Assembly (NCBI RefSeq): GCF_000374165.1
Contig: NZ_KB893747.1
Coordinates: forward strand, 1 to 43,228
Source: Parafrankia elaeagni
GTDB taxonomy: Bacteria > Actinomycetota > Actinomycetes > Frankiales > Frankiaceae
Reading direction: 5' to 3'
DNA length: 43,228 nt
In this document: piece after piece, positions 1 to 43,228 of the stretch
How positions within the stretch are numbered: the stretch's first letter is position 1
Layout of the letters: each line of letters starts with the position of its first letter
Notes under the pieces: generated by a model
What the model saw: the letters and a program-made list of their open reading frames with translations, nothing else
Told to the model about the DNA's origin: nothing
Databases searched by the model: none
Program-made: the position numbers and the translations under genes

Positions 1-1
1 G

Positions 2-418
2 GACCTCCGCCCGGACCAGGCGATCGTCGTGACGACGGACCCGGTCGGCGCCGCCTACACCGGCTTCCAGCTCATGGACCCGTGGATGCTCGGCCCCAAC
101 GCCAGGAAGCACCAGGTCTCGCTCAACCTCGCCCAGACCGCACCCAACCCCGACGGCACGTTCACCTTCGTCCTCGCCCACGAGGACCCCGGGGTCGCCA
201 ACTGGCTCGACACCACCGGCCTGCGCGAAGGGCTGGGGCTCATCCGGTGGCAGGCGGCACCGCCCGGCGCGCCGATCGACCCGGCCATGCTGGTGCACGA
301 CTTCCGGGTCGTCTCCCTCGCCGACGTGGACAACCTCGACCTCCCCCGAGTCACCACCGAACAGCGAACGGCCCAGCTCACGGCCCGGGCCGCCGGGTAC
401 CACTCCCGCACGCTCTGA
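2..418 (+). CDS. C-terminal part of a DUF1214-like protein (5' end outside window)
   Basis: The frame is open from the first base of the window, so this is the 3' part of a longer gene; the GTG at 29 is internal because the upstream codons read on sensibly. The visible 138 residues contain a tyrosine-rich turn (GFQLMDPWM), an 'LNLAQTAPNPDG' strand and the segment 'EDPGVANWLDTTGL', followed by a 'RWQ' strand. That pattern resembles the C-terminal beta domain of DUF1214-type proteins found widely in actinomycetes, whose biochemical role is unknown. No signal peptide or catalytic motif is visible in this part. The gene ends before a 430-base gap and has no clear link to the genes that follow. 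The reading frame is certain; the family name is a recollection from the motif pattern and only moderately sure. Confidence 0.6.
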   Translation, partial: DLRPDQAIVVTTDPVGAAYTGFQLMDPWMLGPNARKHQVSLNLAQTAPNPDGTFTFVLAHEDPGVANWLDTTGLREGLGLIRWQAAPPGAPIDPAMLVHDFRVVSLADVDNLDLPRVTTEQRTAQLTARAAGYHSRTL

Positions 419-850
419 CTCCACACGCGGACTCCACACGCGGTCAGCGGGCCGCTGTCGCCTTCTCCGCTCCGGCGCCGGTCAGCGCGCGGACCTCCAT
501 CTCGGCGGAAAGGCGCCGCGCCGGGCGCTGCCACAACGGGCTTACAGGCAGACCCGGGAGGACCCGGGAGGACTCGGGAGGACTCGGGAAAGGCCGGACG
601 CCGAGGCCCGGTGATATGCCGCACTCGTCACTCCCGGCCGACGGTGTCCAGCCAGTCCCGTGTCCGGACGCCGGATCCTCGGGCTCGACATGCCGAAGTC
701 TTCCGGCGACGGATCGGATAGTGGTGACACGGCATGTGGGCCCGGCCCGCATAACCGCCGAACCCGGAAAGGCGCGGCTTTCCCGGGAGGTGTCCGGCAT
801 CGGCGTCGACGCCTCTCGAGATGCGCGAACGCGAAAGGATCGGAGATCCG
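419..850. other. Intergenic stretch with short tandem repeats
   Basis: I see no convincing gene here; the open frames crossing it have no recognisable sequence and run antisense to each other. Just after the upstream stop there is a short direct repeat (CCACACGCGG twice, 420-442). At 551-590 a 10-base unit (GACCCGGGAG or GACTCGGGAG) is repeated four times in a row. Ten is not a multiple of three, so the array is unlikely to be coding. The right end holds the ribosome binding site of the permease gene. Confidence 0.5.
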
Positions 851-1960
851 GTGCAGAGACCGTCAGCTGGTGCCACACCAGGATCGCTGGCACGCTCGAC
901 GGTGATTCTGCTCGGGCTGGCGTCGCTGGCCGTGGCCGTAGCGGGAATCCGGGCCTTCCGGGACACCCTGGGCCCGACGTTCCTGGCGTTGGTCCTCGTC
1001 ATCACGGTGCACCCGCTACAGACGCGGCTGCGCCGGTGCGGCGCGCCCGGATGGGTCGGCGTCGTCGCGGCGATGGCGACTGTCTACGCGGTCATCGCCG
1101 GCCTGGTGGCCGCCCTGGTCGCGTCGGCCGCCCGGCTGGTCACGCTGCTGCCGGACTATGGCCCGCAGTTCGACGACCTGCTCGACGAGGTCGCCGGGTG
1201 GCTGGAGGATCTCGGCGTCAGGCCGGAACAGGCCAGCGTGACGGTCAGCCGGCTCGACCTGTCCAAAGTGTCCGGCGCGCTTCAGGACATTCTTTCCGGG
1301 CTGGCCTCGGTGGGGTCGAACCTGGTGCTCCTCGTCACTCTGCTTTTCTTCCTGGCGATCGACAGTGAGCTGTTCGTCCGGCGGCTCGACGTGGCCGCCG
1401 AGTCGCGGCCGCTCCTGGTCGGCGCACTGCGGGATTTCGCCCGCAACACGCGACGATATCTTGCCGTCTCCTCGCTCTTCGGGCTGGTCGTGGCGGTGTT
1501 CGACGTGTTTGCCCTGCACTGGCTGGCCATCCCGCTACCACTGCTGTGGGGACTGCTGTCGTTCATCACCAACTACATTCCCAACATCGGGTTCCTGGTA
1601 GGCCTGATCCCACCCGCGCTGCTCGGCCTGCTCGAGGGCGGGGTCGCCCGCATGCTCTGGGTTGTGGCCGTCTACTCGTTGATCAACATGGTCGTGCAGT
1701 CGTTGATCCAGCCCAAGGTCGTCGGGAACGTCGTGCGGATGTCCGCGACACTGACCTTCTTTTCCGTGGTCTTCTGGGCACTCGTCCTCGGCCCGCTCGG
1801 GGCGCTGCTCGCGGTTCCGATGACCTTGCTTGTCAAGGCGCTGCTCATCGACTCCGATCCCGCCGCCCAGTGGTTGCGCCCACTTCTCGGTGACACGACC
1901 GCCGAGACCGCGGCAGAGAGCTCCTCGACATCCACGCGTTCGGGAACCCAGCCTCCCTGA
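851..1960 (+). CDS. AI-2E family transporter (PerM/UPF0118-type permease)
   Basis: A polytopic membrane protein of about 369 residues, the usual length for the AI-2E/PerM family. Members export or conduct small solutes; the substrate cannot be told from sequence. Visible hallmarks are an N-terminal pair of hydrophobic helices, a long soluble segment in the middle (about residues 90-150, rich in Leu and Asp), and then the conserved second half. That half has the NYIPNIG motif followed by a Pro-rich helix (about residue 240), the QPKVVG motif (about residue 286), and a final helix pair around 'LGPLGALLAVP'. I prefer the GTG at 851 because GGAG lies five bases upstream; an ATG at 821 would add ten residues with a weaker site. 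The C-terminus is a Ser/Thr tail of low complexity. It stands alone, separated by about 240 bases from the next operon. Confidence 0.85.
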   Translation: MQRPSAGATPGSLARSTVILLGLASLAVAVAGIRAFRDTLGPTFLALVLVITVHPLQTRLRRCGAPGWVGVVAAMATVYAVIAGLVAALVASAARLVTLLPDYGPQFDDLLDEVAGWLEDLGVRPEQASVTVSRLDLSKVSGALQDILSGLASVGSNLVLLVTLLFFLAIDSELFVRRLDVAAESRPLLVGALRDFARNTRRYLAVSSLFGLVVAVFDVFALHWLAIPLPLLWGLLSFITNYIPNIGFLVGLIPPALLGLLEGGVARMLWVVAVYSLINMVVQSLIQPKVVGNVVRMSATLTFFSVVFWALVLGPLGALLAVPMTLLVKALLIDSDPAAQWLRPLLGDTTAETAAESSSTSTRSGTQPP

Positions 1961-2194
1961 GGACACGGCCTCGCCGGACGGCGTGGATCTCACGCAACGA
2001 GACGCCGCAGCTCGGCCACCCGGCCGGCCCAGTACGGCTGGCCCACCGGGGCCAGATCGGCTCAGCCGCGGGCCAGGAGGACGGCGATGCCCTCCGAACA
2101 CCCCGCATGCCGCCGAATCCCACGCGGTGCTCGGGGTCGTCGGTCGAGCCTGGTCGCGGATTCGCCTTGACCCTCCCGACCCCTCTGCCGCACT

Positions 2195-2223
2195 CTGAAC
2201 AAATGTTCAGAACAGATGTTCAG
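2195..2223. promoter_or_regulatory. Palindrome over the start codon: candidate TetR operator
   Basis: CTGAACA at 2195-2201 and TGTTCAG at 2204-2210 form a perfect 7-base inverted repeat with a 2-base spacer. The half site ATGTTCAG is repeated directly at 2216-2223, and TGTTC/GAACA (2204-2214) makes a second nested palindrome. The ATG at 2203 lies inside the first palindrome. A TetR-family gene ends the same operon, and TetR dimers bind palindromes of this size, so autoregulation of the three-gene unit is a reasonable inference. A repressor bound here would block transcription close to or at the start codon, which would fit a leaderless or very short-leader mRNA. Confidence 0.55.
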
Positions 2224-3732
2224 GACGCGCCGACAGCAACCGAGCCGTTCGACGTCGCGGTGGTCGGCGGCGGCCCGGCCGGCATGGCCACAGCGCTTCG
2301 GCTGCAGGCCGCCGGCCTGTCGACGGTGGTACTCGAGGCGCACGGCCATGCCGGCGGCTGCGCGGGCTACTTCCGCAAGCGCGGATTCTCCTTCGACGTG
2401 GGTGCCACCACGCTCGTCGACTTCGCGCCGGGCGGCGTCGGCTTCGAGCTGCTGCAGAGCAGCGGAATGAAGCCGTTGGACGCCTGCGAGCTACCGGGCT
2501 ACGTGGCCCACCTGCCTGATCGCGAGGTCGTGCTGCACCGCGATCCGGCGCTGTGGCACGCCGAGCGTCGGCGCCTGCTCGGCGACACCGACCGGCACCG
2601 GCGGCTGTGGTCCCTGCTCGACCGGTTGGCGCGGGCGTTCTGGCGGGCGAGCCGGTCCGGGGTGCGTCTCCCGGTGCGGCGTCCGACGGACGCACTGCAC
2701 GACCTGCGGGCGCTCGGCCCGGCCGGCGTCCCCCTCGCCCGCTATCTGACCTGGACGCTCGGGGACGCGCTGCGCCGCCACGGGCTGCGCGACGACCCGG
2801 CCCTCGTCGGGCTGCTGGCGATGCTCGTCGAGGACACGGTGCACGCGACCGTCGACGACGCGCCGCTGATCAACGCGGCGCTCGGCGTGACGATCCGCGG
2901 CGCCGGCCTGAGCCGGCACGCCGGGGGGATGCACGGCTTCTGGCGGGCACTCGTCACGCACTACCGGGGGCTGGGCGGCCGGCTGCGCACCGGGTGCGCG
3001 GTCTCCCGGATCGACGGCGAGCCGGGCGCCTACCGGGTGTCGACGCGCCGCGGCGCGATCGGCGCCCGCCGGATCGTGGCCGCGGTACCCGTCGCCACCA
3101 CTGCCACGATCTGCGCCGGGCTCCCGGTGGCCGACCGGCTGCGGCCCTATCTGGAACGTGACGCGCAGGCGCTCGGGGGCGCGTGCGTCGTGTTCCTCGG
3201 AGTACCCGAGGAGGAGGTGCACGGACAGGAGTTCACCCACCATCAGTTCCTGCAGTCGTACGACCGCCCGCTGGGCGAGGGGAACAACATGTTCGTGTCC
3301 GTCTCCGAACCCGGGGACATCCTCAGCGCACCGCCAGGGCATCGCGCCGTCATGATCTCCACCCACACCGAGCTGTCCGCCTGGGCGGGACTCGACGACA
3401 GCGAATACGAGCAGCGCAAGAAGGGGGTCGGCGAGCTGCTCGTCGGATGCGCCCGCCGCGCCTACCCGTCACTGGGGGAACGGGCGGTGTTCGCGGCGAC
3501 GGGCACGCCGCGCAGCTACGAACGGTTCGGCTTCCGCCCGGCCGGCGCCGTCGGGGGCGCCCGCCAGCACCTTCGCAACACCAACCAGCACGCTGTTCCG
3601 CATGATCTCGGCGGCCCCGGGCTCTGGCTGGTCGGTGACTCGACCTGGCCGGGTCTGGGCACAGTGGCCTGCGTGCTGGGCAGTCGCATCGTCGCGGAGG
3701 GGATGCTGCGCGAGAGGGGGTTCCGCCGTTGA
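2203..3732 (+). CDS. FAD-dependent oxidoreductase, phytoene desaturase/carotenoid isomerase type
   Basis: A 509-residue flavoprotein. The Rossmann dinucleotide-binding motif (VVGGGPAG, residues 20-27) is followed by the acidic residue ending strand 2 (E45) and a Gly-rich FAD loop (AGGCAGYF). Near the C-terminus the carotenoid-desaturase signature 'GDSTWPGLGTV' closes the FAD site. These are the hallmarks of the CrtI/CrtD/CrtISO superfamily, which desaturates or isomerises polyene or other lipid chains; the exact substrate is unknown. The start at ATG 2203 is chosen because the Rossmann strand begins about 16 residues later. The open frame extends back to 2107, but that extension is unlike coding sequence and would bury the operator palindrome. 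The stop codon overlaps the TTG start of the membrane desaturase, so the two are probably translationally coupled and act on the same lipid. Confidence 0.8.
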   Translation: MFRTDVQDAPTATEPFDVAVVGGGPAGMATALRLQAAGLSTVVLEAHGHAGGCAGYFRKRGFSFDVGATTLVDFAPGGVGFELLQSSGMKPLDACELPGYVAHLPDREVVLHRDPALWHAERRRLLGDTDRHRRLWSLLDRLARAFWRASRSGVRLPVRRPTDALHDLRALGPAGVPLARYLTWTLGDALRRHGLRDDPALVGLLAMLVEDTVHATVDDAPLINAALGVTIRGAGLSRHAGGMHGFWRALVTHYRGLGGRLRTGCAVSRIDGEPGAYRVSTRRGAIGARRIVAAVPVATTATICAGLPVADRLRPYLERDAQALGGACVVFLGVPEEEVHGQEFTHHQFLQSYDRPLGEGNNMFVSVSEPGDILSAPPGHRAVMISTHTELSAWAGLDDSEYEQRKKGVGELLVGCARRAYPSLGERAVFAATGTPRSYERFGFRPAGAVGGARQHLRNTNQHAVPHDLGGPGLWLVGDSTWPGLGTVACVLGSRIVAEGMLRERGFRR

Positions 3733-4523
3733 CCGCGGCGGGCCTGCCGGCGCTGGCCGACCTGGGGGCCGATCTGCTCGTCACCACCCGCCGGCAGCGG
3801 TGGATCGCGCTCGCCCGCCCGTTCGCCGGCATGCTCTGTTTCGCGGCGGCGGCGTGGGCCGGCTGGTGGTGGCTCACACCGGTGATCGTCTTCGGGATCT
3901 TCGTCGCGGTCGTCACGGTCACCCACGACGTGGTGCACGGCACGCTCGGCCTGTCCGGCCCCGCCACCGACCGGGCGCTGTTCGTCATGGGGCTCGTCCT
4001 CCTGGAGAGCGGGCACGCCTACCGCGCCACGCACACCCGCCACCACCAGCTGTTCCCCCACCCCGACGATCCGGAGGGACATCCAGCCGACCTGTCGCTG
4101 CTCGGCGCCGTGGCCTACGGCCCGGTCTTCCTGCCGCGGTTGTGGTGGTGGTCCTACCAGCGGGGACGCGACCGCGGCTGGCTGCTCGCCGAGGCCGCCG
4201 CGCCCGTGGTGGCGCTCACGGGCGGCGCCCTGGTGTGGCCGTACACCCCGGCCGTGCTGGTCTACGCGGTGATGGCGATCGTCGGGAGCTGGGTGTACCC
4301 GTTTCTGACGGTGTACCTGCCGCACCACGACTACGGCGACACACCCCTGACCCAGACCCGGACCCTGCGCGGGAGGATCATTCCCGCCGTGTTCCTCGAG
4401 CTCACCTACCACCTTGAACATCATCTGTACCCACAGGTGCCCAGCCACCGTCTCGCGGCGCTCGCCCGCCGGCTCGAGGGCTACCTCGCCGCGAACGACG
4501 TTCGGCCGATACGCGTTGTCTGA
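3729..4523 (+). CDS. Membrane fatty-acid-desaturase-superfamily enzyme (three histidine boxes)
   Basis: A 264-residue integral membrane di-iron enzyme. The three histidine boxes that hold the iron pair are intact: HDVVH (66-70), HTRHH (102-106) and HLEHH (228-232), with an extra PHHD at 198-201. Hydrophobic helices lie around 33-62, 83-92 and 155-195. Such enzymes desaturate, hydroxylate or ketolate lipids; beta-carotene ketolases and hydroxylases of the CrtW type share this fold, and the neighbouring carotenoid-type flavoprotein makes an isoprenoid or polyene substrate plausible but not proven. The start is TTG at 3729, sharing bases with the upstream TGA; a strong purine tract (GAGAGGGGG, 3712-3720) precedes it at good spacing. 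The 3' end overlaps the TetR gene by a few codons. Confidence 0.82.
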   Translation: MTAAGLPALADLGADLLVTTRRQRWIALARPFAGMLCFAAAAWAGWWWLTPVIVFGIFVAVVTVTHDVVHGTLGLSGPATDRALFVMGLVLLESGHAYRATHTRHHQLFPHPDDPEGHPADLSLLGAVAYGPVFLPRLWWWSYQRGRDRGWLLAEAAAPVVALTGGALVWPYTPAVLVYAVMAIVGSWVYPFLTVYLPHHDYGDTPLTQTRTLRGRIIPAVFLELTYHLEHHLYPQVPSHRLAALARRLEGYLAANDVRPIRVV

Positions 4524-5133
4524 CACCCGCGGCCGGACCGACACCCGCGGCCGGATCCTCGACGCCACGCTGGCCTGCCTCGTGCGGCACGGTTACGCCG
4601 GCACGACCGCCCGGGCGATCGCCCAGGTCGGCGGCTTCACCCCCGGCGTTCTCTACTACCACTTCACGGATCTGGACGACGTCCTGGTCGCAGCCCTCAC
4701 CCACACCTGTGAGGCGCGCGCCCAGCGGTACCGGGACGAGTTGTCCGGTGTGGACCGGGCCGGGCGCGCGGTGGAGATACTTCGCCGGCTCTATCTCGAG
4801 GACACCGAGGTCGGGCACATCTCCGCCGTCCAGGAGCTGTACGCCGGGGCACGGCCGGGGTCACGGCTGGCGGACCGGCTGACGCTGGAGACCCGGCGCT
4901 GGGAGGCGCTGGCCGCCGAGGTGATCGGCACGCTGCTGAACGGCAGGCCGTTCGCCAGCCTGGTGCGCCTGCCGGTACTCGCCAACGCGGCCGTCGCGTT
5001 CTACCTCGGCGCGGAGACACTCGCCCACCTCGACGAGGACTCCTCGAGAGTGACGGAGTTCTTCGACCAGGCCGCCAGGCTCGCCGGTTACTTCGACAGA
5101 ATTCCGCGACTACGGCGGAAAATCCCTGGATAG
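4516..5133 (+). CDS. TetR/AcrR family transcriptional regulator
   Basis: A repressor-type regulator of about 205 residues, the normal TetR length. The N-terminal helix-turn-helix is clear: 'GTTARAIAQVGGFTPGVLYY' at residues 29-48 followed by HF, the typical recognition helix and closing turn. The rest is the helical ligand-binding and dimer domain. I place the start at TTG 4516, overlapping the desaturase stop, because the conserved DNA-binding domain begins ten residues later; an in-frame ATG at 4414 would add 34 residues of shadow-like sequence. It is the last gene of the flavoprotein-desaturase unit and is the obvious candidate to bind the palindrome at 2195-2223. The ligand is unknown, perhaps a lipid or acyl compound given its neighbours. 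It faces the LytR_C gene across a 54-base convergent gap. Confidence 0.85.
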   Translation: MSDTRGRTDTRGRILDATLACLVRHGYAGTTARAIAQVGGFTPGVLYYHFTDLDDVLVAALTHTCEARAQRYRDELSGVDRAGRAVEILRRLYLEDTEVGHISAVQELYAGARPGSRLADRLTLETRRWEALAAEVIGTLLNGRPFASLVRLPVLANAAVAFYLGAETLAHLDEDSSRVTEFFDQAARLAGYFDRIPRLRRKIPG

Positions 5134-5187
5134 GCACCCCCGGGACGGGCACGGCCGATCGCCGGTTTCCATCGGGTCGGCACAGAG

Positions 5188-5853
5188 TCAGGGACGGGCC
5201 GAGAAACTTTCGTTAAGAACAAGGATAAGAGTCCCGTTTGGGGAGAACTTCGACCCGTCGTTCAGGCGCGGCTGGATTTCCTCGCTGTCGAAGGGAGCAA
5301 GGACTCTGGCCAGTTCCATCGCGGCCGCCTCGTGCCCGTCCTCGTACAGGATCCTCGTGTGCGAGACATTGATGGAACCCTCCCGCTCTCCCGGCACGGT
5401 ACGGGCCTCCCCCGCGCTGGCGACCACGTAGTTCAGGTTCCGCAGAACGGCTCTCGCGGGCTCCACCAGGCCGCCGTCCTGAGAATTGTCGATGACAGTG
5501 ACCTCCGGGCGTCCTGGCGGAGGCTGCCCACCCCCGGCCTCCGTCGGCACGGTCCGTGGGGGGGCTGTCGTGGCTGTGGCGGTGGAGGTCTGCGATTCGG
5601 TTGCATTCGGTGATTCGGTTGCATTCGGCGATTCGGTTGCACTCGGCGATTCGGTTGCACTCGGCGGTGCGGTGACGGTCGGGGTGGTGTCCGGCGACGT
5701 TGACGACAGGACACCGTTCTGGGCACGGTCGGTCACCAGCGAGACGATCAGAGCCCCGGCCAGCAGGGCGACGACCAGGACCATCGTCGCCGCGACGGCG
5801 CGGGTGGATCGGGTCCGGGGGTCCTGCGGCGGCTCCTCCGAGAAGCTGTTCAC
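5188..5853 (-). CDS. LytR C-terminal-domain membrane protein, last gene of the nine-gene operon
   Basis: About 221 residues. A short cytoplasmic N-terminus is followed by one membrane helix (about 20-41), then a Ser/Thr/Pro-rich linker containing four near-identical six-residue repeats (SATESP or NATESP, about 66-87), and an extracytoplasmic LytR_C domain from about 117 to the end. That domain begins with the typical 'VTVIDNSQDGGL' strand-turn and contains 'LNYVVASAG'. LytR_C domains occur in cell-wall-associated actinobacterial proteins, but their ligand is not well defined. The GTG at 5853 is chosen because AAGGAGG lies ten bases upstream; the longer open frame to 6138 is out of phase with the upstream gene and lacks coding character. 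Its place at the end of an operon containing a SEDS-like protein suggests a link to the envelope. Confidence 0.75.
   Translation of the reverse strand: MNSFSEEPPQDPRTRSTRAVAATMVLVVALLAGALIVSLVTDRAQNGVLSSTSPDTTPTVTAPPSATESPSATESPNATESPNATESQTSTATATTAPPRTVPTEAGGGQPPPGRPEVTVIDNSQDGGLVEPARAVLRNLNYVVASAGEARTVPGEREGSINVSHTRILYEDGHEAAAMELARVLAPFDSEEIQPRLNDGSKFSPNGTLILVLNESFSARP
5594..5665. repeat. 18-bp tandem repeat, four units, in the LytR_C linker
   Basis: Four consecutive 18-base units (GATTCGGTTGCATTCGGT and close variants) encode the Ser/Asn-Ala-Thr-Glu-Ser-Pro hexapeptide on the minus strand. The unit length is a multiple of three, so copy-number change would alter linker length without a frameshift. 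Confidence 0.85.
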
Positions 5854-5896
5854 GGCTGGCTGGCCTCCTTGTCGGCCTTGTTGGTCCGCGGAACGA

Positions 5897-7216
5897 CTAG
5901 TCGTCCGGCCAGCGCTGTCGCAGCGCGGCGTCGAGGTCGTCGACAGAGACGGGGGTGTCGAGTCGTTCGAGCAGCGCCGCGATGGCGTCGGCGACAAGGA
6001 TCGTGAGACCGGCCGACGTCGGGGCGGTCCGGATCCGCCAGGTGAGCTCGTCGATGGTCTCCTGGGCGGCGGCTGACCGCTCCCGGCGGGTCTCGTCGGT
6101 TCCGTCGGGTCGGATGGTCCGGCCGGAGCCGTCGTCACCCGTCATCGTGCGCATGACCGTCGTACGCAGCCTGGTCACCGCGGACTGAACCCGCGTGTCC
6201 CCCGGCCCCTGGCCGCACACCTGCCTCGACAGTGCGGACAGCGCGTCGACGACGATGTCGGCGGCCCAGGCCAGCTCCTGGGCGGTGGCCGCCGCGAAGT
6301 CCTGGTGGAGCTCCGCGAGATCGCGGCCCAGGTCCGCGATGACCTGGTCGGCCGCCGCGAGGACGCGCTCCGCGACCTCCGGGTCGAGCTGCGGCCCGAT
6401 CGCCGCGGGGGTGGCGGGAAGGTTCGCGGCGGCCCGGGCCTCCGGCGGGAACAGCGCGCTCCGCAGGCCTTCCAACCTGGCCTCGGTGAGCCACGCGCCG
6501 TCCCGGATGCTGTCCAGCAGTACCCACAGCACGGCGACGGGAGGGTCGACCGCCGTCGCGGCCACTGCGAGAATCCGGCCCTGGGCCGCGTGGGCGCAGC
6601 TGGCCAGGTGCAGCTCGAACTGCTGGATGCTCGTCGCGGCGTCCAGCATCGGTGCGGGCGGGACGCGACTCACCAGACCCGCAAGGGCTGCGCGCAGCTC
6701 GGCCCGGTCGGTACGCACGCCGGCCGGGGCGGTGAGCGCCGCGACGAGCTCGTCGAGCATCGGGTCCGGCTGGACGCGGGCGGTGGGCAGGGTCCGCAGC
6801 AGCGCGGGCACGCAGTCGGGCCGGCGGCGCACCGGCCGAGCCGGCTCCGTGGGGGTTGCGCGCCGCAGGACCGGCCGGCCGTGCAGGCCGGGAAGGATCG
6901 CGGTCAGGGCGACGTGCAGGGCGCGGCTCTCCTCGGCGGACAGCCACTGGCGACGTTTCATCGCGGAGACGAGCGCGTCCAGCGTGTGGATCTGCGCGGT
7001 CAGGCAGGCCCGGTCGTCGAAGGCGCACACCGCGCGGCGCAGCACCTGCTCCGCCGCCCCCCACGGACCGGGATCGCCGTCGTGCACCGGCGCACCGCCG
7101 CCCTGGTCCTCCGGGTGGTGTTCGTGCCCCACCGACGACCCTCCCGGCCCAGGCTCGACGACCGGTGGCGGGGAAGGCACCGGAGTGGGTGCTGTCCTAC
7201 TCACTCTCACTCTCAC
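5897..7216 (-). CDS. Helical protein of unknown function sharing a module with the GAP1-like protein
   Basis: 439 residues, almost all predicted helix, with no membrane segment and no recognised catalytic motif. The N-terminal 50 residues are Pro/Gly-rich. The segment from about 55 (AEQVLRRAVCAF...HTLDALV...RRQWLSAEE) matches, position for position, a segment in the GAP1-like protein encoded at 8756-11395 (AEELLRRAIHNF...HTVDAFI...HRWLNSNE). A second stretch ('DGAWLTEARLEGLRSAL') resembles 'TAAWLPPEAVTEVLRASV' of the same partner. I infer that the two proteins carry homologous helical domains and may share a binding partner. The GTG at 7216 overlaps the end of the SEDS-like gene by 20 bases; a slightly later start is possible. 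I do not recognise a named family. Confidence 0.7.
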   Translation of the reverse strand: MRVRVSRTAPTPVPSPPPVVEPGPGGSSVGHEHHPEDQGGGAPVHDGDPGPWGAAEQVLRRAVCAFDDRACLTAQIHTLDALVSAMKRRQWLSAEESRALHVALTAILPGLHGRPVLRRATPTEPARPVRRRPDCVPALLRTLPTARVQPDPMLDELVAALTAPAGVRTDRAELRAALAGLVSRVPPAPMLDAATSIQQFELHLASCAHAAQGRILAVAATAVDPPVAVLWVLLDSIRDGAWLTEARLEGLRSALFPPEARAAANLPATPAAIGPQLDPEVAERVLAAADQVIADLGRDLAELHQDFAAATAQELAWAADIVVDALSALSRQVCGQGPGDTRVQSAVTRLRTTVMRTMTGDDGSGRTIRPDGTDETRRERSAAAQETIDELTWRIRTAPTSAGLTILVADAIAALLERLDTPVSVDDLDAALRQRWPDD

Positions 7217-8759
7217 TCCCGGCCTCGGTCAGGACGGTGGCGTGATCGCCGCGTGTGTTCTCCGTGGGGGCACCGGCCAGCGGCGCCAGTGTCACGACTG
7301 CCGTCGCCACCGCGACCGCTCCGGCGGTGAGGGCGGCGGTGACTCCCGGCGTCGCGAGAGCACCGGTGCCTGCCGGCCGCCGGGCGTCCTGGTCGCCGCC
7401 GGCCCGGGCCGCGGCGCCGAGGACCAGCCCGACCGAGGCCAGGGCGAGGACCAGCGACGTCCCGCCGCCGGACAGCAGCGGCACGGCGGTCCCCAGCCGC
7501 GGAGCATCCGTGAGCAGCACCAGGCCCGGCAGGGCCAGCCCGGCCGCGAGCATCGCGACCAGCCCTGCCGACACCGCTCTCACCGGCGACGACGGCGCAC
7601 GCGCGACGAGCCACACCAACAGGCCGACCAGGGCGGCCACACCCAGCCCGGCGAACACGGCGAACAGCACGCCGTACTGTTCGACCAGGCCGATCAACGG
7701 GAGATCCCGGCCGGACCAGGACCCGTGGGCCGGCGGCAGGCCGGCCCGGTCCGGCCCGGTCCAGCCGGCGTCGATCAGGCGGAGCCGGTCCCAGATGTCG
7801 TCGTGCCAGCCACGGTCGGTCAGATCGGGCAGGCCCGCGGCCCGGCGTTCCCCGTCGACAGCACCGGTGGCGAGCATGCACCAGGCCAGGCCGCCCCCAC
7901 CGGCCACCACCGCGGCGGCGGCGGCTGCCGCCCACAGCCGGCGGACGGCCAGGAGGGTGAGCACGCCGATCGCCAGCAGCGCGGCGGAGGCGACGTCAGC
8001 GGTGGTGAGCAGCAGGCCGAGTGGCGCGGCCACCGCCCAGACGGCCCAGGCGGCCCCGGCGGCCCCGGCGGCCCGGGCACGGACGGTCCGAGCCGGAAGC
8101 AGTGCGGCCACCAGCGCGAACAACAGATAGCGCAGCAGCTCGGCCGGCGAGGCTCCGAGCGGTCGGGACGAGAGCGACTCCGTCCACGGGGCCGTGAGAC
8201 CCAGGACCGCCACGGTGAGCAGCGCGAGCAGAGCGAGCACCGCGGCGAGCGGCCGCTCCGGTGGCCGCCGTGCCCACCCCGCCCTCGCCCGTGGATCGGG
8301 CCGGGGCCGAGACCAGGGCCAGGGCCCGCGCCCGGCGGCCAGCAGCGCCGCGGTGAGCATGGCCGCGGCGCCCACGGCGACGCTCAGGAACGGCCAGAAC
8401 GTGGGCAGGAACCTTTCACGGTTGAGAAAGCCGACGGTGAGCACGACGCCCACCACCACCGCCACCGCGAGCGCGGCGTCGTCGGGGTGAACCCGATGGA
8501 CCGCCAGCACCAGCAGTGCGCCGAGCAGCGCGGCGAGGGCGAGTGCCGCCGCACCACGGCCGAGCCCATGGTCGAAAGCCCGGTCATAGGCCTGGATGTC
8601 CCAGAGAACGAGCAGGGCCGGCAGGGCCGCACCGGCCATCACCCAGGGCAGCGCGAACCACCGTCCGCCGGTGGCCGCCTCGTTCACCGGCCCCGTCTCG
8701 TTCACCGGCTCCGTCTCGTCGCCGTCCGGCGGCCCGGTGAGGGTGAAGGGAGTCGTCAC
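7197..8759 (-). CDS. Diverged SEDS-family (FtsW/RodA-like) membrane protein
   Basis: A polytopic membrane protein of 520 residues with roughly ten hydrophobic helices. Several degenerate SEDS landmarks appear in the right order. 'SPAELLRYLLFALVAALLP' (204-222) stands where FtsW/RodA have QPSE-lys/arg. 'TTADVASAALLAIGVLTLL' (252-270) stands where they have QPDLGT. A large loop ends in GRDLPLIGLVEQYG (350-363), which corresponds to the loop carrying the catalytic Asp and the following 'E-x-x-G'. 'AVPLLSGGGTS' (425-435) matches the C-terminal 'PFxSxGGS' motif. SEDS proteins polymerise cell-wall glycan from lipid II together with a class B PBP, but no PBP gene is nearby. The QPSE and QPD motifs are altered, so activity is uncertain; Asp352 aligns with the catalytic position. 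The GTG start forms a GTGA overlap with the GAP1-like gene. The C-terminus ends in a Glu/Ser tail. Confidence 0.7.
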   Translation of the reverse strand: MTTPFTLTGPPDGDETEPVNETGPVNEAATGGRWFALPWVMAGAALPALLVLWDIQAYDRAFDHGLGRGAAALALAALLGALLVLAVHRVHPDDAALAVAVVVGVVLTVGFLNRERFLPTFWPFLSVAVGAAAMLTAALLAAGRGPWPWSRPRPDPRARAGWARRPPERPLAAVLALLALLTVAVLGLTAPWTESLSSRPLGASPAELLRYLLFALVAALLPARTVRARAAGAAGAAWAVWAVAAPLGLLLTTADVASAALLAIGVLTLLAVRRLWAAAAAAAVVAGGGGLAWCMLATGAVDGERRAAGLPDLTDRGWHDDIWDRLRLIDAGWTGPDRAGLPPAHGSWSGRDLPLIGLVEQYGVLFAVFAGLGVAALVGLLVWLVARAPSSPVRAVSAGLVAMLAAGLALPGLVLLTDAPRLGTAVPLLSGGGTSLVLALASVGLVLGAAARAGGDQDARRPAGTGALATPGVTAALTAGAVAVATAVVTLAPLAGAPTENTRGDHATVLTEAGSESESE

Positions 8760-11395
8760 AGGAGATCCAGAACTGCTGTCAACAGGCAGAGGAGGATGAA
8801 GGCGGCCGCCGCCCAGTGACTGGTCAGGAACCCGGCGACCCGCCCGAAGACGTCGTCACCGGACATGGCCCGGCGGCTGGGAACGCCTTCTCCCTCCCCG
8901 GCTCCATCCCCGGCCTGGGCGTCGATCTGGCGTCGCAGCTCCTCCTCGAGCTGGTCGACGGCGTCCACCAGCTCCGCGCCGAGCATGTCGAGCCGGGCCG
9001 GCAGCCTGCGCAGCCGACGGATGAGCACTGTCACGACCGCCTGGTCCCCCGCCGCCGGGTCGGCGTACCTCCCGTCCGGCGCGGTCTGGTTCACCGGCGT
9101 CGGGTTGAGGTCGCGCAGTTCCCCGGTCAGCCGTCCGAGTTCCTCCCGCACCTTCTGCTGAAGCTGGTCGAGCTCAGGCCCGGCGGCCCCCGGCCCACGG
9201 ACCGGCCGCGTCAGGGGGTGGTCCAGGTCGAGGCCCTCGGCGGCCAGCAGCTCCTCACCCCGGTGGGCGACGCTGGCCCGCAGCACCTCGGTGACGGCTT
9301 CCGGCGGCAGCCAGGCCGCCGTGCCCAGCAGGCTCGCGGTTATCAACAGGCCTTCGACCGGCGGACCGAGGGGAACGGCCTCCGCCGCCGCGACCACGAG
9401 CTGCTGCAGGTGGATGACGAAGACATCGTCGATCCTCAGCAGGGGCTCGCCCGCGGGGACAACGCCATCGGGCCGGGCACGGTCCGCGGTGTGCGCGGAC
9501 ACGCCGGTCTCGACCGCTGGACTGGCCGAGCCCGCTGGACTGGCCGAGCCCGCGAGGCCGGTGGGGCCGGTGGGGCCGGTGGGCCACGCGGGAGCAGCAG
9601 GCACGATGGAGTCGGTGGGGCCTGTACCGGTCACCGGGCCGCGCGCGGCGGCCGCCGGCTGGTCGCGGGCGGCCGGGGTCAGCGGACGGAACGCCACCAG
9701 CAGTTCGAGCGCTGTCCTGAGGTGACGACCGACGTCGCCGTGTCTGTTCTCCGCGCTCAGCTGCAGCACTTTGAGCAGGCACTCCACCAGCTCGTTCGCG
9801 GCGAGGTCCTGGCGCAGGGGGATGGCGGCCAGGGCATCGACGGCCGGAAGCCGGGTGCTGCGGGAACCGGCTGTTCCCGTCTCCCAGGCCGCGGAGGGCC
9901 GTTGTTCCCAGTGCAGGTGACGCAGCAGGAAGCCCTTGACGAGGTTGCGCTCGTTGGAGTTCAGCCACCGGTGGGTGCGCGCGAGCTGGATGAACGCGTC
10001 GACCGTGTGCGTCGAGGGCGTGAAGGGGCCGGCGTCCGGGAAGTTGTGGATCGCCCGGCGCAGCAGCTCCTCGGCTTCGTGCGGGGTCCGTGGTGGTGGG
10101 CCCGGGTCGGAGGCCGGCTGCCGGCGGGTGGTGTCAGCGGGCGCGGCCCACCCGGTCGAGGTCTGCGTTCCGTGCCGTTCGTACCAGGGGCCCGCCTCCT
10201 CGTACCCGCCGGCGGAGCCCGTCTGCGTCCGTTTCGGCGACGGCACGACCGGCGGCGGCACGACCGGCGGCGGGTCGGCCCGCGGCAGGCCGGTCAGCCG
10301 GTAGTCGAGCTCCTCCGGGGCGGGCGGGAGATGCGGTACCGGTTCCCCCGGGGCGGGTGACGCCGGGACTCCGGGTGACGCCGGGACTCCGTGTGACGCG
10401 GCCCAGGCATCCACCTGCGCGGCCCAGTCCGCCACCCGCCGCAGCCAGCGGTCCTCCAGCACCGGGAAGGCCCGCCACTGCCCCTCGCCGAGCCCGGCGC
10501 CGCCGGCCAGGACGACGGCCCGGGCGATCCGGGCGAACGGATCCGGACCGGCGGCGCGATGCGCCACGTAGGGCTGCTGTCCCTCCCCGCACAGGGCAGG
10601 GGCGAGGTAGGCGTACGCCACGGGACGGTCGAAGCCCCGCTCCGGCTCGACCCGATCCGGCATGAAGATCACTTTTGGGTCGTGCGGATGCGCCGCGACC
10701 CGCGGGTACGTGGCCTCGAAGGTCGAGAACGTCGGCCAGCGGGGATCGTCGCCGATGTACTCCAGCAGGCCGGTGAGGGCCACGACCAGGGCCGCCGCGG
10801 TGGGCTCGTCCGCACCGACCAGCACGACCTGTCTCCCCTGGCCGACCGCCTCATCGACCCGCTGCCGCAGCACCGCCGCGAGCGTCACCGCCAGCGGATC
10901 CTGCAGCAGGACCTCCCCCAGGTCGGACGACGGGGACGTCACCCGCAACTCGCCGCGCCAGGCGACGTCCGACTGCTGGCCGGGACCACGGATGCCGTAC
11001 TCCTCGGGCGTGCGCGCAGGCAGGCGGGCCACCGCCTCCGCGCCGTGGGCCGGCGGCCAGGGCCGGCCGTCGGGCCAGCGCACCAGGCGCGCCGCGCGTC
11101 TGGCGGTGAGGTCGACGGAGTGGCCGGTCAGCACGCTCACCCGCATGCCGCGCCGGGAGTCCTCGCCGGTCTGCTCACGCAGGACGACCGCCGCGTTCTC
11201 GCCAGCGCGCAGGTAGGCCCGCGACGTCCGCGGCTGGGAGACGCGGTTGGTGCGGTTCACGTTCTCCCAGCCGGCGAGCCAGCGCAGCCACCGCTCCCGC
11301 TCGTCCGGGTTCGTGATCGAGCTGGCCACGAGGACGAACCCGCCGCGTTCGTCGACGAACTCGAACTCGTTCTGGTCGAGACGCCCCGGCGTCAT
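8756..11395 (-). CDS. GAP1-like (GTPase-associated protein 1) multidomain protein with C-terminal membrane anchor
   Basis: About 879 residues. The N-terminal domain (about 1-240, starting 'MTPGRLDQNEFEFVDERGGF') and the middle domain look like the GTPase-associated protein 1 family, which in actinomycetes is encoded next to a Double-GTPase gene, exactly as here. A Pro-rich linker (about 330-440) contains short repeats. A helical module (about 450-590) is shared with the protein at 5897-7216, followed by a Gly/Ala/Pro-rich stretch and further helical regions. The last 25 residues (SHWAAAAFILLCLLTAVLDL) form a membrane anchor. The start ATG at 11395 overlaps the GTPase stop by one base (TGATG), which argues against the longer open frame to 11440. 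Its likely role is an adaptor or effector tethering the GTPase to the membrane; the family name is from memory and the function is inferred from context. Confidence 0.7.
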   Translation of the reverse strand: MTPGRLDQNEFEFVDERGGFVLVASSITNPDERERWLRWLAGWENVNRTNRVSQPRTSRAYLRAGENAAVVLREQTGEDSRRGMRVSVLTGHSVDLTARRAARLVRWPDGRPWPPAHGAEAVARLPARTPEEYGIRGPGQQSDVAWRGELRVTSPSSDLGEVLLQDPLAVTLAAVLRQRVDEAVGQGRQVVLVGADEPTAAALVVALTGLLEYIGDDPRWPTFSTFEATYPRVAAHPHDPKVIFMPDRVEPERGFDRPVAYAYLAPALCGEGQQPYVAHRAAGPDPFARIARAVVLAGGAGLGEGQWRAFPVLEDRWLRRVADWAAQVDAWAASHGVPASPGVPASPAPGEPVPHLPPAPEELDYRLTGLPRADPPPVVPPPVVPSPKRTQTGSAGGYEEAGPWYERHGTQTSTGWAAPADTTRRQPASDPGPPPRTPHEAEELLRRAIHNFPDAGPFTPSTHTVDAFIQLARTHRWLNSNERNLVKGFLLRHLHWEQRPSAAWETGTAGSRSTRLPAVDALAAIPLRQDLAANELVECLLKVLQLSAENRHGDVGRHLRTALELLVAFRPLTPAARDQPAAAARGPVTGTGPTDSIVPAAPAWPTGPTGPTGLAGSASPAGSASPAVETGVSAHTADRARPDGVVPAGEPLLRIDDVFVIHLQQLVVAAAEAVPLGPPVEGLLITASLLGTAAWLPPEAVTEVLRASVAHRGEELLAAEGLDLDHPLTRPVRGPGAAGPELDQLQQKVREELGRLTGELRDLNPTPVNQTAPDGRYADPAAGDQAVVTVLIRRLRRLPARLDMLGAELVDAVDQLEEELRRQIDAQAGDGAGEGEGVPSRRAMSGDDVFGRVAGFLTSHWAAAAFILLCLLTAVLDLL

Positions 11396-12492
11396 CAGAC
11401 TCCGGCCTTCCTGGCCGCCTCGTCGCCGAGCAGGCCGCACATCGCGAAGATCGCGCCGAGAGGGTCGAGCACGCGGCGCGGCCGGACACCGCGGGGAAAG
11501 ACCTTGTGCCCGCCGGTCCGCTCGTCGGCGACCGCCTTCGACCCGGTGGCCGACACGAAGTGCAGGGTCGCGTGACGGAACGTCTCGTACGGGCGCAGCC
11601 AGGCCCGGGCGCCGCGGGAGTGCAGGAAGGCGAAGGCGTCCCGGCTCTCGGCCACGATCTCCGCCGTGTCCGGCTGCCCGTCCAGATAGGCCGACAGGCT
11701 CGGCCGGCGGTACCAGCGCGCGACCGGCCGTTCGAACCGGTAGATATCGGACTTGCTCACCACGATGGCGACCGGCAGGCGCTCGGTCAGCCCCGGCTGG
11801 GCGCGCAGCCGGGCCATCACCGTCTCGAACGCCACGTCACCGTCGGACGGAGCACCCTGGCGCAGCGCGTACTCCGGGTCGACGACGAAGATCAGCGCGT
11901 CGAGTGCGAGCACGAACCGCATCGACCTCGTCCGCACCGCCAGGTCGTCGCCCGCGACGTCGAAGAAGGCCACCGCCCGTTCCCGCCCGCCGCCGCCGCC
12001 GACCAGCACCGCATCGGTGAAGGTGACCATCGCGTCCCGCTGCACCCGGGCCGTGTGCTCGATCGCCCGTCCTCCGTCGACGAAGGAGGCGACATGCTCC
12101 CGCAGGTACCTACGGTGGCTCTCCTCGTCGACCGGGGCGACGTGGAGGCCGAGCGGGGCGAGCCCACCGCGCTCCATCTCGCTGATGATCGACGCCAGGA
12201 GGTGCGACTTGCCGGCCTCGGTGCGCCCGACCAGACCGATCACCAGCGGTGGCCCGGAACTGGCGTAGGAGATCGGCAGGAAGTGCCGCTCGGCCATGTC
12301 CGCCGACGGGTTCGGGCACCGCCGGTACACACCGATCATCTCGTCGTGGCGCTTGACCGGGTCGCTCACGCCCGTCAGGTCCAGCGGGACGTAGGCGCCG
12401 TCCCGGAAGACGAACAGGTCGGTGTCGTCCCAGTCGAAGACATCCAGGCAGATGGGGCACCGCACCTCGGTCGGCCCCAGGGGCGTGGTCAT
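11395..12492 (-). CDS. TRAFAC-type GTPase (Double-GTPase 2-like)
   Basis: 365 residues. A small N-terminal Cys cluster (C12, C15 and C59, part of a possible metal ribbon) precedes a P-loop GTPase domain. The motifs are Walker A GRTEAGKS (89-96), a Walker-B/switch-II-like DVAGDD (178-183) and the base-recognition element SKSD (246-249) in place of NKxD. The sequence fits the 'Double-GTPase' families that neighbour GAP1 proteins in actinobacterial conflict or signalling clusters. Gln at the catalytic position of Ras-like enzymes is replaced by Asp in 'AGDD', so hydrolysis may need a partner, which the GAP1-like protein could provide. The ATG at 12492 lies seven bases after the pseudokinase stop. 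It probably acts as the switch of the operon. Confidence 0.78.
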   Translation of the reverse strand: MTTPLGPTEVRCPICLDVFDWDDTDLFVFRDGAYVPLDLTGVSDPVKRHDEMIGVYRRCPNPSADMAERHFLPISYASSGPPLVIGLVGRTEAGKSHLLASIISEMERGGLAPLGLHVAPVDEESHRRYLREHVASFVDGGRAIEHTARVQRDAMVTFTDAVLVGGGGGRERAVAFFDVAGDDLAVRTRSMRFVLALDALIFVVDPEYALRQGAPSDGDVAFETVMARLRAQPGLTERLPVAIVVSKSDIYRFERPVARWYRRPSLSAYLDGQPDTAEIVAESRDAFAFLHSRGARAWLRPYETFRHATLHFVSATGSKAVADERTGGHKVFPRGVRPRRVLDPLGAIFAMCGLLGDEAARKAGV

Positions 12493-12499
12493 GTCGTCA

Positions 12500-13615
12500 T
12501 CACCGTCCTGCGGGGTCGTCCGCCGCCGGTCCGGGCGGTCCTGCGGGCGGTCCTGTCTGGCCGTCGTCGACCGGACGTCGACGACGGGCGATCGTGTCGA
12601 AGGCGCTGAGCCCGGCGAGGAACCGGGAGTCCCGCTCCGAGCGGGGGCCCCAGGCGCCGGACACGACGGGGCTGCGGTCCTGCCGCAGGCGCTCCAGCAG
12701 TTCGGCTGCCGGGGGACGCAGGGCCGGATCCTCCTCGGTCATCGCCGTCACCACACCCCGACCGTGAGGCCGCCGCGCGTCGCCGCGACGCGCCTCGTCG
12801 CCGCGCCTCGTCGCCGCGCCGCGACGCGGCCCGTCGGTCACCCGGAGCAGGACCTGGCCGGCGCTGTACATGTCCGCCTTCGGCGTCGCCACACCGGTGC
12901 CGCCGCGGGTCTCGGGCGCCGGGTAGGGGTCGGGCGCCGGTCCGCAGCGCTCGCCGCTGAACACGGCGTACCGGAAGTCGGTGATCTGGACGTGCCGGTC
13001 GTCGAACAGCACCGTGCTGCTGCTCAGCCAGCGGTGCACGACCGCGGCGGACTCCAGCAGATCCAGCGCCCGCAGCAGGCTCGCGGGGAACTGCTCGGTC
13101 TGGTCGAGCAGCAGCCGGCCGGCGAACTGCTCGACCGGGCGCCCGCGCTCGACCAGCAGCACGAACGGCTCCGGGTCGGCGTCGTCGGGGTAGTAGCCGA
13201 ACAGACGGGACAGTTCCCGCGGGTACTCCTGCTCGCCGAAGACGTCGATCAGATGCAGACCGGTCTGGATCTCGTTGTCGATCTCGTCGATGCCGTCGGA
13301 GGGCCGCGACACCGAGGCGGCGTCGGTCGGCGTGCGCCGCCCGGCGGCGTGCGCCCGCTTCTGGACGTACTCGGTGAGCGTGTCCATGTCGACGACGAGG
13401 CGCCGGCTGTACCGGGGATCGACCTGGTCGTCGGTCACCCGGGCCTGCATCGTCCGGCGCACTCCGCGGACGTCCCGGTAGACGATGCTCTCCTCGCGCA
13501 GCGCGTCGACCGGCTCGCCCCTGCTGGTGTGATGGGTCAGGGTGGCGTCACGGCTGGAGCGGGGACTGTTGACCCACCAGTCACCGCCGCCAGCCGATCC
13601 CGTCGACCAGGTCAC
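12500..13615 (-). CDS. Protein-kinase-fold pseudokinase
   Basis: About 371 residues. The C-lobe of a protein kinase fold is recognisable: 'VVHRWLSSSTVLFDD' (192-206) takes the place of the HRD catalytic loop, 'ITDFRYAVF' (211-219) of the DFG loop, and 'YPAPE' (231-235) of the APE motif, followed by 'PKADMYSAGQVL' for helix F. The catalytic Asp of HRD is Trp196, the later Lys/Asn are Ser, and DFG has become DFR. The N-lobe lacks a visible Gly-rich loop. It is therefore most likely a pseudokinase used as an allosteric or scaffold protein. The start GTG at 13615 is set by a GTGA overlap with the upstream stop and AAGGAGGG just before it; the open frame continues to 13873 without coding character. 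The C-terminus is Pro/Gly-rich. Confidence 0.72.
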   Translation of the reverse strand: MTWSTGSAGGGDWWVNSPRSSRDATLTHHTSRGEPVDALREESIVYRDVRGVRRTMQARVTDDQVDPRYSRRLVVDMDTLTEYVQKRAHAAGRRTPTDAASVSRPSDGIDEIDNEIQTGLHLIDVFGEQEYPRELSRLFGYYPDDADPEPFVLLVERGRPVEQFAGRLLLDQTEQFPASLLRALDLLESAAVVHRWLSSSTVLFDDRHVQITDFRYAVFSGERCGPAPDPYPAPETRGGTGVATPKADMYSAGQVLLRVTDGPRRGAATRRGDEARRGDARRPHGRGVVTAMTEEDPALRPPAAELLERLRQDRSPVVSGAWGPRSERDSRFLAGLSAFDTIARRRRPVDDGQTGPPAGPPGPAADDPAGR

Positions 13616-16284
13616 GATCCCTCCTTGAGCACGGTCTCGACGGTGCCGGAGCGCATCCGGACCAGCCGCAGCACCCCGGCGGTCTGCCCCCAGTCGGTCC
13701 ATTCCAGCTCGGCGAGCACCTCGGGAGGCAACGGTCCCGACGGTGTTCCGGCCACCGGTTTCGAGTCCGACCCGCGGCTCACCAGCGACGACCGCGCCGC
13801 CCGCGGCGCGAACCGGACGGCGCTGGCCCCGCTCGTGTCGACGTCCAGCAGCTGCAGGTGCTCGGGCGCGCACAGCTGCATCAGTCCACCGTCGGAGACC
13901 GACGTCCGCAGCAGCACACCGAGCCGCTCGGACTCCTGCCAGGCGGCGTCGACGATCTTCTCACGGTCGGCGTCGTCGGTCCGGAACGGCGGGGGCGCGT
14001 GGACGCCTGTCCGGGAGAGATGCCGGTCGTAGCGGTCGAGACCGAAGCCGGTCTCGCCGCGAACCCGGCTGCTCAGCGCGTCGAGCGCCTCGCGTTCGAT
14101 GTCAGGCCAGCACCGCTCGACAACGCTGGCGATCAGGTCGATGACGTCGGCCTCCACCACGTTGCTGATCGGCGTACCCATGGCCCGCAGCCGCAGCGCG
14201 ACATCGGTGTCGGCCCCGGGGCGCCGCTGGCGCGGCGGCTGGGCCGGGAACCCGCGCAGCCGGTCCGAGTAGGTGCCGAGAACCGCCGTCACGTCCTCGA
14301 AGGCCAGCGACATGGCCCGGACCAGGTCGGCACCGGCGCGCCGTGGCCCGGTGAGCGACCAGTCGTACCGGGCCACATCCTCCATGATCCGGGCCACTGC
14401 CTCGGAGGTCTCCCGGGCCAGCTCCACGTACTGCGCCGGGCCCCAGGCGCGCACCGCCCGCGTCCACACCAGGTGCGGCCACCAGGCCAGCGCGGCCAGC
14501 GCCAGCGCCCCGGCCGCCAGCTGCACAGGCACGCTGAAGAAGTCGTCCAGGGACTCGGTGGTGCCCAGGGCGAGCCCGACGTGCGCGCCCGCGACCGCGG
14601 TCACCACCAGGCCGAGCAGGTCGACCGGGCTCTCGCCGGGCGGGCCGCTCGCCCGCCCGAGCAGCAGCCACCAGCCGAGGATGCAGGCGAGCGCCAGCGC
14701 GGCCATCCCGACAGCCATCGGCAGATAGCCGCCGGGATCGCCGCGGCCGACCGCGAACAGCCCGAACGCCCCGGCGGCGCCGAGCAGTGCGAGCAGCACC
14801 AGAAAGACCACGTCGGACGCCTGATGGTCAACCAGCGGAGTCATGCGCCGGGCCACCACCAACGGATAGCCGCGCACCGCGACCAGCGCCACGGCCGCCG
14901 TTCCGAGCCAGGCGCCGAGGTTCCCCGACACAGAACCCGCGGCGGCCGCGACGAGCCCGGCTCCGATCAGCACCGGCAGGACGGCCAGCATCGCGGTGAG
15001 ATTGACGGCCAGCCTGCGGGGCATGTCCCGCAGGAACTCCAGCCGGTCGGTGGGGCAGGCACCCACGAGCTCCTCGCACCGCGCCGCGCTGCCCCTGGGC
15101 AGGAGAAACTCGTGCATCCAGCGCAGCCAGCCCGTGACCTCCGCGACCGGGCGACGACTGGTCAGCGCGGCGTCGACCATCTTGCGCAGCGCGGCGAGCA
15201 GGTCGGCCCGGCCCATGCCCGCCGGTGGGGCCAACGCGAAGCCCCGCGCCCGCAGTTCCTCCTGCGCGGTGGTGCCGAGCGGATGCAGGCTGTCGTGCTC
15301 CTCCATGAGGCGCAGCAGCTCGTCCCGCAGCCACAGCGTGCGTGCCCCGACCTGCCGGGTGGCGGCGGCGATCAGCCCCGCCTGGCTGAACCGGAGGCCC
15401 TGGCCATGGTGGGCGCCGGTGCGCGGCACCCGCAGGTTCTGCAGCGCCACGCCGGGACTGGTGACGAAGTTCAGCGCCGCGCTGCCGTCGGTGACCAGAT
15501 CGCGACAGGTGGCGACGATCCCTGCCATCTCACCGCCGGAGGCGAGGATCGGGTTGCCCGCATCGGCCACCCGCGGATACCGCAGCAGCAGCCGGAACGG
15601 CTCGGGCACCAGATCGCTGGCCGGTCGGGCCCCGTCGTCGGCCTGGTGCGAGGCGAGGATGCGGTCGATGGCCCGGGCTCTGGCGTCGGCGAGCACATCG
15701 TCGTCGACCTGGCCGATCATGACGCGCAGACCCGGTGAGGCGACGGCGCCGGGCATGGTCCGCACCGCCTCGTAGACACGGTCGAACACCCGCGGCGACA
15801 GCAGCGCGTCGACGAGCGAGTCGAACATCGGGCTGCTTGCCGGTGAGGGCCCGGTCACGATCACGTCGGGCTGGTGGTTGCCGAGACTCCAGCCGATGCC
15901 GCGGGAGTCGCCCACCCAGAGCGTGGCGTGCGAGGCGAGCTCGAACGGACGGCGCACCGCCGTCCGTCTCGGTCTGGCCCCGCTGCCGCCGTACAACAGC
16001 GCTTCGGTGCCGTCGGCCGCGTCGTCCAGTGCCGGGCCGACGGCGAGGCAGATCACCCGTTTCACGCCGGGTGCCTTCACGATCCGCTCGAACCCCCGGG
16101 CGTGCGACTCAAGGTCGCGGCTGTCGTCAATCACCAGCACCCGGGTCAGGTCCGCCTCGCTCAGGCCGTACGAGTCGGCGAAGGCACGCTGGACGTCCGT
16201 GAAGGACCCGAAGGCCAGCAGGTCGTCATAACGCTCCCGCAGGTCGATGTCGATGACCTTGGCCTCGACGGCGAGCGCCTTCAC
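13612..16284 (-). CDS. Large six-TM protein of unknown function in the tubulin/GTPase operon
   Basis: 890 residues that I cannot assign to a named family. The first 420 residues are soluble and begin with a beta-rich alpha/beta region ('RVLVIDDS' near 49-56, 'VKRVICLAVG' near 74-83, 'PDVIVTGPSP' near 139-148). This looks like a Rossmann-like domain, followed by helical sequence. Six hydrophobic helices follow at about 425-450, 455-477, 490-513, 521-542, 554-575 and 582-605. The last 280 residues are soluble again, mostly helical then beta, ending in a small beta-like region (VLRLVRMRSGTVETVL). The GTG start overlaps the tubulin-like stop (GTGA) and the stop overlaps the pseudokinase start (GTGA), so the three products are probably made in fixed ratio. 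Function in the complex, perhaps as the membrane platform, is inference only. Confidence 0.65.
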   Translation of the reverse strand: MKALAVEAKVIDIDLRERYDDLLAFGSFTDVQRAFADSYGLSEADLTRVLVIDDSRDLESHARGFERIVKAPGVKRVICLAVGPALDDAADGTEALLYGGSGARPRRTAVRRPFELASHATLWVGDSRGIGWSLGNHQPDVIVTGPSPASSPMFDSLVDALLSPRVFDRVYEAVRTMPGAVASPGLRVMIGQVDDDVLADARARAIDRILASHQADDGARPASDLVPEPFRLLLRYPRVADAGNPILASGGEMAGIVATCRDLVTDGSAALNFVTSPGVALQNLRVPRTGAHHGQGLRFSQAGLIAAATRQVGARTLWLRDELLRLMEEHDSLHPLGTTAQEELRARGFALAPPAGMGRADLLAALRKMVDAALTSRRPVAEVTGWLRWMHEFLLPRGSAARCEELVGACPTDRLEFLRDMPRRLAVNLTAMLAVLPVLIGAGLVAAAAGSVSGNLGAWLGTAAVALVAVRGYPLVVARRMTPLVDHQASDVVFLVLLALLGAAGAFGLFAVGRGDPGGYLPMAVGMAALALACILGWWLLLGRASGPPGESPVDLLGLVVTAVAGAHVGLALGTTESLDDFFSVPVQLAAGALALAALAWWPHLVWTRAVRAWGPAQYVELARETSEAVARIMEDVARYDWSLTGPRRAGADLVRAMSLAFEDVTAVLGTYSDRLRGFPAQPPRQRRPGADTDVALRLRAMGTPISNVVEADVIDLIASVVERCWPDIEREALDALSSRVRGETGFGLDRYDRHLSRTGVHAPPPFRTDDADREKIVDAAWQESERLGVLLRTSVSDGGLMQLCAPEHLQLLDVDTSGASAVRFAPRAARSSLVSRGSDSKPVAGTPSGPLPPEVLAELEWTDWGQTAGVLRLVRMRSGTVETVLKEGS

Positions 16285-19200
16285 TTGGTGAAGTCCACGG
16301 GACGGTCGTTGACCATCCGGTAGAGCTCGCGCAGGTCGCGGCGGGCCGGGGTCGACACGTTGGCGAACGGCATCTCAAGAGCCGCGGGCACGGTGCGGGC
16401 CCAGAAGTCGTGTTGCTGCTCGGCCCAGCTGCGGCTGCCCGCCGGAAGCCCGCCGAGCATGTCGGCGAGCAGCCGCGCCTGTTCGCCGACGCTGTCGACG
16501 AAGGCCCGGAACACCGGGTCCGGCTCGACCACCTGGGAGTTCAGGCCGTCCGGCTGAGCCTTCATCAGCTCGCGGCAGAAATCGTCGCGAACCACCTCGT
16601 CGTCGGCGAACGACCAGTCCTCGTAGGCGCGCAGCAGGCTGCCCCAGGACGAGGCCGGCTCGAACGGGGACAGCGCGAGCGTCATGTCCACCTCGTCGCG
16701 GGTGTCACGGGCGTGCTGTCGGCTGCTGCCGCCGTAGCCGGTTCCGCCGTAGCCGCCGCCGTACCCGCCGCCGCCGTAGCCGCCGAGCTCGTCCGCGTCC
16801 CCACCGCTGTCGCCGAGCACGACCCGAATCGCGTAGGGCGAGCCGGCCTTGCCGTCGAGCACCTGGACCTGCCCGTTCCACATCGCGCACAGCAGCCGGT
16901 GCAGGATGGCCACCCGGTCGTGCTCGGTGGTGGCCAGCCAGCCGTAGTCGTAGCCCAGGCGCTGGCGCCAGCGCAGGAAGTCCTCCCGCTGCTCGTTGCG
17001 CAGCGCGCCGGCCCAGTGGTGCAGGATCTGGCGCAGCTCCGGCACCTGGGTGACGCTCATCGAGGAGCGCAGCAGCACGACCACGATCGACTCGGCGTTG
17101 ATCGGCCGGAACTCCATCGAGATGCCGGGCTCCGTCGGCAGCCGCAGCGACCGGTTCAGGTACTTCTCGATCTGGGGGTCGCGGGCACCCGCCGGGTAGG
17201 AGACCAGGATCTTCAGCTTGCCGGAACCCTGCGGGGAGAAGGTCGCGGGCACCAGTCCGTGGATCTTCGCCTCGAACTGGCGCAGGTCGTCGTCGCCGAC
17301 GGCGGGCGGGCCGTCCCGGCGCACGACCTCGGCCAGCAGGCTGGCCATCGTCGGCAGCAGCGGTTCGCCGGCTATGCCGCTGGACTCCTGGAAGAGGCGC
17401 TTCACCTCCTCCTTGAGCCGGTCCCGCGCGACGGCCACGGCGGCGTCCCCGCCGCGCTCGATCAGCGCCTGCCACACCCGGCGCCAGCCGTCCGGTCCGA
17501 GCACCCGGTGGACGACCTGCCCTTCGGACGCCGCGCCGCCCAGGCCCTGCGCGGCCACCAGGCGCCCGAGTGCCTGCTGGTAGAAGTTGTCCATGTCGCC
17601 GTGCGGCGGCAGCAGGTTGGTGACACCCGTCCGGGCCCGGTACAGGTCGGCCGCGCGCCGCGCGAACTCGCCCGGCTCGGCCCGGCTGTGCTCCGCGAAG
17701 GCGTCCGCGACCAGCCTGAGCTGGGCACGCAGCCGGGTGATCGGGCGCTCCCAGCGCCGCTGGTGCTCGTCCCAGGCGGAGTTCCAGACGGTCCTGGTCC
17801 GCCAGTTGTACCAGGCGTCCTGCGCGCCGATGATCTGCTGGACAGCCGGGTCACCCCAACGCGCCCTGGACCCGAGACGGTGGTCCCGCACCGAGCCCGG
17901 AGCCGGGACCGGCGGGTTCAGCGTGAGGCCGGCGGGTGGCCTCGGCTCGCTGCGCCGGTTGGCCAGGAAGCCCACCACCCCATCGCGGCTGACCTGCTCG
18001 GCCGCCGTCGGCTGTCCCTCGACGATGCGCCGGGCGTGCAGCAGGTCGACGACGCCGAGCAGGTCGTCCAGCCCGGCGCCCGGGTCGAACGCGGCGGCGA
18101 TCTCCGGCACCTGCCGGGAGACGCTGGCGTGCAGGCTGGTCAGGCTGCCCTGCATCGCCTGCAGTCGGGCCTGCAGGGCGGCCAGGATCGCCCCGGCGCC
18201 CCGCTCCGCCGACGACTCGGTGATGCCCGGCGGCTGGCGGCTCAGAATCGGCCCGATGTTCGCCGCGAAGGCGAACCGCCTGATCAGCGCCGCGTCGTCC
18301 GCCGAGGAGCCGGGGGTGGATGACGACAGGTCGTCCACCCCGCGGGCGAGCAACCGGGCGGCCACGAGGTCGGCGAGGTCCTCCGCCGGGATGGTCATCG
18401 AGGCGACCAGGCTGGTGGAGACACCGCGGCGCCCGATGCCGGAGGAGGCAGGGCTGCCCCGCTCGGCGTCGGAGTTGATGAAACTGTCCGCGAACGACTG
18501 GAAGGTCTCGGTGGCGGTGGAGCCGCCGCTGTTCTCCAGCCCCGTCCCGACCAGGGAAAGGACCAGCGAGACGATCGAACGGTGCAGGTCGTCGCGCTGC
18601 ACCCCGCCGGCCCGGCTGAACAGGAACCCGGTCTTGACGGTCGAGGTCATCAGGTTGATGGACCGGCCCCCGTCGGGGTAGCGCACCCCGAGCGTGCCGC
18701 TGGTGCCGTGCATGGTCAGGTTGGTGCCCGCGGGGCGGCCGTTCTGGTCGTCGACCAGCCGGAACAGGTCGAGCAGGGCCCGGCCGGCGTTCAGCCGGGC
18801 CGGCCGGCCACCGCCAAGCCCCTCGTCGAAGGCTGACGGCATGAGCACCAGCGGGTAGATCTTGGCGCGGACCTTCGCCTGCTGGAACGCGTCACCGATC
18901 AGGTGCAGGTAGTCATAGAAGATGCCGGCGCCGGTGCCGCCCGCCACCGAGAAGGCGACGAAGACGTCGCAGGTCTGCCCGAGTTTGCCGCCCAGCGCGG
19001 CCAGCTCCTGGCCGGAGGTGGCGATCTGGCCGACCGCCTGGGCGACCGGCTCGCGGGCGGGCGCGACCCCGGAGCGGAACGTCTCGAACAGCGCCGCCCG
19101 CCCGATCGTCGGCAGCTGGCCCGCACCGAGGATCAACGGGGCGACCAGCGGCTCGCCTTCGGACGGCGGCAGCCAGGGGCGAACATGCTCTCGCGCGTTC

Positions 19201-19535
19201 ACCCGCAGACTGCGTGCCAGATCGGGGTAGTTGTCGATGGTCGGGATCAGCCCGTGCGTGACGTGCTGGGTGGCCGCCGCCGCGTTCACGTGGTCCTCCG
19301 AGGGCACCACGCGGGTGCGCAGCCGGGTCAGCTCGTTCTCGCTGAGATCCGCATAGACGAACTGCAGGCAGGATGGAAGCTGGTACGGCAGGTAGTTCTT
19401 GCCGGGGACGCGCAGGTTCAACGCCCGGCCGTCCGGGCCGCACAGCTCACCGCGCAGCCGGCGCTCGAGTTCGGCGCCGATCAGGCAGCCCGTCCCGCCG
19501 AGTCCGACAAACAGCATGGGCTGGTAGATGTTCAT
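16281..19535 (-). CDS. Tubulin-like GTPase (Tubulin_2 type)
   Basis: 1084 residues, far longer than FtsZ (about 400). The N-terminal nucleotide-binding start 'FVGLGGTGCLIG' (9-20) and the tubulin signature loop 'SVAGGTGAGIFYDY' (196-209, matching GGGTGS/T-G of tubulin/FtsZ) are both present. The fold matches the actinobacterial 'tubulin-like' family that sits beside vWA proteins. The long C-terminal part is helical and contains a Gly/Tyr repeat (GGYGGGGYGGGYGGTGYGG, coded about 16733-16791), unusual for a polymerising GTPase and possibly a flexible tether. The start ATG at 19535 follows the vWA stop by 18 bases. By family it should bind GTP and may assemble filaments; that has to be inferred here. 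It is not the cell-division FtsZ: no FtsZ-type C-terminal peptide and no division genes are nearby. Confidence 0.82.
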   Translation of the reverse strand: MNIYQPMLFVGLGGTGCLIGAELERRLRGELCGPDGRALNLRVPGKNYLPYQLPSCLQFVYADLSENELTRLRTRVVPSEDHVNAAAATQHVTHGLIPTIDNYPDLARSLRVNAREHVRPWLPPSEGEPLVAPLILGAGQLPTIGRAALFETFRSGVAPAREPVAQAVGQIATSGQELAALGGKLGQTCDVFVAFSVAGGTGAGIFYDYLHLIGDAFQQAKVRAKIYPLVLMPSAFDEGLGGGRPARLNAGRALLDLFRLVDDQNGRPAGTNLTMHGTSGTLGVRYPDGGRSINLMTSTVKTGFLFSRAGGVQRDDLHRSIVSLVLSLVGTGLENSGGSTATETFQSFADSFINSDAERGSPASSGIGRRGVSTSLVASMTIPAEDLADLVAARLLARGVDDLSSSTPGSSADDAALIRRFAFAANIGPILSRQPPGITESSAERGAGAILAALQARLQAMQGSLTSLHASVSRQVPEIAAAFDPGAGLDDLLGVVDLLHARRIVEGQPTAAEQVSRDGVVGFLANRRSEPRPPAGLTLNPPVPAPGSVRDHRLGSRARWGDPAVQQIIGAQDAWYNWRTRTVWNSAWDEHQRRWERPITRLRAQLRLVADAFAEHSRAEPGEFARRAADLYRARTGVTNLLPPHGDMDNFYQQALGRLVAAQGLGGAASEGQVVHRVLGPDGWRRVWQALIERGGDAAVAVARDRLKEEVKRLFQESSGIAGEPLLPTMASLLAEVVRRDGPPAVGDDDLRQFEAKIHGLVPATFSPQGSGKLKILVSYPAGARDPQIEKYLNRSLRLPTEPGISMEFRPINAESIVVVLLRSSMSVTQVPELRQILHHWAGALRNEQREDFLRWRQRLGYDYGWLATTEHDRVAILHRLLCAMWNGQVQVLDGKAGSPYAIRVVLGDSGGDADELGGYGGGGYGGGYGGTGYGGSSRQHARDTRDEVDMTLALSPFEPASSWGSLLRAYEDWSFADDEVVRDDFCRELMKAQPDGLNSQVVEPDPVFRAFVDSVGEQARLLADMLGGLPAGSRSWAEQQHDFWARTVPAALEMPFANVSTPARRDLRELYRMVNDRPVDFTK

Positions 19536-19553
19536 GGCTCGTCACCGGGTCCG

Positions 19554-22283
19554 TCAGTCGGAGAGATCGTCAAAGGTGGGCGGGGAGTACGAGGAGTAAC
19601 CAGGCAGCGGGTCCTGCGGGCGGGACCGCCGCCCCGGTCGCCACGACCGCCGGGGTGGCTTCGCGGGGAACGGGCCGGGGCTCGCCGTACCCGCGTCGGG
19701 CGATCGGATGATCGTTGTCTGGTCGAACTGGTCGCTCTCCAATGCCACGCCGCCGGCCGCCGCGCCGGTCCGCCCGGAGCCGCCCGGCGCCCCTCGGCCG
19801 GGGCTGTCGGCGCTCCCGCCGCCCGGCGTCGCACCGCTGGGAGTCCCGCCGCCGAGATAGCTGTCGCCGTGGTCCTCTCCCGACGAGCGGTAGTCACCGG
19901 CCCTCTCGTAGGGGTCGTCCGCACCCGGTCCGGGGGGAAACGCTCCCGGCGAGGTCGTGGCCTCGGCCACCACCAGCGTCAGACCGCCCTCGATCGGCAC
20001 CGGCAGCTGGTTGCGCAGTTCCTGTACCTGGTGGCTCGGCGTCCGCAGCAGCAGGACACGGTGCCTGTCGCGGGTCACCACGTAGCCGGTGCCACCGTGC
20101 GCGTAGTCCAGCCTCGGGGTTGTCCCGGTCGCATCGTGCACGACGAACGCGAACCGGCCCCCGGTGTCCCGCCGGGCCCGCAGTTCGCCGACCTGCCCAC
20201 CGTCGCGGAAAATGCGGACCGTGACGTTGCTGACGTCGCCCGCCTCCCGGGCGGCCCGCAGCCGCCAGGCGGCGAACAGCACCAGCGCGAGCACAAGAGC
20301 CCCGAGCAGCACCAGCAGCCACCAGAAGCGGTCCAGCCAGGAGGGTGGCTCCCGGACCTCCGCGCGGAGGACGGCCCAGGCGATCGTCCGGGCCGAATCG
20401 CCGGCATCGACGAGGACCGCCGTGCCACCGGTCGGGCCCTGCGCCGAGTCCTCGGCGAAGGTGACGGTGAAACGGTGTTCCGAACGGCCCCGCCGGGTGC
20501 TGGTGATGGTCGGCGGATCTATCACCGCATTCACACCGTTGACGAGGTACTGCAGCTGCAGGGACAGGGTGTGGGCGCGACCGTCGATGTTGTCGAGCAC
20601 GACCGTGCCGGACAGTGACTCCCCGGGTGCCACCGTGCCGTCGCTGTCGAACTTCATCGACGCGGTCAGGGGAGCGGGCCCGTTCTGGATGACCGTCTGG
20701 GCATCGACGGACGCTCCCACCACACCCGGGCCGACGACCGTGCCGCGGATCGTCAGGTTCCCGGTCGCGTCGGGCGGAATGGCGATGCGGCCGCTGAAGA
20801 CGGCGTCGCCCCCCTGTGCGTCACCGCCCGTTCCGTCGTCGACCAGGCTCACCTGCTCCTCGTCGAAGCCCGCGCCGGAGACCTGTGCGCCGAACCGGAT
20901 ACCGTCCAGCGTGCGTGGGTCCTTGATCTCCCCGTCGCGGGTCTGCAGCCGTACCGTGATCACAGCCTCCTGCCCGGGCCCCGGGACCGGCGGGTCGAGG
21001 AGGACCACTGCCCGCAGCACCCCCTGCCACATCGCGGCGGCGCCGACGGTCTGCTGGGACGAGAGGCCGTCCGGAGCTGTGAACCGGACCTTCCAGGTCC
21101 CCGGCCGCGGGTTCTGCACCCGTAGCGACTCCACCGTGCCGTTGGGGGTGCTCCGGGTGAAGACGGAGCGGTCGAACTCCTCCCTGTCGCTGACGTCGTT
21201 GTTCTCCGGGTCGATGTAGGCCACCCGGACCCGCGGGTCGCCCTTGACGGCCACGATGACCCCGTCGGTGCTGATCTCGGGGATCTCGACCTCCACCTCG
21301 GCCGAGGAGCCGGGCTGCAGCTCGTCTGTCTCGAAGCCGGTCGTCCGAGCGCAGTTGGCATTGCCGATGGCCTCGAACAGCGAGCGCGTCACCTCGCTCA
21401 GGGAGGTCGCCAGCCGGGCTTTGGGCTGGTATTCCTCCAGGTCACTGCAGGTCTGCTGGGCACCGCCGGCGGCGAAGACATCGAGGGCCGACTTGTCCGC
21501 CGAGCCGAATCCGAGCGGCCAGATCTGCACGCCGTTCTCCCTGGCCCTGGCCACCGCGGCGGAAAGCTGGCGGCCCGCCTCGGTGTTGCGCGCTGCCGGC
21601 GCTCCGTACTGCGGGCTGTTCGGCACGTCGAGACGGCCGTCGGTGAGCAGGAAGATGAGGGAGGAACTGTCGTCCCGGGCCGGGCCGAGAATGCTCAGTG
21701 CCTGGCCGATGGCCGCGGCGTGGTCGGTGTCGTTACCCTCCGATGGTTCCCGGCGGTGCAACCCGTCGATGCACGTGACCAGCGACTGCTGTTTCTCCGG
21801 ATCGGCCTTCGTCAGCGGGCAGTACGTCTGGACGGCCTGCTGCCCCGGTTCACCGTTCGAGCTGCCGAAGCCGACCACCGCGATTTCCGAGTCGGGAGTC
21901 AGCGCGCTGAAGGCGAGCAGCTCGACGGCTTCCTTCTCCTGCCGCACCGCCTCGGCGTCGAGACTGCCGGACTCGTCGGCGATGATGACCGCGCGCACGG
22001 CACGTGGCTCGATGTCCTCCGCGGAACCGGCGGTGGCCGGAGCCGCTCCCGCAGCGGGAGTAGCGGTGGCAGCGGTGGCAGCGGTGTCCGTGGCGGAGAC
22101 GCCCGCGCCCGTGGCCGGGGTCGCCGCGCGGGGCGCCGCCGTCGCCGGCACCCCGACCGCCGCCGCGCACAGGAACGCGAGGGCGACGGCCACGACACGC
22201 CACGACAGAAGTCCGGGAAGGCCTTCCCTTTTCGGGTTCTCCGACGATTGAAGCGTCACGTGGGCACGACTCCCCCAAGCCAT
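19554..22283 (-). CDS. vWA-domain receptor-like type I membrane protein
   Basis: 909 residues, first gene of the operon. The order is: signal peptide with hydrophobic core (about 27-50, ending in an Ala-rich cleavage region); an Ala/Thr-rich spacer; a von Willebrand A domain with an intact MIDAS (DESGS at 103-107, T186, D215 in FLLTDG); beta-sandwich, Ig-like extracellular domains (about 330-640); one membrane helix (about 653-675); and a 230-residue cytoplasmic tail. The tail holds a small beta domain and then a Gly/Ser/Pro-rich stretch with 'FDQTTIIRSPD', which resembles phospho-Thr sites read by FHA domains. The start ATG 22283 is preceded by GAGGGA; the open frame reaches back to 22646 but crosses AT-richer non-coding sequence. 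Likely role: metal-dependent binding of an extracellular ligand, signalling inward to the tubulin/GTPase machinery. Confidence 0.8.
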   Translation of the reverse strand: MAWGSRAHVTLQSSENPKREGLPGLLSWRVVAVALAFLCAAAVGVPATAAPRAATPATGAGVSATDTAATAATATPAAGAAPATAGSAEDIEPRAVRAVIIADESGSLDAEAVRQEKEAVELLAFSALTPDSEIAVVGFGSSNGEPGQQAVQTYCPLTKADPEKQQSLVTCIDGLHRREPSEGNDTDHAAAIGQALSILGPARDDSSSLIFLLTDGRLDVPNSPQYGAPAARNTEAGRQLSAAVARARENGVQIWPLGFGSADKSALDVFAAGGAQQTCSDLEEYQPKARLATSLSEVTRSLFEAIGNANCARTTGFETDELQPGSSAEVEVEIPEISTDGVIVAVKGDPRVRVAYIDPENNDVSDREEFDRSVFTRSTPNGTVESLRVQNPRPGTWKVRFTAPDGLSSQQTVGAAAMWQGVLRAVVLLDPPVPGPGQEAVITVRLQTRDGEIKDPRTLDGIRFGAQVSGAGFDEEQVSLVDDGTGGDAQGGDAVFSGRIAIPPDATGNLTIRGTVVGPGVVGASVDAQTVIQNGPAPLTASMKFDSDGTVAPGESLSGTVVLDNIDGRAHTLSLQLQYLVNGVNAVIDPPTITSTRRGRSEHRFTVTFAEDSAQGPTGGTAVLVDAGDSARTIAWAVLRAEVREPPSWLDRFWWLLVLLGALVLALVLFAAWRLRAAREAGDVSNVTVRIFRDGGQVGELRARRDTGGRFAFVVHDATGTTPRLDYAHGGTGYVVTRDRHRVLLLRTPSHQVQELRNQLPVPIEGGLTLVVAEATTSPGAFPPGPGADDPYERAGDYRSSGEDHGDSYLGGGTPSGATPGGGSADSPGRGAPGGSGRTGAAAGGVALESDQFDQTTIIRSPDAGTASPGPFPAKPPRRSWRPGRRSRPQDPLPGYSSYSPPTFDDLSD

Positions 22284-22693
22284 GTTGCCAAATCCCTCAG
22301 CTACGCGGAAACATCCGATCAGCAGAATTGACCGCGTACCGAGCCATCGCCGCCCGACCGCCCGACACCAGCCGGTGTTCGGATCCACCGTCTCCGGACG
22401 ACGGGTGGGAGGCCGAATGACGCAGCTAACCCTAGCGAACCGTGATGCCAATCGACCATGGGTTGAAGCAGGCAGTTCGATGACACCGGCCTGGCACAGC
22501 GGCACCGCACCACCCGGCAAACCAACTACCAACGGCGACCGTACGAACGCACTATTTTCTCTGTGCCCGGCCATCCGTGATCGATCATGCAGCACCCGAC
22601 CGCAGAACGCAATTGCCGCCGATTCCGTATTTCGATGTGGAAACAATCAGCGGCGCATCCCCGCGCATGCACCACCCGGGCGGACAGCGCGGT
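22284..22693. other. Intergenic region between the Wadjet and vWA operons
   Basis: This 410-base gap is visibly less GC-rich than its surroundings and has no convincing gene. Both flanking genes lie on the minus strand, so it must hold the end of the Wadjet transcript and the promoter of the nine-gene operon. On the minus strand a TAGGGT sequence near 22430 could be a -10 element, but I cannot see a well-spaced -35 partner. I see no repeat, RNA gene or clear terminator hairpin. Confidence 0.4.
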
Positions 22694-23986
22694 TCACCTG
22701 ACAGGCGGCTCCGCCGCGGCGGCGAGGTCGGCGAGCAGGTCGGGGAGGACGAGTTCCTCGTCGATCCGCCGCGCGTGGCGTTCCAGGGCCGGGCGCAGGC
22801 CCTGGTCCCAGGACGCGTCGACCGGGCGGCCCGTCAGGGGGCCGCCCTCGACCAACGCCAGGGCTGCCTCATAGGAGCGGGAGTCGAAGCGCCACGGCAG
22901 CCAGGGGATCCGTTCGAGCAGCCCGTTCGCGATGCGGAGGCCGCCCCAGTCGAAGTCTCCGTGGTAGGCGAACCGCGCTCCCCGCTCCGCGAGTGCGTCC
23001 AGCATGGTCACGACGGCGAGCGAGGGCTGGCCGGAGACGCAGATCAGGGGCGGGGACCGGTGTGCCAGCTCGTCCGCCGCGCTGGCGACGACGATCGGAT
23101 TCTCACAGACGAAGACCATCGTGGAGCCCACACCGAGGTCGTCCAGATCCTCGCGGCGGCCGACAAGCTGGCGCAGCGTGAGCACGCAGGGCTCGCCCGC
23201 CTCGCGGGCGGCGGCCAGCATCCGCCCGCTGGGGGTCGCCGAGCCGCCTGGCAGACCCAGGCACAGGGCAGTGGACGACAGCTCGTCGCGGTGCACTCCG
23301 ACAGCCGCCCAGGCGGCGCGGCGCCCCGCGGCTGACCCGTCGCCGGTCGGGGAGGCTCCGCCGAGCACCCGGACGGCGGCCAGCACGAGGGTGGTCAGCG
23401 GCCGGCCCTCGTCGAGCGCGTGCGCGTCGCCGGCGCGGCTCGCCGCCAGCCGGCCCAGCGCGACGCCGGGTGACGGCAGTGCGTCCAGCACCCGCACCAC
23501 ATCAGCCACCAGCGCGGACGCGGCGGCCGGCCCGTCCGCGAGCCGGCGCAGCATCCCGGTGCCGTCCAGCCACGACAGCCAGGGGGCGAGCACGGGACGC
23601 CGGGACACCAGCTCCTCCACCAGGCCTCGGACGGCCGACCACTCCCGGGCGTCCGCCGCGGCCCGCGCCGCGAGGTTGGTCACCTGCCCTGTCAGCAGGG
23701 TGACCGCGGCCTCGAGCCCGCCGGGTGCGGCGCCGCTGGCGCGCAGCACGGCGTCGACGTCGTCCAGCGACACCGACAGCGAGCTGCCGGCGCCGGCCCG
23801 CCGGCCGAGCAGGCGCTCGGCGGCCCGCCGCTGCTCCGCGGTGGCCCGGGCCAGGGTGACCGTCCCGGTGAGCGACCTGCCTCGTTCCAGCCGGCCGCGG
23901 GCCCTGGTGAGCAGCCAGGCGGTGTCCTCGCCGCCGAGCAGCCGCCGCAGTCGCTCGAGGTCACCCGGCTGGTCGGCATCGTTCAC
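22694..23986 (-). CDS. jetD: Wadjet-type defence protein JetD (TIGR02679/DUF2399-like nuclease subunit)
   Basis: 430 residues. The C-terminal third carries a Toprim-like nuclease core: 'VFVCENPIVVASAADEL' with the acidic E295, 'ICVSGQPS' (315-322), and 'YHGDFDWGGLRIAN' (341-354) with the paired acidic residues D344 and D346. The N-terminal part is helical and serves for DNA binding in the family. In Wadjet systems JetD is the endonuclease that cuts plasmid DNA once the SMC complex has extruded it. The GTG start overlaps the jetC stop by four bases (GTGA), and it is the last gene of the operon. Family membership follows from the DUF2399-like core and from co-occurrence with the other three Wadjet genes. 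Catalytic residues appear intact. Confidence 0.82.
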   Translation of the reverse strand: MNDADQPGDLERLRRLLGGEDTAWLLTRARGRLERGRSLTGTVTLARATAEQRRAAERLLGRRAGAGSSLSVSLDDVDAVLRASGAAPGGLEAAVTLLTGQVTNLAARAAADAREWSAVRGLVEELVSRRPVLAPWLSWLDGTGMLRRLADGPAAASALVADVVRVLDALPSPGVALGRLAASRAGDAHALDEGRPLTTLVLAAVRVLGGASPTGDGSAAGRRAAWAAVGVHRDELSSTALCLGLPGGSATPSGRMLAAAREAGEPCVLTLRQLVGRREDLDDLGVGSTMVFVCENPIVVASAADELAHRSPPLICVSGQPSLAVVTMLDALAERGARFAYHGDFDWGGLRIANGLLERIPWLPWRFDSRSYEAALALVEGGPLTGRPVDASWDQGLRPALERHARRIDEELVLPDLLADLAAAAEPPVR

Positions 23987-26900
23987 GGGCGCGGAAGCGG
24001 CTCGCCGCCGGGCGGCAGCGGCGCCTCGCCGAGGGGAACAGACTCACCGCCCGGGGGAAGGGGCTCGTCGAACAGCGAAAGAGCCTCGTCGTCGCGGGCC
24101 CGCCGCCCGGCCCCGCCCGTCTCCGCCGGTGCCGCCGGTGCCGCCGGAGCCGGCAGGTACGTCGACGGCCGGTCCAGCCGGGTCCGTTCGCGGCCGTCCC
24201 ACCGCCACGGCGTGACCAGCACCGCGTCCACCCCGTCCCGCCGGGACAGCTGGGCGATCGCCAGCCCGGGGACCTGCGGGTAGCAGCCCCACTCCCGCTC
24301 GCTCGTCATCACGACATCCAGATCGAAGGTGGCGAGCAGGCCCAGGCACTTGGCTCTGGAGTCGTCGTCCACCCCGGCGAACGCCTCGTCCAGGGCGATG
24401 AGGCGGGGCGCCCGCCGGTCACCGGCCGAGTCGTAGAACGACGCGGCGGCGGCGAACAGCGGGATCGAGGCGGCGAGCACCCGCTCGCCGCCGGAGGCCG
24501 GGCCGCTGGCCGGGCGCCACTGGCCGTCCTGGAACCGCTGGACGGCGAACTCGTGCCAGCGGCGGTAGTCCAGGGCGCGGGTCAGCTGCTCCGCCCAGCC
24601 GCCGGAGGCGTCCTCGCTGTGCTCCCGGCTGATCTGCTCCTGGAGGAACGCGCCGACGGCCGCCCGGTCCGCGGCGCTCCACGCGTCGGTCGTCTGCCGC
24701 AGCAGGCGGTCCCGCACCGGGCCGAGGCCCGCCGGCGCGGCGCGGGCCATCCGCCACTGCAGCCGCAGCCGCATCCCGGTCGAGGTGGGCCGCTCGGCGA
24801 GGTTGGTGTTGATCCGCCCGACCTGTTCCTCGGTGTCGCCGACCAGTTCCTGCAGCGCACTGGCGACCTCGTTGACCAGGTGGTTCTCCAGGACCTCGCG
24901 TTCCTTGGCGGACAGCAGCAGCGCCCGTTGCCCGGTCTCCCGCTCGAGCGCGGTGACGAGTTCGGGAACATCCTGGCGGCGGCCCTGGAACAGCACGTCG
25001 ACCGCGATCACGCCGTCAGTCACGGTCATCCCGACCGAGTGGCCGTGCCGGGAGAGCGCGTCGGTTAGGATCTTGTGCTCGCTGGACACGCGCTGCTGCA
25101 CGAGCTCCCAGCGCCGGTCGGAGTCGTCGACGTCGTCGAGGGCCGCGTTGACGGCGCGGGCGAGCGCGATCGCCGGATTCGGCGCCCACGCGACCGACGA
25201 GTCGGGGAGGTCGAGGTCCAGGTCCGGGACGGCGATGGTGAGCAGCCCGGTCGCCGCGAACGCCCGCAGCCTCGCGATGGCGCTCTCCCGCTCGGCGGCC
25301 GCGGCGGTGATGGACTCCCGCAGGGTCTCGCGCCGGCCGTCGGCCTTGCCGCGGGCGTCGAGCGCGGTCCGTTCGGCGGCCCGCGCCCCCTTCTCCCGCC
25401 GGTCGCGGTCGGCGAGCTCGGCGTCGACGGCGGCGAGCTTGCGGAACAGCTCGTCGACGGCGGCGCCGGCGGTCTCGACCAGGATCCGGTGCCGTTCGGC
25501 CCCCGCGTCGGCCTGCGCCTGCGCCTCGGCCTGCTCCGTGGCCGCCTGGCGGTGCCGGGCTGTCACGTCGGCCAGTTCCGCGCTCGCCTCCGCCGCCACG
25601 GTGCGGGATCTGGCCAGCGCGGTCGCCGCCGGCCACAGCCTGGCCAGGGCGGTCCGGTAGTCGCCGAGCGCCCGGCGCACCGCTGCGAGGGCCACCGGCT
25701 CGGCGGGCAGACGGACATCGGCGGCGAAGTCCTCGACCTGCTCCCGCGCCTGCGCGGCGGCCTGCCGGGCCCGGTCCGCGATCACGGCGGCCTGGTCGTG
25801 GTCGGCGTCGACGCGCCGCCTGATGGCGTGCTCGGCGCTGAGCGTCGCGTGGGCGTCCCGCAGCTCGGTGTCGGGGGGAAGGGCGCGGTGCTCGGCGGCC
25901 AGCGTCTCGAGCCGGTCCGCCAGCTCGGCCTCGGCCGCGACCAACCGCGTCAGCCGTTCCTCCGTCAGCTCCGCGTCCGCGCGCAGCCGCACGAGCCGGG
26001 CCCTCCGGGCCGCCTCGCGGGAACCCTCCCCGATGTAGCCGGCGGCCGGCTTGTGCCACGACCCGGTCAGCGTTCCGTTGCCGAAGCTGCCGTCGACCCC
26101 GACCCAGCTGACGGAACCGTCCGTGACACGGTCCGGGCCGCCCGACCGGTCAGGAGCGCCCGACCGGTCAGGAGCGCCCGACCGGTCAGGAGCGCCCGAC
26201 CGGTCCGGGCCGCGCAGGCCGATCGTGGCCAGCAGGTCGGCCAGGGACCGGTCGCTCAGAGCGTCGGCGCCGGGGTCCGCCCGGTCGACCGCCGGGACGA
26301 GCACCGTCGCGAGTCCGCCGCCCGGCGCCGGGAGGCCGGCGGTGACCAGGACGTCGTCGGAGACGGCGTCCCGCAGCCTGCCGTCGGGGCTGACCCAGGC
26401 GTCGAGGATGCCGGCCGCCTCCAGCGCCGCCTCGATGCCGGCCCGGTGCTCGTCGGGCACGCCGGCGGCGAAGTCGACGACCTTCCACAGCGGGGCACCG
26501 GGACGGCCGGCGCGGCCCGACCCGTCCCGGGTGTACGGGGTGGGCGGCGCGTCGTGGCCGCCGGCCGCCAGCCGGGCGATCTCCTCCGTCAGCGCGTCGA
26601 GCTCGGTCCGGGCGGCCGCCTTCTCCACGTCGACGGCGGCCTGCCGGCGGCCGAGGACGGCGGTCGTCTCCCGCACCGCGTCGTCGACCGCCGCCGCGAC
26701 CGGGCTGCGGCCGTCGAGCGTCTCCACCCAGCCGGCGAGTGCCGCGAGGGCCCCGTCCGGGTCGGGCAGCCGCAGCTGCTCGGCCCGCCCCAGGTAGGCC
26801 GTGCAGGCCGCGACGAGATCGGCGCCGTGCCGGGCGAGAACGTCCTCGGCGGCCGCGATCCGCTCCGCGACGGCCTGGCGCTCGCCGATGATCCGGTCGA

Positions 26901-28338
26901 GCTCGGTGCGGGCCGCCCGCGCCGCCGCCGCCGCGTCATCGGCCTCGCGCAGCAGCCGTTCGAGGTGGCTCACCGCCGCATCCTGGGCGTCGACGGCGGC
27001 CTGACCGGACCGCCGCGCGCCGGCATACGGTCGCTGCTCCCGCGCCAGCTCGTCGAGCACCGCGGAATGCCGGTCGGCGAGCAGGGCGACGCCGGCCGCC
27101 GCGGCGGCCTCGCCGACGGCTCCGTCGAACGCCGCCTGGTCGTCGTCGGCTGCCGTGGCCGCCTCGGCCAGCCGGCGCTGCCAGCTGCCGACCGACCGAG
27201 CCGCCTGCGTGGCGGCCTCCGTCCGCTGGGTGGCGAGCTGGGCGAGCCTGGCCGCGTCCTGCCTGGCCGTGTCCAGCGCCGCCGCGCTGCGCATCTCCGG
27301 GCTTTCGCGCAGCGCCTCCCGCCGGGCGGTCAGGATCTCCTTCGCGGCGTCGAGGGTGTCCAGCTCGGCGAGCGCGGTGTCGAGCGCCGCCTGCGCGCTC
27401 CGGTAGGCCTCCTCGGCTTCGCCCAGCTCCCGGCCGTACTGCTCATAGCGGCTGTGCGCCTGCCGCGGCGGCGCGGTGTGCCGCCTGGCGGCGACCCGGG
27501 CGTAGCGGCTGTAATGATTCAGGAACGCCTGCGACGCCGCCTGGGCCTCGGTCAGCGCGCGCAGCGCCTCCCGCTCCTCGTCCAGGCCGCGGAACGCCTC
27601 GGCGACGGTGGCCAGGAGTGCCGGGTCCAGCGGCGCCAGCGCTTCGGTGAGCGCGCGGGAGAGCAGTTTCTCGTCGGGCCGTTTGGACAGCTGCGGCTGA
27701 CGGAGCTGGATCAGGAGATTGACCAGGGCCTCGTACCGGTGGGCACCCAGCCCGAACAGCTCCTCGTCCACCGCCCGCCGGTACTGGGAGGCCGTGTCGA
27801 ACACCTGGCCGTGGCCCTCGACGACGTCCTTCAGCTTCTCCCTGGTCAGCGCCACCCGCGTCGGGCCGACCAGGGACAGGTCACGGCCGACCCGCTGGGG
27901 GGTGACGAAGAACCAGTGCCGGGCGATGCCACGGCCGGCGACCGCCTTCAGCCCGGCTCCGACGGTGCGGTACTCGGCGACACCGTCCTGGCCCGTCCGG
28001 CCGAACTCCAGCCAGGCGTAGCCGAGCCGCTCCGGGTGCGGATGGCGGCCTCCCAGCAGCAGGTTCCACTCCATCCGCTTGTTGCGGTCACCGTCGGGCT
28101 CGACCCGGTGGGCGGCCAGTTCCCCGTCGAGCAGGAACGGCAGCGTCAGGGCCAGCACCTTCGACTTGCCGGTGCCGTTGTTGCCGCGCAGCAGCAGCCG
28201 GCCGTCGTGGAAGTGGAACTCCTCGACGTCGTAGTAGAAGAGGTCGACGAGTCCGGCCCGCAGCGGCTGCCAACGGTCCCGGCCGGGAGCAGGAAGCGAC
28301 GTCGTCGCCCTGTCGCCCCCGGGTGTCTCGCTGCTCAC
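23983..28338 (-). CDS. jetC: Wadjet-type SMC ATPase JetC (TIGR02680-like)
   Basis: 1451 residues, SMC/MukB-like. The Walker A motif GNNGTGKSK (52-60) lies in the N-terminal half of the head. Two long Ala/Glu/Arg-rich coiled-coil arms (about 270-600 and 800-1150) flank a hinge-like region. The C-terminal head has the ABC signature 'SGGERVLAAS' and Walker B 'LIALDEAFAGVDDD', with a switch-type 'MTSE' after it. JetC is the motor that extrudes DNA loops and recognises small circular DNA. A hinge-proximal linker contains DRSGAP repeats (26143-26214), and the C-terminus has a Pro/Gly/Glu repeat tail (PPGGE). The GTG start overlaps the jetB stop (GTGA). The plus-strand open frame across this gene is its shadow. 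Confidence 0.88.
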   Translation of the reverse strand: MSSETPGGDRATTSLPAPGRDRWQPLRAGLVDLFYYDVEEFHFHDGRLLLRGNNGTGKSKVLALTLPFLLDGELAAHRVEPDGDRNKRMEWNLLLGGRHPHPERLGYAWLEFGRTGQDGVAEYRTVGAGLKAVAGRGIARHWFFVTPQRVGRDLSLVGPTRVALTREKLKDVVEGHGQVFDTASQYRRAVDEELFGLGAHRYEALVNLLIQLRQPQLSKRPDEKLLSRALTEALAPLDPALLATVAEAFRGLDEEREALRALTEAQAASQAFLNHYSRYARVAARRHTAPPRQAHSRYEQYGRELGEAEEAYRSAQAALDTALAELDTLDAAKEILTARREALRESPEMRSAAALDTARQDAARLAQLATQRTEAATQAARSVGSWQRRLAEAATAADDDQAAFDGAVGEAAAAAGVALLADRHSAVLDELAREQRPYAGARRSGQAAVDAQDAAVSHLERLLREADDAAAAARAARTELDRIIGERQAVAERIAAAEDVLARHGADLVAACTAYLGRAEQLRLPDPDGALAALAGWVETLDGRSPVAAAVDDAVRETTAVLGRRQAAVDVEKAAARTELDALTEEIARLAAGGHDAPPTPYTRDGSGRAGRPGAPLWKVVDFAAGVPDEHRAGIEAALEAAGILDAWVSPDGRLRDAVSDDVLVTAGLPAPGGGLATVLVPAVDRADPGADALSDRSLADLLATIGLRGPDRSGAPDRSGAPDRSGAPDRSGGPDRVTDGSVSWVGVDGSFGNGTLTGSWHKPAAGYIGEGSREAARRARLVRLRADAELTEERLTRLVAAEAELADRLETLAAEHRALPPDTELRDAHATLSAEHAIRRRVDADHDQAAVIADRARQAAAQAREQVEDFAADVRLPAEPVALAAVRRALGDYRTALARLWPAATALARSRTVAAEASAELADVTARHRQAATEQAEAQAQADAGAERHRILVETAGAAVDELFRKLAAVDAELADRDRREKGARAAERTALDARGKADGRRETLRESITAAAAERESAIARLRAFAATGLLTIAVPDLDLDLPDSSVAWAPNPAIALARAVNAALDDVDDSDRRWELVQQRVSSEHKILTDALSRHGHSVGMTVTDGVIAVDVLFQGRRQDVPELVTALERETGQRALLLSAKEREVLENHLVNEVASALQELVGDTEEQVGRINTNLAERPTSTGMRLRLQWRMARAAPAGLGPVRDRLLRQTTDAWSAADRAAVGAFLQEQISREHSEDASGGWAEQLTRALDYRRWHEFAVQRFQDGQWRPASGPASGGERVLAASIPLFAAAASFYDSAGDRRAPRLIALDEAFAGVDDDSRAKCLGLLATFDLDVVMTSEREWGCYPQVPGLAIAQLSRRDGVDAVLVTPWRWDGRERTRLDRPSTYLPAPAAPAAPAETGGAGRRARDDEALSLFDEPLPPGGESVPLGEAPLPPGGEPLPRP
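26143..26214. repeat. 18-bp tandem repeat inside jetC
   Basis: Three exact 18-base copies of CGACCGGTCAGGAGCGCC and a fourth degenerate copy encode Asp-Arg-Ser-Gly-Ala-Pro hexapeptides on the minus strand. The repeat lies between the coiled-coil arms and keeps the frame, so it would extend or shorten a linker near the hinge. It is not a CRISPR array: there are no spacers. Confidence 0.88.
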
Positions 28339-29666
28339 CGCCGCGTCCCCTTCCTGTTCCTGTTCCTGCCTGCTGGGCTGGCCGGCCCGGTGCCGGTTCT
28401 GTTGCCGGTTCTGTTGCCGGTACCGGTACCGGTGCCGGTGCCGGTGGCGGTGCCGGTGGCCTGGCGGTCACGGATCGTCGGGGCGTCGAGCGCGTAGCGG
28501 GCTATCGCCGGGCGGGGCAGGACCGCCGGCGGGTCCGCCGGGCCACCGGGCGCGTCGACGACCAGCCGCAGGGCCCGGAGCTTGTCCAGCGCCACCGCGA
28601 GAAGCTCGGCGTCGGCGCCGGGTTCGGTCGCCCCCCGCCGCCAGTAGGAGGCGTGCTCGACCGCCATCTGGGCGACGAAGGTGCGCAGGCGGGCCAGCGG
28701 CACCGGCGTGCCCTGGCCGAGCCGGTCCGCCAGGTACTCGGCGACCAGCAGGGCCACATGGCCGTCGGTGCGCTGCTCGGGCATCCGCACGTCGGTGAGG
28801 TCGTCGTCGGGGTCGACCATCGCGATCCCCTCGGCCCGCATCTCCGCGAACAGCCCGGTGGCCTCCTCGATCCGCCTGGTGATGGCGTGGCGCTGGCTGA
28901 CCAGGTAGGCGCGCTCGTCCTCGGCGAGCTCGTCGTAGTAGACGACCGGCTCGTCCAGCAGCCGGCGTGTCAGCCGGTGCCGCAGCGCGCGGTTGCGCAG
29001 GTCCTCGGTGTCGGGGACAGGCTCGTGGGTCAGCTCCGTCAGCCGGGCCTCCAGGTCGGTGGCCTTGATCGTCGACGGCCCGCGGGTGCCCGCCAGGAGT
29101 GCGGCGAGCACCCGGCGGCGGACGTCGTACAGGACGTCCCCGCTGTCGCTCAGGTAGGCGTCCTCGTCGCCGGCGACACGCTCGAGCACGCCCAGCGAGA
29201 GCAGCAGCCGGACGACCGCGACCAGGTCGGAGCGTTCGTCCCGGCGGCCGAGGGTGAAGGCGACACCGACCGCGGCCAGCTGTGGGTCGCTCGCCGCGAC
29301 CAGCACGCCCTCCGCCAGCCGGCCCAGCGTGATCTGGGCGTCCGCCGTCTCCAGCACCGACAGTGCCAGGCACAGCAGGACGTAGCGGCGCCGCCCGAAC
29401 GGCGCCCTGCCCCGGGCGTCCCGCGCCGGGTAGGTCGCCTCCCCGGTCGTGGCGACCGTCTTGAACAGCCTGGCGGAATCGGAGTCCACCAGCAGCCGCC
29501 AGCCCGTCTCGGCGGCGAGCCACTCACGCAGCGCGGGGGCGTGCCGGCGGATGAGCGCCAGCACCTCGTCGTCGGAGGCCGCGGTGCGCAGAGGTCTGGC
29601 CAGCAGCGCCCGCAGCGCGCGCCGCCGCGCGGCGCGGGTGTCCGCGGTGGCGGGGTCCGTCGTCAT
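28335..29666 (-). CDS. jetB: Wadjet-type JetB (TIGR02678/DUF2398-like KITE subunit)
   Basis: 443 residues. The body is alpha-helical with winged-helix character, starting 'RRRALRALLARPLRTA' and including 'YLSDSGDVLYDVRRRVLAALL', typical of the TIGR02678 (DUF2398) family. By analogy with condensin and MukBEF, this is the KITE subunit that binds the kleisin JetA near the SMC heads. The C-terminus ends in a simple Gly-Thr repeat (TGTGTGTGTG, then NRTGNRTG), coded by a run of GGTGCC/GGTACC-like units at about 28395-28460, which looks like slippage-generated sequence. The ATG start overlaps the jetA stop by four bases. No catalytic motif is expected or seen. Confidence 0.8.
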   Translation of the reverse strand: MTTDPATADTRAARRRALRALLARPLRTAASDDEVLALIRRHAPALREWLAAETGWRLLVDSDSARLFKTVATTGEATYPARDARGRAPFGRRRYVLLCLALSVLETADAQITLGRLAEGVLVAASDPQLAAVGVAFTLGRRDERSDLVAVVRLLLSLGVLERVAGDEDAYLSDSGDVLYDVRRRVLAALLAGTRGPSTIKATDLEARLTELTHEPVPDTEDLRNRALRHRLTRRLLDEPVVYYDELAEDERAYLVSQRHAITRRIEEATGLFAEMRAEGIAMVDPDDDLTDVRMPEQRTDGHVALLVAEYLADRLGQGTPVPLARLRTFVAQMAVEHASYWRRGATEPGADAELLAVALDKLRALRLVVDAPGGPADPPAVLPRPAIARYALDAPTIRDRQATGTATGTGTGTGTGNRTGNRTGTGPASPAGRNRNRKGTRR

Positions 29667-31435
29667 CCCGGTACCGGCGCGGGTGCCAGGGACGGCACGG
29701 CAGCCGGCGAGCGGGCCGTGGGTGCGGTCAGATCGACGATCTCGACGAGATGTTCCGGCCCGTGCAGCAGACCGTCCTCGGTCTCCACCGACACCGTGCC
29801 GCCGCCTGGCACCACGGACAGCCGGATCAGAATCGTGCCGTCACCCGACGTCGTCTCCACCGCCCCCTCACCCGGGCGCCGGGCCGCGAGCGCATCCCCG
29901 AGCAGGGCGAGGAAGAGGCGGAACGCCTGCCGGTCGAGAAGCCCGAGATCGGACAGCAGCACCGGCCGGCCGAGAGTCAGCCGATCTCTGGCGGCCGCGG
30001 CCTGCCCCGCCTCCCTGGCCGCGTGCTCGGCGAGCAGCCGGCGCTGCTCGGCCCGGTCCGCGACCCGGTTCGGGGTGCCACGCCGCTCGTAGGACCCGGT
30101 GCGGCGCAGCTGGGGACTGATCCGTACCGGCGGCGCCTGCCGCCACGGCGTGCCGGGTGACGGCTCGTCCTCCTGCCAGGCCGCGACGGTCTCCTGGGAG
30201 ACCGTCAGATGCCGGGCCGGGGCCAGCCCGAAGGCGGCCCGCCACAGCCGGTGCGCCGCCGCGTCGTCCGGCGTCTCGGCGAACCAGCGGGCGAGCGCGC
30301 GGAAGTCGGCCGACCGGTCGGAACGGCCGGAGCGGCGCTCGTTGAGGGCGGCCACGGTGTCGATGAGCTGGGTGATGGCGGTGACGGCGGCACCGCGCAG
30401 CAACCTCGCCTGGGAGGGATGGCGGGCATCGGTCGACACGAACCAGTCGCGCAGACCGCGCCACCTGTTCCGCCATCCGACCAGCGACGCCTCGACCGCG
30501 GCGTCATACGCCGCCGCCCCCGCTCCCCCGGCCGCCACGCGCCCGTCGGCCGCCCCCGCTCCCCCGGCCGCCGCGCGCCCGTCGGCCGCCGGACCGGCGA
30601 CGGTGGGCGCGTCCGGAGGCAGGTCCGGCAGCGCGTCGCCGGCCTCCCGGCGGGCCACGACCTCGAGCAGCCGAGTGACGTCACGTTCCTCCAGCTCACC
30701 GAGCAACGTGGCGATCTCCGCGCCGCGGTTCGCGAGATCGGCGATGAAGCGGTTGATGTAGTCGATGAGCCGCTGCTTGTAGGCGACGAACGCGTCGACG
30801 TCGCCGTCCGAGAAGTCGATGACACGACGCAGCGACGCCATGAACGCCTGGGCGTTGTCCGCCAGGCCGGTGAAGCGCTCCGCCAGCCCCAGCAGCAGCA
30901 GATGCACCTTCGCCGGGTCCAGCTCGGACGCCTCCGTCGTGGCCAGCCCCAACAGGGCACGCAGCTGCGAGGCGATGTCGTCGAGGGCCACCGACTGCAG
31001 GGCGCCCCGACGGCCGATCGCCGCCTCGTACAGCGCGATCGCCTCCTCGGCCGCCTGCCCCGCCGGAGTCAGCTGGTACAGGTAACGGGCCCGGTGGAAG
31101 TCCTCCACGGTCGTCACGCGGCCGGTGTCCGGGTCCCGGCGCAGGTTGCCCCACCCCGCCAGCTGGTCGAGAGCGGCCACCAGCGACTCGGCGGGGACGG
31201 CACCGCCCGCGTCGGCCGCGACGTCCTCGGGGCGCATGTGCACGATGAAGCGGTCCCGGGCCCGGGCGAAGGCTGTCAGCACCTCCCGGTACAGCCCGGA
31301 GTTGGGCGCGCTCAGGTGCGTGAACGGCTGCGGCGCCGCGACAGCCCCGCCGCTCGGACCACCCGCACCACCCGCACCGGCCGCACCTGCCACGCCGGCG
31401 GCAGCAGGCCCGACCGCATCATCACCGGTCGACAT
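29663..31435 (-). CDS. jetA: Wadjet-type JetA (TIGR02677/DUF2397-like kleisin subunit)
   Basis: About 590 residues from the ATG at 31435. The first conserved block, 'FTHLSAPNSGLYREVLTAF', is the characteristic beginning of TIGR02677 (DUF2397) proteins. Long helical segments follow (about 130-330), including 'FVAYKQRLIDYINRFIADL'. The C-terminal part is winged-helix-like. JetA is the kleisin that bridges the JetC heads and recruits JetB. Upstream in-frame starts at ATG 31465 and GTG 31492 are possible; none has a strong ribosome binding site, and the sequence before the conserved block is Gly/Ala-rich, so the true N-terminus is uncertain. An Ala/Gly repeat (GRAAAGGAGAAD, coded about 30520-30600) sits in a linker. 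It is the first gene of the jetABCD operon, 113 bases after the roadblock gene on the same strand. Confidence 0.8.
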   Translation of the reverse strand: MSTGDDAVGPAAAGVAGAAGAGGAGGPSGGAVAAPQPFTHLSAPNSGLYREVLTAFARARDRFIVHMRPEDVAADAGGAVPAESLVAALDQLAGWGNLRRDPDTGRVTTVEDFHRARYLYQLTPAGQAAEEAIALYEAAIGRRGALQSVALDDIASQLRALLGLATTEASELDPAKVHLLLLGLAERFTGLADNAQAFMASLRRVIDFSDGDVDAFVAYKQRLIDYINRFIADLANRGAEIATLLGELEERDVTRLLEVVARREAGDALPDLPPDAPTVAGPAADGRAAAGGAGAADGRVAAGGAGAAAYDAAVEASLVGWRNRWRGLRDWFVSTDARHPSQARLLRGAAVTAITQLIDTVAALNERRSGRSDRSADFRALARWFAETPDDAAAHRLWRAAFGLAPARHLTVSQETVAAWQEDEPSPGTPWRQAPPVRISPQLRRTGSYERRGTPNRVADRAEQRRLLAEHAAREAGQAAAARDRLTLGRPVLLSDLGLLDRQAFRLFLALLGDALAARRPGEGAVETTSGDGTILIRLSVVPGGGTVSVETEDGLLHGPEHLVEIVDLTAPTARSPAAVPSLAPAPVPG

Positions 31436-31548
31436 GTCAACCAGTATCTCTGCGAGATCTGACATGCTGACTACCGGTGTCTCGCCACGCACAGTTCCCG
31501 ACCACCGCGCGACGTCGGCTGGCTGGGGCCCAATGGCTGGTCCCGCCC

Positions 31549-32247
31549 TCAGCCGAGCAGTTTGTTGATCTCAGTGGAGGCCGCGCGAGCCTCGATCCGC
31601 ATCAGCCCGAGGTTGGAGTTGAACGGACCGGACAGCACCAGTACCGCCTGCTCGCCGGCCGCGTAGACCACCAGGTAGCCGCTGTTGCCGCGGACCACCG
31701 TCTCCTGCATCTCGCCGAGCCCGGTCCGGTCGGAGATGCGCTTGCCCAGGCCCAGGGCCGTCGCCGCCATCGCCGCCATCCGTTCGGCCTCCGACTCGGG
31801 GAAGTCGTGCGCCACGGACAGCCCGTCCACCGACGCCACCATGGCACCGTTCAGCTCCGGAATCGACCGCCGCAGGTCCGACACCACGCGCGACAACTCC
31901 GATTGAATACTCACCGATGCACCTCTGTCCTGAACGGTTCCGATTGACCTGGGTGGCTCTGGCTCGCTGTCCGGACCTGGCTCGTCCGGCGGCACCGGCA
32001 CGTCCGGCGGCACCGGCACGTCCGGCGGCACCGACACGGTCGGCGGCACCCACAGGGGCATCGAGGCATCCGTGAAGCGTGCGTCGCCGACCGCGCTCCC
32101 GGCAGCGACCGGCTCGGTGGCGGCGACCTCCGCCTCGACGACCTCCGCCTCGGCGGGTTCCGATCTCGTCGAGGTCAGGGCTCGATGACGCCACGACCGT
32201 TTCGACGTGCTGCGGTGCCGCGACCTACTGCCCCCCTCGTCCGGCAT
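31549..32247 (-). CDS. Roadblock/LC7-domain protein with Pro/Glu-rich N-terminal extension
   Basis: About 232 residues. The last 120 form a Roadblock/LC7 domain: 'LSRVVSDLRRSIPELNGAMV' followed by 'ASVDGLSVA', 'MAAMAATALGLGKRI' and 'VLVLSGPFNSNLGL'. Such proteins are regulators or activators of small MglA-like GTPases. The first 110 residues are disordered, rich in Glu/Ala and then Pro, with a repeated PPDVPV unit (coded about 31981-32035). Near-total G/C at third codon positions supports that extension being translated. I chose ATG 32247, which has AAGGCGG upstream; ATG 32262 is also possible. A GTG at 31914 with AGAGGTG before it could give a 121-residue form consisting of the domain alone. 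It is transcribed away from the second roadblock gene. Confidence 0.75.
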   Translation of the reverse strand: MPDEGGSRSRHRSTSKRSWRHRALTSTRSEPAEAEVVEAEVAATEPVAAGSAVGDARFTDASMPLWVPPTVSVPPDVPVPPDVPVPPDEPGPDSEPEPPRSIGTVQDRGASVSIQSELSRVVSDLRRSIPELNGAMVASVDGLSVAHDFPESEAERMAAMAATALGLGKRISDRTGLGEMQETVVRGNSGYLVVYAAGEQAVLVLSGPFNSNLGLMRIEARAASTEINKLLG

Positions 32248-32642
32248 CGTGACCGCCTTCATCCCTTTTTGTCCGTCAGGGATATGTCCGCCGAGCCGCC
32301 CCGGGCCGGCCCGCGTCCGCGACGGACAGGCCCGGCCCTGGCGGTCGAGATTACCCGCACGAGGTGCACTTTCCACAGAAACCGTCTCACCCACGCGACT
32401 CCGACCGAACGGCTGCTCCACAGCCACGACTCCGCTGCGCCACGAGGCCGACTTGGCTGGTCAGCGGCCCCGGGGACACCCCGGCCAGGTACCGTCTATA
32501 TCCTTCACACGATAGTCGACCGGGCGCGGCTGATCGCCGGGGGAAGCCGTCAGCCACACCGCGGAACGAGCGTCAGACACAACGCGGTGTGTCGACTCCT
32601 GAGTTCTCCCGGGACGGACCGTCGACGACGTTGGAGACTTGC
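32248..32642. other. Divergent intergenic region between two roadblock genes
   Basis: This 395-base region separates the two divergently transcribed roadblock genes and must contain promoters for both directions. Open frames that cross it are extensions without coding character. A TATATCC-containing stretch near 32498-32506 may belong to the rightward promoter, but I cannot pair it with a clear -35 box. The GGAG of the rightward gene lies at 32632-32635. Nothing else stands out. Confidence 0.4.
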
Positions 32643-33005
32643 ATGCGGAAGCAGTCGGTGACCGCCATCCTGAGCGAGCTCAATGCGTCGTCCGACGACA
32701 TCGAGGCTTCCGCGCTGGTCTCGACGGACGGCCTGCTCATGGCGTCGCTGCTGCCGGCCGAGTTCGAGCATGACCGCGTGGCCGCGATGAGTGCGGCCAT
32801 GCTCTCCCTAGGCACCCAGGCAAGTATGGAGCTCAACCGCGGCGCGCTCGACCAGATCCTCATCAGGGGGCAACGCGGCCATGTGCTGCTCACCAGGGCC
32901 GGCCCGGAAACCGTTCTGGTGGTCATCACCCGGCCGGACGCCCAGCTGGGCGCGACGTTTCTCGACGTGCGCCGAGGCGCCGAGGCGCTGTCCGAGGCCG
33001 TCTGA
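32643..33005 (+). CDS. Roadblock/LC7-domain protein
   Basis: 120 residues, a stand-alone Roadblock/LC7 domain: 'SVTAILSELNASSDDIEASA' then 'LVSTDGLLMASLLPAEFEHD', a helix 'AAMSAAMLSLG', and the closing strands 'VLLTRAGPETVLVV' and 'ITRPDAQLGATF'. In bacteria these dimers act with MglA-like GTPases encoded alongside, and such a GTPase gene lies about 950 bases downstream on the same strand. The ATG at 32643 has GGAG seven bases upstream; the open frame continues upstream to 32364 but that part is not coding-like. It heads a rightward operon with the WPNFTRL protein and the small GTPase. Confidence 0.85.
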   Translation: MRKQSVTAILSELNASSDDIEASALVSTDGLLMASLLPAEFEHDRVAAMSAAMLSLGTQASMELNRGALDQILIRGQRGHVLLTRAGPETVLVVITRPDAQLGATFLDVRRGAEALSEAV

Positions 33006-33115
33006 GCGCCGTGCGTCGGCCCGGGCGGCAGATCCCGGCCGACAGCTACGACAGCTACGGAGGGTGAATCGGCAGGGCCGCACGTGCTGGATCACCGGGA
33101 GGCAGGAGATGACGG

Positions 33116-33916
33116 GTGGACGGCCACCGAGTGGACCGGGCGAAGTTCCCGACGCCGGGAGAGGACGTCGGAACATCCCCGCCGGCCCCGTACCCGTGGC
33201 CCGGGGCCGCGGCGCCGGCCGGCGGTGAAGCGCCGGCCACGGTTCGTCGCTACGACCCGGCACGGTTCCTGCAGGGGCTGGTCACCACCGCGTGGCGCCA
33301 GGCCGAGGAACGCGGCCAGGCCGTGTACATCCAGGGCCCCTGGCCGGCGATCGCCGTCTACCCGAGCAGCTTCACCGCCATCGTCTACGGTGGCGAAGAC
33401 GGCCTACGGCCGTATGCCGGAAGGGAGGACCTCCCCCTGCAGGCCGATCTGGCCTTCTCCCGCGCGCCCCGGTACGACGTCAACCACCGGGACATGGTGC
33501 CCCTCGACGGCCTGTTGTGGAAGCTCGCGTTGAGTGCCTCCCGGGGCAGGCTGCCACTCGAGGTGTCCCTCGACGCCCCGTGCGCCCTGCGGGAGTGGCC
33601 CAACTTCACCCGGCTGATCGTGACACCCGGCGCGATGAGCATCGCGGCCCTCTGGGCTCGACAACCCAGCACGCTCAGCCAGACGATCAACGTGTTGAAC
33701 CTGCCGGCGGAGGACGTCTTCGCCTTCTACAGCGCGGCTGCCGCAGTCGATCTCGTCCGCTCGGAGCTCCCGTCGCAGCCGTCCCCGCTCGTCCCGTCCC
33801 CGCCCGTCCCGACCACGCCGTCGGCATCGCAGCCGCCGGCGTCGCCGCCGACCGTCGCCCCCACTCCACGACGGCGCCTGTTGCGCAAGCTGTTCGACAG
33901 ACTTCGCGCCGACTGA
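33116..33916 (+). CDS. WPNFTRL-motif protein of unknown function in a roadblock/GTPase operon
   Basis: 266 residues. After a Pro-rich N-terminus (1-45), a compact domain runs from about 46 to 215. It has an alpha/beta start ('AVYIQGPWPAIAVYP', 69-83), a helix 'DGLLWKLALSASRGRLPL', and the motif WPNFTRL (161-167), followed by 'AMSIAALW' and 'VFAFYSAAAA'. The same WPNFTRL-AALW-FYSAA pattern occurs in bacterial proteins linked to GTPase signalling and surface behaviour, but I know no established function. The C-terminal 50 residues are Pro/Ser-rich and end in a basic patch (RRRLLRKLFDRLR) that could touch membrane or DNA. The GTG at 33116 has AGGAG at good spacing. Its place between a roadblock protein and a small GTPase suggests a GTPase effector or regulator. 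Confidence 0.7.
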   Translation: MDGHRVDRAKFPTPGEDVGTSPPAPYPWPGAAAPAGGEAPATVRRYDPARFLQGLVTTAWRQAEERGQAVYIQGPWPAIAVYPSSFTAIVYGGEDGLRPYAGREDLPLQADLAFSRAPRYDVNHRDMVPLDGLLWKLALSASRGRLPLEVSLDAPCALREWPNFTRLIVTPGAMSIAALWARQPSTLSQTINVLNLPAEDVFAFYSAAAAVDLVRSELPSQPSPLVPSPPVPTTPSASQPPASPPTVAPTPRRRLLRKLFDRLRAD

Positions 33917-33949
33917 CGCCTGCCGTTCGACTCATCCGCAGGGACACTC

Positions 33950-34546
33950 GTGACCCACCACAAGATTCTTTTCTCTGGCCCGGTGGGCGCGGGGAAGACC
34001 ACGGCGATCGCAGCCATCAGCGACATCGCCCCCGTCACCACCGAGACCCGGCCCACGGACGAGACCAGGGGTGTCAAGGCCACCACCACCGTCGCCATGG
34101 ACTACGGCGTCCTGCGCCTCGACGGTGCCGAGCGGATCCACCTCTACGGCACCCCGGGCCAGGACCGGTTCGCCTTCATGCGGCACATCCTCGCCGAAGG
34201 GGCGATCGGCGTCGTCCTCCTGGTGACCAGCACCCGGCCGACGCCGCTCGCCGACCTGCACGAGTTCATCGACTCCTTCCGAACGGTGATCGATGAAACG
34301 GCGTTGGCGGTCGGTGTCACCGGGATGGACCTCCGCCGGACTCCCGGCCTGGACGACTACCGCCGGGTCCTGGCACAGGTCGGCATCGTCGCGCCGGTCT
34401 TCGAGATCGACGCGCGGCGTCGCAGCGACGTCGCGCTTCTCGTCCAGGCCCTGCTCCTGAGCATCGACCCGGGACTCGCCGACGGGATGTCGCCACCCGG
34501 TACCGGGTCGGACACCGTCCAGAGCGCCGTCCGCGACTACTGGTGA
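33950..34546 (+). CDS. MglA/CvnD-like small GTPase
   Basis: 198 residues, a Ras-like bacterial GTPase. Motifs: P-loop GPVGAGKT (10-17), switch region 'DETRGVKATTT' (37-47) giving the G2 Thr, G3 motif YGTPGQDRF (66-74) with the catalytic Gln, and G4 'TGMD' (124-127) in place of NKxD. The altered G4 also occurs in other MglA-like and actinobacterial CvnD-type GTPases. These proteins are switches controlled by roadblock partners, in polarity (MglA) or in Streptomyces 'conservon' signalling. The GTG at 33950 has AGGGA six bases upstream. It follows the roadblock and WPNFTRL genes on the same strand, so the three probably form one operon. Unlike Streptomyces conservons, no DUF742 protein or sensor kinase gene is seen. 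Confidence 0.87.
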   Translation: MTHHKILFSGPVGAGKTTAIAAISDIAPVTTETRPTDETRGVKATTTVAMDYGVLRLDGAERIHLYGTPGQDRFAFMRHILAEGAIGVVLLVTSTRPTPLADLHEFIDSFRTVIDETALAVGVTGMDLRRTPGLDDYRRVLAQVGIVAPVFEIDARRRSDVALLVQALLLSIDPGLADGMSPPGTGSDTVQSAVRDYW

Positions 34547-34590
34547 GTGCGCCCGTCCGGGCCTTCCGGCCCGCCCGCTAGCCTCAGTGG

Positions 34591-35154
34591 ATGCTGCGCA
34601 ACAGCGATGTGTCCCCGGCAGCCACCGCGCTCGTGCTGGGGGCGCTGGCCGGTACCCTCGCCAGCCGTGTGCTGCGACCCCGATCCGCCGGCGCGCGAGC
34701 GTCCGAGTCGGCCGAGACGCCCGCCTCGGTCGAGACGGAGACGTCCACGGGCCTGGCGACCACGCGGTATCGGCTGGACGAGACCTCGGCGAGGCTGCGG
34801 CTGGTGACCGCGCAGCTCGACGAGACCCGAGCCGCCCTCGCCGAGGCTCAGGCCGAGGTGCTGCGGATGAGCGGCACGACCCAGGCGATGACCGACCGGG
34901 CCGAAGCCGAGATGGGCAGGATGGAGAGTGCGGCCATCGCCGCGTTGGAGTCCGCGGCGGCCTCGAACCGCCAGGAGGTCGCGGGCCTGCGGCAGAGCCT
35001 GGCCAACGCCGAGGACGCCGCGCGGGTCCTACGCGCCGACCTTGACGCCGAGCGCCGGCGGACGACGTTGGTCGAGTCGGCGCTGGCCGGCCGCGACGCC
35101 GCGCTCGCGGACCTGCGCGCGGACCTCCGCGACACCGACGGTCACCAGGCCTGA
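34591..35154 (+). CDS. Membrane-anchored coiled-coil protein of unknown function
   Basis: 187 residues. A hydrophobic N-terminal segment (about 9-27, 'AATALVLGALAGTLASRVL') is probably a single membrane anchor. A low-complexity Ser/Glu/Thr stretch follows, then about 120 residues of heptad-rich helix with many Ala, Glu and Arg (about 60-180), best read as a long coiled coil. No enzyme motif is visible. It lies 44 bases after the GTPase gene and may belong to the same transcript, perhaps as a membrane tether for the GTPase module. No strong ribosome binding site precedes the ATG. Codon usage supports a real gene; the function is not known. Confidence 0.65.
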   Translation: MLRNSDVSPAATALVLGALAGTLASRVLRPRSAGARASESAETPASVETETSTGLATTRYRLDETSARLRLVTAQLDETRAALAEAQAEVLRMSGTTQAMTDRAEAEMGRMESAAIAALESAAASNRQEVAGLRQSLANAEDAARVLRADLDAERRRTTLVESALAGRDAALADLRADLRDTDGHQA

Positions 35155-35183
35155 CGACCGACCCGTGAACAGCGCGCCAGGCG

Positions 35184-35651
35184 CTAGATGAGCGCCCGGT
35201 GCGGACGGATCACAAAGGTGCAGGCCGGGTCGCCGGCCGCTTCGCAGGAGGTCTCGGTTCCCTGCATGACGACGCCGGTCACAGCCTGCAACGCCCCGAC
35301 GAAGACGCCCAGGGTGTAGGCGCACATCGGTTCCGCCGCCTGCATCTGGTGGCTGCACGCCCCTTCGACCAGCTGCACGACATACGCCCCGGAGTCGTCC
35401 GACGTCACCCCGGTGACCAGGCAGAGCCGGGTGCCCTCGATGCCGAAGGTGTCGACGAACAGGCGGAAGAGCTTGTCGTCGTCCAGTCGGGAGTCCTGCA
35501 GGCCGAGATCGGCGATGACGCCCTGCCCGCGCATCCTGCCGGCGCCCAGGACAGGCCCTCGGCCGACGATGTCCTCGGTGTAGACCCGCATCTGCTGCAG
35601 GCAGGTGGCGGAGACCATTGGTCCCAGGGTGGGACGCTGGTTCACGGGCAT
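35184..35651 (-). CDS. V4R-like small-molecule-binding domain protein
   Basis: 155 residues. The C-terminal half shows the V4R-type pattern: 'YTLGVFVGALQAVTG' helix, then 'VVMQGTETSCEAAGDPACTF' with two cysteines and a final strand 'FVIRP'. V4R domains bind hydrophobic or small ligands and often sit in sensory proteins; roadblock-linked versions are known in bacteria and archaea. The N-terminal part has no clear motif. The ATG at 35651 is preceded by GGGAGAG. It lies convergent to the coiled-coil gene with a 29-base gap and divergent from the RNA-repair operon. Being next to a roadblock/GTPase locus suggests a sensory input, which is inference. It could instead be a stand-alone regulator with an unrelated ligand. 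Confidence 0.65.
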   Translation of the reverse strand: MPVNQRPTLGPMVSATCLQQMRVYTEDIVGRGPVLGAGRMRGQGVIADLGLQDSRLDDDKLFRLFVDTFGIEGTRLCLVTGVTSDDSGAYVVQLVEGACSHQMQAAEPMCAYTLGVFVGALQAVTGVVMQGTETSCEAAGDPACTFVIRPHRALI

Positions 35652-35837
35652 GGGGTCTCTCCCGGTTCAGGAAGCGCGCAGGGGCGACAGGCAGGAGCGG
35701 CGGCGGGCGTGCGGCGTGGTGGGCATGCGACGCGTCCCCGCAGGTAGACAGCGACTCTACCCAGCTGTTTGACCCCACCCCACTGCCCGGCGGAAATCGG
35801 GGCGACGGGTGGGGCTCGGGTCCGGAAGAATCGCGCG

Positions 35838-37436
35838 GTGTTCCTTGCCGTGTCGACGACCCACCATCCCGCCACCGATCTGGGATTCCTGCTCCACAAG
35901 CATCCGGACAGGGCACAGCGGTTCGATACCGCCGCCGGCAGCGCGCACGTCTTCTACCCGGAGGCGACCGAGGAGCGTTGCACCGCGGCGCTGCTGCTGG
36001 AGATCGACCCCGTCGGGCTGGTCCGTAACAGGCAGGCGGGTACCGGGGGCAGGCGCGGCGGTGGGGCCGGGGTGGATGCGGCCCAGTACGTCGACGACCG
36101 GACGTACGCGGCGTCCAGCCTGCTCGCGGTCGCGATGGCGGCGGTGTTCTCGACGGCGATGGCGGGACGCTGCAAGGCCCGGCCGGAGCTGGCCGCGACC
36201 GCGCTGCCGCTGGAGATCAGGCTGCCGTCGCTGCCCTGCCGGGCCGGCGGCGCCGATCTCGCCAGGCGGCTGTTCGAACCGCTGGGGTGGCAGGTCGCGG
36301 CGGTCCCGCTCCCGCTGGACCCGCGGTTCCCGGAGTGGGGCGACGCACCGCACCACGACGTCACTCTCACCGGGACTCTCCGGCTCGCCGACGCGCTCAC
36401 CCAGGTCTACGTCCTGCTGCCGGTCCTCGACGACGCGAAGCACTACTACGTCGGACGGGACGAGATCGACAAGCTCCTCCGCGAGGGGGCCAGCTGGCTG
36501 CCGGGGCATCCGGAGCGGCACCTGATCGCCAGGCGCTATCTCGGTCACCGCCGGGCCCTGACCACCGCGGCGCTCGCGCAGCTCGCGACAGCCGACGACC
36601 TCGCGGCCGACAGTCTCGGTACCGGCTTCGAGCCCGGCCTAATCGCGACCGAGACAGAAGCGGCCGAGGCGGACGCCGAGGGCACGAGTGGCGAGGGCAC
36701 GAGTGGCGAGGGCACGAGTGGCGAGGGCACGAGTGGCGACGTCGGCGAGACGCGGCCGCCGGCGTTGGCGGAGCTGCGGCGGCGGGCGATCCTCGCGATG
36801 CTGCGAGCCTCGGACGCACACCGGGTCGCCGACGTCGGGTGCGGCGACGGCAAGCTGGTCGCGAGACTGCTCGCCGAGCCGAGCTTCACCGAGGTCGTCG
36901 CGGTCGACGTCTCCCACCGCGCGCTGGAACTCGCCGCGCGGCGGCTGCGGATCGAGCGGATGCCCGACCAGGTCCGCGCCCGGCTGCGCCTGGTCGTCTC
37001 GTCGCTGACCTACCGGGACAGCCGCCTCACCGGCCTGGACGCGATCGTGCTCTCCGAGGTCGTCGAGCACGTCGACCCGCCCCGGCTGCCCGCGCTCGCC
37101 GAGGTGGTACTGGGCCACGCGCAGCCCCGCCTGGTGATCGTCACGACGCCGAACATCGAGTACAACGTCCGGTACGAGGGCCTGCCGTCCGGTGCGCTGC
37201 GGCACCGCGACCACCGTTTCGAGTGGACGCGGGACGAGTTCGCCAGCTGGGTCGGCGGCCTCGGCGCCCGGTACCCCTACACGGCCCGGCTCGGTGGAGT
37301 CGGCGTCGACGATCCGCAGGTCGGCCAGCCCACGCAGCTGGCGATACTTGAACGGCTGCCGGCGGGAGAGCACCGCGCGGCTGGAGAGCACCGGGCAGCT
37401 GGAGAGCACCGGGCAGGGACGGGGAAAGGACGATGA
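35838..37436 (+). CDS. hen1: 3'-terminal RNA ribose 2'-O-methyltransferase Hen1
   Basis: 532 residues, first gene of the RNA-repair pair. The N-terminal domain starts with the family pattern 'VSTTHHPATDLGFLLHKHPD' (5-24). The C-terminal methyltransferase domain has the SAM loop VGCGDGK (333-339), the metal-binding cluster E407-x-x-E410-H411, and the 'RHRDHRFEW' signature (455-463) whose histidines complete the metal site. The enzyme adds a 2'-O-methyl group at the 3' end of cleaved RNA before Pnkp ligates it, so the repaired RNA resists the same ribotoxin. GTG 35838 is chosen because the conserved domain starts at once; GGAAGA lies upstream. A four-fold EGTSG repeat (281-300) forms the inter-domain linker, and a GEHRAA repeat forms the C-terminal tail. 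It overlaps pnkp by four bases (ATGA). Confidence 0.92.
   Translation: MFLAVSTTHHPATDLGFLLHKHPDRAQRFDTAAGSAHVFYPEATEERCTAALLLEIDPVGLVRNRQAGTGGRRGGGAGVDAAQYVDDRTYAASSLLAVAMAAVFSTAMAGRCKARPELAATALPLEIRLPSLPCRAGGADLARRLFEPLGWQVAAVPLPLDPRFPEWGDAPHHDVTLTGTLRLADALTQVYVLLPVLDDAKHYYVGRDEIDKLLREGASWLPGHPERHLIARRYLGHRRALTTAALAQLATADDLAADSLGTGFEPGLIATETEAAEADAEGTSGEGTSGEGTSGEGTSGDVGETRPPALAELRRRAILAMLRASDAHRVADVGCGDGKLVARLLAEPSFTEVVAVDVSHRALELAARRLRIERMPDQVRARLRLVVSSLTYRDSRLTGLDAIVLSEVVEHVDPPRLPALAEVVLGHAQPRLVIVTTPNIEYNVRYEGLPSGALRHRDHRFEWTRDEFASWVGGLGARYPYTARLGGVGVDDPQVGQPTQLAILERLPAGEHRAAGEHRAAGEHRAGTGKGR
36678..36737. repeat. 15-bp tandem repeat, four units, in the hen1 linker
   Basis: Four exact copies of GAGGGCACGAGTGGC encode Glu-Gly-Thr-Ser-Gly. 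The array sits exactly between the N-terminal domain and the methyltransferase domain, so copy number would only change linker length. Confidence 0.9.
37362..37415. repeat. 18-bp tandem repeat, three units, at the 3' end of hen1
   Basis: Three units of the form GCTGGAGAGCACCGGGCA (the first slightly diverged) encode a Gly-Glu-His-Arg-Ala-Ala hexapeptide at the C-terminus of Hen1, just before the ATGA overlap with pnkp. The purine-rich repeat lies next to the pnkp ribosome binding site (GGAAAGGA). Confidence 0.85.
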
Positions 37437-40246
37437 GCGCACCGACAGGCGACCGTCCCCTGCCGGGGATCGACGCCCCGCCGGCGCCGCTGGCCATTCC
37501 CGAGATCTGCCTGGTCGTCCTCGTCGGCGTCACCGGGTCCGGGAAGTCGACCTTCGCCCGGACGCGTTTCCGTCCGACGCAGGTGCTGTCGTCCGACGCC
37601 TGCCGGGGGCTCGTCGCGGACGACGAGAACGACCAGGCCGCGACCCCCGACGCGTTCGACGTCCTGCGCTACATCGCCGGCAGGCGGCTCGCCGCCGGGC
37701 GGCTCACGGTCGTCGACGCGACGAACGTCCAGCGTGCGTCCCGGGCGTCCCTGATCGAGCTGGCCAGGTCGCACGACGTGCTGCCGGTCGCGATCGTCCT
37801 CGACGTGCCGGAGTCGGTCTGTCTGGCGCGCAACGCGACGCGACCCGACCGTGACTTCGGCCCGCATGTCGTCCGCCGGCAGCAGGCCGAGCTGCGGCGC
37901 TCGCTGCGCGGCCTGGCCCGCGAGGGGTTCCGGCGGGTCCACGTCCTGCGCTCGGAGGCGGAGATCACGGGCGCGACGATCGAGTACACCCGGCTGCTGA
38001 CCGACCGGCGTGACGTCGCCGGGCCGTTCGACGTGATCGGCGACGTCCACGGCTGCCGCGCCGAACTCGAGCAGCTCCTGACCAGGCTCGGCTACGCTCT
38101 GCGCCACGACGACGCGGGACGTCCGGTCGGCGCAAGCCATCCGGACGGTCGGCGCGTGGTCTTCGTCGGTGACCTGGTGGACCGCGGGCCGGACACGCCC
38201 GGCGTCCTGCGACTGGCGATGGGCATGGTCGCCGCGGGCGAGGCGTTCGCCGTCCCCGGCAATCACGAGAACAAGCTCGTCCAGGCGCTGCGCGGGAAGA
38301 AGGTGACCGTCGGCCACGGCCTGGCGGAATCGCTGCGGCAGCTCGGCGAGGAAAGCGACGAGTTCCGCGCCGAGGTCGACCGGTTCTGCGACGGACTGGT
38401 CTCCCACCTGGTGTTCGACGAGGGCCGCCTGGTCGTCGCGCACGCCGGGCTGAAGGAGGCCTACCACGGGCGGGCGTCGGGCCGGGTGCGGTCGTTCGCG
38501 CTCTACGGCGACACCACCGGTGAGACCGACGAGTACGGACTACCGGTCCGCTACCCGTGGGCCCGGGACTACCGGGGAAAGGCGCTGGTGGCCTACGGTC
38601 ACACGCCCGTCCCCGAGCCCGAGTGGGTGAACAACACGATCTGCCTCGACACCGGCTGCGTCTTCGGTGGACGGCTGACCGCCCTGCGGTATCCCGAGCG
38701 GGAACTGGTCTCCGTGCCGGCGGCGCAGGTCTACTTCGAGCCGATCCGCCCTGGCACCGGTCCGGCACCGGCCGAGTCACCGCTGTCAGTTGAGGCACCG
38801 GTGTCGGCCGAGGCGCTGCTCTCGTCCTTCCCGCTGCCGCCGTCGCCGGCGCCGGCGCCGGCGACGCGCACGGGCCCGGCGGGCGCAGTCCCGGCGGGCG
38901 CGGGCCTGGAGATCCTGGATGTGACCGACGTCCTCGGCCGGCGGATCGTCGAGACGAGGCACGGCGGCAGGGTGCAGGTGCGGGAGGAGAACGCCCTCGC
39001 CGCCCTGGAGGTGATGAGCCGCTTCGCCCTCGACCCGCGCTGGCTCGTCCACCTGCCGCCGACGATGAGCCCGCCACCCACCTCGAAGCTTCCCGGCCTG
39101 CTCGAACATCCGGCGGACGCCTTCGCGGCCTACCGGGCCGACGGCGTCGAGGAGCTGCTGTGCGAGCAGAAGCACATGGGCTCCCGGGCGATCGCCGTCG
39201 TCTGCCGGGACGGGGCGGTCGCGGCGGCCCGGTTCGGCGCCGCCGACGGCACCACCGGCGCGGTGTTCACCCGGACCGGCCGGCCGTTCTTCGACCGCGA
39301 CCGCACCGAGGCACTGCTCGCCCGGCTGCGGGCCGCGATGACCGCCAGCGGCCTGTGGACGCGGACCGGCGCCGGCTGGGCGGTGTTCGACGCGGAGATC
39401 ATGCCGTGGAGCGCGAAGGCCCAGGACCTCATCCGCCGGCAGTACGCCGCCGCCGGGGCCGCCGCCCGCGCCGCGCTGCCCGTCGCCGTCGACGCGCTCA
39501 CCCAGGCATCGGCCCGCGGAGTCGACGTCGCCGACCTGCTGGACCGCACCCGCGGACGGGCCGCGAACGCCGACGCGTTCACCGCCGCCTACCAGCGCTA
39601 CTGCTGGCCGGTGGACGGCCTCGACGGAGTCCGGTTCGCCCCGTTCATGCTGCTGGCGACGGGGCCGGCGCCGCAGGACACCGCGGACGCCGCGGACGCC
39701 GCGGACGCCGCGGGCGGCCCGGGCGGCCCGGGCGGCCCGGGGTGGGGCGGTTCGTGGCCGGCCGGCACGACCCACGTGGGACGGGACCATCTCTGGCACC
39801 TCGACGTCGCCGACCGACTGGCCGCCGCCGACCCGGACCTCGTCGTCACCACGGAACGGATCCAGGTGGACGCGGGCGACCCGGCCTCAGTCGCCGCCGG
39901 AGTCGAGTGGTGGGAGGCCCTGACCGCCGCCGGCGGCGAGGGAATGGTCGTCAAACCACTCGCCGGGCTGGCACCGGGAAAACGCGGCCTGGCCCAGGCC
40001 GGCGTGAAGGTGCGTGGCCGGGAGTACCTCCGCATCATCTACGGCCCCGACTACACCGAGCCCGCGAACCTGGAGCGGCTGCGTTCCCGCAATCTGGGAC
40101 GCAAGCGCTCGCTGGCCTTCCGGGAGTACGCCCTCGGGCTGGAGGCGCTGGAACGCGCAGCGGCCGGCGAACCCCTCTGGCGGGTCCACGAGTGCGTCTT
40201 CGCGGTGCTCGCTCTGGAGTCGGAACCCGTCGACCCCCGGCTGTGA
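37433..40246 (+). CDS. pnkp: Polynucleotide kinase-phosphatase-ligase Pnkp (bacterial RNA repair)
   Basis: 937 residues with three domains in the canonical order. The 5' kinase has P-loop GVTGSGKST (32-40). The metallophosphoesterase, which removes 2',3'-cyclic or 3' phosphates, has GDVHG (203-207), GDLVDRGP (246-253) and GNHE (276-279). The adenylyltransferase/ligase-like domain has the nucleotidyl-lysine motif K580-HMGSR, a C-terminal 'EGMVVKPL' and 'LAQAGVKVRGREYLRIIYG'. Pnkp with Hen1 repairs RNA cut by ribotoxins such as anticodon nucleases. Family Pnkp is about 850 residues; the excess here is a Pro/Ala linker (about 441-492) and a Gly/Pro/Ala-Asp repeat insert (about 747-762). ATG 37433 has GGAAAGGA upstream and overlaps hen1 (ATGA). 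Catalytic residues look intact. Confidence 0.93.
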   Translation: MSAPTGDRPLPGIDAPPAPLAIPEICLVVLVGVTGSGKSTFARTRFRPTQVLSSDACRGLVADDENDQAATPDAFDVLRYIAGRRLAAGRLTVVDATNVQRASRASLIELARSHDVLPVAIVLDVPESVCLARNATRPDRDFGPHVVRRQQAELRRSLRGLAREGFRRVHVLRSEAEITGATIEYTRLLTDRRDVAGPFDVIGDVHGCRAELEQLLTRLGYALRHDDAGRPVGASHPDGRRVVFVGDLVDRGPDTPGVLRLAMGMVAAGEAFAVPGNHENKLVQALRGKKVTVGHGLAESLRQLGEESDEFRAEVDRFCDGLVSHLVFDEGRLVVAHAGLKEAYHGRASGRVRSFALYGDTTGETDEYGLPVRYPWARDYRGKALVAYGHTPVPEPEWVNNTICLDTGCVFGGRLTALRYPERELVSVPAAQVYFEPIRPGTGPAPAESPLSVEAPVSAEALLSSFPLPPSPAPAPATRTGPAGAVPAGAGLEILDVTDVLGRRIVETRHGGRVQVREENALAALEVMSRFALDPRWLVHLPPTMSPPPTSKLPGLLEHPADAFAAYRADGVEELLCEQKHMGSRAIAVVCRDGAVAAARFGAADGTTGAVFTRTGRPFFDRDRTEALLARLRAAMTASGLWTRTGAGWAVFDAEIMPWSAKAQDLIRRQYAAAGAAARAALPVAVDALTQASARGVDVADLLDRTRGRAANADAFTAAYQRYCWPVDGLDGVRFAPFMLLATGPAPQDTADAADAADAAGGPGGPGGPGWGGSWPAGTTHVGRDHLWHLDVADRLAAADPDLVVTTERIQVDAGDPASVAAGVEWWEALTAAGGEGMVVKPLAGLAPGKRGLAQAGVKVRGREYLRIIYGPDYTEPANLERLRSRNLGRKRSLAFREYALGLEALERAAAGEPLWRVHECVFAVLALESEPVDPRL

Positions 40247-40247
40247 A

Positions 40248-40272
40248 CGGGGGGTCCGGACTACTCCCCCCG
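40248..40272. terminator. GC hairpin between convergent pnkp and the ligase pseudogene
   Basis: CGGGGGG (40248-40254) and CCCCCCG (40266-40272) form a perfect seven-base stem with an 11-base loop, in the 14-base gap between the pnkp stop and the opposing pseudogene and over the pseudogene's last codons. It has no T-tract on either side, so it may be a bidirectional actinobacterial-type terminator or simply a barrier between converging transcripts. Confidence 0.5.
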
Positions 40273-41417
40273 CTGCGCCAGCTTGCTCACCTTGCCGATG
40301 GCTGTGTGCGGGAACTCGCCGACGATCTCGAGCGCGTCCGGCAGCTTGTAGGCGGCGAGGCCACACTCGCGGAGGAACTGGCGGATGGTGGGCAGGCGCA
40401 GCGTGACCGGATCGACTCCCTGCCGCGGAATCAGATAGGCCTTGATCCGCTCACCGATGATTCTGTCAGGAACCCCCACGACGGAGACGTCGTGCACACC
40501 CTCGTGCCCGAGGATGAGGTTCTCCACCTCCTCGGGAGCGATTTTCTCCCCGCCGCGGTTGATCTGGTCCTTCGAGCGTCCCAGCACGGTCAGGTAGCCA
40601 CGTTCGTCACGTTCGACGATGTCTCCGGTGCGATAGAAGCCGTCCACGGTGAAGCTGTGGACGTTCTGCTCGGGCGAACGGTAGTAGCCACGAATCGTGG
40701 TGGACCCCCGGGTGAGGAGGTGACCCGGGGTTCCCGGCGGCACCGGCTGGTCGTCGTCGTCCACGACAAGCAGTTCGTCGCCCGGGGAAATGGGCTTTCC
40801 CTGACACTTCAGGCTTGTCTCCTCGTCGACGTCGAACCGGTTGTAGTCCACCAGTCCCTCAGCCATTCCGAAGCCCTGCCGCAGGATCAGGTCGAGTTCG
40901 GGTCGCACCCGCCGGGCCACCTCGATACTGAGTCTCGCGCCACCGACATGCAGGCTCTCCAGGCTCGACAGGTCGTAGCGCTCCTGCAACGAGGAGTTCA
41001 GCCAGGCCAGCAGAATCGGGGGCACGATGGACGACTGGGTGACACCATGTCACGCGATGAGCGGGAAAACGGTGTCGGGGCTTCCGTCCGGCGCCAGGAC
41101 CACGGTGCCACCGACACTGAAAACGCTCAGGAAGTCCGGCGACCGCACCGAATCCAGCAGGCGGTCGAGCACGGCGCCCCCACCCGCCGCCTCCAGCACA
41201 ATCGTGTGCTGGAGGCAGGGCCAGGCCGCCTTCAGCTCCGCCGCCAATGCCGCCAGGTCGGTACCGTCATGCGATGCCACGGTGACATAGGCGCGGGCTT
41301 CGGTCACCTCGACGAAACGCTCGATTAGCCCTCCCGCCGATAGGAGGCGGCGACGTCCTCTGGACAGGGTACGAAGCCGTCGAGGACAAGGGGTTCCAGC
41401 TGGAGTGCTTCGATCAT
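40261..41417 (-). pseudogene. Decayed 2,3-dihydroxybenzoate (or salicylate)-AMP ligase (EntE/DhbE type)
   Basis: The remains of a siderophore aryl-acid adenylating enzyme. An N-terminal piece (41417-41325) reads 'LVLDGFVPCPEDVAASYRREG' to a TAA. After a frame change the sequence continues as 'FVEVTEARAYV', which in intact enzymes lies far downstream. A second deletion removes the Ser/Gly-rich AMP-binding loop (no SGGTTG-like motif remains), joining 'LLDSVRSPDF' to 'LSVFSVGGTVVLAPDGSPD'. An in-frame TGA at 41052-41050 then interrupts 'FPLIA-HGVTQSS'. The C-terminal part (41025-40261) is well preserved: 'FGMAEGLVDYNR', 'RTGDIVER', 'RGGEKIAPEEVEN' and the catalytic-Lys motif 'IGKVSK'. The pseudogene's ATG overlaps the panD stop (ATGA), showing it was once co-translated with panD. 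A truncated C-terminal protein could still be made from 41025, but it would lack the ATP-binding loop. Confidence 0.85.
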
Positions 41418-41830
41418 CTGCTCGCTCTGGAGGGGATCTGGTCATTGGCGCCCGGAACCGGCTCGGCCAGGTCCTGCCCGAGCGCGACGATCCGGTTCCC
41501 GGCATCCACGTGCACAACCCGCGGCTCATGTGTGACCAGCTCGGCCTCGGTCGCGAGCAGATAGGACATGATGATGACCAGATCACCGGGGTTCACCAGG
41601 TGCGCCGCTGCGCCGTTGATGCAGATTTCGCCGGAGCCGGCGGCACCCGTGATGACGTAGGTCTCGATGCGGGCGCCGTTCGTGATGTCGACGACCTGAA
41701 CCTTTTCGCCCTCAACCAGACCAGCGGCAAGCACGAGATTCTCGTCAATTGTGATCGATCCCACATAGTGCAGATCGGCCTGCGTGATGGTTGCGCGGTG
41801 AATCTTGCTGCCCAGGACGGTTCTCAGCAT
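41414..41830 (-). CDS. panD: Aspartate 1-decarboxylase PanD (pyruvoyl-dependent)
   Basis: 138 residues, normal length. All key residues are present at their classical positions: K9, the self-cleavage site G24-S25 in 'YVGSITID', R54, T57 and Y58. The enzyme makes beta-alanine from aspartate. The ATG at 41830 has GGGAGAA six bases upstream, and the longer open frame beyond it overlaps mbtH out of phase. Its surroundings are unusual: panD usually sits with panB/panC for pantothenate, but here it lies between an MbtH-like gene and a siderophore ligase pseudogene. I infer that it may once have supplied beta-alanine for a nonribosomal siderophore; it could still serve pantothenate synthesis if no other copy exists. 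Base and codon use are slightly less GC-rich than in the neighbouring genes. Confidence 0.92.
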
Positions 41831-41858
41831 GCCGGTTCTCCCTCTGCGTTGAAGATTT

Positions 41859-42128
41859 TCAGGTGCCGGAAACGGCAGCGCTCTCCGCGGCGGATTTCTC
41901 GGCCTCGTGCTGGGCGATGAAGTCACGCAGCGACTTGGGCCGCAGATCGATCCACCTGCTGTCGATCCAGGCGAGGACCTCCTGACGGGGCGCTCCGGCG
42001 GGTGCGCCGTAGGCGATTTCCCATCCGCCTGGCACCGGCTTGAAGGTCGGCCACAGCGAGTACTGCTCCTCATGGTTGATCAGCGCGTAGAATGTGCCCT
42101 CGTCGTCGTCAAAAGGATTCGCCGCCAT
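41859..42128 (-). CDS. MbtH-like protein (NRPS adenylation-domain chaperone)
   Basis: 89 residues, slightly longer than the usual 60-75. The family pattern is clear: '[19 protein letters not shown]' at the start, '[18 protein letters not shown]' in the middle, and '[17 protein letters not shown]' at the end (the conserved Trp residues and the NxExQ-like loop). MbtH proteins bind and solubilise NRPS adenylation domains. The only NRPS sequence nearby is a 53-codon fragment at 42847-43008, so this gene is either a leftover or helps an NRPS encoded elsewhere. ATG 42128 has GAAGGGA about ten bases upstream. The last 20 residues are Ala/Glu-rich and not part of the fold. It is 28 bases upstream of panD on the same strand. 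Confidence 0.92.
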
Positions 42129-42364
42129 CGTAGGTAGATCCCTTCAGTCGTCGTCAGTCTTCTTGTTCACGCGGATTCACGCCCGTTTTGCCGGCAGCCT
42201 GACCCAGCGGCCGGCTCCCCGCACGGCGCGCGGAGCCTCATCGAGTCGCATCGCAGGGCTCGGCAGCGACGACCCCGGTCGTCGGCCGGGCCGCTGACCG
42301 GGCGCTACCGGCGCGCTTGTCTGGTCACCCACAGGTCATCGTGGTTGATGGCGAAGGCCTCCGG

Positions 42365-42776
42365 GTTGTCGCCGTCGGCGAGAAACCGCGGATCCAGGCC
42401 TGGCCCACACCGCGCCGACGCTGTCGCCGGCTCCCGGCGTACCCGAGCGGGTGACGCACGACCCCATCCGCAACGGCACGACCAGCCTGTTCGACTCCTC
42501 GGGCTGATCGGCTCCTCGGCACCCACCACATGCGACCTGCACGTCACCTCTACCTCGTCGTCGTGGATGAACCCCGCGGAACGCTCGTTCGCCGGGCCGA
42601 GGAACCGCAAGCCGCACCGGGCCACCCACCGCTTGGTCGTCGCACTCGAAGCCGATATCCGAAAGTTGATCAATACCAGGAGCAGGAACCCGAAACCGTT
42701 CGCCTGACCGAAGACCGTCGACGAGATCCCGCGGCCTTCGCCGCCTGCCGTCAGCGAAGGAACGACCCGGGACACT
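42365..42776 (+). mobile_element. IS630-family transposase remnant (frameshifted, internally deleted)
   Basis: Three frames carry successive pieces of one IS630-type DDE transposase. First 'VVAVGEKPRIQA' (42365-42400) matches the D-E-K-x-x-IQA block. Then 'AHTAPTLSPAPGVPERVTHD' with 'NGTTSLFD' (42397-42507) follows in another frame. Finally 'TSSSWMNPAERSFAGPRNRK' with 'LEADIRKLINTRSRNPKPFA' (42531-42707) covers the catalytic-Glu region, where the usual WLNxVERWF has become WMNPAERSF. A TGA replaces the Trp of PKPFVWTK, and the usual 'CQRINDSGH' end appears in yet another frame (to about 42776). The section between TTSLFD and the third block, with the second catalytic Asp, is missing. It is not functional. 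No inverted repeats or target duplication could be placed. Confidence 0.8.
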
Positions 42777-42836
42777 CGTCAATGCGGCTTCACGGGCATC
42801 GACGACCGCTTCCGACTGGATTGTCTACCTGTGAAC

Positions 42837-42855
42837 TTAGGTAAGCCTAAGCGAA
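42837..42855. promoter_or_regulatory. Iron-box-like palindrome (IdeR/DmdR type)
   Basis: TTAGGTAAGCCTAAGCGAA matches 15 of 19 bases of the IdeR/DmdR iron box as I remember it (TTAGGTTAGGCTAACCTAA). Its core CTTAGG...CCTAAG is itself an inverted repeat. Read leftward it would be the operator of a promoter facing mbtH-panD, with the IS630 remnant lying between. The stop codon of the NRPS fragment falls inside it, which suggests that a deletion joined the fragment to a second iron-regulated promoter. Confidence 0.6.
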
Positions 42856-43008
42856 GTCGCCAACCGCGGCAAGCAACGACGCATCCACCTCGCCGTCAAG
42901 CCACAACACCTGCGAGATCCGGAACGCGTCAGCCCGCGGAGACACCTCCTCCGCCGCCCACGCACCCAGCCGAGCAGGAACCAGACGCAGCGCACCAGTA
43001 GTCACCAT
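42847..43008 (-). pseudogene. N-terminal fragment of an NRPS condensation domain
   Basis: A 53-codon frame from ATG 43008 to TAG 42847. Its sequence has the typical start of a condensation domain: 'LRLVPARLGAWAAEEVSPRA' followed by 'FRISQVLWLDGEVDASLL', matching 'LPLTxAQxGIWxAQxLDP...FNIxxxLxLxGPVDxxLL'. Intact domains are about 450 residues and NRPSs thousands, so this is only the first tip of the gene, cut off at the iron-box-like sequence 42837-42855. GGAG lies just upstream of the start, and a second iron-box-like palindrome is twelve bases further up, so the start and promoter of the original gene seem preserved. It cannot be functional. Confidence 0.7.
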
Positions 43009-43019
43009 CACTCCGGAAA

Positions 43020-43038
43020 GTTAGATTTACCTAACTAG
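43020..43038. promoter_or_regulatory. Second iron-box-like palindrome upstream of the NRPS fragment
   Basis: GTTAGATTTACCTAAC (43020-43035) is an inverted repeat (GTTAG/CTAAC). On the minus strand it reads TTAGGTAAATCTAAC, about 13 of 19 bases of the IdeR/DmdR consensus. It lies 12 bases before the ATG of the NRPS fragment, where an iron-dependent repressor would block transcription. It is surrounded by AT-richer sequence, typical of a promoter. Confidence 0.5.
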
Positions 43039-43147
43039 CAGCCACCGCCACCGACGACTCTGCTGCTTAATTCGGCTGGGTGTCGTGGGTGCGGCATGAT
43101 CTCCTGTGCGGTCCGGGTCGCCTCGTGGGTCGCGGGAGGTGGGGCAC

Positions 43148-43228
43148 ATGTCGTTGCAGCCGAAGGGGCTGCCGGAGATCCCGGCGCAGACGGTGGCGGT
43201 CGCGCGGGCGGCGTTCCCGCGGGGGACG
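43148..43228 (+). CDS. IS1182-family transposase, N-terminal part (runs off the window)
   Basis: The last 81 bases encode 'MSLQPKGLPEIPAQTVAVAR' and then AAFPRG, the characteristic beginning of IS1182-type transposases (pattern MxLQPxGLPxVPxxTxxVARAAFPKG). The ATG has GGGAGGTGGGG just upstream. Only 27 codons are in the window, so completeness cannot be judged. The left end of the element should lie between about 43040 and 43147, but I could not identify the terminal inverted repeat. Together with the IS630 remnant it supports repeated insertion and deletion in this siderophore locus. Confidence 0.75.
   Translation, partial: MSLQPKGLPEIPAQTVAVARAAFPRGT

What the first reader, a model, noticed from the sequence alone, without database searches (positions are those of the whole stretch)
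5188..22283. Nine-gene operon joining an extracellular vWA receptor, a tubulin-like GTPase, a pseudokinase, a Double-GTPase/GAP1 pair and a SEDS-like protein
Nine minus-strand genes run with overlaps or very short gaps (GTGA at 16281-16284, 13612-13615 and 8756-8759; TGATG at 11393-11397), so they are very probably one transcript. The predicted layout spans the envelope. The vWA protein senses outside and has a cytoplasmic tail. Two polytopic proteins and a GAP1-like protein with a membrane anchor form a platform. Cytoplasmic parts are a tubulin-like GTPase, a pseudokinase and a TRAFAC GTPase. A SEDS-like and a LytR_C protein point to cell-wall glycan. From memory, tubulin-like, vWA, Double-GTPase and GAP1 families have been noted together in actinomycetes as probable conflict or signalling systems, but the full set with the SEDS-like and LytR_C members is, as far as I know, without assigned function. 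Hypothesis: ligand sensing triggers tubulin/GTPase assembly at the membrane, which changes or seals the cell wall.
Basis: partly seen in the sequence, partly recalled or inferred. Interest (0 to 1): 0.85.

Follow-up and report, generated by a model that had tools for sequence, protein, structure and literature searches.

The report
Tubulin-GTPase operon with peptidoglycan-synthase relative
A nine-gene cluster in a Frankia-like soil bacterium joins a surface sensor, a bacterial tubulin relative and a molecular-switch GTPase to a protein descended from the enzymes that build the cell wall, which suggests that this poorly understood (perhaps antiviral) machine acts on the cell wall.

Summary
In detail: nine minus-strand genes at 5188-22283 with the overlaps described. 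Six (vWA, tubulin, polytopic, pseudokinase, DO-GTPase, GAP1-like) form a conserved cassette, complete and in order in 37 of 47 loci with a tubulin of this type, window included. The core is known: FtsZl1 operons (Makarova & Koonin 2010) and the actinobacterial tubulin theme of DO-GTPase/GAP1-N2 conflict systems (Kaur 2020). The pseudokinase lacks the HRD aspartate; GAP1 identity is weak. New here: the SEDS-like gene is a real, recurrent component. It is in 10 of 13 Frankiaceae tubulin systems (in three on another contig than the tubulin). Four Parafrankia genomes without the tubulin have instead kinase-DO-GTPase-GAP1-like-SEDS-bPBP loci that keep most catalytic motifs checked. In tubulin systems the SEDS part is degenerate (aspartate kept in 1 of 9, the window's), and the PBP part has lost its motifs or is absent. 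The ten low-scoring SEDS matches in 36 Frankiaceae genomes all belong to such loci. The helical and LytR_C genes are Parafrankia additions; the helical one shares a domain with the GAP1-like protein. Most likely: a sensor- and GTPase-gated membrane machine whose output acts on wall synthesis. That link is well supported; defence and decoy action are inference.

The parts
19554..22283 (-). Gene A: membrane vWA protein; N-terminal hydrophobic segment, vWA with DxSxS, TM near residue 653, cytoplasmic beta-rich tail (start may be 22193)
   Evidence: Pfam VWA 5e-9; choice_anch_X 7e-7; DxSxS pattern in 39 of 48 A proteins; tail read by eye
16281..19535 (-). Gene B: Tubulin_2 (FtsZl1) GTPase, 1084 aa
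   Evidence: PF13809 1e-60; GGTG[AST]G signature in 46 of 51 B proteins
13612..16284 (-). Gene C: 890-aa protein with a central TM cluster (431-600), no known family
   Evidence: only a weak CcdA hit in Pfam (0.057) and none in NCBIfam; weak PDB matches only; conserved next to B
12500..13615 (-). Gene D: pseudokinase (HRW for HRD, T for the catalytic-loop Asn)
   Evidence: Pkinase 1.5e-6; motif alignments
11395..12492 (-). Gene E: DO-GTPase2 with zinc ribbon, intact Walker A, Walker B and KSD
   Evidence: PF19993 3e-8, over cut-off; invariant C12, C15, C59, H70, G94, K95, D178, K247, D249 in 11 sequences
8756..11395 (-). Gene F: GAP1-like protein with C-terminal TM
   Evidence: GAP1-M E 0.019, under cut-off; 20-member profile against GAP1-N2-type proteins 60% probability, E 9e-5, 195 columns; C-terminal TM in 41 of 48 F proteins
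7197..8759 (-). Gene G: SEDS (RodA/FtsW)-derived polytopic protein, 11 predicted TM; the bPBP part seen in relatives is missing here
   Evidence: FTSW_RODA 2.8e-4; profile of 8 G proteins matches RodA and PBP2 structures at about 5e-8; the single sequence finds nothing in PDB at E 1
5897..7132 (-). Gene H: helical protein sharing a domain of about 127 residues with F (start may be 7216)
   Evidence: hhalign F against H 96.1%, E 3e-9; coding frame by GC3
5188..5853 (-). Gene I: one-TM protein with LytR_C domain
   Evidence: LytR_C 2e-4 on the longer ORF to 6138; start by codon model

Best explanation
This is the Parafrankia form of the actinobacterial tubulin/DO-GTPase/GAP1-like system, with an output module derived from a SEDS-bPBP peptidoglycan synthase. 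Proposed working: the vWA protein senses something outside and signals through its TM and cytoplasmic tail; the DO-GTPase with the membrane-tethered GAP1-like protein and the pseudokinase scaffold act as a thresholding switch; the tubulin-like GTPase assembles at the membrane; and the SEDS-derived protein couples that assembly to the wall-building machinery. In tubulin-less sister loci the same slot holds a SEDS-bPBP that keeps most catalytic motifs, beside a kinase that keeps its catalytic set, so there the output is probably dedicated wall synthesis. In the tubulin loci the decayed SEDS(-PBP) more likely acts as a decoy, docking site or dominant negative that stalls or redirects wall growth in a stressed or infected hyphal compartment. 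Shown by sequence: gene set, order, homologies, kept or lost motifs. Inferred: signal flow, tubulin assembly at the membrane, effect on wall synthesis, and the conflict role.
For: Cassette A-F in order in 37 of 47 loci with this type of tubulin. SEDS in 10 of 13 Frankiaceae tubulin systems. D-E-F-SEDS/PBP in 4 of 4 tubulin-less Parafrankia loci, with GTPase2 and X genes that also follow G in Frankia tubulin loci. The SEDS-bearing E sequences fall in three well-supported clades whose deeper order is unresolved. In 36 Frankiaceae genomes the ten low-scoring SEDS matches all belong to such loci. G profile without canonical sequences matches RodA 5e-8 and PBP2 5.5e-8. SEDS Asp, PBP SxxK/SxN/KTG and kinase D-N-D kept in the 4 tubulin-less loci; in tubulin systems Asp 1 of 9, PBP motifs 0 of 7, kinase D-N-D 0 of 46. 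FtsW lacking the Asp is dominant negative in E. coli (PMC8765783, passages). F and H share a domain. Against P. colletiae dN/dS is higher in F, G, H (0.51-0.54) than in B and E (0.17).
Against: The window's G keeps the catalytic Asp, PxE..R and SGGGTS, so it may be active. The tubulin-less SEDS has Gly where canonical ones have the ECL2 Trp; FtsW W138A, by spacing the same site, is dead in E. coli, so its activity is not assured either. Outside Frankiaceae only Acrocarpospora (PBP 5e-6) and Sinosporangium (PBP 0.0016) have a polytopic protein there, with a membrane part not recognisable as SEDS. The motif-keeping loci are one clade, so the contrast rests on one lineage; 16 of 20 tubulin-less D proteins are dead too. 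Against P. soli the dN/dS of G (0.58) is like that of A, C, D (0.56-0.60). No structure could be predicted; nothing on expression or phenotype is known.
Confidence: 0.4

Rival explanations
1. The SEDS-like protein is still an active glycan polymerase and the system patches or seals the wall: tubulin assembly recruits G, perhaps with a bPBP encoded elsewhere.
For: Window G keeps the Asp (RDLPL), PAELLR and SGGGTS; tubulin-less relatives keep Asp and PBP motifs; G is constrained (dN/dS 0.53 against P. colletiae).
Against: P. colletiae and P. soli have Glu there, six Frankia copies H, R or T (G015 has an Asp one place to either side); no PBP partner in the window operon; G matches 24 of 49 canonical near-invariant positions against 30-32 in the tubulin-less copies.
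Confidence: 0.2
2. It is a developmental or morphogenetic machine of filamentous actinomycetes (septation, sporangia, vesicles), not a conflict system.
For: Every Parafrankia genome examined (7 of 7) has an E locus of one of the two kinds; Makarova and Koonin proposed membrane remodelling (PMC2875224).
Against: Patchy elsewhere (Tubulin_2 in 28 of 394 class genomes); variable tails; faster-evolving F-I against P. colletiae.
Confidence: 0.25
3. G, H and I are chance neighbours of a six-gene core.
For: No SEDS hit in the Streptomyces and Embleya loci or in 30 further loci, some of which end soon after F; H and I are operon members only in three Parafrankia loci.
Against: SEDS recurs in three E clades, and low-scoring SEDS matches in the family occur only there; F and H share a domain; GTGA overlap of F and G.
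Confidence: 0.07

Closest known systems
GAP1-N2-type DO-GTPase conflict systems, actinobacterial tubulin theme (Kaur et al. 2020, PMC7159879)
   Same: DO-GTPase with zinc ribbon, GAP1-like protein with C-terminal TM, one tubulin gene, membrane vWA protein with beta-rich domain
   Different: No FNIII or HRDC hit in the window's nine proteins; GAP1 domains at or below detection; pseudokinase, C, SEDS-derived G, helical H and LytR_C added. Its main text has no hit for FtsW, RodA, penicillin or transpeptidase; its figures and source data were not seen
FtsZl1 operons (Makarova & Koonin 2010, PMC2875224)
   Same: FtsZ-like 1 tubulin with vWA, GTPase and Ser/Thr kinase genes
   Different: They name OmpA-family proteins as a wall link; the two of five parts read do not mention a SEDS partner
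RodA-PBP2 / FtsW-FtsI peptidoglycan synthases
   Same: SEDS homology by profile; SEDS followed by bPBP in relatives
   Different: Placed in a DO-GTPase locus; in tubulin loci degenerate; window copy lacks the PBP part

Membership tests
Tubulin_2 / FtsZl1 | PF13809 over curated cut-off | tested here: met
   206 bits against 27
Tubulin_2 / FtsZl1 | GGTG[ST/A]G GTP-binding signature | tested here: met
   GGTGAG in the window's protein; 46 of 51 B proteins by pattern
Tubulin_2 / FtsZl1 | Forms filaments | not testable with these tools
   needs biochemistry
DO-GTPase/GAP1-N2 system | DO-GTPase domain with zinc ribbon | tested here: met
   PF19993 34 bits against 27; C-C-C-H invariant
DO-GTPase/GAP1-N2 system | GAP1-N2, -M, -C domains downstream of the GTPase | tested here: inconclusive
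   1 of 14 F proteins matches GAP1-M, E 0.019 under cut-off; all-F profile 60%, smaller F profiles 0.2-19.6%; position, size and C-terminal TM fit
DO-GTPase/GAP1-N2 system | Two FNIII-repeat proteins, one with HRDC (actinobacterial tubulin theme) | tested here: not met
   no FNIII or HRDC match in the 9 proteins at E 0.1; a diverged FNIII in A is not excluded
SEDS (FTSW_RODA_SPOVE) | Pfam match over cut-off | tested here: not met
   20.4 against 26.4 bits; Frankia G017 copy is over, 32 bits
SEDS (FTSW_RODA_SPOVE) | Homology by profile | tested here: met
   8-member G profile against RodA 5e-8; hhalign 90.9% for the three Parafrankia copies together; window alone scores 41 (56.7%), 14 unrelated polytopic controls at most 24.7
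SEDS (FTSW_RODA_SPOVE) | Catalytic Asp (FtsW D297) | tested here: met
   window D in RDLPL, but only 1 of 9 tubulin-system copies
Active protein kinase | HRD Asp, Asn, DFG Asp | tested here: not met
   window W, T, D
Known anti-phage systems (PADLOC 2.0.0) | Specific profile match | tested here: not met
   only D matches, to parts of kinase models of MkoA, mad6 and PD-T4-6

The most novel reading that the evidence does not exclude
A class of DO-GTPase/GAP1-like systems carries its own dedicated peptidoglycan synthase (SEDS-bPBP), gated by a GTPase and a kinase, and in tubulin-bearing versions this synthase has decayed into a tubulin-linked decoy that controls or blocks the host's own wall synthesis as a conflict effector.
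Probability: 0.3. Interest if true: 0.85.

Novelty: new variant of a known kind. Interest (0 to 1): 0.66.

Why it matters
Tubulin-bearing DO-GTPase systems were predicted to be conflict systems with no known target. The finding names a candidate target, the SEDS-bPBP wall synthase, and supplies a natural pair for comparison within one genus (motif-keeping and decayed versions). No paper linking SEDS proteins to these systems showed in the listings of my searches of the held library, which is open-access only.

Tried and rejected
Structure prediction for G and C was asked 12 times and never accepted because the queue was full, so no fold comparison was done.

A class-wide search with the SEDS-PBP profile failed on the machine and was not repeated; the family-wide Pfam search stood in for it.

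'Tubulin-less means active kinase' was considered and rejected: 16 of 20 tubulin-less D proteins lack the catalytic set. The kinase Lys aligned in all four motif-keeping loci but not, so it is not counted. Wadjet adjacency as evidence for defence was kept as weak: type II JetC is in 211 of 297 genomes of one family and 31 of 59 relatives. The F query was frame-shifted, as was F in the training of the codon model; the F comparison was redone, the codon model was not retrained. One 'canonical SEDS' row (L109) was a wrong ORF; it is in the counts and was dropped from the hhalign and alignment. Profiles were built partly from the loci then scanned, so one search is circular for those rows; first links were by tblastn from the window. 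Eight of the 14 class loci had no or only a remote B and, save G135, are not among the 47. Of the 13 named loci eight were used; four repeat G-handle loci and one is 3.4 kb long.

Full report
What is there. The window lies in a Parafrankia-like genome: the tubulin protein is 92% identical to that of Parafrankia colletiae and 73% to P. soli. Spacing makes one transcript likely; that is inference.

Families. A is a vWA membrane protein, B Tubulin_2 (1e-60), D a kinase fold without the HRD aspartate, E a DO-GTPase2 with a zinc ribbon and intact P-loop, G matches FTSW_RODA below cut-off, I LytR_C just above. F is called GAP1-like on weak grounds: one of 14 F proteins hits GAP1-M at 0.019; a 20-member F profile aligns colinearly with a profile of nine F-position proteins from other DO-GTPase loci, five of them confirmed GAP1-N2, at 60% probability, E 9e-5, while smaller F profiles give 0.2-19.6%. 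C has no known family. No specific defence profile matches.

A conserved cassette. Tubulin_2 is in 13 of 59 relatives and 28 of 394 class genomes. Neighbourhoods were read for the 13 Frankiaceae genomes and 14 of the 15 others; six of those 14 have the window's kind of operon, G361 and G135 only a remote B, six none that the window's B finds. Further loci came and from the DO-GTPase profile (38 of 394 genomes; 47 of 297 genomes of the family that holds Sinosporangium and Acrocarpospora, from which 30 loci were fetched). Of 46 loci with a B of this type besides the window, 36 have A-B-C-D-E-F in order; the other ten are five cut by contig ends, four with an undetected F, and G135 of another type. 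The invariant residues of E and the tubulin signature (46 of 51) argue for working GTPases.

The SEDS link. In Frankiaceae a polytopic SEDS relative belongs to 10 of 13 tubulin systems: window, P. colletiae, P. soli, G015, G017, G025, G026, G032, G033, G034; not to G007, G027, G029. It follows F in nine; in G026 and G033 that contig does not hold the tubulin, and in G034 the SEDS contig holds neither F nor tubulin. A profile of eight such proteins, without any canonical sequence, matches solved RodA (best 5.2e-8) in its membrane part and PBP2 transpeptidases (5.5e-8) in its C-terminal part; two of the eight, Sinosporangium and Acrocarpospora, have a membrane part not recognisable as SEDS (7.6% as a pair). 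Single-sequence scores of nine Frankiaceae G proteins are 31-73 (probabilities 12-96%) against at most 24.7 for 14 unrelated polytopic proteins; Sinosporangium has 30, Acrocarpospora 23.

Tubulin-less sisters. Four Parafrankia genomes without Tubulin_2 (G001, G003, G005, G006) have D-E-F followed by a SEDS-bPBP (one ORF in three, two overlapping ORFs in G001) that matches FTSW_RODA at 1e-37 to 3e-39 and transpeptidase at 3e-33 or better in G001, G003 and G006 (two pieces, best 1.7e-26, in G005). A second GTPase and a gene X stand beside these loci on the other strand; the same two follow G in G015, G017, G032 and G033. All 7 Parafrankia genomes have an E locus: 3 with, 4 without tubulin; G001 has a second, fused E. 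In the E tree the Parafrankia tubulin loci (with G007 and G027), the Frankia tubulin loci and the tubulin-less loci (with the second E of G001) are each well supported; the forks between them are weak (84/62, 84/77), and there are long-branch warnings.

Are low-scoring SEDS found elsewhere? FTSW_RODA was sought in 36 Frankiaceae genomes at E 0.01. Ten genes score under 140 bits: G000, G001, G003, G005, G006, G017, G026, G032, G033 in the loci above, and G034 on a contig with the second GTPase. Two lower-scoring pieces, in G008 and G012, complement other pieces of full-length genes and were taken as fragments without reading them. The search missed four known G genes (G002, G004, G015, G025), and extra SEDS genes with full or split high scores exist outside these loci in G009, G013, G015, G024 and G027; so the statement holds for low-scoring copies at this threshold.

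Kept and decayed versions. In the tubulin-less loci the SEDS Asp (NDFILAVLGEE), QPTE, the PBP SxxK, SxN and KTG motifs, and the kinase D-N-D set are all there (4 of 4). But their SEDS has Gly for the Trp twelve residues before the QPSE Glu, a site whose mutation (W138A) kills E. coli FtsW (PMC8765783, passages; same site by spacing), and Arg for the Lys. In tubulin systems the Asp is kept in 1 of 9 (the window); P. colletiae and P. soli have Glu, the six Frankia copies H, R or T (the G034 copy was not aligned). The PBP part has none of the three motifs in 7 of 7 aligned (Sinosporangium, Acrocarpospora and the contig-cut G025 included, poorly aligned), and it is missing in the window and P. soli. 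The kinase set is kept in 0 of 46 tubulin-associated D proteins (3 of them on separate contigs) and in 4 of 20 tubulin-less ones, the same four loci. These four are one clade, so this is one contrast, not four.

Extra genes. H and I are operon members in the three Parafrankia tubulin loci only; LytR_C-like proteins also lie on the other strand near the loci of G026 and G029. H shares about 127 residues with F (96.1%, E 3e-9), which recalls, by analogy, the adaptor logic of effector-associated domains. Between window and P. colletiae dN/dS rises from 0.17 (B, E) to 0.26-0.32 (A, C, D), 0.51-0.54 (F, G, H) and 0.73 (I); against P. soli it is 0.23 (E), 0.39 (B), 0.56-0.60 (A, C, D, G), 0.75-0.76 (F, H).

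What is known. Makarova and Koonin (PMC2875224; parts 1 and 2 of 5 read) described FtsZl1 with vWA, GTPase, kinase and OmpA genes and proposed membrane remodelling. Kaur et al. (PMC7159879; abstract and passages) described DO-GTPase/GAP1-N2 systems with an actinobacterial tubulin theme as conflict systems; FtsW, RodA, penicillin and transpeptidase do not occur in its main text. That an FtsW without its aspartate blocks division in E. coli comes from PMC8765783 (passages).

Reading. The core is known; the wall-synthase branch is, to my searches, new. I favour a sensor-GTPase-tubulin machine whose output acts on wall synthesis, by real synthesis in the tubulin-less loci and more likely by a decoy or docking role in the tubulin loci; for the window itself residual activity is open because the aspartate is kept.

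Noticed in passing
22694-31492 (-): Complete type II Wadjet operon (JetD, JetC, JetB, JetA) directly upstream of gene A; P. colletiae keeps only a JetD remnant there and has no JetC match; one other core locus (G627) also has JetD/JetC nearby.
   Followed up: partly
35838-40246 (+): Hen1/Pnkp RNA-repair pair beyond the Wadjet operon, also beside the operon in P. colletiae.
   Followed up: partly
31549-35651: Two Roadblock/LC7 proteins, a small GTPase-like protein and a V4R protein in a group.
   Followed up: no
L024:993-2714 (G029): In a relative without SEDS the slot after F holds a kinase (Pkinase 7e-39), so the position may be an exchangeable output slot.
   Followed up: no
L156 (G001:C365): Second DO-GTPase in G001, in a 1017-aa protein, with no F or SEDS profile hit beside it.
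   Followed up: no
L078 (G361), L082 (G135): A different, three-gene Tubulin_2 arrangement (a large one-TM protein, tubulin, a large two-TM protein) with no DO-GTPase match in the 20 kb read.
   Followed up: no
L177-L190: Loci of the Sinosporangium family carry their own recurrent unidentified tails after F.
   Followed up: no
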